Translations under genes and position numbers: made by a program
The notes under the pieces: generated by a model
Told to the model about the DNA's origin: nothing
Seen by the model: only the letters and a program-made list of their open reading frames with translations
The model's database searches: none
From: a virus
Strand: one strand, 5' to 3'
DNA length: 32,830 nucleotides
Virus record (IMG/VR): IMGVR_UViG_3300003794_000117
Span: 1-32,830 of that record
In this document: in pieces, positions 1-32,830 of the stretch
Position numbering within the stretch: the stretch's first letter is position 1
Layout: each line of letters opens with the position of its first letter

Positions 1-99
1 ATGGTGGTGCGCGAGCAGCATCCTTGGCTGGCGGCGGGGAAGCTGGATGAGCGGCTGGAGTTGGGGTTCAGGCAGGTGTGGGAGTGGGTGGAGCGGTAG
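1..99 (+). CDS. 3' end of an unidentified gene (partial)
   Basis: An open frame runs from the first base to a TAG at 97-99, giving at least 32 residues rich in Trp, Leu and Glu and ending W-E-W-V-E-R. The first codon is ATG, but the window starts here, so the true start is probably upstream. No family is recognised. The next gene follows closely on the same strand. Confidence 0.4.
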   Translation: MVVREQHPWLAAGKLDERLELGFRQVWEWVER

Positions 100-140
100 G
101 GCTGGATAGACTGTCGCAGGTCCCAAACCAAGCCCGTCCA

Positions 141-458
141 ATGCCGCAGATTTACCCGCTGGGTCAGCCCCGGTACACCGCCGACCAGGATGGCAAGTTC
201 ATTGAGATTCCCGGGCTTGTGTTCCCTGGAGCCACTCTTGGCGAACTGCTTCGAGAGCTGGAGCGCCATACAGGCGCTCGCGTGGTGCCGGATACGCCGC
301 CGAAGTACTTTCGCTACTTCACAGGCCCCGATGCCACGGAGCACGAACTGGTCGATATCCATGTGGAGCGCGACGGGCAGATCCTGTGCCCAAAGCAAGA
401 TCTGGACTTTCCGCTGCTTCCCGGTGACAAGGTGATTCCTGGGCCACTGGTCTGCTAG
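141..458 (+). CDS. Small protein with ubiquitin-like (MoaD/ThiS-like) appearance
   Basis: Encodes 105 residues from an ATG at 141. A GTG at 78 in the same frame would add 21 residues but overlaps the preceding gene. The pattern seen is a short strand, then a G-A-T-L-G-E-L-L-R-E-L helix, then a V-D-I-H-V-E-R-D-G-Q hairpin, then L-L-P-G-D-K-V-I-P near the end. That order resembles the beta-grasp fold of sulphur-carrier and ubiquitin-like proteins. The usual C-terminal Gly-Gly is absent and the protein ends G-P-L-V-C. No E1, E2 or JAB partner is in the window. The next gene starts 6 bases downstream, so co-transcription is likely. The fold is an inference. An immunity protein from an upstream cassette is an alternative. 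Confidence 0.6.
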   Translation: MPQIYPLGQPRYTADQDGKFIEIPGLVFPGATLGELLRELERHTGARVVPDTPPKYFRYFTGPDATEHELVDIHVERDGQILCPKQDLDFPLLPGDKVIPGPLVC

Positions 459-464
459 GCGTTC

Positions 465-1106
465 ATGAGCGCTCGACCCATCTGCGAAATCTGCGCCAAG
501 TCTTCCCCAGTTGGCGCTACGTCATGCAGTCATTGCGGCTGCTCCTTCGGGGCGGACAGCGTCGCCTTTTCCGCTCGGGCCGACGACACCCCCAAGATCG
601 CTGACTTTGGCTTTCGGCGAGCCAACACCGACATGGAAGCCTTCCGAGAGGCGGAGGCCGTCTTCCTGTCCAGTTTCTCACCGGAGACTTCCGCGGCTGA
701 GCTGGGGTACCGGCGAGAGAGCGTGCTCGAGAACGACAATGCGTACTACATCCCGGTCGGGTGGATAGGGTGCTCGGGTCATCTGGTCACCAAGCGACCC
801 CTGCGCCTCATCGCGTTCGGCTCGTACATCGGTTCGAGTGCCCACATTTGGGCGCACTACCGCGGGATCAGCATGGCGCCGCTTGGCCGGGATCGACGGA
901 ACACGCTCAGGATCTTGAGCATCAGTGACCTGGAGAGCACGGTGCGGGTTTTGAAGACCTTTCTAGATCCCAAGCGAGTCGATGATGAACTCTCTCTCGG
1001 GCTGTCGTCGCTGCCGCTGGAGCTTGAAGGAATTGATCTCTACTTCGGCATTCAGGGACTGCTGCAAGCCGAAGCCAACGATTGGTTTCGGTTCGAAGTC
1101 CGCTAG
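465..1106 (+). CDS. Zinc-ribbon-headed hypothetical protein
   Basis: Encodes 213 residues from an ATG just after the preceding stop. Residues about 6-27 carry two Cys-x2-Cys/His-type knuckles (C-E-I-C and C-S-H-C-G), suggesting a small zinc ribbon. The rest is a mixed alpha/beta domain with a Tyr-Ile-Pro-Val-Gly-Trp-Ile-Gly strand near residue 96 and a Leu-Gly-Arg-rich turn. Its size, soluble character and position at the end of a short gene pair resemble immunity proteins of polymorphic toxin arrays, but no family is recognised with confidence. The gene is followed by a terminator at about 1255, so it closes the upstream transcription unit. Confidence 0.6.
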   Translation: MSARPICEICAKSSPVGATSCSHCGCSFGADSVAFSARADDTPKIADFGFRRANTDMEAFREAEAVFLSSFSPETSAAELGYRRESVLENDNAYYIPVGWIGCSGHLVTKRPLRLIAFGSYIGSSAHIWAHYRGISMAPLGRDRRNTLRILSISDLESTVRVLKTFLDPKRVDDELSLGLSSLPLELEGIDLYFGIQGLLQAEANDWFRFEVR

Positions 1107-1418
1107 CGAGCTGACCGGAGGCCCTGCCCTCAAAACTGTATCCACCCGAGGTCTCCTACACTGCATGCACCTCGCAACGTGTGAGCGCCCCGGGAGCCTG
1201 AAGGCTGTCCCGGGCGTGCCCGGAAGCGATGGATAAACAGACGCAAGAAAACGAACCCGCCCGGCGCAAGCCCGGCGGGTTTTTTGTTGCCTTTCATTTG
1301 TTGCACCGGCGGTCAGGGCCGGCTGCTGGCGGGTGAGCCTCGCTGGTGGGACACATGCCGGGCGCGCTCCCCGGACCTGGCGTGAGCGAGGACGGCAGTT
1401 CTTCAGCTGGCGACGCCG
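1107..1418 (+). other. Gap between upstream genes and packaging genes
   Basis: These 312 bases contain the intrinsic terminator at 1255-1286 and no convincing coding frame. A promoter for the packaging and structural genes should lie between 1287 and 1418, but no clear -35/-10 pair is recognisable. The open frames crossing it are GC-driven shadows of the small terminase gene. Confidence 0.4.
1255..1286 (+). terminator. Rho-independent terminator before the packaging genes
   Basis: An A-C-C-C-G-C-C arm pairs with G-G-C-G-G-G-T through an inner GGC/GCC stem and a GCAA loop, followed by six T residues. It separates the 141-1106 genes from the terminase operon and resembles the hairpins found at the cassette borders further right. 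Confidence 0.8.
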
Positions 1419-1427
1419 GTGAGACCG

Positions 1428-1754
1428 ATGGAGAGCAACTCGGACAACCCAAGAGGAACCGACGTGGACGACGACAACAACAACAACGAACAGCAAGACC
1501 TGGCACCGGCTTCCGTGCCCAAGGTGCGTCGAAGCAGCCGCACCAATACCTCGCAGGGCGAGGTGGACTCGGTGCTGAAGACGATGGTGCTGGGTGCGCT
1601 GGATGAGGCCGGGGGCCAGGCATGGCTGGCGGTGCAGGCACAGAAGAACCCGACGGCCTTTTTGACCCTCGTGGGCAAGGTGTTGCCGATGACGGTGACG
1701 GGGGCTGGGGGTGACGGTGAGGAGCCGGCTTCGATCCGGGTGACGTTTGGCTAA
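1428..1754 (+). CDS. terS: Terminase small subunit
   Basis: Encodes 108 residues from the ATG at 1428; a GTG at 1419 would add three. The small subunit recognises phage DNA and recruits the large subunit for packaging. The N-terminal 40 residues are polar and Asn/Asp-rich. The conserved part reads roughly V-L-G-A-L-D-E-A-G-G-Q-A-W-L, then N-P-T-A-F-L-T-L-V-G-K-V-L-P, a pattern I associate with short small-terminase proteins of proteobacterial phages. The reading is supported by the large subunit starting in its last codons. The sequence alone cannot show a DNA-binding helix with certainty. Confidence 0.75.
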   Translation: MESNSDNPRGTDVDDDNNNNEQQDLAPASVPKVRRSSRTNTSQGEVDSVLKTMVLGALDEAGGQAWLAVQAQKNPTAFLTLVGKVLPMTVTGAGGDGEEPASIRVTFG

Positions 1755-3012
1755 GGATGAAGTGCAGGCGCGCTTCCCTTCGAAGCTGGAGGCGCTGTTC
1801 CGACCCGGGCGCTACAAGTTCCTGCGCGGTGGGCGCGGCTCGGGCAAGAGCTGGGGCGTGGCGCGGGCGCTGTTGATCCTGGGCTCGCAGGAGCCGCATC
1901 GCATCTTGTGTGCGCGGGAGATCCAGAAGTCGATACGCCAGTCGGTGCACCAGCTGCTGCGGGACCAGATCGCGGCGTTGGGGCTGTCGCACTTCTACCA
2001 AGTGCTGGAGCATGAGATTCGCGGGGCGAATGGCACGCGGTTCTTCTTTGCGGGGCTGTCGGAGCAGACGGCGGATTCGATCAAGAGCTTCGAGGGTTGC
2101 ACTCGTGTGTGGTGCGAGGAGGCGCAGACGATTTCGCTGCGGTCGTGGCGCATCCTGACGCCGACCATACGCACGCGGGGCAGCGAGATCTGGGCGACGT
2201 ACAACCCGGAGCTGGAGACGGATGCGACGCACCAGATGGCGGTGGTGAACCCGGCGCCGGGGACGGTGAGCATCGAGCTGAACTACGTGGACAACCCGTG
2301 GTTTCCGCCGGAGCTGGAAGCGGAGCGGGCGCATGCGCAGCTCACGATGAAGGCGGCTGACTATGCGCACATCTGGCTGGGCAGGTGCAAGCCCGCTGTT
2401 GAGGGCGCGATCTACTTTGACGAGATGGCGCGGGCGCTGGCCGAGCAGCGCATCTGCCGCGTGCCGGCGGACCCGGTGTTGAAGACGCATGTGATCTTCG
2501 ACCTGGGCTGGAACGACGCGATGAGCATCGTGCTGGCGCAGCGAGCTGGTGCGGAGCTGCGGGTCGTCGACTACATCGAGGACTCGCGCCGCACGCTCGC
2601 GGACTACAGCGCGCAGCTTAGAGAGCAGCCCCACAACTGGGGCGAGGTGTGGCTGCCGCATGACGGACGGGCACGCAACATCCAGACGGGGCGCAGTGCG
2701 GAGGAAACGATGCAGGCACTGGGCTGGGCGGTGCGCATCACGCCGCAGGATGACGTGGAGAACGGCATCCGCAATGCGCGGCTGGTCTTCCCGCGCATCG
2801 TGTTTGACGCGGTGCGCTGCGAGCGGCTGCTGGAATGCCTGAAGCGCTACCGGCGCCATGTGCACGCGACGACGGGTGAGGCCGGCGCGCCGCTGCACGA
2901 CGAATTCAGCCACGGTGCGGATGCGTTCCGCTACCTGTGCACGGTGACTGATCAATTGACCAACGACACCTGGGGCGGGGAACTGAAGTACCCGCGGATG
3001 GCCTACGCATGA
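1747..3012 (+). CDS. terL: Terminase large subunit (ATPase-nuclease)
   Basis: Encodes 421 residues and powers translocation and cutting of DNA into the prohead. The Walker A motif G-G-R-G-S-G-K-S lies at residues 28-35 and the Walker B motif R-V-W-C-E-E-A at 120-126. The RNase H-like nuclease half has candidate metal-binding aspartates at D252 (I-F-D-L-G), D306 and D392 (G-A-D-A-F-R). Order and length fit the PBSX/Terminase_3 family. The start is a TTG at 1747 that overlaps the small-subunit stop. A GTG at 1762 is the alternative, but neither has a strong ribosome-binding site. The stop overlaps the portal start (ATGA), indicating translational coupling. Confidence 0.95.
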   Translation: MAKDEVQARFPSKLEALFRPGRYKFLRGGRGSGKSWGVARALLILGSQEPHRILCAREIQKSIRQSVHQLLRDQIAALGLSHFYQVLEHEIRGANGTRFFFAGLSEQTADSIKSFEGCTRVWCEEAQTISLRSWRILTPTIRTRGSEIWATYNPELETDATHQMAVVNPAPGTVSIELNYVDNPWFPPELEAERAHAQLTMKAADYAHIWLGRCKPAVEGAIYFDEMARALAEQRICRVPADPVLKTHVIFDLGWNDAMSIVLAQRAGAELRVVDYIEDSRRTLADYSAQLREQPHNWGEVWLPHDGRARNIQTGRSAEETMQALGWAVRITPQDDVENGIRNARLVFPRIVFDAVRCERLLECLKRYRRHVHATTGEAGAPLHDEFSHGADAFRYLCTVTDQLTNDTWGGELKYPRMAYA

Positions 3013-5228
3013 GCAATCAACAAATGACCGACGACGAGCTGCGCGCGCTGCTGGACCAGGAGATACGCCAGAGCGCGGGCTACCTGTCGGGCAAGCTGAG
3101 CCAGGACCGCCAGAAGGCGCTGGCCTACTACCTGGCCAAGCCGGTGGGGGATCTGGCGCCACCGGAGATCGACGGGCGATCGTCCGTGGTGTCCACCGAC
3201 GTGGCGGACACGGTGGAGTGGATGCTGCCCAGCCTGCTGCGCATTTTTGCGGGCTCGGACAAGGTGGTGGAGTTCAACCCCACGCACCCCAGCGACGAGG
3301 CGGCTGCCAGGCAGGCGACGAGCTATGTGAACTACGTGTTCCGCCGCCAGAACCCGGGTTTCCAGATCCTCTACACCTGGTTCAAGGACGCCTTGATGCA
3401 GAAGACGGGCATCTTGAAGGTGTGGTGGGAGGACCGCGAGGACGCAGCGCGCGAGACGTACACGGGCCTCAACGACCTGGAGCTGGCCCACCTGCTGAAC
3501 GACCCCGAGTTGCAGCCGGTGGAGCACGCGACGCGGCCGGATGAGGACGCGATCAAGGCACGGGAGCAGGCACTGCAGCTGGCGCAGAAACAGCTGGCGC
3601 AGATGCAGGCCGCTCCCGTGCCCCCTCCACAGCAGGCGCTTGTTCAACAACAGGTGGCTCAGTTGCAGCAGCAGATGGCGGCGGCGCAGGCCGAACCGAT
3701 GCCGGTGCTGCACGACGTGGTGGTGAAGCGCGTGAAGAAGCGCGCCCAGGTGCGCGTGGACAACGTGGCGCCGGAGGATTTCCTGATCAGCCGGCGCGCG
3801 AAGACGATTGCATCGTCGCCCTTCAGCGCGCACCGCGTGCAGCGCACCGTGTCTGAGCTGCGGGCGCTGGGCTACCGGAACCTGGACGCCATCGGCAACG
3901 ACGAGGCGGGCCAGACGCTGAACCCCGAGCGCGTGGAGCGCGCCAGCGCCGATGACGACTGGGCCGGCATGGCCTGGGCGAACGAGAACAGCGCGGACGA
4001 GAGCCAGCGGCTGGTGTGGGTGGTGGAGTGCTACCTGCAGGTGGACTTTGATGGCGACGGCATTGCCGAGTGGCGCAAGGTGACGCGCTGCGGCGACGCG
4101 CTGCTGGACAACGAGGAGTGCGACGGGCCGCCGTTTGTGTCGGTCACGCCCATCCCGATGCCGCACCGCTTCCAAGGGCTCTCCGTGGCGGACCAGGCCA
4201 TGCCCATCCAGAAGGCCAAGACCTCGGTGCTGCGCGCAGCGCTGGACAACCTGTACCTGCAGGTGAACGGCCGCTACTTTGCGGTGGAGGGCCAAGCCAA
4301 CCTGGACGACCTGCTGGCCAGCCGGCCAGGCGGTGTGGTGCGGGTGAAGAACCCGGGCGCCGCGGGCCGGCTGGACCAGGGCATGGGCGACATCGGCAGC
4401 GCCTTCCAGATGCTGGAGTTTTTGGAGACGCAGAAGGAGAACCGCACCGGCTGGACGCGCATGAGCCAGGGCGCGGGCGTGGACGCGTTGCAGAACACGG
4501 CCACGGGTGTGAACGTGAACACCAACCGCGCCGATGCGCGGGTGGAGCTGATCGCGCGGGTGTTTGCCGAGACGGGCGTGAAGGACTTGTTCCTGATGAT
4601 CCTGAAGCTGGTGTGCCAGCACCAGGACAAGCCGGCGCAGATGGAGGTGGCGGGGCAGTGGCAGCTGGCCGACCCGCGCACCTGGCGCAACCAGTTCCAC
4701 ATCAGCGTGAACGTGGGGCTGGGCACGGGCAACCGCGACCAGGTGGTGCAGCATTTGATGGCGCTGATGCAGGTGCAGCAGCAAGGCCTGGCGCTGGGCG
4801 TGGCGCTGCCGCAGAACCTGTACAAGGCGGCGGTCAAGCTGGCGGAGAACCTGCAGCTGCCGCAGCCGGAGCAGTTCTTCAACGACCCGGGCACGGGGCC
4901 CATGCCTTCAGCGCCGCCGCCCGAGCAGGCGCAGGCGCAGGCCCTGATGCAGGTGGAACAGCACAAGGCCACGCTGCAGGCGCAGGTGGACCAGAACCGT
5001 CAGCAGATGGAGGCGCAGCGGCATGCGCTGCAGGTGGAGGCAGACAAGCAGCTGGCGCAGTTCAAGGCCCAGATCGCCGCGGCCGGTGAGGCGCAGCAAC
5101 TGCAGTTCGACCGCTGGAAGGCGGAGCTGCAGGACGGCACGGCGCGCTGGACGGCGGAGCTGCAGGCGAACACGCAGGTGTTGATTGCGCAGATGCGCCA
5201 GGCTGGCCAGGGTGAGGTGCAGGCATGA
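3009..5228 (+). CDS. Portal protein
   Basis: Encodes 739 residues, the size of P22/SU10-like portals. The portal forms the dodecameric ring at the packaging vertex through which DNA enters and leaves. The N-terminal half holds the conserved portal core (residues about 50-160, with V-E-W-M-L-P-S-L-L-R-I-F). A Gln-rich coiled-coil insert lies at about 185-230. The last 130 residues are again Gln/Ala-rich and predicted to coil, as in long portal barrels. It overlaps both neighbours by ATGA, placing it in one operon with the terminase and the next fibre-like gene. The call rests on position, length and family pattern. Confidence 0.9.
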   Translation: MSNQQMTDDELRALLDQEIRQSAGYLSGKLSQDRQKALAYYLAKPVGDLAPPEIDGRSSVVSTDVADTVEWMLPSLLRIFAGSDKVVEFNPTHPSDEAAARQATSYVNYVFRRQNPGFQILYTWFKDALMQKTGILKVWWEDREDAARETYTGLNDLELAHLLNDPELQPVEHATRPDEDAIKAREQALQLAQKQLAQMQAAPVPPPQQALVQQQVAQLQQQMAAAQAEPMPVLHDVVVKRVKKRAQVRVDNVAPEDFLISRRAKTIASSPFSAHRVQRTVSELRALGYRNLDAIGNDEAGQTLNPERVERASADDDWAGMAWANENSADESQRLVWVVECYLQVDFDGDGIAEWRKVTRCGDALLDNEECDGPPFVSVTPIPMPHRFQGLSVADQAMPIQKAKTSVLRAALDNLYLQVNGRYFAVEGQANLDDLLASRPGGVVRVKNPGAAGRLDQGMGDIGSAFQMLEFLETQKENRTGWTRMSQGAGVDALQNTATGVNVNTNRADARVELIARVFAETGVKDLFLMILKLVCQHQDKPAQMEVAGQWQLADPRTWRNQFHISVNVGLGTGNRDQVVQHLMALMQVQQQGLALGVALPQNLYKAAVKLAENLQLPQPEQFFNDPGTGPMPSAPPPEQAQAQALMQVEQHKATLQAQVDQNRQQMEAQRHALQVEADKQLAQFKAQIAAAGEAQQLQFDRWKAELQDGTARWTAELQANTQVLIAQMRQAGQGEVQA

Positions 5229-6661
5229 GCCGCCGCAAGCGACCCCCCAGCACGACGCAGCCGGGCGTGCAGATGGCGTTGACGACGACGCCCACGTCGG
5301 TGCTGATTCCTTCCGCGAGCGGCATCGGGTACGCGAAGGCCATCCGCGTGTCGTCCGTCTCTGCCGCCTGCGTGCGCGTGGGCCAGGCGGGGGATGTTGC
5401 GACGGCGACGGACTGCCTGGTGCAGGCGGGAGATGCGGTGAAGCTCAATGCGATGGGCTGCACGCATGTGAGCGCGCGGGGACTGACGGGGGCGACGGTG
5501 TTGTCGATTACGCCGTTGGATGAGGGGGATTGGGTGCCGGGGGCGGTGGTGGATGTGGATCTGCGCAGCGGGCTGCCGTCTGACTGGACTTTCGCGCGGA
5601 CGAGCGCGGCAACGCGCATCAATACCCTCGGCCTGGTCGAGACGGTGGCGGCCAACATTCCGCGGTTCGACTACGACCCAGTGACACTGACGTCGCGTGG
5701 CCTGCTGATGGAGGCGCAGGGCACGAACCTGGCGACCTGGAGCGCCGACTTCACTAACGGTAACTGGGCGCTGCTGGGTTCGGCATCACGCGGCCCGACC
5801 GCGAGCCGTGCCAACCCGGACGGCGCGGGCACCGCCACGCAGGTCAACCTGGCGGCCGGCGGCGACATGGTGCGGCAGATCGTGGCGGGCATCACCGCGG
5901 CGACCAACTACACCGTGTCGGTCTGGGCCCGCAAGGCCGTGGTTGGTGGCGCCACCAACCTGCGCATCACGACGAACAACACGGCGGCGTGGAATACCGG
6001 CTTTAGCCAGGCGTTCGCGCTGACGAACCAGTGGCAGCGCTTGAGCGTCACGGGCCAGATTGCATCGGGCACGTCGATGTACGCGATGTTCGGCGCCGTC
6101 GACGCGACGAGCGCCTCGGATGCGAGCTGTGTGGGCAGCGTGGAGCTGTGGGGAGCGCAGGTGGAGCTGGGCAGCCAGGCCACGAGCTACATCCCGACCA
6201 CTGCGGCGGGCGCCACGCGCGCGGCCGAGACCTGCCGCGTCAGCCTGGGCGCCTGGTTCAACCCGAACGCGGGCACGTTGGTGTCGGAATACCAGACCGC
6301 GGTGCCTGCCAACGGCCGCTTCGTCTGGTATCTCGCGAACGCGGGCCGCACGGGGCTGCAACCCGCGCTGCGCTCCAACGAGAACGTCATCGCGGGCAGC
6401 ATCAGCTTCACGCCGAACTACGGTGGCACCGGCGTGCAGAAGGTGGCACTCGCGATGGCGAACGCCGACTGGGCCAGCGTGGGCACGGCAGACCTGAATG
6501 CCGTCAACACCAACACGACGCAGGCAATACAGACAGACATGGCGAGCCTGGCACTCGGCGAGGACGGCAATGGCGGCCTGCAGCTCAATGGCTGGCTGCG
6601 CCGCCTGACCTATTACGCCTGCCGCCTGCCCAACACCGCGCTGAGGGCCCTGACCGCATGA
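5225..6661 (+). CDS. Head or tail fibre protein with lectin/carbohydrate-binding-type domains
   Basis: Encodes 478 residues, beta-rich and low in charge. Residues about 18-105 resemble the whole 99-residue protein encoded at 9159: both have an A-x-x-V-R-V core, a D-C/L-L-V-Q-A/P-x-D stretch and a final L-Q/S-I-S/T-P. This suggests a shared decoration domain. From about residue 150 the pattern (G-L-L-M-E-A-Q-G-T-N-L, then Y-T-V-S-V-W-A-R-K, then W-Q-R-L-S-V-T-G) is typical of carbohydrate-binding or concanavalin-like domains in phage fibres. It likely decorates the capsid or binds host glycans. Its place between portal and scaffold genes is unusual for a receptor-binding tail protein and favours a head fibre. 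Confidence 0.7.
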   Translation: MSRRKRPPSTTQPGVQMALTTTPTSVLIPSASGIGYAKAIRVSSVSAACVRVGQAGDVATATDCLVQAGDAVKLNAMGCTHVSARGLTGATVLSITPLDEGDWVPGAVVDVDLRSGLPSDWTFARTSAATRINTLGLVETVAANIPRFDYDPVTLTSRGLLMEAQGTNLATWSADFTNGNWALLGSASRGPTASRANPDGAGTATQVNLAAGGDMVRQIVAGITAATNYTVSVWARKAVVGGATNLRITTNNTAAWNTGFSQAFALTNQWQRLSVTGQIASGTSMYAMFGAVDATSASDASCVGSVELWGAQVELGSQATSYIPTTAAGATRAAETCRVSLGAWFNPNAGTLVSEYQTAVPANGRFVWYLANAGRTGLQPALRSNENVIAGSISFTPNYGGTGVQKVALAMANADWASVGTADLNAVNTNTTQAIQTDMASLALGEDGNGGLQLNGWLRRLTYYACRLPNTALRALTA

Positions 6662-6975
6662 CCTCCGAACCCACCCCTCTTGACGAAGACCAGCAACTGC
6701 GCCGCGCAGCTGCCGCGACCGAACTGCTGGAACACCCGCTGCTGCGCGAGGCGTTTGATGCCTTGCGGGAGCGGATAGGCAGCGAACTCTTTGCGTCGCC
6801 AGTGCGCGACAGGGAAGGACGGGAACAGCTATGGCTGATGCGAAGGCTGCTGGACGCGGTCGAAGGCAACTTGCAGACGCTGGTGAAGACCGGCGAGCTG
6901 ATCCACCTCGAGCGCGAAAGAAAGCGCTCGATGCTGGACAGGGCCAGGGACTGGGTGACGGGGGTGCTGGATTGA
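6658..6975 (+). CDS. Small helical phage protein of unknown function
   Basis: Encodes 105 residues beginning in an ATGA overlap with the preceding gene. It is almost entirely charged alpha helix (for example H-P-L-L-R-E-A-F-D-A-L-R-E-R-I). It matches no enzyme motif. Small helical proteins at this position often assist head assembly, but nothing in the sequence shows a specific role. Its stop overlaps the TTG start of the next gene. Confidence 0.7.
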   Translation: MTSEPTPLDEDQQLRRAAAATELLEHPLLREAFDALRERIGSELFASPVRDREGREQLWLMRRLLDAVEGNLQTLVKTGELIHLERERKRSMLDRARDWVTGVLD

Positions 6976-7196
6976 GCACCGCGCCGCGCGACGAGACATG
7001 GGCCGAGCTGGAGCCGCGCGTGCGCGCGCTGGAGGCCACCACGGCGCGCAATGACTCGCACCGCCGCATCGTGAAGGTGGCGCTGCGCCACCCGCCAGGC
7101 CAGGAGCTCTTCGTGGGCGACATGGCCAGCGCGCCCATCGTGCGCGCCAAGGAAGACGCGGTGCAGTGGAGCGATGGCTCCTGGCAGCCGATCTGA
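6972..7196 (+). CDS. Small phage protein of unknown function
   Basis: Encodes 74 residues from a TTG at 6972 that overlaps the preceding TGA by four bases. Longer readings of the frame from 6831 would run through the upstream gene and are less likely. The protein begins with a short acidic coil and ends W-S-D-G-S-W-Q-P-I. No family is recognised. It lies directly before the scaffold gene in the head-assembly operon. Confidence 0.5.
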   Translation: MSTAPRDETWAELEPRVRALEATTARNDSHRRIVKVALRHPPGQELFVGDMASAPIVRAKEDAVQWSDGSWQPI

Positions 7197-7230
7197 TCTT
7201 TTTTCTTCAACCCTCAACAGGAGAACCCAC

Positions 7231-8130
7231 GTGGAACCTGATCTCGACAACGAACTCGACACCACCCCCGAACACGAAGCCCAGGACCCGACCGATGCGC
7301 TGGTGAGGCTCATGGGCGGCGACCCCGCCGACGAAGGCGAGGAGCAGCCGCAGGAGCAAGAGCCCGCAGCGCGCACCTACAAGGTCAAGGTGGACGGCCA
7401 GGAACTGGACGTCTCCGAAGCCGAGCTGCTGGCGGGCTACAGCCGCCAGGGCGACTACAGCAAGAAGACGGCGGCGCTGGCGCAGGAGCGCGCCCAGCTT
7501 GAACACGCTGCGCGTGCCGTGCTGGCCGAGCGTCAGCAGCATCAACACCAGTTGGCCCAGATCAGCCAGGTGCTGGGCCTGCAGTTGCAGGAGCAATCCC
7601 GCACGGACTGGCAACACCTGCTTGACACCAACCCGCAGGAGTACCTGAAGCAGCGGCACCTCTTCGAGCAGAGACAAGCCGCCTTCCACGCCGCCCAGCG
7701 GGCCCAGGTGCAGGCTCATACCCAGGCGAAGCACGCGCACGCGCGGCAGTTCCACCAGCGCCTCCAGAACGAGCACCAAGCCCTGCTTGACAAGCTCCCC
7801 GACTGGAAGGACGCCGACAAGGCGACTGCCGAGCAGGCCAAGGTGCGCGCCTACCTGAAGGGCCAGGGCTTCAGCGACGACGAGGTGGGCGGCGTGGCCG
7901 ACCACCGCGCGGTGCTGATGGCACGCAAGGCCATGCAGTTCGACGAGCTGCAGGCCAAGGCGAGCGCGAACGCGGACAAGGTGAAGAACCTGCCCGCGCC
8001 GCGCGTGCTGCAACCCGGCGGCCGGGACCTGAGCCCAACCGACGGCCGCTCGCGTGCGATGAAGACCCTGGCCCGCACCGGCTCCACCGACGCCGCAGCC
8101 GATGTGCTGATGGCGCTGATGAGCCGCTGA
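7231..8130 (+). CDS. Capsid scaffold-like protein
   Basis: Encodes 299 residues from a GTG at 7231 preceded by CAGGAG. Scaffold proteins guide assembly of the major capsid protein and leave before maturation. The sequence is highly charged, Gln/His-rich and mostly helical, with a long coiled coil at about residues 80-200. An acidic head contains a Y-K-V-K-V-D-G-Q-E-L-D-V-S-E motif often seen in phage scaffold-like proteins. It sits immediately before the major capsid gene, the standard place. Length and composition fit, but no protease signature was found. Confidence 0.8.
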   Translation: MEPDLDNELDTTPEHEAQDPTDALVRLMGGDPADEGEEQPQEQEPAARTYKVKVDGQELDVSEAELLAGYSRQGDYSKKTAALAQERAQLEHAARAVLAERQQHQHQLAQISQVLGLQLQEQSRTDWQHLLDTNPQEYLKQRHLFEQRQAAFHAAQRAQVQAHTQAKHAHARQFHQRLQNEHQALLDKLPDWKDADKATAEQAKVRAYLKGQGFSDDEVGGVADHRAVLMARKAMQFDELQAKASANADKVKNLPAPRVLQPGGRDLSPTDGRSRAMKTLARTGSTDAAADVLMALMSR

Positions 8131-8164
8131 ACCTCAACCCCGAATTCATCAGAAGGAGGCAGCG

Positions 8165-9097
8165 ATGGCTGCACCAACCAATACCTGGATCAGCACCTCC
8201 GGTGCCGGCATCGGCAACCGCGAAGACCTGAGCGACGTGATCTACATGATCAGCCCGACCGAGACGCCCTTCCTGTCGGGCATCGGCAAGACCAAGGCCA
8301 CCAACACGCTGCACGAATGGACGACCGACGTGCTGGATGCGGCCGCCAACAACGCGCAACTCGAAGGCGATGACGCCGTGGCGGTGCCCACGCTGCCGGG
8401 CACGCGCGTGGCCAACCGCACGCAGATCAGCCGCAAGGTGGTGCGGCTTTCGGGCACGCAGCAGGCGATGAAGAGCGCCGGCAACCTCTACACCATGGCC
8501 AAGCAGATGAGCAAGCAGATGGCGGCTCTGAAGCGCGACATGGAGTGGGGCCTGATGCAGAACACCACGCGCGTGGACACGGGCAACCGCCAGAGCCGCG
8601 GTCTGGAGGGCTGGATCGCCAGCAACAACAGCCTCGGCGCCGGTGGCGGCGCGCCCAACCCGGGCTCCAACGCCGCGCCCACCGACGGCACGCAGCGCGC
8701 CTTCACCGAGGCGCTGCTGAAGACGACGCTGCAGTCCATCTGGAACAACGGCGGCAAGCCCGACACCATCATGGTGGGCGGCACGCAGAAGCAGGCGTTC
8801 TCGACCTTCACGGCCGGCTTCACGCAGATGGGCAACGCCGACGACTCCAAGCTGGTGGCCACGGTGGACGTGTACGTGAGCGACTTCGGCACGCTCAAGG
8901 TGGTGCCCAACCGCTTCCAGCGCGCGCGCACCGCTTTCGTGCTGGAGATGGAGAAGTGGGCCGTGGCCTATCTGCGCAGCTTCGACACGGTGGACCTGGC
9001 CAAGACCGGCGACAGCGACGCCAAGCAGGTGGTCGTGGAGTACACGCTGGAGGCGCGCAACGAAGCGTCCTCGGGCGCCGTGCGCGACCTGACCTGA
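8165..9097 (+). CDS. Major capsid protein, SU10/DUF5309-like
   Basis: Encodes 310 residues, preceded by a strong AAGGAGG ribosome-binding site at 8153-8159. This is the main shell protein, with the HK97 fold. Characteristic features are the N-terminal S-P-T-E-T-P-F-L-S-G-I-G segment, a W-x-T-D-V-L strand, a helical M-K-x-A-G-N-L-Y-T-M-A-K-Q spine region, and G-G-T-Q-K-Q-A-F-S-T-F-T-A in the second half. These match the SU10 major capsid family (PF17236) as I know it. The strong ribosome-binding site and the terminator just downstream fit the need for high expression. It is the most useful gene here for placing the phage lineage. Confidence 0.9.
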   Translation: MAAPTNTWISTSGAGIGNREDLSDVIYMISPTETPFLSGIGKTKATNTLHEWTTDVLDAAANNAQLEGDDAVAVPTLPGTRVANRTQISRKVVRLSGTQQAMKSAGNLYTMAKQMSKQMAALKRDMEWGLMQNTTRVDTGNRQSRGLEGWIASNNSLGAGGGAPNPGSNAAPTDGTQRAFTEALLKTTLQSIWNNGGKPDTIMVGGTQKQAFSTFTAGFTQMGNADDSKLVATVDVYVSDFGTLKVVPNRFQRARTAFVLEMEKWAVAYLRSFDTVDLAKTGDSDAKQVVVEYTLEARNEASSGAVRDLT

Positions 9098-9118
9098 TCT
9101 TCGATCTGACCTGACCCT

Positions 9119-9147
9119 GGCGGCCTGCGGGCCGCCCTTTTCTTTTT
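9119..9147 (+). terminator. Terminator after the major capsid gene
   Basis: GGCGGCC, a TGCG loop and GGCCGCC form a seven-pair GC stem followed by a T-rich run. It lies between the capsid stop and the next gene's AAGGAGG. It probably attenuates transcription so that the capsid gene is expressed above its downstream neighbours. Confidence 0.8.
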
Positions 9148-9158
9148 AAGGAGGCGCC

Positions 9159-9458
9159 ATGGTGGGCGATTCCCTGACGATCACGGCGCCTGGCGCCGTC
9201 ATCAACTTCACCGGCACGTCGGCCAGCACGACGGTGCCCAACAGCAGCGCCGGCTCGCCGCCCAAATACGTGCGACTGGCCAGCACCCAGCCCTGCTATG
9301 TGCGCGTGACCAAGGGCGCCAGCGCCGCGGTGGCCGGCGACCTGCTGGTGCAGCCGGCCGACAGCGCCGTGGTGCGCACGCATGGGCTGGACACGATCAG
9401 CGCGGTGCAGGTCACCGCCGGCGGCGTGCTGCAGATCTCGCCCGTGGAGGATCAGTGA
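9159..9458 (+). CDS. Decoration-like small beta protein
   Basis: Encodes 99 residues with an AAGGAGG ribosome-binding site at 9148-9154. The sequence is beta-rich, low in charge and lacks helices. It resembles residues about 18-105 of the protein encoded at 5225, with matching positions Y-V-R-L against A-I-R-V, C-Y-V-R-V against A-C-V-R-V and D-L-L-V-Q-P against D-C-L-V-Q-A. Directly after the capsid gene, a capsid-decorating or head-stabilising role is likely. The family is inferred from position and internal similarity. Confidence 0.7.
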   Translation: MVGDSLTITAPGAVINFTGTSASTTVPNSSAGSPPKYVRLASTQPCYVRVTKGASAAVAGDLLVQPADSAVVRTHGLDTISAVQVTAGGVLQISPVEDQ

Positions 9459-9751
9459 TGTCCGGCGTGAAGACCGTGCTGCACGACGGCGAGGCCCCGG
9501 GCCAGCTCGTCATCGAGCGGGTGCAGGACTGCACGCCCATCGCCGAGCACGCGACCGCGTTGCGCAACAACGGCCTGGTCGGCAGCAGCGAGATGCGCCA
9601 CGCCGCCACCTTCCCCATGGTGCTGATCGAGCGCTACTGCAACGAGCGCGGCATCGCGTTCGAGCACTGGATGAAGGACCCGGCGCATGCGCGCGCCATG
9701 CTGGCGGACCCGGCGCTGAGCGCTTTCCGCATCTGGGAAGGGCGGGTGTAG
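9458..9751 (+). CDS. Conserved-looking small head/tail connector protein
   Basis: Encodes 97 residues from an ATG that overlaps the preceding TGA by one base; a GTG one codon upstream is possible. The sequence is soluble and mixed, with A-T-F-P-M-V-L-I-E-R-Y-C-N-E-R-G and A-F-R-I-W-E-G-R-V at the end. I cannot assign a named family. Its position between the decoration protein and the gp4-like adaptor suggests a head-completion or structural accessory role. Confidence 0.65.
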   Translation: MSGVKTVLHDGEAPGQLVIERVQDCTPIAEHATALRNNGLVGSSEMRHAATFPMVLIERYCNERGIAFEHWMKDPAHARAMLADPALSAFRIWEGRV

Positions 9752-9754
9752 GCC

Positions 9755-10378
9755 ATGGCGCTGGACGGAACCTACAACGGCCTCGTGGGCGCGATCGCCG
9801 GCTGGCTGCATCGCGCAGATCTGGCTGCCGACATCCCCGACTTCATCGTGCTGGCCGAGGCCCGCATTGCCCGCGACCTGCGCCTGCGCGGGCAGCTCGT
9901 GAAGGCGACGCTGGCCTGCACGCCGGGCCAGCGTGAAGTGCCGCTGCCGGCCGACTACCTGGAGAGCGAGAACCTCACCATCACGGTAGGCGGCGTGGAG
10001 CGCCACCTGGGCTATGTGACCAGCGAGACGGCCGACGTGCGCATGCCCTTCGGCGGCGCCAGCGGCGCGCCGGCCTTCTTCACCGTGCTGGGCAACAACC
10101 TGCTGCTGGGCCCCACGCCCGACGCGGCCTATGTCGTGACGCTGGACTACTACGCGCGGCTGGCCGCACTGGGGCCGGGCAACCCCGGCAACTTCCTGCT
10201 CGCCACGGCGCCGGGCGTCTACCTCTGGGCCGCCCTGGCCGAGGCCGCGCCCTTCCTGGCCGACGACCCGCGCGCCGCGACCTGGGAGGCCAAGTACCAG
10301 GCCGATGCCGGCGCTTTGCAGGCGGCCGACGACGAAGCCGCGCGCAGCGGCGCGTCCATGCGAGTGAGGTCTCTATGA
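9755..10378 (+). CDS. Head-tail adaptor, P22 gp4-like tail accessory protein
   Basis: Encodes 207 residues. Adaptors of this kind sit under the portal ring and connect it to the tail tube or nozzle. Recognisable elements are the N-terminal helix pair (W-L-H-R-A-D-L-x3-I-P-D-F-I-x-L-A-E-A-R-I), the V-P-L-P-A-D-Y-L-E-S strand, L-L-L-G-P-T-P-D-A, the L-D-Y-Y-A-R-L segment and a late helix Y-L-W-A-A-L-A-E-A-A-P-F-L. This order is typical of gp4-like adaptors in podophages. The gene overlaps the next one by ATGA. Confidence 0.85.
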   Translation: MALDGTYNGLVGAIAGWLHRADLAADIPDFIVLAEARIARDLRLRGQLVKATLACTPGQREVPLPADYLESENLTITVGGVERHLGYVTSETADVRMPFGGASGAPAFFTVLGNNLLLGPTPDAAYVVTLDYYARLAALGPGNPGNFLLATAPGVYLWAALAEAAPFLADDPRAATWEAKYQADAGALQAADDEAARSGASMRVRSL

Positions 10379-10505
10379 GTGTTGAAGCCGCCACCTACAT
10401 CGCCCAGCTGGACCCGACCAACCCACCGGGCGGCGGCCCCAAGAGCGAGGGCGACGACCACCTGCGCCTCCTCAAGGCCACGCTGAAGGCCACCTTCCCC
10501 AACAT
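10375..10505 (+). repeat. Direct repeat of the fibre head domain, copy 1
   Basis: Codes for the first 44 residues of the fibre protein and matches 11482-11612 at most positions in DNA and protein. Confidence 0.8.
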
Positions 10506-11007
10506 CGGTGCGGCGGCCGTGAGCGCCACCACGACCGAGCTGAACGGCGTGGTGGGCCTCACGTCGCCCGTGCAGGCGCAACTCGACGGCAAGGCGCCGC
10601 TCGCCTCGCCTGCGCTGACCGGCTTGCCGACGGCGCCCACGGCCGCGGGCGGCATCGGCTCCACGCAGCTCGCCACCACCGCCTTCGTGCAGGCGGCGGT
10701 TGCAGCCGTCAACGCCACCACGGGCCTGGCGCGCAGCACCAACGCGGCGGCCTCTTTCATTGTGGGTGCCGGCCAGATCGTGGCCGCCACCAACACAGGA
10801 GCCGTGGCCGTGACCTTCCCCGCGGCGCCCACGGTGGGCACCGGCGCGGGCGTGCATTTCGAGAACGGCCGCATCGACAACACCGTCGACTTGGGGGCAA
10901 ACGGCATCAAGGGCCCCAACGGCAACGTCGTCACCGGCGTCGTGACCGTCGACCAGGTCGGGCCGGTGCTGTGGTTCTGGTACGGCGACTATTGGAGGGC
11001 CGCGTGA
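10375..11007 (+). CDS. Tail fibre or spike-like protein (first of a pair with a shared head domain)
   Basis: Encodes 210 residues. The first 45 residues (starting M-S-V-E-A-A-T-Y-I-A-Q-L-D-P-T-N, followed by G-D-D-H-L-R-L-L-K-A) are nearly the same as the start of the protein at 11482. Next comes a T-E-L-N-G-V-V-G-L-T stretch and an A-P-L-A-S-P-A-L-T-G-L-P-T-A-P-T region common in phage fibre stalks. The C-terminus is a small beta domain ending W-F-W-Y-G-D-Y-W. A trimeric fibre attached through the common head domain is likely. Receptor specificity would lie in the C-terminal part, which the paralogue lacks. Confidence 0.75.
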   Translation: MSVEAATYIAQLDPTNPPGGGPKSEGDDHLRLLKATLKATFPNIGAAAVSATTTELNGVVGLTSPVQAQLDGKAPLASPALTGLPTAPTAAGGIGSTQLATTAFVQAAVAAVNATTGLARSTNAAASFIVGAGQIVAATNTGAVAVTFPAAPTVGTGAGVHFENGRIDNTVDLGANGIKGPNGNVVTGVVTVDQVGPVLWFWYGDYWRAA

Positions 11008-11465
11008 TGGCAGGCAACTACTCATCACTGGGCCTGGGCGGCAGTGCGCCAACAAGGGCCATCGTCAACGCGTTCTCGTCCAGCGGCACGTACATCAACA
11101 ACATCAATGCATCGAGCTCCACCAACATGGCCAAGGAGGTGCTCAGCGGCCCGCTTACCGCCAACGTGCTGTCCACGCTGCTCAGCATCACGGTGCCGGG
11201 GCAGATCCCCTTCCTGACGGCCTATACCAAGGACGCCACGTCGCGAACCCTGCGCCTGCAAGTCATCGTGGACGGCGCGATCGTGTTCGATGCCACCTCC
11301 AGCAACATCTCGTCAACCTACTACGGCCTCGTCGCCGCGGGCCAGGCTGCGGGCACCGCGCTCGGCCCCGGCAACCCCATCCGCTTCAACTCGTCCTGCG
11401 TCGTCAAGGTCGCCTCGTCGCTGACCGAGACCGACAAGGTGGCGGTGGGCTACAGCCTGAACTGA
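11007..11465 (+). CDS. Small beta-rich structural protein
   Basis: Encodes 152 residues from an ATG overlapping the preceding TGA. The sequence is Ser/Thr/Asn-rich with alternating hydrophobic residues (L-L-S-I-T-V-P-G-Q-I-P-F-L-T-A-Y), typical of a beta-sandwich. It has few charges and no catalytic motif. Lying between two fibre-like genes, it is probably a fibre tip or tail decoration. Confidence 0.6.
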   Translation: MAGNYSSLGLGGSAPTRAIVNAFSSSGTYINNINASSSTNMAKEVLSGPLTANVLSTLLSITVPGQIPFLTAYTKDATSRTLRLQVIVDGAIVFDATSSNISSTYYGLVAAGQAAGTALGPGNPIRFNSSCVVKVASSLTETDKVAVGYSLN

Positions 11466-11481
11466 TGAGGGAGAACAAGAC

Positions 11482-11612
11482 ATGAGTGTCGAATCAGCCA
11501 TCTACATCGGCCAGCTGGACCCGACCAACCCGCCGGGCGGGGGCCCCAAGAGTGAGGGCGACGACCACCTGCGCCTCATCAAGGCGGCGCTGAAGGCGAC
11601 GTTTCCCAACTT
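11482..11612 (+). repeat. Direct repeat of the fibre head domain, copy 2
   Basis: Partner of 10375-10505; the stretch around the L-D-P-T-N-P-P-G-G-G-P-K codons is almost unchanged. Confidence 0.8.
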
Positions 11613-11889
11613 CGGTACGGCGGCGGTGCTGGCCACAGAGACCGAGCTGTCGCGGCTGTCCGGCGTGACCTCTGGCGTGCAGGCGCAACTGGACGCCAAG
11701 GCGTCATCGGCGTCCGCTGCATTGACCGGCAACCCTACGGCACCTACCCAGGCGGACGGCTCGGGCGGCAACTGGATTGCCACCGGCGCCTACGTCGAGA
11801 CGGCGATCGCCCGCGTCAACCTGGGCGGCCTGTCGGCGACGCAGCGCCGCCGCAACGCGCTGGCCGTCCTGAACTTCATTGACTACTGA
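11482..11889 (+). CDS. Short tail fibre-like protein (second of a pair)
   Basis: Encodes 135 residues behind a GAGGGAG ribosome-binding site. Residues 1-45 repeat the head domain of the protein at 10375, with the same L-D-P-T-N and E-G-D-D-H-L-R-L core. The stalk-like A-L-T-G-N-P-T-A-P-T region also follows. The C-terminus is short and ends in a helix (A-T-Q-R-R-R-N-A-L-A-V-L-N-F-I). It probably occupies an equivalent site in the tail or competes for it. The high similarity points to duplication. Confidence 0.7.
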   Translation: MSVESAIYIGQLDPTNPPGGGPKSEGDDHLRLIKAALKATFPNFGTAAVLATETELSRLSGVTSGVQAQLDAKASSASAALTGNPTAPTQADGSGGNWIATGAYVETAIARVNLGGLSATQRRRNALAVLNFIDY

Positions 11890-11898
11890 GGAACTCCC

Positions 11899-12597
11899 AT
11901 GTCCAGCCCCGACTACGCCATCACCCCGGCTTTGTTCAACGCGCCGCCGCCGGCCACCTTCATCGCCTCCACCGGCACGAGCGCCAAGATCGTCGTTGAC
12001 CAGTTGCCGACCACGGCGGCCACCGCCACCTCGCCGCAGCTCTACGGCGGCGGCACGGTCGTCGACCTGGTCGCCAGCAGCAGCGACGCGGCGCCCAAGG
12101 ACGTGCAGCTCTACCTGGGCACCGTGGCCACCACGCAGAGCCTCGGTGCGACCGGCAACCTGACGGCCACCACCGGCAGCCTCGCACGCGCCTCGGGTTC
12201 GTTCATCAGCGACGGCTGGCTGCAGGGTGACCTGGTCATGACCTTTGCGCCCTTCGGAACTGCGGCCAACCCGGCCATGGACGGCATCCTGGGCATCGTG
12301 ACGGCCGTGGCCGCCGGCAGTCTGACCTTCAATGGCACGCCCTTCAGTGCCCAGACCTTGGCCGCCGGCACCCGTGTGGTACGCGTGAAGCCGCATTTCA
12401 GGCAGACCGTTGCGGCGACGGCTGGCACGGCCAACAACGTCGCATCCCAGGGCTTTCTCGGCCAGGTCAACGACGGCAGCGTGGTGCGCTCCGAGATCAA
12501 GCTGGGCACCAGCAACCTGCTGATCGCTGCCCTGGTTGCGGCTCCATCGGCACTGCCGGCCTACGTCTCGGTGGGCGCCGTCGTGGCTTTGTACTGA
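11899..12597 (+). CDS. Beta-rich tail or fibre protein of unknown family
   Basis: Encodes 232 residues with a GAGGA ribosome-binding site. It is Thr/Ala/Gly-rich with regular hydrophobic spacing and no cysteine or catalytic signature. Segments such as D-V-Q-L-Y-L-G-T-V and G-T-R-V-V-R-V-K-P-H-F look like strands of a virion beta-sandwich. Its place in the fibre gene cluster supports a structural role. Confidence 0.65.
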   Translation: MSSPDYAITPALFNAPPPATFIASTGTSAKIVVDQLPTTAATATSPQLYGGGTVVDLVASSSDAAPKDVQLYLGTVATTQSLGATGNLTATTGSLARASGSFISDGWLQGDLVMTFAPFGTAANPAMDGILGIVTAVAAGSLTFNGTPFSAQTLAAGTRVVRVKPHFRQTVAATAGTANNVASQGFLGQVNDGSVVRSEIKLGTSNLLIAALVAAPSALPAYVSVGAVVALY

Positions 12598-12608
12598 GGG
12601 AGCCACCC

Positions 12609-13163
12609 ATGAGTGCATTCAATAGCGGGCTGCCCAACCAGCCTGACAAGGTGGTCCCGCCGCCGACGCCGGCCAACCTCACCACGATCGTCGTTGTGGG
12701 GCCGGGCAGCTTCGTGCCGAGAGCTTCGACGAAGTGGATGCGTGTCACGCTGTTGGGCGGCGGCGGCGGCGGGGGCGCACTGGGTAGCGCCTGGTCCGGC
12801 AACGCAAGCGGGGGGCAGGCCGGCCAGCCGATGAGCATGTGGATGCTCAAGACGCAGTCGGCCTATGCCTACCAGGTCGGCCAGGCCGGCGTGGCGGGTG
12901 CTGCAGGTGGCCCGATCTCAGGCACCGCTGGCGGCAACACGACGTTCGGCAGTCTGACGGCCTACGGTGGCTTGCCGGGCACGGCTCAGGGCTCCGGGGC
13001 CAACTCCTACGAGCCCCGTGGGCAGAGTTGCTGCTATGGCCAGGGTGGCGTGGGTGGTGGCGGCTTTGCCACCGGCTACGGTGCAGGTGGCGGCGGCGCC
13101 GTCAGCTCCAACGCCCCCGGCGGCAACGGCTCCGGCGGCCTCCTCATCATCGAGGAGTACTGA
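12609..13163 (+). CDS. Glycine-rich tail tip or adhesin protein
   Basis: Encodes 184 residues. After a short head, residues about 40-60 read K-W-M-R-V-T-L-L followed by seven glycines. Repeated Gly-rich stretches separated by Y-x-Y-Q-V-G-Q-A-G and T-x-Y-G-G segments follow, ending L-L-I-I-E-E-Y. This is the architecture of glycine-rich domains in phage tail tips, including polyglycine-II sandwich adhesins, which bind host surfaces. It is preceded by TGAGGGAG and overlaps the hub gene by ATGA-type coupling. Confidence 0.75.
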   Translation: MSAFNSGLPNQPDKVVPPPTPANLTTIVVVGPGSFVPRASTKWMRVTLLGGGGGGGALGSAWSGNASGGQAGQPMSMWMLKTQSAYAYQVGQAGVAGAAGGPISGTAGGNTTFGSLTAYGGLPGTAQGSGANSYEPRGQSCCYGQGGVGGGGFATGYGAGGGGAVSSNAPGGNGSGGLLIIEEY

Positions 13164-14701
13164 TGCCCCTCATCACCCTCCCCGCCACCGGCCAATACGG
13201 TGTGCTGGCCGACCAAGCTGCGCAGGAACTGCCGCTGAACGCCTGGAGCGGCGTGCGCAACATGCGGTTTCGCGACGGCTACAGCGAGCGCTTTGGGGGC
13301 GAGGCGCCCATCTTCACGGCGCCGTCGATCACGCCCTACTGGCTCGCGCCCTACACCACGTCCACGGCGCGGTTCTGGGTGCATGCGGGTCTGCAGAAAG
13401 TGTTTGTGGACGACGGCACGACGCGCACCGAGATCACGCCCGGCACATTGTTCACCGGCGCGCAGGACGATCGCTGGACGGGCGGCAGCCTGAACGGCGT
13501 GCTGGTCATGAACAACGGCAAGGACCAACCCCAGTTCTGGGGGGGCAACATCGCCAGCGACCTGGCCACGCTCACCGGCTGGAATGCCAATTGGCGCGCA
13601 GCCAGCGTGCGGCCGTTCAAGAACTACCTCGTCGCGCTGGACCTCACCAAAGCCGGCACCCGCTACCCGCACATGGTGAAGTGGAGCCACGTGGCCGATC
13701 CCGGCACCGTGCCCACGAGCTGGGACGAAAGCAACGCGGCACTCGACGCCGGCGAGCAAGACCTCGCCGAGACCCCCGACCTGCTGGTGGACCAGCTCCC
13801 CTTGGGCGACATGAACGTCGTCTACAAGGAGCGCTCCATGTACGCCATGCAGTACATCGGCCAGCCCTTCATCTGGCGCTTCAGCCGGCTGCCGGGCGAC
13901 GTGGGCATGCTGGCGCGCGGCTGCGCGGTCGCAACGCCTCAAGGCCATGTGGTGCTGACGGCCGGCGACGTCATCCTGCACTCCGGCCAGGGCCCCCAGA
14001 GCCTGCTCACCGGCCGCATGCGCCGGTGGCTGTTCAACAACCTGGACTCCACCAACTACCGCCGCGCCTTCGTCACTGCCAACCCCAACAAGAACGAGGT
14101 CTGGGTGTGCTTCCCGGCCGTGGGCGCCTCGGTGTGCACGCTGGCCCTGGTGTGGAACTGGGCGGACAACACGCTGGGCGTGCGCGACCTGGCCAACGTC
14201 AGCTACGGCGCCTTTGGCCAGATCAACTACGCCGCGGCCAACAGCTGGAACGCCGACACCGAGACCTGGGACGACGATGGCACCGCCTGGAACCAGGACG
14301 AGTACAGCCCCGCCGACGCTCGCCTGCTGCTCGCCGCCGCCACGCCGCAGGTGCTGCTGGTGGACACCAGCGCCACGTTCAACGGCGCGCCCATCGCGGC
14401 GACGCTGGAGCGCACGGGCATGGCCTTCGATGATCCTTACAGCGTCAAGATGCTGCGCGCCGTCTACCCCCGCGTGGACGCCGCCGCCGGCACCCAGCTC
14501 AGCATCGAGGTCGGCGCCAGCATGGACGCCGAGCGTGCGCCCGTCTGGCAGCCGCCCGTCACCTACACCGTCGGCAGCTCGCTCAAGGCCGACACCTTTG
14601 CCACAGGCCGGTTCCTGGCGCTGCGCATCCGCTCCAGCGGCAAGCAGCCCTGGCGACTCAAGAGCATCGACCTCGACATCGTCAAGCAGGGAGCTTATTG
14701 A
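13163..14701 (+). CDS. Tail hub/nozzle protein, P22 gp10-like
   Basis: Encodes 512 residues from an ATG overlapping the preceding TGA. The sequence is propeller-like: many W- and G-rich strands (L-N-A-W-S-G-V-R-N-M-R-F-R-D-G, then W-V-H-A-G, L-V-M-N-N-G-K-D-Q-P and W-S-H-V-A-D-P-G). Such proteins, like P22 gp10 and related nozzles, seal the DNA channel below the adaptor. The long size, the position after adaptor and fibres, and the N-terminal L-P-A-T-G-Q-Y-G-V motif support this. No enzymatic residues are evident. Confidence 0.75.
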   Translation: MPLITLPATGQYGVLADQAAQELPLNAWSGVRNMRFRDGYSERFGGEAPIFTAPSITPYWLAPYTTSTARFWVHAGLQKVFVDDGTTRTEITPGTLFTGAQDDRWTGGSLNGVLVMNNGKDQPQFWGGNIASDLATLTGWNANWRAASVRPFKNYLVALDLTKAGTRYPHMVKWSHVADPGTVPTSWDESNAALDAGEQDLAETPDLLVDQLPLGDMNVVYKERSMYAMQYIGQPFIWRFSRLPGDVGMLARGCAVATPQGHVVLTAGDVILHSGQGPQSLLTGRMRRWLFNNLDSTNYRRAFVTANPNKNEVWVCFPAVGASVCTLALVWNWADNTLGVRDLANVSYGAFGQINYAAANSWNADTETWDDDGTAWNQDEYSPADARLLLAAATPQVLLVDTSATFNGAPIAATLERTGMAFDDPYSVKMLRAVYPRVDAAAGTQLSIEVGASMDAERAPVWQPPVTYTVGSSLKADTFATGRFLALRIRSSGKQPWRLKSIDLDIVKQGAY

Positions 14702-14949
14702 TGGCCTACGTCCCCAAGCCCGCGCCGCTGGACGCGGGCGACTTCCAGTCCTGGGCCCAGCAGGAGTTCCAGGCGCTCGCCCAGGCCTGGGAGCAGACCC
14801 AGCCCTATGTGCTGCTGGACACCCTCTACGCGCAACCGAAGAAGCCCCGCGAGGGCATGGTCGTCAAGGCCGACGGCACGACCTGGAACCCCGGCAGCGG
14901 TGCCGGCGTGTATTGCCGCCGCGGCGGCGCCTGGACTTTTTTGGGATAA
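14701..14949 (+). CDS. Small structural protein between hub and internal proteins
   Basis: Encodes 82 residues from an ATG that overlaps the hub stop. The first half is helical (F-Q-S-W-A-Q-Q-E-F-Q-A-L-A-Q-A-W), the second a small beta module with A-D-G-T-T-W-N-P-G-S-G. A similar A-D-G-T-x-W-x-P-G motif appears in tail spike and neck-associated proteins. No specific role can be assigned. Confidence 0.65.
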   Translation: MAYVPKPAPLDAGDFQSWAQQEFQALAQAWEQTQPYVLLDTLYAQPKKPREGMVVKADGTTWNPGSGAGVYCRRGGAWTFLG

Positions 14950-14952
14950 GAC

Positions 14953-17388
14953 ATGGCAACCACCCCACCCATCAACTACGCGCAGGCGCTCGCCGATTAC
15001 GTCGCCCAGCAAAAGGCCGCCTACCAGGCGCCCGAGCTGACCTGGCGCCAGATGGAGAACGGCGGCTACACGCCCCCGCCCGACGACTGGACCTACGCCC
15101 AGCAGTGGGACGACCAGCAGGCCGATCCCGTCGTGAGGGGCGCGCTGCAGACCCTGCTATCGCAGCACGAGCAGATGCGGCAGTCGGAGAACTCCACCAT
15201 CGACACCTTCGATCCCAACCGGCTGGGCGACGAGATCAACAACGCCTGGCGCGAGCGCGTCTACGGCAAGCTCGACGACGGCTGGGACACGGCCACCGCC
15301 AGCGACGCCATCAAGAACGCCATCAAGCTCAAGGGCCAGCTCGTCGGGCTCAACGACCCCTACGTCAAGCAGGGCGCCTTCAGCATGGACAACAAGGCCG
15401 GCGGCGCCGACCAGCACTACGGCAGCCTCGCGCTGCAGCTGGCCGACCGCGGCATCAGCGACATCTCCCAGCTCAGCTGGGGCGGTGACAAGGGCGACAA
15501 GCTCTACTTCAACGGCCAGGACATCGGCGCGCTCAATGACGCCCGCGGCCACGGCTGGACCGACTACGACTACGTCAAGGGCCCCGACGGCAAGCCCGTC
15601 TTCATCCCCCGCTGGGGCGACAGCTCCGACAACAAGAAGATCGCCACGGGCCTGGCCATCGCGTCCATGTTCGTGCCCGGCCTCAATGTCGCCGTGGGCT
15701 CCATGCTCGGCGCGTCCGGCGGCCTCGCGGCAGCACTTGGCGGCGGCATCATCAACGGCGCCATCTCGGCCATCGGCGGCGGTAACTTCGGCAAGGGCTT
15801 CCTCACCGGCGCCATCGCCCCCGTGGGCGGCATGGACGCCGCCGGCGCCATGGGCGTGACCGACAAGCTCGCCAGCGGCGTCATCAACGGCGCCGTCAAG
15901 GGCGGCCTGTCCAGCGCCATCAACGGCGGCAACGTGGGCAAGGGCATCCTCACCGGCGCCGCCAGCGGCGGCTTGCAGGGCTTCAACCCCGCGGGCGTGC
16001 TGGACATCGACAACAAGGCCCTGGCCGGCGCCGTCAACGGTGCCGTCAACAGCGGCCTCAACGCCGCCATCCGCGGCGGCAACGCCGGCGCCGCGGCGCT
16101 CTCGGGCGCCATCAGCGGCGGCATCAACGGACTCAACCCCGGCGAGATCCTGTCCAAGGACAAGGCCGTGCAGGGCGTCGTCAACGGCCTGGTGGCTGGC
16201 GCTCTCAAGGGCCAGAACGGCAAGCAACTGCTGAACCAGGCCCTGCCCGGGATGCTCAAGGCCGGTGGCTCGCTGATCGGCTCGGCGCTCAACAACAGCA
16301 CGACCGCCAGCTACAGCAACGAAGGCCGCAACTACAGCGGCCCCAATGGCTTGGACCCGGTGGGCAACTCGCCGGTCTATGCCAGTGGCGACAGCGGCGA
16401 CAACTACAGCCACGAAGGCCGCAACTACAGCGGCATCAAGGCCCTCAGCGCCGTCGGCAACTCGCCCGCCTACACCGGCGACGACACCCCCTTCATCGAC
16501 CTTTCCGGCTACCAGGACTACAGCAACGAGGGCCGCAACTACAGCGGCCTCTACGGCCTCAACCCGGTCGGCAACTCGCCGGTCTACAGCAGCGACGAAA
16601 ACTACGGCAACGAGGGCCGCGCCTACTTCAACCCCGCCGTCTTCAGCCCCGTTGGCAACTCGCCCGCCTACAGCTGGGGCGACAGCGACGAGAACTACAG
16701 CCACGAGGGCCGCGGCTACGTCGACCCCGACGACGACAGCCGCTACGTGGCGCCACCGAACCTGCCCGAGCTGATCGACATCGGCCCGCCGCTGGACAAC
16801 GCGCGCATCGATGAGATCCTCAACCGCGAGCTGCCCGACATTGGCGACCCGCCGGGTGAAATGACCGGTGGCGTCAACACCGACCCCAACTGGATGCAAG
16901 CCATCCTCAACGGGCTGGGCGGCCTGGTTTCCACGGGCAGCAAGTCTGGCGGCATTGGCGGCAGCCTCGCCAGCCTCATCGGCGCCGGCGTGGGTGCTGC
17001 GCAAAGCGGCAAGCCCCAGACCACCACCATCGAGAACCAGATCGACCCGCGCATGGCCCAGTACCTCTACGGCACGGGCGTGGGCGATCCCAACTCCCTG
17101 CTGGGCGCGGCGCAGCAGCTCTGGCAGCAAAACCGCACCGGCCTCAACCCCGCCATGCAGCAGGGCCTGGACATGCAGCGCGCCACGCTGCAAGACCCCG
17201 CCTACGCCCAGCCCTACCAGCAGATGCGCAGCGTGGGCACGGGGCTGCTGGGCGCGAACGTCGCCGGCAATCCCTTCCTGTCCACCAACGGCTCCATGTC
17301 GCAGGCGGGCGGCGTGGGCGGCCTGCTGGGCGACAACCCGCAGGACCGCGCCAAGGCCCTCATCGCCGCCGGCCGCGGCCTGCTTTGA
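14953..17388 (+). CDS. Large repetitive internal or ejection-type virion protein
   Basis: Encodes 811 residues. Residues about 1-220 are soluble and helical. Residues about 225-450 are a long Gly/Ala/Ile-rich stretch built from recurring A-V-N-G-A-V-x-x-G-L and G-x-N-x-G-x-x-x-L-x-G-A units, amphipathic enough to enter or cross a membrane. Five copies of a roughly 30-residue repeat follow at residues 454, 485, 523, 551 and 582 (core Y-S-N-E-G-R-N-Y-S-G, then P-V-G-N-S-P-V-Y), the last degenerate. The C-terminal 200 residues are helical with G-L-L-G motifs. In podophages, proteins of this kind are packed in the head and ejected first to form a channel. That role is an inference from composition and position. 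Confidence 0.75.
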   Translation: MATTPPINYAQALADYVAQQKAAYQAPELTWRQMENGGYTPPPDDWTYAQQWDDQQADPVVRGALQTLLSQHEQMRQSENSTIDTFDPNRLGDEINNAWRERVYGKLDDGWDTATASDAIKNAIKLKGQLVGLNDPYVKQGAFSMDNKAGGADQHYGSLALQLADRGISDISQLSWGGDKGDKLYFNGQDIGALNDARGHGWTDYDYVKGPDGKPVFIPRWGDSSDNKKIATGLAIASMFVPGLNVAVGSMLGASGGLAAALGGGIINGAISAIGGGNFGKGFLTGAIAPVGGMDAAGAMGVTDKLASGVINGAVKGGLSSAINGGNVGKGILTGAASGGLQGFNPAGVLDIDNKALAGAVNGAVNSGLNAAIRGGNAGAAALSGAISGGINGLNPGEILSKDKAVQGVVNGLVAGALKGQNGKQLLNQALPGMLKAGGSLIGSALNNSTTASYSNEGRNYSGPNGLDPVGNSPVYASGDSGDNYSHEGRNYSGIKALSAVGNSPAYTGDDTPFIDLSGYQDYSNEGRNYSGLYGLNPVGNSPVYSSDENYGNEGRAYFNPAVFSPVGNSPAYSWGDSDENYSHEGRGYVDPDDDSRYVAPPNLPELIDIGPPLDNARIDEILNRELPDIGDPPGEMTGGVNTDPNWMQAILNGLGGLVSTGSKSGGIGGSLASLIGAGVGAAQSGKPQTTTIENQIDPRMAQYLYGTGVGDPNSLLGAAQQLWQQNRTGLNPAMQQGLDMQRATLQDPAYAQPYQQMRSVGTGLLGANVAGNPFLSTNGSMSQAGGVGGLLGDNPQDRAKALIAAGRGLL

Positions 17389-17406
17389 ACTTTGGGAGAC
17401 CCAACC

Positions 17407-18378
17407 ATGCCCAACCCCTATCTCCAAGACCAGGCCAACGCCATCACCCAGCAGGCCACGCAAAACCTCAACAACAACATCCTGCCCGGCATCAACGCCG
17501 GTGCCATGGCCGCCGGCGGCTTTGGCGGCAGTCGCCAGGGCATTGCCCAGGGTCTGGCCATCGGGCAGACCAACCAAGGCATCACCAACAGCCTCGCCGG
17601 CATGTACGGCCAGGCCTACGAAGGCGACCAGAACCGCGCCTCCCAGCAGGCCATGCAGCAGGCCCAGCTGGCCGCGCAGCAGCAGCAGCTCCAGGCCCAG
17701 CTTGCCGCCCAGGCCCAGCAGCAGGCCGCACAGCTCGCGGCCCAGCAGCAGATGGCCGCCATGCAGAACGCCACCACGCGCGACCTCGGCTTCGGCAACC
17801 TCAACCTTGGCGTCACCCAGGCCGCCAACCAGTACGCGTTGGGCCAGGGCAACCTCGCCAACCAGGTGCAGGCCACGCAGAACAGCTACGACCTCGGCCA
17901 GGCCACCCTCGCCAACCAGGCCCTGGCCAACCAGAACAGCTACAGCCTCGGCCTGGGCAACCTCGCCAACCAGCAGCAGGCCACGCAGAACAGCTACGAC
18001 CTGGGCCTGGGGAACCTGGGCCTCAACAGCCAGGTCGCCCAGCAGAACTTCTACACCGCCCAGCGCGGCCAGGACCTGAACCAGCTCGGCATCGGCGCCC
18101 AACTCGCCGCGCAAGGCAACCAGGGCCTGCTCGCCCAGGGCCAGCAACTCTACGGCCTGGGCCTCAACCAGTTCCAGGCACCGTACAACGCGCTCAACCT
18201 GTACGGCGCCGCGCTGCAGCCCTATGCCAACACCGGCGGCACCAAGACCACCAACACGTCGCCGGCGTCCACCCTCACCAGCAAGGTGAATGGCGCAGTC
18301 AACGGCGCGGACGCGCTCACCAAGCTGTGGGACCTGCTCACCCAGTCGTCGCAGCCCCCGGTCCGCTCGGCGAACTGA
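17407..18378 (+). CDS. Gln/Ala-rich repetitive coiled-coil protein, likely internal or ejected
   Basis: Encodes 323 residues from the ATG at 17407. Residues about 60-125 are a Gln-rich coiled coil. Residues about 140-220 contain repeats of G-N-L-A-N-Q followed by Q-A-T-Q-N-S-Y-D-L-G, giving a regular helical solenoid or long trimeric rod. The C-terminus is polar. Its position next to the large internal protein and ahead of the effectors suggests part of the ejection apparatus or tail tube extension. No enzyme motif is visible. Confidence 0.7.
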   Translation: MPNPYLQDQANAITQQATQNLNNNILPGINAGAMAAGGFGGSRQGIAQGLAIGQTNQGITNSLAGMYGQAYEGDQNRASQQAMQQAQLAAQQQQLQAQLAAQAQQQAAQLAAQQQMAAMQNATTRDLGFGNLNLGVTQAANQYALGQGNLANQVQATQNSYDLGQATLANQALANQNSYSLGLGNLANQQQATQNSYDLGLGNLGLNSQVAQQNFYTAQRGQDLNQLGIGAQLAAQGNQGLLAQGQQLYGLGLNQFQAPYNALNLYGAALQPYANTGGTKTTNTSPASTLTSKVNGAVNGADALTKLWDLLTQSSQPPVRSAN

Positions 18379-18398
18379 CTCTTTTCAGGACACCACCC

Positions 18399-19140
18399 AT
18401 GCCTGACTTCTTCTCCTTCCTCGCCGACCCCCAGGCCCGTCGCCGGCTGATGGCGGGAGCCCTGGACGACGACACCGACAACGACACTCTCGGCGGCCTG
18501 CTGGGCCCGGCCCGCGACGACGGCGACGTCCCCGTGGCGCTGGGCTTGCTCTCTGCACCCAGCGCACCACAGCGCCTCCCCAGGGGGCTGCTGGGCAATG
18601 ACGACGACGCAGCCCAGCCGTTCGCGATGGACGAGTTGCAAACGCAGCTCACGGGGCCCATGCTGTTCTCAGCCCCTCAGGACACGCCGCCCTTCTCGCA
18701 ATTGCTGCAGCAGATCTCGCTGCAGAACGCGGCCCGCGACGACCGGGCGGCTGACGTGGCCAACGACAGCCCTCCGACGTCCGAACAGTCGCAGGCCATG
18801 TTCCGGCAGATGGAGCGCGGCGACCGACAGCGCGCCGACACCGGTGCCACGTCCATGGACTACCGCGACGATGACCAGGGCCTGTTCGGTGCCGCGCTGC
18901 GCGCCGCCGGCGGCGACCGCCAGCGTGCGCTCGCCATCCTTGATGCCTGGACCGGCTCCGGTGGCTTTACCACTGACCGCAACGGCAGCCCCGTTGTCAG
19001 CGACGGCCAGTCGCTGCCATGGGTGGGCACCGCCCTGAGTGCCGATGCACTGGCGCAAGCCGTGCAGTGCGGCGCACTGGCGCTCAGCGAAAACAGCGCC
19101 AGGCTGGCGGCCAATGCGCAGGACGAGCGTGCGAACGAAA
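18399..19140 (+). repeat. Long repeat: type-A head and second domain, copy 1
   Basis: The first 250 codons or so of effector 1 match those of effector 3 (24025-24782) at both protein and DNA level, with the closest stretch near 18880-19020 against 24515-24655. The shorter head alone is shared with 20980-21345. Such repeats allow toxin tails to be exchanged by recombination. Confidence 0.8.
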
Positions 19141-20126
19141 TACAGCGCCTGCGCAATCGCTCAAATGCGGCGCAGGTGTCGAGCTTCTTGGAGGCGCCGT
19201 TCGGAGGGGACAAGGATGGTTCGCTGCCATCTCGGCCCGCGCCGGGCTCCGCCGAATGGTGGATTTCCCGCGGCGGAAGAGGGGTTCCCGTTGATCCAAG
19301 AATCCCCGGCATGACCGCGATCGACACGGTGGCGGAACAGGAACGTGCGGCGCGCGACGAGAAGGCGGCGGACGACCTGAAAGGTGCGCTGAGCTTGCCG
19401 TTCAATACCCTGTCGCAAACAGCTCGTGCTGCCGGCATGCCGAGTCGACAGTTCGACCGGATGTTGGAGGCCGAATACGGGCTGACGGGCGCGGTGGCGG
19501 CGCCGCTGGCGGGGTTCGAGACCGGCACGGCACGCCCGGCGTTCGAGCCCGAGGGTTGGAAACCCGTCGCTGAGTTCGCACCCGAGCTGCGCAGCTTCGC
19601 TGAGGGTGTCGAGTCCAAGGTCACGCCCGCGCTGCAAGACATTGCTCAAGCCAACGGCGGCCGGATGGTCGGGCTGGAGGCACGCCTTAAAAGCGAGGGC
19701 TCGCTGGGTCGCAAGCTCATGGACTTCCCAGAGCGTCCCATCAACGACGCCTTGCGGTATACGATGAGCTTTGAACCGGGCAGCTTCAGCCAGGGCGTGC
19801 GAGGTGCGATGCGCTCCATGGAAGATCAGGGTTACCAGTTGCGGGGCTTGAACAACAGTTTCAGGGACGGTGCCGCATACAAGGGCATCAACGCAACCTA
19901 TGCGGGCAACGACGGTCTGGAATTCGAACTTCAGTTCCACACCCCCGACAGCTTCGCGATGAAGGACGTGGTGAACCACCCGTTCTATGAGCAACAGCGC
20001 CTGCTCGATGAATCGAACCCGCAGTGGGAGCTACTGAAACAGCAGATGATCCAGAACTCAAGCCGGGTGCCCAACCCGCCCGCCGTCGAGAAGATCAAGT
20101 CCGTCAGGAGGCCGCAATCACCGTGA
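18399..20126 (+). CDS. Modular effector 1: type-A N-terminus with RelA/SpoT-like synthetase domain
   Basis: Encodes 575 residues from the ATG at 18399, behind CAGGACACC. Residues 1-120 form the type-A head shared with 20980 and 24025, with M-P-D-F-F-S-F, R-R-R-L-M, and the G-L-L-S-A-P-S...R-G-L-L-G core. Residues about 120-250 are shared only with 24025. The final 170 residues resemble a (p)ppGpp synthetase: R-L-K-S-E-G-S-L-G-R-K at 429-439, D450 in N-D-A-L-R-Y-T, Y-K-G-I-N at 494-498 and F-E-L-Q-F-H-T with E510 and Q512. These align with the substrate- and metal-binding motifs of RelA/SpoT domains. It likely makes an alarmone-type nucleotide or modifies nucleotides in the cytosol. It overlaps the next gene by GTGA. 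Relatives are known among polymorphic toxins and as the T6SS effector Tas1. Confidence 0.8.
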   Translation: MPDFFSFLADPQARRRLMAGALDDDTDNDTLGGLLGPARDDGDVPVALGLLSAPSAPQRLPRGLLGNDDDAAQPFAMDELQTQLTGPMLFSAPQDTPPFSQLLQQISLQNAARDDRAADVANDSPPTSEQSQAMFRQMERGDRQRADTGATSMDYRDDDQGLFGAALRAAGGDRQRALAILDAWTGSGGFTTDRNGSPVVSDGQSLPWVGTALSADALAQAVQCGALALSENSARLAANAQDERANEIQRLRNRSNAAQVSSFLEAPFGGDKDGSLPSRPAPGSAEWWISRGGRGVPVDPRIPGMTAIDTVAEQERAARDEKAADDLKGALSLPFNTLSQTARAAGMPSRQFDRMLEAEYGLTGAVAAPLAGFETGTARPAFEPEGWKPVAEFAPELRSFAEGVESKVTPALQDIAQANGGRMVGLEARLKSEGSLGRKLMDFPERPINDALRYTMSFEPGSFSQGVRGAMRSMEDQGYQLRGLNNSFRDGAAYKGINATYAGNDGLEFELQFHTPDSFAMKDVVNHPFYEQQRLLDESNPQWELLKQQMIQNSSRVPNPPAVEKIKSVRRPQSP

Positions 20127-20407
20127 AATGGCGCTACTTCATGCTCTACGGCAGCGGCAGACCTTACGAGATCTACCGGCTCGTTGATGACGGCAAGCCT
20201 TTCCATGCACATCGCGAACCGTTTGGCCTTTATCTGGCTCGCAAGAGCGGTGAATGGACAAACCACACGGACGACCTTCGCGGGGTGCTGAACGCCTCGC
20301 TGTCCGGCGACTTCGTTCCCGAAGAAGACGAAATCACCGAAGAGCAGGCGCTGGCCTATCTGGAGAAATGGCGCACCGTCGGTCCCTGGCCGGGAAGGCC
20401 TTGGTAG
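20123..20407 (+). CDS. Putative cytosolic immunity protein for the RelA-like toxin
   Basis: Encodes 94 residues from a GTG at 20123 that overlaps the effector stop by four bases, so translation is probably coupled. The protein is soluble, acidic at its C-terminus and has no signal peptide or membrane segment. That suits neutralising a cytosolic nucleotide synthetase. Notable segments are P-Y-E-I-Y-R-L-V-D-D-G and E-I-T-E-E-Q-A-L-A-Y-L-E-K-W. No family is recognised. Function rests on gene order. Immediately after its stop begins a displaced piece of another toxin gene. Confidence 0.7.
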   Translation: MKWRYFMLYGSGRPYEIYRLVDDGKPFHAHREPFGLYLARKSGEWTNHTDDLRGVLNASLSGDFVPEEDEITEEQALAYLEKWRTVGPWPGRPW

Positions 20408-20532
20408 GTGGCGTGGCGACCTGTGCCATCAACCCACCCAGACCTTGGATAAAAGAACCAGTCCGCCTCGACCAGGGCCCGTCAACGCCGCGGGGATGGC
20501 GTGCGTTGCCACTCAACAGCCTGCCAGACTGA
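20408..20532 (+). pseudogene. Remnant of the 3' end of an effector of the 24025 type
   Basis: The frame ending at the TGA 20530-20532 matches the last 40 or so codons of the effector at 24025. Both end W-I-K-E-P, then D-Q-x-P-S-T, then A-L-P-L-N-S-L-P plus one residue and stop. The nucleotide match is clear from about 20424 and needs no gap. There is no start, ribosome-binding site or upstream toxin domain. It directly follows the stop of the RelA-linked immunity gene, as if a new toxin tail and immunity gene had displaced the old tail. Confidence 0.8.
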
Positions 20533-20656
20533 CGGACTGACGCCACTGCAGGCATTGAGGCAGCAGATCCATGGGTAGCGAGGCCACACGTCCCTTGAAG
20601 AAGTCCTTGATTGGCGGTCCCAGCCAAACTGGCAAACCAGCCGCCGAGGAAGAAAA

Positions 20657-20914
20657 ATGAGTGCCCTGCGTTGGGCGCTCTGTATTGCCCTGGCCCTGTC
20701 GGTGCTGTTCGCGTCGACCATCCTGTGGATCGCCCTGAGCGAGAACTCGCAGGAAGAGTTTTACGGTTCCGAATTTGGCATCCAGTGGGTCTACATCTTC
20801 ACCCTGTGGTTCGCGGCATTCTTCTGGGCGTTTATCGGGCCCGCCGTGGTGCTGATCGCCGTCAAGCTCTTCCAGCTCGCGAAACGAAAGTGGGTTGAGC
20901 GACCCGGCCCCTGA
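20657..20914 (+). CDS. Orphan two-helix membrane immunity-like protein
   Basis: Encodes 85 residues with a GAGGAAG ribosome-binding site. It has two membrane helices (residues about 5-25 and 45-70) joined by a loop with N-S-Q-E-E-F-Y-G-S-E-F-G-I. Positive residues lie at both ends, so the loop should face the periplasm. It is closely similar to the proteins at 25499 and 25860, which follow a peptidoglycan-lysing effector. Here the matching effector is reduced to the remnant at 20408-20532, making this an orphan. It likely shields the host from a periplasmic muralytic toxin. Immunity is inferred from family context. Confidence 0.8.
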   Translation: MSALRWALCIALALSVLFASTILWIALSENSQEEFYGSEFGIQWVYIFTLWFAAFFWAFIGPAVVLIAVKLFQLAKRKWVERPGP

Positions 20915-20940
20915 CTGCGCACCACTGACTCTCCAATGCA

Positions 20941-20963
20941 ACCCGCCTCCAGCGGGTTTTTTC
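20941..20963 (+). terminator. Terminator and cassette boundary before effector 2
   Basis: ACCCGC and GCGGGT arms enclose a five-base loop and are followed by six T residues, then TCTTG-TCTGGACA and the start ATG at 20980. The same layout recurs at 23986, 26145, 26434 and 30469. Confidence 0.85.
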
Positions 20964-20979
20964 TTGTCTGGACATCGCG

Positions 20980-22845
20980 ATGCCTGACCTTTTCTCCTTT
21001 CTCGTCGACCCGCAAACCCGCCGCCGGTTGATCCCGGACGCCCTCGACGACGACACCGGCGCACCCGCTGGCTTGCTGGGCTCGGCCCGCGACGATACCG
21101 ACGCCTCGGTGGTCCTGGGCCTGCTATCCGCGCCGAGTGCCTCACAACGCCTCTCCAGAGGCTTGCTGGGCGGTGACGACGGCGCAAGCCTGCCCATCGG
21201 GACGGACGATCTCCAAACCCTGCTGACGGCGCCCGCGCAGATCGCCGCCCCTCAAGACGACGCGCAGTTCGCGCAACTGCTGCAGCAGATCGCCAACCAG
21301 AACGCGGCGCGCAGTGACCGGGCCGCAGCAGACGACGCTGACAACCCACCGCCGCAGTCCGTTGCCTTCACGCCGGACTACAACGCCCAGCGTGCCGGCC
21401 TCGGCGCCAGGCCTGGCAATGCCGAAGCGGACGGCACGGCGGCCCCGGCCACGCAAGGCCAAGGCCCGTTGTCAGCGGCCGACTATCGCAACGGCTCCGA
21501 TATCGACAGCGACCCCGCCGCATTGCAACGCCCGCAAGATCCACCAGTTGATGACGGCCGCGCCGATATCGAGCGCGAGAACCGTCTGTTGGCATCGCGC
21601 ACGCGAACCATCACCGGTACGTCGCCTGCGGGCATGATCACGCAGGACGGCCACAACTACTACTTGATCTCGCGGGACAAGGATGGGCTGGGTGTCTATC
21701 AGCAGCAGGACTTGGCTGCTCCCGGCGAGGTGGGCGACAAGGTTGCGCTGCCCCGCGTCACCGTCACGGGCCTGTCGCAGGCGACAGCGGCGGCGAACGA
21801 CGCCGAGATGCTGCGCCTGCAAAATCGCTCGAAGGCCGCGGACGTGGCGCGGCAAAACCCAGCCCCGGTTACCCAGGCGGATACGTCGCAAAGGCTTCGT
21901 GATCGGCAGCCCGCCGCCATGCCGACTGGCACCCCCGCCGCGCAAACCCAGCTTGCGCCCAACAAGTACGCCGGCTACGACCTCGGTACCAAGCGTGGAA
22001 TGTTGAACTTCGTTGCCGACGTGGCCAAGGCCAACAAGAAGGGCTTGCCCGTCGATGAAGACATGGCCGCGACCGCACAGCAAATTGCACGCAGCTACCT
22101 TGGAATCAACGGCAACCCTGAGCAGGTTGCCAACCAGGTACGGGGCATGTCGTCCAAGACGCTGAACAAGGCTTACGAAGATACGGTCCCCCCGATGGCG
22201 CGCTGGCAGCAGGCGAGCCAGTTTCTGGTCGATGCGTCCAACAAGGCGGGCGTGGACGCGGGCATCGTTGCGGCAATCGCGAATTACGAGTCGGGCTTCG
22301 ACCCACAGGCCAGGCCCATTGCGAAGACTCACCCGACCGAGAACAAGATTCGCCAGTTCGATGGAACGATGGCCATATCGTCGGGCTACGGCTACGGTCA
22401 GTTTCTGGATGACACCTGGCTCGGCTCCTTGCAGAAGCACGGCAAGGACTACGGCGTCGCAAATGCCCGCGCGCTGACCGGGCCGCAGGCTGACGCCCTC
22501 CGCAAGGATCTGTCACTTCAGGCCGGCATGCTGGCCGAACTGACGAAGGAAAACATTCCGTTGGGGCGCAAGCTAGGCGGCCCCGACGACGCAGCCAACG
22601 TCTATGCCTTGCACAATCTTGGCGGTGGAGAGGGCTCCAAGTTCCTGCGGGCCTTGAGGGCAACGCCCGATACACCTGTCGGCAAGGTGTTGTCGACGAA
22701 GACGGTGGCTGGGAACCCCTCTCTTTACGGCAAAGGGGATATCAGCGTCCAAGCCGCCTACGACAAAATCGCGGCAGCTATGAAATCGGGTGCAGCTTAT
22801 GCTACAGAGGCGAGACGCCTTCAAGCAGAAACCCGTCAACCATAG
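20980..22845 (+). CDS. Modular effector 2: type-A N-terminus with lytic transglycosylase-like domain
   Basis: Encodes 621 residues. Residues 1-125 are the type-A head (M-P-D-L-F-S-F, R-R-R-L-I, G-L-L-S-A-P-S, R-G-L-L-G). A polar linker follows, containing R-L-Q-N-R-S-K-A-A-D-V, which matches a linker in effector 1. The C-terminal 200 residues look like a peptidoglycan lytic transglycosylase: catalytic-type glutamate E437 in A-N-Y-E-S-G-F-D-P, then G-Y-G-Y-G-Q-F-L-D-D-T-W, then Y-A-L-H-N-L-G-G-G-E-G-S-K-F-L. It should cleave the glycan strands in the periplasm. Two secreted proteins follow at once and are candidate inhibitors. No signal peptide is present, so delivery must be by virion or lysis. 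A virion entry enzyme is an alternative role. Confidence 0.8.
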   Translation: MPDLFSFLVDPQTRRRLIPDALDDDTGAPAGLLGSARDDTDASVVLGLLSAPSASQRLSRGLLGGDDGASLPIGTDDLQTLLTAPAQIAAPQDDAQFAQLLQQIANQNAARSDRAAADDADNPPPQSVAFTPDYNAQRAGLGARPGNAEADGTAAPATQGQGPLSAADYRNGSDIDSDPAALQRPQDPPVDDGRADIERENRLLASRTRTITGTSPAGMITQDGHNYYLISRDKDGLGVYQQQDLAAPGEVGDKVALPRVTVTGLSQATAAANDAEMLRLQNRSKAADVARQNPAPVTQADTSQRLRDRQPAAMPTGTPAAQTQLAPNKYAGYDLGTKRGMLNFVADVAKANKKGLPVDEDMAATAQQIARSYLGINGNPEQVANQVRGMSSKTLNKAYEDTVPPMARWQQASQFLVDASNKAGVDAGIVAAIANYESGFDPQARPIAKTHPTENKIRQFDGTMAISSGYGYGQFLDDTWLGSLQKHGKDYGVANARALTGPQADALRKDLSLQAGMLAELTKENIPLGRKLGGPDDAANVYALHNLGGGEGSKFLRALRATPDTPVGKVLSTKTVAGNPSLYGKGDISVQAAYDKIAAAMKSGAAYATEARRLQAETRQP

Positions 22846-22852
22846 CCGCACC

Positions 22853-23269
22853 ATGCACAAATCCGTTATTCACGCGGCCGTCGCGATCACGCTTCTCGCA
22901 AGCGTGGCCGCAGACGCGCAGTCTTCTCTCCCCAAGGGCGACCGTCGAGTTGAGGGGGCTTATGAATCGCGAGCCCTGCACGCGCGGGTCATCCTCCTGG
23001 ATTACGACAAAGGGATTGCCGCTGTCAGCGTGGCCGTGACGAGCAACGGATGTACGGGGTCAGTTGTGGGGCTCGCGGAGATGACCGACAACAAGCTCGT
23101 CATCAGTCCCTATGAAAAGCTGGAAGGTGGCGAAGCCTGCCAGGTGATCCTTGTAGACGGCAGCAAATCCTGGAAGAAGGTAACGGCCACCGACAATGGA
23201 AAGTGCAATGCCTATCACGGCGCCAGTTGCACTTGGGCCGGCCAGTCGGCGAAGAAAGTCGAGAAATGA
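22853..23269 (+). CDS. Secreted immunity-like protein, first copy
   Basis: Encodes 138 residues beginning M-H-K-S. A signal peptide (residues 1-22, hydrophobic core then A-D-A before Q-S-S) sends it to the periplasm. The mature part has cysteines in N-G-C-T-G, G-G-E-A-C-Q-V and N-G-K-C-N-A-Y-H-G-A-S-C that match the neighbour at 23287, suggesting disulphides. The gene starts eight bases after the transglycosylase effector, which acts in the same compartment. A periplasmic inhibitor of that enzyme is the natural reading. It does not clearly match a known lysozyme inhibitor family such as MliC or PliI. The role is inferred. Confidence 0.75.
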   Translation: MHKSVIHAAVAITLLASVAADAQSSLPKGDRRVEGAYESRALHARVILLDYDKGIAAVSVAVTSNGCTGSVVGLAEMTDNKLVISPYEKLEGGEACQVILVDGSKSWKKVTATDNGKCNAYHGASCTWAGQSAKKVEK

Positions 23270-23286
23270 CAGGGCATTCCCGCATC

Positions 23287-23697
23287 ATGCATAAATCGAT
23301 ACTTCAGGTGACCGCGCTCATGTTTCTTGGGGCTGCCGCGGCGAGCGCCCAGGTACCGTCCCTCAAGGATCAACGCCAGATGGAGGGCGGCTACGAGGGG
23401 GACTTCATGAGCGTGCGTGTCATCTTGATGGACCCCGGAAAGGGCGTTGCGGCAGCCAGTGTGGATGTCGGGATGAACGGATGCGGCGCAGTGGTTTCAG
23501 GCCTCGGCGAGATGACGGCAAGAAAGCTGGTCATCAGCCCGTATGAAAAATTGGAAGGCGGCGATGCCTGCCGGGTGACGCTGGAGTTTGACAAATCCTG
23601 GAAGAAGGTCGCAGCCTCTGACAACGGGCAATGCACGGCCTATCACGGCGTCAGTTGCTCTTGGCAAGGCCAGTCGGCGAAAAAGGTTCGGTATTGA
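23287..23697 (+). CDS. Secreted immunity-like protein, second copy
   Basis: Encodes 136 residues from the ATG at 23287. An ATG at 23266, overlapping the preceding stop, would add seven residues before the signal peptide; the paralogue's M-H-K-S start favours 23287. The signal peptide ends A-S-A before Q-V-P. It shares Y-E-K-L-E-G-G-x-A-C, K-S-W-K-K-V and A-Y-H-G-x-S-C with the first copy, so the pair arose by tandem duplication. The copies have diverged in the N-terminal half, which may reflect recognition of different toxin variants. Confidence 0.75.
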   Translation: MHKSILQVTALMFLGAAAASAQVPSLKDQRQMEGGYEGDFMSVRVILMDPGKGVAAASVDVGMNGCGAVVSGLGEMTARKLVISPYEKLEGGDACRVTLEFDKSWKKVAASDNGQCTAYHGVSCSWQGQSAKKVRY

Positions 23698-23766
23698 TTC
23701 ATACGCGCACCAGGCAGCGGGCGGATTGGGAAAACGTGCCCCCGAAGCGGGGCAGGTGAGGCTCGT

Positions 23767-23952
23767 TTGCCAGAGCTGCTGGTGGTTGAGCGCGCCGATG
23801 CGTTGCGCATGTTGGATGCCTACGCCATCCAAAGGATGGACCCGGAAGTTCTGATCTCCTTCAAGAAAGGCGTCGCGGAGGTGGCAGGCTCATTCGACCA
23901 TTGCGGCCTTGGCAATGCCTGGTACGGAAAGTACAAGAAGAGAAAGAAGTAG
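23767..23952 (+). CDS. Short frame of unknown status in the immunity region
   Basis: Encodes 61 residues from a TTG at 23767; the frame is open from 23698, just after the preceding stop. It ends in a basic G-K-Y-K-K-R-K-K tail. No ribosome-binding site is convincing and no family is recognised. It could be a small gene, or the leftover tail of a displaced toxin or immunity gene, which would fit its place between an immunity pair and the next cassette border. Confidence 0.35.
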   Translation: MPELLVVERADALRMLDAYAIQRMDPEVLISFKKGVAEVAGSFDHCGLGNAWYGKYKKRKK

Positions 23953-23985
23953 CGCCTCCTTGCCACGACGGCTCCAACCCCAATC

Positions 23986-24008
23986 AACCCGCCGCCGGCG
24001 GGTTTTTT
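23986..24008 (+). terminator. Terminator and cassette boundary before effector 3
   Basis: AACCCGCC and GGCGGGTT form an eight-pair stem with a very short loop, followed by a T run, CTTGCCTGGACACACC and the ATG at 24025. It is the best-formed copy of the repeated boundary element. Confidence 0.85.
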
Positions 24009-24024
24009 CTTGCCTGGACACACC

Positions 24025-24782
24025 ATGCCCGACTTCTTCTCATTCTTCGCAGACCCCCAGGCCCGCCGCCGGTTGATGGCGGACGCCATCGACGAAGACG
24101 ATGACGCCGATGACGGCGGCACGCCTGGCGGCTTGCTGGGCTCTGCCAGCGACGACGCCGACACCCCCCTCGTCCTGGGCCTGCTGTCCGCGCCGAGTGC
24201 GCAACAGCGCCTCGCCAGAGGCCTGCTGGGCGATGACGACGGCGCAGGCCTGCCATTCGTGATGGACGAACCGCAAATGCAGTTCACCAAGCCCGTGCGG
24301 TTCTCTGCCCCTCAGGACACGTCGCCCTTCTCGCAACTGCTGAGGCAGATCTCGCTGCAGGACGTGACCCGCGACGACCGGGCGGCAGACACCGCCGGCG
24401 ACAGCCCTCCGACGCCCCAGCAGTCGCAGGCCATGTTCCGGCAGATGGAGCGCGACGAGCGCCAGGCCACCGACACCGGTGCGACCGCCCTGGACTACCG
24501 CGACGACGACAACGGGCTGTTCGGTGCCGCGCTGCGCGCCGCCGGCGGCGACCGCCAGCGTGCGCTCGCCGTCCTCGATGCCTGGGCCGGCTCCGGCGGC
24601 TTTGCCACCGACCGCAACGGCAGCCCCGTTGTCAGCGACGGCCAGTCGCTGCCCTGGGTAGACACCGGCGCCCTGAGTGCCGACGCATTGGCCCAAGCGG
24701 CGCAGCGCGGTGCGCAGGTGCTTGGCGACAACGGCGCCACGACGCGGTCCAACGCACGGGACGAAAGCGCGGCCGAGACCCG
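24025..24782 (+). repeat. Long repeat: type-A head and second domain, copy 2
   Basis: Partner of 18399-19140. Differences are mainly third-base changes and a few codon insertions in the acidic part near codon 30. Confidence 0.8.
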
Positions 24783-25431
24783 GCGTGAGCTCGACCGCTT
24801 CGAGGCGATGAAGGAGCCGCCAACGCATCCCTTTCCCGTCGTGCCCGGCTCCGACCTGCGGGGGCGCAGGGAGGCCGTCAAGAAGGGCTACGGGTCGCGT
24901 TTCGAGATTGCACCGAACAGTGCCGCCAACGCAGCTGCGCCGGTTGGCGAGATTGGGTTTTTCAGCACGGTGGGTCAGAACAAGGATGCGATCGAGGACG
25001 CTGCCCAGAAGTGGGGTGTCAGCCCCGACCTGATCCGCGCCGTCATGTACATGGAGGAGTCGCACGGCTACTACGACAAGCCCTTCGAACGACTGGGCTT
25101 GAACAAATCGATCCAGCCCATGAACGTGCATCGCGTCTGGGGCGACTTTGCAGGCACGCGAGAGCAACTGCTGGATCCCACCTTCAACATCGACGTCGGT
25201 GCGAAGATACTTGCCGGCATCCAGGCCAATCTCGCGCCGCAGGACCGCACCGTCGCCAACATCGCGACGCTCTACAACAAGCTGGGTGCGGACAAGGTGA
25301 CAGACTATGGGGCGCGTGTGAATGCCATCCACGAAGCCAAAGCTTGGATAAAAGAACCCCTCCGCTTCGACCAGGACCCGTCAACGCGACGGGTATGGCA
25401 GGCGTTGCCACTCAACAGCCTGCCATACTGA
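24025..25431 (+). CDS. Modular effector 3: type-A N-terminus with lysozyme/transglycosylase-like domain
   Basis: Encodes 468 residues. Residues 1-250 closely match effector 1, including R-R-R-L-M-A-D, G-L-L-S-A-P-S, R-G-L-L-G-D-D-D, the Y-R-D-D-D-N-G-L-F-G segment and D-G-Q-S-L-P-W. The last 160 residues form a different muralytic domain: W-G-V-S-P-D-L-I-R-A-V-M-Y-M-E-E-S-H-G-Y, with E344/E345 as candidate catalytic acids, then P-M-N-V-H-R-V-W, then N-I-D-V-G-A-K-I-L and A-T-L-Y-N-K-L-G-A. This is the layout of lysozyme-like transglycosylase toxins acting on peptidoglycan. Two small membrane proteins follow. The C-terminal tail matches the remnant at 20408-20532. Confidence 0.8.
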   Translation: MPDFFSFFADPQARRRLMADAIDEDDDADDGGTPGGLLGSASDDADTPLVLGLLSAPSAQQRLARGLLGDDDGAGLPFVMDEPQMQFTKPVRFSAPQDTSPFSQLLRQISLQDVTRDDRAADTAGDSPPTPQQSQAMFRQMERDERQATDTGATALDYRDDDNGLFGAALRAAGGDRQRALAVLDAWAGSGGFATDRNGSPVVSDGQSLPWVDTGALSADALAQAAQRGAQVLGDNGATTRSNARDESAAETRRELDRFEAMKEPPTHPFPVVPGSDLRGRREAVKKGYGSRFEIAPNSAANAAAPVGEIGFFSTVGQNKDAIEDAAQKWGVSPDLIRAVMYMEESHGYYDKPFERLGLNKSIQPMNVHRVWGDFAGTREQLLDPTFNIDVGAKILAGIQANLAPQDRTVANIATLYNKLGADKVTDYGARVNAIHEAKAWIKEPLRFDQDPSTRRVWQALPLNSLPY

Positions 25432-25498
25432 TTGGCCAACTCCAGGCGGGCCGGGGAATCACGTTGGCCGCCCTCTGTTCAAAACCGTGGATCGAGCA

Positions 25499-25762
25499 AT
25501 GAGTCTTGTGCGTCGCGTACTCTGGGTGGCCCTCGCCTTGGCGGCGGTGCTGGCGGCGGCTGTGGCATCGTTCATGGTGTCGGCGGCGTGGTCCCACAAC
25601 CCGCAGAACGAGTTCCACGGCCCGGGGTCGGAAATCAACTGGCAGGGGTTGGGCTTCATCTGGGGCGCGTGGTTCGTCGTGACGATGGCCGTGCTAAGCG
25701 CCGTGAGCGGCGCCGTTGCCCTGTTGATCCAGCTCGTGGAGAAAAGGCTCGGTCAGCGGTGA
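25499..25762 (+). CDS. Two-helix membrane immunity-like protein
   Basis: Encodes 87 residues. Two hydrophobic helices (about 7-28 and 48-75) flank a loop with N-P-Q-N-E-F-H-G-P-G-S-E-I-N-W that should face the periplasm. It resembles 20657 and 25860 but has drifted further. It is the first gene after effector 3, whose target is the cell wall, so a membrane-held inhibitor exposing its loop to the periplasm is plausible. No biochemical family is recognised. Confidence 0.75.
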   Translation: MSLVRRVLWVALALAAVLAAAVASFMVSAAWSHNPQNEFHGPGSEINWQGLGFIWGAWFVVTMAVLSAVSGAVALLIQLVEKRLGQR

Positions 25763-25814
25763 AGCCCCTGACCGCGCGCCCTTGGTCCCCGACCCCGCCC
25801 CCGACCTCGAACAC

Positions 25815-25828
25815 AACCCGCCTCGGCG
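25815..25828 (+). repeat. Truncated copy of the cassette boundary element
   Basis: AACCCGCCTCGGCG matches the left arm and loop of the terminator at 30469-30495 but lacks the right arm and T run. It lies between two paralogous membrane-protein genes. It may be a scar of recombination at a cassette border. Confidence 0.45.
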
Positions 25829-25859
25829 ATCCCCCGTCACGCCAGGCCATGGATCAAGA

Positions 25860-26117
25860 ATGAGTGCTGCACGTCGCGCGTTCTGGCTCGCCCTGGCCCT
25901 GTCGGTGATGTTCGCATCGGCCATCCTGTGGATCGCCCTGCGCGAGAACTCTCAGCAAGAGTTTTACGGCTCTGAACTTGGCATCGCCTGGTGGGACATC
26001 TTCAGCCTTTGGTTCATGTCGTTCGCCTTGGCGTTTGCCGGGCCTGCCCTCGTGCTGATCGCCGTCAAGCTGGCCCAGATCGCCAAGCGAAGGCTGGGTG
26101 AACGGCCCGCCCGTTGA
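25860..26117 (+). CDS. Two-helix membrane immunity-like protein, second copy
   Basis: Encodes 85 residues from the ATG at 25860. It is very similar to the orphan at 20657: both have A-L-A-L-S-V, F-A-S-x-I-L-W-I-A-L, N-S-Q-x-E-F-Y-G-S-E and G-P-A-x-V-L-I-A-V-K-L. It is more distant from its immediate neighbour at 25499. The preceding partial boundary element suggests it belonged to a separate cassette whose effector was lost. Topology and proposed role are as for 20657. Confidence 0.8.
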   Translation: MSAARRAFWLALALSVMFASAILWIALRENSQQEFYGSELGIAWWDIFSLWFMSFALAFAGPALVLIAVKLAQIAKRRLGERPAR

Positions 26118-26144
26118 CGGCACGCTGCTGATCCCCCTCAACAC

Positions 26145-26168
26145 AACCCGCCCTCCGGCGGGTTTTTC
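26145..26168 (+). terminator. Terminator at a cassette boundary without an effector
   Basis: AACCCGCC, a short loop and GGCGGGTT, then a T run, TTGCCCGGACAACACC. The pattern is that found before effectors 2, 3 and 5, but no effector follows. Confidence 0.8.
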
Positions 26169-26405
26169 TTGCCCGGACAACACCGCGCGCGTGACCGTGG
26201 TCCCGAGGATGCTTGGAAAGAAGAATCCCCCTCGGGACTAAGCCCTTGGGGGATCCATCAGCCAACTTGGTCGGGGTGGGACCGATTTCCACCTCTCGTA
26301 CTTAGCGCCTTTCGGCCTGCCATTGACTCCGCACAACCAAGCCAGCATTTCCGGCGCCATTTCGCCGACGACTGAATTTTAGTCGCGGTACCACTTTCAT
26401 CGTCC
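26169..26405 (+). other. Non-coding gap before the lysis genes
   Basis: About 240 bases with no credible coding frame. The start contains the GGACA motif seen before effector genes. Short inverted segments (for example around 26200-26250) could fold, so a small RNA or the lysis promoter may lie here, but I recognise no known RNA family or promoter consensus. Confidence 0.35.
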
Positions 26406-26432
26406 AGCCCGCCTCGCGCGGGCTTTTGTTTT
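26406..26432 (+). terminator. First of two tandem terminators before the holin gene
   Basis: AGCCCGC and GCGGGCT arms with a short loop, followed by TTTGTTTT. A second hairpin with the same arms begins two bases later. Confidence 0.8.
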
Positions 26433-26433
26433 G

Positions 26434-26460
26434 CAGCCCGCCTTGAGCGGGCTTTTTTCG
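26434..26460 (+). terminator. Second of two tandem terminators before the holin gene
   Basis: CAGCCCGC and GCGGGCTT arms with a T-rich tail, followed by CGTCTGGACATACCC and the holin ATG. It again carries the TGGACA motif just before a start codon. The tandem arrangement should strongly insulate the lysis genes from effector transcription. Confidence 0.8.
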
Positions 26461-26473
26461 TCTGGACATACCC

Positions 26474-26776
26474 ATGAACACTCCCAATGAAGTCGACACC
26501 GCAGCCACCGCGGCCAGCTCCAGCCTCAAGGCCACCGTGGCCGGCGGCGGGCTGCTCAGCATTGGCGGCCTCACCTCGAACGACCTGGCCATCATCGGCG
26601 GCCTGCTGCTGGGCCTCGCGGGCTTCATGCTGCAGTGGTACTACCAGCGCCGCCGCGACCGGCGCGAGGAGGCCGAGCACGCGCTGCGCATGCAGGCGCT
26701 GATCGAAGAAGGCGAGGAGGAAGAGGAGGAAGAGGAGGAAGAGGAGGAAGAGGAGGGCGGCCATGACAAGCCCTGA
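26474..26776 (+). CDS. Holin-like protein with a long acidic tail
   Basis: Encodes 100 residues. Holins form membrane lesions that trigger lysis. One clear membrane helix lies at residues about 36-58 (N-D-L-A-I-I-G-G-L-L-L-G-L-A-G-F), preceded by a weaker A/G-rich segment and followed by the basic Y-Y-Q-R-R-R-D-R-R stretch. The pattern and position directly before the endolysin fit small phage holins. The tail is almost pure glutamate, encoded by a GAG/GAA repeat at 26711-26755, which is unusual. It overlaps the endolysin gene by 14 bases. Confidence 0.8.
   Translation: MNTPNEVDTAATAASSSLKATVAGGGLLSIGGLTSNDLAIIGGLLLGLAGFMLQWYYQRRRDRREEAEHALRMQALIEEGEEEEEEEEEEEEEEGGHDKP
26711..26755 (+). repeat. 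GAG/GAA simple repeat encoding the holin polyglutamate tail
   Basis: About four copies of a 9-base unit (GAGGAAGAG) in tandem. The unit length keeps the frame if copies are gained or lost. The same purine-rich stretch and the GGAGGGCGG after it lie just upstream of the endolysin ATG at 26763, so changes could alter its translation. Confidence 0.8.
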
Positions 26777-27299
26777 CCCCAGCACGCTCGCTCGACTGCG
26801 CCTGCCTGTCCGTTTGCCGATAGCCGCGCTCGCGCTCAGCGCCGCCGGCTACGTCGGCATCGTGGGCCACGAGGGCTACACCGACGGTGCCGTTCGCCCC
26901 CTGCCCACCGACGTGCCCACCTACGGGTTCGGCTCCACCACCGGGCCCGACGGCAAGCCCGTGCAGATGGGCGACCGCATCACCCCGCCCGCCGCGCTGC
27001 GCTTGAGCCTGCGCGAGATCCGCGGTGCCGAGGGCCTGCTCAAGGGCTGCCTCAGCGCGCCGCTCACGCAGGGCGAGTACGACAGCCTCGTGAGCCTGGC
27101 CTACAACGTGGGCCCCGGCGCCGTGTGCAAGTCCACCATGGTGAGCCTGCACAACGCCGGCCGCCACGAAGAAGCCTGCGCGCAGTTCGACCGCTGGACC
27201 TTCTTCCAGGGCCGCGACTGCAAGGACCCTTTGAACCGCTGCACCGGCCTGGCCAAACGCCGCGCCGCTGAGCGCGCGCAATGCGAGGGCAAGGCATGA
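26763..27299 (+). CDS. Endolysin, GH24 lysozyme with N-terminal membrane segment
   Basis: Encodes 178 residues. Hydrolyses peptidoglycan at lysis. A weakly hydrophobic Ala/Gly-rich segment (residues about 18-35) directly precedes the catalytic domain, as in SAR endolysins that are exported and held in the membrane until release. The GH24 signature is G-H-E-G-Y with E37 as the likely catalytic acid, then D50 and T53 in D-V-P-T-Y-G-F-G. L-T-Q-G-E-Y-D-S-L-V-S-L-A-Y-N-V-G and W-T-F-F-Q-G follow. Several cysteines may control activation. It overlaps holin and Rz genes on either side, a classic lysis cassette. Confidence 0.92.
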   Translation: MTSPDPSTLARLRLPVRLPIAALALSAAGYVGIVGHEGYTDGAVRPLPTDVPTYGFGSTTGPDGKPVQMGDRITPPAALRLSLREIRGAEGLLKGCLSAPLTQGEYDSLVSLAYNVGPGAVCKSTMVSLHNAGRHEEACAQFDRWTFFQGRDCKDPLNRCTGLAKRRAAERAQCEGKA

Positions 27300-27802
27300 A
27301 TGCGCTGCTGCGCGTCGTTACGGCCTTGTCGCCCGCCGCCTGCCTGGCCCTCGTGCTCGCGACGCTGCTGGGCGTGCAGACCCTGCGCCTGGCCCACACC
27401 CGCACTGCGCTGGCCCAGGAGCGCGCTACCCGCGCCATTGAAGCCGCACAAGCCACCACTGCCGCCCGCGCCGAAGAGCAACGCCGCACCATCGCCCAAC
27501 AGGAGATCGCCCATGCCGCCCAACAAGCCCAGGCCCATGCGGCTGCTGACCGCCGTGCTGCCGACGCTGCTGCTGGCAGCCTGCGCCAGCGCTTCGCGGC
27601 CCTTGCCGCCACTTGCCGTGCCGCCCCCGGCGATCCCGCCGCTGCCGCTGCAGGCCCGCCAGCCCCCACCCCCGCCGATCTGCTCGCCGACGTGCAGCGC
27701 CGGCTTGACGACGCTGCGGGCCAGCTTGCTGCTGCCGCCGACGACGCCCGCATTGCCGGGCTGGCCTGCGAGCGCAGCTATGACGCGTTGACGGCGAAGT
27801 AA
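27296..27802 (+). CDS. Rz: Spanin inner-membrane subunit (Rz-like)
   Basis: Encodes 168 residues. The spanin disrupts the outer membrane in the last step of lysis. An N-terminal membrane anchor (residues about 10-32) is followed by a long Ala/Gln/Arg coiled coil reaching into the periplasm and a C-terminal D-A-R-I-A-G-L-A-C-E-R-S-Y segment. It starts in an ATGA overlap with the endolysin and contains the Rz1 gene in another frame. Family assignment rests on topology, position and the nested lipoprotein. Confidence 0.85.
   Translation: MNALLRVVTALSPAACLALVLATLLGVQTLRLAHTRTALAQERATRAIEAAQATTAARAEEQRRTIAQQEIAHAAQQAQAHAAADRRAADAAAGSLRQRFAALAATCRAAPGDPAAAAAGPPAPTPADLLADVQRRLDDAAGQLAAAADDARIAGLACERSYDALTAK
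27513..27791 (+). CDS. Rz1: Spanin outer-membrane lipoprotein (Rz1-like), nested in Rz
   Basis: Encodes 92 residues in a different frame inside the Rz gene, from an ATG at 27513 with CAGGAG just upstream. A lipoprotein signal ends L-L-L-A-A-C (lipobox), and the mature part is very proline-rich (P-L-P-P-L-A-V-P-P-P-A-I-P-P), as in Rz1 proteins. An ATG at 27537 is a possible alternative start. The nested layout is the hallmark of Rz/Rz1 pairs. Confidence 0.85.
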   Translation: MPPNKPRPMRLLTAVLPTLLLAACASASRPLPPLAVPPPAIPPLPLQARQPPPPPICSPTCSAGLTTLRASLLLPPTTPALPGWPASAAMTR

Positions 27803-27861
27803 GCCGGACGCGACCCTCGTGCGTTGTGTCAACACTTGAAAGACCGATATGAAATTTCTCT

Positions 27862-29055
27862 ATGGCCTGTTGGGCCCCTTCAACCGACGACCTCGATGAC
27901 GAAGAGGATGGGGCGCCGCGGGGGCTGCTGTCGGCGCCCAGCGTGCTGCCAGGTCAACTCATGGGGCTGCTAGGCTATGACGATGTTTTGCTGCAGGCGC
28001 GGCAACGGTCGGCGATAGACGAGGGTCAGCCGCTGCACCTCGGCCCTGACCTGTTGGCGGCCCCATCGACAGCAAGTGACCACAGTTTGCTCAACGCCGC
28101 TGAGCGCCTCGCCAACCCGCAGGCCTACACGAGCGTCGAAGGTCGCAGGGTTGTGGTGCAAGATGGCGACACGCTTTCGGGATTGGCCGGTACCAGCGAC
28201 CCCGCGATGGTGGGCGCTGTCATGGCGGCCAACAACCTTGATGGCAGCGCGATACGCCCAGGGGACGTCCTCTTCCTTCCAAACAACGCAAGTGCCTATG
28301 GCGACAACGCCGTATCCGGCGACCGGTTGTTGGCGCGAGACAACGCAAGCCGGGCCATGAAGGCCGCATGGCAGGAGTCAGCGGAGCGGGCGCAAAGGCT
28401 GGGCCTGAGTGGTGGCGTGGACAGAGCGCCGGTTGATCCAGAGCTTGAGCGGTTTGCGGCAGAGTACCGCGCTCGCATCGACAGAGGCCCGCAGGCGTCG
28501 GCGTACGACCTTGCCGCGGAACAAGCGCGACAGCAGGCGAAACAAAAGGCAGGGACCACCATCGGCCTTGCGGCGGGTGGCCTCCTCACAGGCTGGGCCG
28601 CCGGCGCACAACTCGCGGGTGCTCCGGACAACGCGATCAATGACATCGGTGTGGCCAATGCAGGCCTCGTCACGTCCTTGGACCCGCTGGTGCGCTACTA
28701 CGAGACAGTCAAGCCCAAGCCGGTTGACCCGAGATTCGACACTTCCGTAGACGGGTTCATCAACCCTGGCAAGCAATCGCGGCACGTGACAGGGACCAAA
28801 GACTATGAAAGCCGGCGCGGAAGCTATTTCGAGCAGGTCAGCGACGCACAGGATGTGCTGGAGGCCTACCAGAACGGGCAGGCCGTCGTGGTGGCAAGGG
28901 GAAATGACGGCGGGCCCATTGTTCGCGTTGACGGGGCCAAGGGGTTCAACCACAACCCACGTGCCGGCTATCCTGACCAGCCGACCAATCTGTTCTGGAT
29001 CAAGGGCAGCTCCAGTGTGAGCGTCGTACCCGTTTCACCCACGAAAGGGCAATAG
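27862..29055 (+). CDS. Modular effector 4: type-B N-terminus (frameshifted), LysM and Ntox50-like RNase domain
   Basis: Encodes 397 residues in the frame from 27862. The natural start appears to be the ATG at 27849, whose frame begins M-K-F-L-Y-G-L-L-G-P like effector 5. That frame stops after 16 codons, and the homology continues in this frame after a one-base shift near 27878-27881. Downstream lie G-L-L-S-A-P-S and G-L-L-G-Y-D-D. A LysM-like peptidoglycan-binding repeat follows at about 96-140 (Q-D-G-D-T-L-S, then N-N-L-D-G, then I-R-P-G-D). From about 300 come K304-Q-S-R-H308-V-T-G-T, later N-G-Q-A-V-V and a V-S-V-V-P-V-S-P end, the pattern of Ntox50 (PF15542, BECR-fold RNase) toxins. It is followed two bases later by a candidate immunity gene. 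Confidence 0.75.
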   Translation: MACWAPSTDDLDDEEDGAPRGLLSAPSVLPGQLMGLLGYDDVLLQARQRSAIDEGQPLHLGPDLLAAPSTASDHSLLNAAERLANPQAYTSVEGRRVVVQDGDTLSGLAGTSDPAMVGAVMAANNLDGSAIRPGDVLFLPNNASAYGDNAVSGDRLLARDNASRAMKAAWQESAERAQRLGLSGGVDRAPVDPELERFAAEYRARIDRGPQASAYDLAAEQARQQAKQKAGTTIGLAAGGLLTGWAAGAQLAGAPDNAINDIGVANAGLVTSLDPLVRYYETVKPKPVDPRFDTSVDGFINPGKQSRHVTGTKDYESRRGSYFEQVSDAQDVLEAYQNGQAVVVARGNDGGPIVRVDGAKGFNHNPRAGYPDQPTNLFWIKGSSSVSVVPVSPTKGQ

Positions 29056-29056
29056 C

Positions 29057-29380
29057 GTGATTGATGTGAACGAGAGAAACGGGGTGTTCGTCAACTTGGC
29101 CCATGCCTGTCTTGGGCGGTTGAGCCCAAACGTTCGACGGGTGGATTTCGCGATGGATGCCTATCAGGCGTTCCGCGTCAGAGTCGTGCTTCGCGAGGAA
29201 TCGCAGAATGACAGAGAAGAACTGAGAGAGGCCATGGAGGACTTCGAGGCATCGACGCGCCAGCCACCCTACGATCTTCCATTTGATGTGGCCTTGGAGA
29301 TTCGAATCGACACAGACCCGCTCAGGTGGAGGACAGAGGATGACGGCTTCCTGGGCCTGTACTGGGAGAAGCAGGACTGA
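29057..29380 (+). CDS. Putative cytosolic immunity protein for the Ntox50-like toxin
   Basis: Encodes 107 residues from a GTG one base after the effector stop. It has no signal peptide or membrane segment and is acidic, as expected for an inhibitor of a basic RNase domain. Segments include Y-Q-A-F-R-V-R-V-V-L-R-E-E and L-G-L-Y-W-E-K-Q-D at the end. No named immunity family is recognised. Assignment rests on the tight spacing and the charge match. Confidence 0.7.
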   Translation: MIDVNERNGVFVNLAHACLGRLSPNVRRVDFAMDAYQAFRVRVVLREESQNDREELREAMEDFEASTRQPPYDLPFDVALEIRIDTDPLRWRTEDDGFLGLYWEKQD

Positions 29381-29411
29381 TCCGGCGCGTGGAGCCCGGT
29401 CTTTGCCATGA

Positions 29412-29564
29412 GCCGGTTGGTGGCCGGTCAATGCGAGCAATCTGCTTGTCTTCAAGGATGGGAGTTGGACCATGAGCCCTGGGGCCGTTGGTTCCCCGCG
29501 GGTGCAGGGAGCGCCAATCCGGGTACTCCCTTTCCCATCGGCTGCAAGCGCACCAAGGAGGTGA
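29412..29564 (+). pseudogene. Possible displaced toxin tail before an immunity gene
   Basis: An open frame of 50 codons without a start, beginning after a TGA at 29409 and ending in a TGA at 29562-29564, one base before the next gene's ATG. The translation contains N-L-L-V-F-K-D-G-S-W-T-M and reads like a protein end. Toxin genes here end just this close to their immunity genes, so it may be the relict of a replaced toxin. No homologue in the window supports it directly. Confidence 0.35.
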
Positions 29565-29565
29565 A

Positions 29566-29982
29566 ATGTCAGTCAATCTATGCGTGGAAATAGACCCGAG
29601 GCTTGGGTTTGAGGAAATGAGAGGTCTGTTCGAGGCCGCTGGATTTGTCGACATCGAACCTTATTACGACGTAAGCGTGGAAGCGACATGCCCGGGGTCT
29701 GGGATGGGCGTCTCCGCGGATCGCTACGACGGCTCAGAGGACTTGTTCGTGGAAGATGTCGATTCGCCGGATCGGTGGAAACTCGGAAGCCAGGTGACGT
29801 TCTTTTATCGGTTTGGTATGCCGGATGTCTGCAAAAAAGAAGTCGCCGACTTCTTGAAGGTGCTGTCTTCTGCAAGCCCTGCCTATTTTGTGTTTTCCTT
29901 CCAGCATGAGAATGTCTACGCGATACGTGACAGCGGAGGATTGCGATTTCTGGATGGGTCCGGCTACGAACAGTACCGCTAG
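29566..29982 (+). CDS. Soluble immunity-like protein, probably orphan
   Basis: Encodes 138 residues with a strong AAGGAGG ribosome-binding site. It is acidic and soluble, without a signal peptide. Its central part alternates strands (S-Q-V-T-F-F-Y-R-F-G-M, later Y-F-V-F-S-F-Q) as in many small alpha/beta immunity proteins. No toxin gene lies directly before it, only the possible tail at 29412-29564. It sits in a row of three immunity-like genes after effector 4, as is common in toxin arrays. No family name can be given. Confidence 0.7.
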   Translation: MSVNLCVEIDPRLGFEEMRGLFEAAGFVDIEPYYDVSVEATCPGSGMGVSADRYDGSEDLFVEDVDSPDRWKLGSQVTFFYRFGMPDVCKKEVADFLKVLSSASPAYFVFSFQHENVYAIRDSGGLRFLDGSGYEQYR

Positions 29983-29993
29983 GGTTTAGTTGC

Positions 29994-30451
29994 ATGGGGT
30001 TGTTGACCCGAAAGTGGCCGGGAGACCATGACGTGACGAATTCACCGGGCGAATGGCCCGCCTTGGAGACCTACATCGCCGGGCCGGAAATCCTGGGCTT
30101 CGCCTTCGACTACCCAGCGCATTTCCTGGATTGCATCTCCTGGGGAGATCGGGACATCGATGCCGGAGGCGACGGGCACGCGTTGACCTTCCTGGACCGA
30201 GAGTCCGTCAGGACAGACCTGCAGTCCTTCGTCCGCAAGGCGACTTCTTCAAGCGCCTGGTGCCCTTCGCTCGGGGAGACAACGGCGACGCCTTGTTCTG
30301 CTTCGGCGGCCCTCGCGACCCAGCCATCTACGTGATCAACCTGGGCGACAGGCGCTTGCGGGCGCGATCCACAGGCTTCAGCGATTTCGTTGCCTTCATC
30401 AACGACTATCGACGCAATATGGACCTGCCGCCCTGGGATCCAGAGCGTTGA
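29994..30451 (+). pseudogene. Frameshifted SUKH/SMI1-like immunity gene
   Basis: Two adjoining frames make one protein of about 152 residues. The first (from ATG 29994) reads to about 30239 and contains A-G-P-E-I-L-G-F-A-F-D-Y. The second continues from about 30242 with D-F-F-K-R-L-V-P-F-A-R-G-D-N-G-D and later S-T-G-F-S-D-F-V-A-F-I-N, ending at the TGA 30449-30451. The second part has the P-F-A-x-G-D-N-G-D and S-F-x-x-F signature of SMI1/KNR4 (SUKH) immunity proteins. One base appears lost near 30239-30241. It is a pseudogene unless the base is a sequencing error. Confidence 0.7.
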
Positions 30452-30468
30452 GCAACCCCTCACTCACC

Positions 30469-30495
30469 AACCCGCCTCGGCGGGTTTCTTCTTTT
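30469..30495 (+). terminator. Terminator and cassette boundary before effector 5
   Basis: AACCCGCC, a loop of TC and GGCGGGTT arms, then a T-rich tail, CAGGACACCTCACC and the ATG at 30510. Same boundary layout as before effectors 2 and 3, but in front of a type-B head. Confidence 0.85.
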
Positions 30496-30509
30496 CAGGA
30501 CACCTCACC

Positions 30510-31574
30510 ATGAAATTCCTCGCCGGCCTGCTGGGCCCCGCCATCGATGACGATGAAGACGACGACCAGGGCAACGCGCCGCAAGGCCTGCTGTCGTCGC
30601 CGGTCGTGCAGCACGCCCTCGCCACCGGGTTGCTGGGTTATGACGGTGCCGCCGCGCAGCAGGCATCCGCCACCGGCTCCGGGCCCGACGATCCCCTTGA
30701 CGCGGACGCCGTCTTCCCCGTGCCGTTCAACCCACTCGTCACGCTGCAAGGCATCCTGGGGCCGAACCACTTCATCGACAGCAATGCGGACATGCAGGAG
30801 CGGCGGCGCGACGTGCTGGCGGCACCTGCGGGCGGCGCGGCGGATGCCCCGACGCTGTCGCTGGGTGATGACGAGCTGGCGCGTGAAAACTACGTGCTGC
30901 GCAACAAGGCGCCGCCGCCAAGTCCTTTCGACCTGGAGCGCCAGTACAAGCGGGACAACGTCTCGCCGGCGGTGCCGCAGTTCGTTGACCACGGACGGCC
31001 GCAGGACGTCAGCACGCCATCCCTTGAGGTGCTGAACAGGATTGCGCGGGACGCTGGCCTCGACATTGGGCAACTGCAAGTCACCAGTGGCCCCAGAACG
31101 GCGGCTGAGCAGGCTGGAATCATGTACGGGCCGTTGGCGGCGAACAGGCCGCAGGATCTGGCTGACTACGGCAAACCTGGCCAAGAGCTGATAGGCATAT
31201 TCAACCGGGGCAGGGCTGCGGGAGACTCTCCCCGCACGATCCAGGAAAAGATGGCCCAACGAGCGCAAGAACTGCTGGACCGGGACATCAGGGTTTCAAA
31301 CCATATGGGAGACCCCAGGGAGCTGAATGTCTTTGACATCGGCCTGTCTTCAGTGCCCGCAGAAAAGCGGGAAGCCTTCCAGGCAGCATTGAACGCAGCC
31401 AAGGCCCGGGGTGATCTGCGCGAGGTCCTGTCACCCTACACGCCGACGAAAGATCCCCGCGCCTTTCATCTGGAGATTCACCAGCCCACCCTGCGTGCGA
31501 ACATGAACACCGCGCTCCAGAACCAACTGTTCCGGCAGTGGGAACTCCAACGAATGAACGCCAACGAAAGGTAG
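30510..31574 (+). CDS. Modular effector 5: type-B N-terminus with M15-like peptidase domain
   Basis: Encodes 354 residues from the ATG at 30510. The head reads M-K-F-L-A-G-L-L-G-P, an Asp/Glu run, then G-L-L-S-S-P and G-L-L-G-Y-D. After a polar linker, residues about 175-335 form a zinc peptidase-like domain: S-G-P-R-T-A-A-E-Q-A-G near 197, S-N-H with H265, F-D-I-G with D276, and H320-L-E322-I-H324. These correspond to the SxH, Asp and HxExH elements of M15 D,D-carboxypeptidase and L,D-endopeptidases, which cut peptidoglycan stems. The target is periplasmic, and two secreted proteins follow. No signal peptide is present. The H-to-D spacing is longer than in classical M15 enzymes, so the exact subfamily is unclear. 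Confidence 0.8.
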   Translation: MKFLAGLLGPAIDDDEDDDQGNAPQGLLSSPVVQHALATGLLGYDGAAAQQASATGSGPDDPLDADAVFPVPFNPLVTLQGILGPNHFIDSNADMQERRRDVLAAPAGGAADAPTLSLGDDELARENYVLRNKAPPPSPFDLERQYKRDNVSPAVPQFVDHGRPQDVSTPSLEVLNRIARDAGLDIGQLQVTSGPRTAAEQAGIMYGPLAANRPQDLADYGKPGQELIGIFNRGRAAGDSPRTIQEKMAQRAQELLDRDIRVSNHMGDPRELNVFDIGLSSVPAEKREAFQAALNAAKARGDLREVLSPYTPTKDPRAFHLEIHQPTLRANMNTALQNQLFRQWELQRMNANER

Positions 31575-31580
31575 ATCCGC

Positions 31581-32180
31581 ATGCGTCGTCTGAAGCTGTG
31601 CTGCTTGCTTGGGTTGCTGCTGCAAGCCCCCTTCGCCAGCGCCGACCTGGCTTGGCTGGAAGACCACGAGCCCAAGCCGCTGGCGACGGCTGCCTCAGCC
31701 CACAGGACGGAGGTGGGCTTTGTCAAGACAGCCTTTGGCGACAAGCGGTCCGAGCGGATCCTGAGCACCGCCGAACGCCTGTGGCCGGAGTTCAAAGTGG
31801 CCGCGGCCTGCCTGGGGTCCTTCAACGTGCCGGGCCATCAGGAGGCGGCTCTGGCGCTTGTGAAGGCCGATGCCAGCCAGGTGGTCTACGCGGTGTTCCT
31901 GAACGATACGCAGCCTGTGGTGCTGCTGGATCAGAAGGTGGACAGCAGCGCGCCCGCCGCGGCGCAGCGCATGGTGGGCATCCGCTGCAGGTCATGGACG
32001 TCCATCGAACGCAAGAACGCAGCGCTTCGGCAGCCGGGGCAGTCGGCGGGCGTGACGCGCAACACGTTGATGGATTCGGCCTGCGTGATGCCGCTGGACG
32101 CCGACCAGCCCGTCGCCTGCTACGGCTATGACCGCAAGCGCCAGGAATTCGCCAAGCTGGGCAGTTGGCCCAAAGAGTAG
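31581..32180 (+). CDS. Secreted immunity-like protein, first copy
   Basis: Encodes 199 residues. The signal peptide (M-R-R-L-K-L, Leu-rich core, A-S-A before D-L) sends it to the periplasm. The mature part shares four cysteine positions with the neighbour at 32228: A-C-L-G-S-F, R-C-R-S-W-T-S-I-E, S-A-C-V and A-C-Y-G-Y. It starts six bases after the peptidase effector and probably restrains it in the periplasm. No known family is recognised. Confidence 0.75.
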   Translation: MRRLKLCCLLGLLLQAPFASADLAWLEDHEPKPLATAASAHRTEVGFVKTAFGDKRSERILSTAERLWPEFKVAAACLGSFNVPGHQEAALALVKADASQVVYAVFLNDTQPVVLLDQKVDSSAPAAAQRMVGIRCRSWTSIERKNAALRQPGQSAGVTRNTLMDSACVMPLDADQPVACYGYDRKRQEFAKLGSWPKE

Positions 32181-32227
32181 TGCCGGGTGGACCACCGGCC
32201 GTTCAACACAGGGAGGAGACGATTCAC

Positions 32228-32830
32228 ATGCGCCAACTGAAGAAATGCCTCTTGCTGGGGCTGCTGCTGCTCATCCAGGTCGCACGGGCCGATGACGAGT
32301 TCCCCACGTTGACGGAGCGCGAGGCGGCCCCGACGTTCGCGCTGATGCACGAGAAAGGCGTGGCCTTTCTCAAGAAGGCCGTGGGCCCGCAGCGGGCCGG
32401 CCGCATCCTGCTCTCCATCAAGGAGATGGGGTTCGACTACAAGGTCGTCGCCGGCTGCGTGGGCTCGTTCGATAAGCCCGGCGCAACCCAGGTGGCGCTG
32501 GGCCTGGCCAGAGACGACTCCCCCTCGTACCTGTACGTCGCCTTCCGCGACGACGCCAAGCCCGAAACGCTGGTTGAGCAGACGCTTCACTACGGTGACC
32601 GCGCCAACCTGGCGACCCGCCTCGGGGTGGACTGCATGTCATGGACGAGCATTGAACGCGGCAACTTCAACCCGCAACGTCTCAAGGGCGACCCCGTGCC
32701 CGTAGAGCGGCGTTCGTACCTGGATGGGGCTTGCGTGGACCAACTGGTCTCTGACCGAGGCAAGATGTGCTACCTCTTTGACAAGAAGAAGGGCGAGTTT
32801 GTCGCTGGTGGTGGGTGGGCGTGGGACTAG
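32228..32830 (+). CDS. Secreted immunity-like protein, second copy
   Basis: Encodes 200 residues from the ATG at 32228, with GGAGGAG upstream. The signal peptide ends A-R-A before D-D-E. It aligns along its full length with 31581, sharing G-C-V-G-S-F, C-M-S-W-T-S-I-E-R, G-A-C-V and a late C-Y-L-F-D-K-K. The pair is a tandem duplication. The gene ends exactly at the window edge with TAG, so more of the array may lie beyond. Confidence 0.75.
   Translation: MRQLKKCLLLGLLLLIQVARADDEFPTLTEREAAPTFALMHEKGVAFLKKAVGPQRAGRILLSIKEMGFDYKVVAGCVGSFDKPGATQVALGLARDDSPSYLYVAFRDDAKPETLVEQTLHYGDRANLATRLGVDCMSWTSIERGNFNPQRLKGDPVPVERRSYLDGACVDQLVSDRGKMCYLFDKKKGEFVAGGGWAWD

Follow-up and report, generated by a model that had tools for sequence, protein, structure and literature searches.

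The phage-borne polymorphic toxins considered for comparison here carry MuF or secretion-system heads. MuF toxins, including those with an Apk2 domain (PMC5576092, PMC12226406), are encoded among late genes and join a virion-linked N-terminal domain to a variable toxic tail with downstream immunity, and the MuF domain homologous to one of the tails described below (E1) is bactericidal and produces (p)ppApp in published assays (PMC12226406). Polyvalent proteins (PMC5512222) are late-gene, modular effector enzymes that are predicted to be packaged in the virion. The locus reported here resembles both groups in these respects. It lies in IMGVR_UViG_3300003794_000117, a 32.8 kb fragment of a metagenome virus genome whose whole length (32,830 nt) was analysed and is referred to as the window, and its five effectors, E1 to E5, span 18399..31574 on the plus strand, on which all features of the window given below also lie. 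Their tails are an Apk2-type alarmone synthetase (E1), phiKZ gp144-like and MltC-like transglycosylases (E2 and E3), a LysM and Ntox50 RNase (E4) and a probable M15-type peptidase (E5). Judging from sequence comparison, we consider it likely, with a probability of roughly 0.6, that the locus is a polymorphic-toxin array with cognate immunity among the late genes of a podovirus, in which an ejection-protein-like tag would serve packaging and the immunity genes would protect lysogens.

The phage is short-tailed. An SU10-type portal and capsid, ejection-type proteins, holin, endolysin and Rz are all present in the window, which bears out the initial annotation of the array as sitting among late structural and lysis genes. 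Two virion/ejection-type genes (14953..18378) immediately precede E1, and in Hollowayvirus-like relatives an ejection-protein pair comes next, where the window has E1; the usual pair is missing after 17407-18378, and E1-E3 occupy its place. The lysis cassette of holin, lysozyme-type endolysin and Rz-like spanin (26474..27802) lies within the array. The podovirus is probably temperate, since its relatives carry an integrase; neither integrase nor repressor was seen in the 32.8 kb fragment. A search for relatives of the 811-aa virion protein found none, and a terminase scan of genomes gave distant loci only and no host. Related phages carry single genes with a conserved head and a swapped tail after their lysis genes, in one case (L100) with a sub-threshold ART-PolyVal match. 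The reading frames of all five effectors were recovered at or beside the positions first given for them, and a reading of the array as chance ORFs was rejected. A T6SS or CDI island was likewise rejected, as no such genes were found and the array is bordered by phage structural genes on the left and the contig end on the right.

The heads of E1, E2 and E3 are, by their similarity, clear paralogues: E1 and E3 share 72% identity over 263 aa (E 1e-113), E1 and E2 64% over 126 aa, and E2 and E3 58% over 129 aa. E4 and E5 have only a core of about 25-57 aa with GLL repeats in common with them (E 2e-4 to 0.09), and the claim of five related heads is for this reason strong for three effectors (58-72%) and weak for two. 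Conserved heads on unrelated C-terminal tails are thus found in E1-E3, with E4 and E5 more weakly related, and with small genes 3' of each effector the polymorphic-toxin architecture proposed earlier is confirmed. The head is also, as had been suggested, different from MuF: PF04233 was absent from E1-E5, so MuF membership was rejected, and the head matched no Pfam or PHROG family. Profile searches of viral contigs, genome contigs and 369 Gammaproteobacteria, a protein search with E3 and tblastn against phages all yielded no head relatives, within the reach of exact-peptide seeding and with near records possibly excluded. Four DNA-pattern matches to GLLSAPSA were attributed to chance. As no head homologues were found outside this record, tail swaps of the kind that a profile search had been proposed to reveal are shown among its paralogues only. 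The same toxin domains do occur on other heads, the E1 tail on MuF heads and in XopAD, and the E3 tail as a stand-alone protein in Photobacterium.

The exchange of modules is visible at E1 (18399..20126; 575 aa), where a head in common with E3 (residues 1-263) precedes an Apk2-type RelA-like alarmone synthetase at about residues 390-567. The annotated RelA-like character is confirmed by matches to PDB 8vx3 (E 1e-10), to XopAD (E 5e-31) and to MuF toxins of phages (E as low as 1e-22), and the tail corresponds to Apk2tox, with Syn-like motifs of RSH synthetases aligned and conserved. Its candidate immunity gene (20123..20407; 94 aa, without signal peptide) has a GTG start that overlaps the E1 stop codon. 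The resemblance of the product to IapK was weak in first comparisons (single-pair E 0.004) and convincing only with 25 sequences, the profile of which it matched at 14.9 bits, above 5000 shuffles, and as the top non-member among 13,141 ORFs. An AF2 model of this protein (pLDDT 69.5) had no match in PDB or BFVD. Only the IapK-like and two-TM genes follow E1, with no match to an HD hydrolase and thus no Aph1 gene. At the DNA level the E1 and E3 loci are 82% identical over 759 bp, whereupon E1 has a 1.3 kb insert of Apk2 domain and IapK-like gene (19127..20423) between two E3-homologous blocks. Beyond it lie a 109 bp orphan fragment left from a toxin tail of E3 type (20424..20532), 85% identical to 25323-25431, and an orphan two-TM immunity gene (20657..20914) whose product shares 68% identity with the immunity protein of E3 and which, with its terminator, matches the E3 locus at 78%. 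The locus is a visible cassette replacement, in which an E3-type head acquired the insert and the E3 tail and immunity gene were displaced and left as an orphan cassette.

E3 itself (24025..25431; 468 aa) joins the common head to a C-terminal SLT/MltC-like transglycosylase, and is followed by two candidate immunity genes for two-TM proteins (25499..25762 and 25860..26117). Its SLT/MltC-like matches (0.004-0.006) fall under the cutoff, and the annotation as muralytic gains from a Photobacterium homologue (34% identity, 1e-13). That homologue is also followed by a two-TM protein, which scores above 2992/2992 hydropathy-preserving shuffles against the profile of the TM immunity proteins of the window; the E3 pair occurs in Photobacterium as a free-standing toxin-immunity cassette. 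A muralytic function is indicated as well for E2 (20980..22845; 621 aa, common head 1-126), whose C-terminal SLT_4/phiKZ gp144-like lytic transglycosylase matches a PHROG transglycosylase (1e-17), gp144 structures (1e-7) and SLT_4 (8.5e-5, under the Pfam cutoff). Two candidate immunity genes that are 58% identical follow, the first (22853..23269) with a signal peptide and the second (23287..23697) with an N-terminus that is signal-peptide-like by inspection. An apparent homologue of E2 immunity was rejected as antisense to an unrelated gene.

The short GLL head of E4 (27862..29055; 397 aa) has its first ~10 residues out of frame, as the apparent start is frame-shifted, with MKFLYGLLGP at 27849 in the adjoining frame, immediately 5' of the ORF. 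The Ntox50-like domain is confirmed at 30.7 bits against a cutoff of 22.2, LysM is also above its cutoff, and Ntox50 is a known polymorphic-toxin domain (PMC3482391). Three candidate immunity genes follow, two cytosolic (29057..29380 and 29566..29982) and a third (29994..30451) split across two frames, whose downstream piece is SUKH-1-like at sub-threshold level. E5 (30510..31574; 354 aa) likewise combines a short GLL head with a C-terminal domain that is probably an M15-type metallopeptidase, where a metal-site signature (His/Asp ... His-x-Glu) and 32% identity to one phage protein favour the original assignment, but neither a Pfam profile nor a PDB structure matched and the model of the protein was poor (pLDDT 45.5). 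Two candidate immunity genes with signal peptides follow (31581..32180 and 32228..32830), the second 37% identical to the first and ending at the contig end; the E5 immunity protein had no match in sampled genomes or plasmids.

The effectors are thus followed by one (plus one orphan), two, two, three (the third split) and two small genes, respectively, in agreement with the one to three first noted. Signal peptides or TM helices are present in 7/7 candidate immunity proteins beside wall enzymes (six beside E2, E3 and E5, and the orphan 20657-20914) versus 0/4 beside E1 and E4 (Fisher p about 0.003), so that predicted immunity location fits the compartment that the toxin would attack. The case is strongest for the pairs of E1 and E3, since toxin and neighbour both have homologous partners elsewhere, in phages with MuF toxins and IapK and in the Photobacterium cassette with its two-TM gene, while E2, E4 and E5 rest on position, duplication and the match in location. 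From such comparisons, a role of E1-E5 as toxin-immunity modules is well supported. Intrinsic-terminator-like hairpins with leaders mark four module boundaries, directly 5' of E2 (20940..20979), 5' of E3 (23986..24024), 5' of E5 (30469..30509) and at 26145..26180, where no effector follows and the module may be empty or decayed; a search for a sigma-70-type promoter found none. These repeated boundaries could separate the modules transcriptionally and serve as homology for whole-module swapping.

The head bears a weak but significant resemblance to the N-terminal end of an internal ejection protein, which relatives encode at the place of E1. Compared with ejection-protein N-termini, the heads of E1, E2, E3 and E5 gave p 0.0004-0.006 and scored above all 33 control proteins, that of E4 gave p 0.07, and against ejection-protein residues 61-120 as control the signal was gone for E2-E5 and retained for E1 (p 0.02). 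Profile comparison gave E-values that were not significant and shuffle p values of 0.007-0.044. These tests are not independent, because E1-E3 are paralogues and E4 and E5 share part of the head, and the head may be linked to the ejection-protein N-termini of related phages tentatively. A conserved N-terminal tag, derived from or mimicking their GLL motif, would then be joined to exchangeable bacterial-killing domains and load effectors into the capsid. We infer that delivery is by the virion: at infection the effectors would be ejected with the DNA, with the periplasm as the site of action of the wall enzymes and the cytoplasm as that of E1 and E4. Immunity genes would shield related lysogens against particles that superinfect or are released, and the phage or its lysogens could therefore inhibit non-immune competitors. 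More doubtful is the further proposal that one virion carries a mixture of as many as five toxins, each with an ejection-protein-derived tag, and that the short GLL-repeat head is a new and portable tag for loading into the capsid and for ejection; were each toxin so tagged, wall-degrading and cytoplasmic toxins would be delivered together.

The missing ejection pair, with E1-E3 in its stead, would also suit E2, E3 and E5 as virion muralytic ejection proteins for DNA entry, E1 and E4 as polyvalent-type host-takeover proteins and the small genes as unrelated morons. E2 and E3 could be entry enzymes because the ejection protein of a related phage carries an SLT domain at the equivalent place (L108:3904-5949, PF01464 1.6e-15). 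We consider this unlikely: entry enzymes require no periplasmic or membrane immunity, yet six such genes and the orphan adjoin the wall enzymes, the E3 pair stands free as a cassette in Photobacterium, the E1 tail is a member of a family with proven toxicity (PMC12226406) and has its matching IapK-like gene, and orphan parts left by cassette replacement are typical of polymorphic toxins. Flanked by effectors, the lysis genes could alternatively release unpackaged toxins upon prophage-induced lysis to reach neighbours in colicin fashion, for which the lack of a visible signal peptide on any of E1-E5 and the wall-binding LysM domain of E4 would be apt; such bacteriocin-like release is improbable, as none of the five showed a domain for receptor binding or translocation and the head is like ejection-protein N-termini, not colicin domains. 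Finally, ToxSAS enzymes are able to act in phage defence (CapRel, as cited in PMC12691689), but superinfection-exclusion or anti-phage modules that guard the lysogen in a toxin-antitoxin manner are very improbable: the genes lie in a late operon beside structural genes, and enzymes that degrade the wall, paired with inhibitors in the periplasm, would hardly be suited to abortive infection.

The favoured reading, an array of tagged toxins with immunity, places the locus close to several known systems. With Apk2 MuF toxins it shares the domain and the IapK-like gene of E1; in contrast, MuF adjoins the portal, whereas the effectors of the window stand in series after ejection genes and around lysis, three of them have wall-targeting tails with periplasmic or membrane immunity, there are five effectors as opposed to one such gene and one immunity set in the Apk2 phages examined, and the Aph1 gene of those systems is absent. 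Polyvalent proteins have single-gene examples in relatives of this phage, but here each gene has one toxin domain and, despite the late location, dedicated immunity genes. The internal ejection proteins of temperate, Hollowayvirus-like podoviruses share the genome position and the weak N-terminal GLL-motif similarity, while the effectors have a toxin domain in place of the coiled-coil body. A displaced orphan tail and immunity gene after a replaced module recall CDI/Rhs-type toxins, which differ in two-partner secretion or Rhs repeats and are not set in a phage. What looks new is a five-effector phage array with a head outside MuF and the Pfam and PHROG families. If the proposal is true, toxin loading can arise in phages from an internal virion protein other than MuF, and virions may attack the cell wall of competitors as well as their cytoplasm; a short N-terminal ejection tag, if real, could be used for the programmed delivery of proteins and would offer a direct route to test whether phage toxins travel in the particle.

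The initial annotation's proposal of a polymorphic-toxin architecture among phage late genes was upheld, since E1-E3 share their heads and differ in their tails, candidate immunity genes lie beside the effectors, and the lysis cassette (26474-27802) lies inside the array. That these genes form a polymorphic toxin-immunity system is well supported (probability roughly 0.85). The window, a complete IMG/VR record, covers late genes of a podovirus whose portal and capsid are of SU10 type and whose terminase is 53% identical to that of Hollowayvirus phages such as H66 and at most 72% identical to those of environmental viral contigs. Terminase, portal, scaffold, capsid and tail or virion genes are followed by ejection-type genes (14953-17388 and 17407-18378) and then directly by the array. 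The phage is probably temperate, judging from the integrase that related phages carry 3' of their lysis genes; integrase and early genes are absent from the 32,830-base record. Upstream of the terminase, a 213-aa protein (465-1106) has zinc-ribbon-like CxxC pairs at its N-terminus and no match in Pfam or PHROG, and the holin ends in a glutamate run encoded by a GAG/GAA microsatellite (26702-26776).

The RelA-like domain expected in E1 (18399-20126) was identified as an RSH-type synthetase domain with Syn-like motifs retained, matching PDB 8vx3 (1e-10), XopAD (5e-31) and, weakly, Tas1, and about 30-33% identical to the toxic tail of MuF/Apk2 proteins from Streptococcus, Pasteurella, Mannheimia and Aggregatibacter phages. 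Published work shows Apk2-type domains to synthesize (p)ppApp and to be lethal to E. coli (PMC12226406). The two muralytic types predicted correspond to transglycosylases, gp144-like in E2 (20980-22845) and SLT/MltC-like in E3 (24025-25431), and E4 (27862-29055) has LysM and the anticipated Ntox50 domain, both scoring over cutoff. For E5 (30510-31574) the M15-like assignment held only in part: a signature V-S-N-H ... N-V-F-D-I ... F-H-L-E-I, partly common to one phage protein (32%), agrees with it, whereas profile searches gave no match.

Scored with a profile built from 25 IapK-like immunity proteins of Apk-bearing phages, the gene 3' of E1 (20123-20407) scored 14.9 bits, beating 5000/5000 shuffles, and was the top non-member among 13,141 ORFs. 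A free-standing homologue of the E3 toxin occurs on a Photobacterium megaplasmid, directly followed by an 84-aa two-TM protein which, against the window's TM immunity profile, outscores all 2992 hydropathy-preserving shuffles. On Photobacterium sp. GJ3 plasmid pGJ3-1 (L220:4920-6191) a stand-alone SLT toxin precedes two two-TM genes, with a transposase-like gene adjoining. Signal peptides or TM helices occur in 7/7 candidates beside E2, E3 and E5, including the orphan two-TM gene (20657-20914), but in 0/4 beside E1 and E4 (Fisher ~0.003 by our own arithmetic; signal-peptide calls for 23287 and 32228 partly by eye). The third E4 gene (29994-30451), a second indel-like break in the record besides the E4 start, is divided over two frames, its downstream piece being SUKH-1-like below cutoff. 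In several viral contigs (L136, L146, L185, L147 and others) Apk-like domains end phage proteins of 1500-2200 aa and are followed by IapK-like genes; these are possibly further non-MuF carriers.

Three blocks of the E1 locus align with the E3 locus: 18380-19126 at 82%, 20424-20532 at 85%, where the last part of an E3-type toxin remains, and 20653-20974 at 78%, which comprises an immunity gene and a terminator. The first and second blocks are separated by 1.3 kb that contain the IapK-like gene as well as the Apk2 domain. Such an arrangement is the trace left by a toxin-immunity cassette ousting an older one. Terminator-like hairpins and a similar leader lie immediately 5' of E2, E3 and E5; such hairpins would insulate modules in transcription and may provide homology for recombination. 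A fourth copy at 26145 has no effector 3' of it, and 26145-26473, possibly an empty or decayed module, holds two more tandem terminator-like hairpins (26406, 26435) ahead of the holin.

Relatedness of all five heads was borne out for E1-E3, which have 124-263 N-terminal residues in common, and partly for E4 and E5, in which the similarity comes down to a short GLL-repeat core. These repeats lie at 33/49/63, 31/47/61 and 36/52/66 in E1, E2 and E3, and the final two are spaced by 14 in all five effectors. The head is covered by no Pfam, NCBIfam or PHROG family, and no homologues were found outside the record among viral contigs, genome contigs, 369 Gammaproteobacteria or, by tblastn, phages. At 27849, MKFLYGLLGP is encoded out of frame with the E4 ORF (27862), the frame switching at a CCCC run (27849-27895); the break is either an assembly indel or a true frameshift of the head.

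In relatives the position of E1 is taken by an ejection-protein pair, the first with a GLL-rich N-terminus. When heads were compared pairwise with twelve ejection-protein N-termini, E1, E2, E3 and E5 gave p 0.0004-0.006 against shuffles and exceeded 33/33 control proteins, and E4, with its start out of frame, gave p 0.07. The signal was gone at residues 61-120 of the ejection proteins, save a residual p of 0.02 for E1, and a profile search gave no significant E-value (shuffling p 0.007-0.044). The resemblance is suggestive, and packaging of the effectors in virions via an ejection-protein-like head is a plausible candidate route, with roughly even odds. One related phage's ejection protein bears an N-terminal SLT domain (L108:3904-5949; PF01464, 1.6e-15). 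Relatives also carry a single gene 3' of the lysis genes (L090:9831-10601, L100:8532-9641, L091:18937-20454, L098:10191-11558) whose head is conserved (83% across 108 aa, or 92% across 73) and whose tails are unrelated, one being ART-PolyVal-like and one DUF7178-like, so this slot serves modular effectors generally; no immunity genes lie beside them.

Membership of the MuF family is ruled out by the absence of its defining domain, in keeping with the earlier view that the head is a different one. Because head, effector number and, on the array's side, wall targets differ from those of MuF toxins, the array represents a distinct variant.
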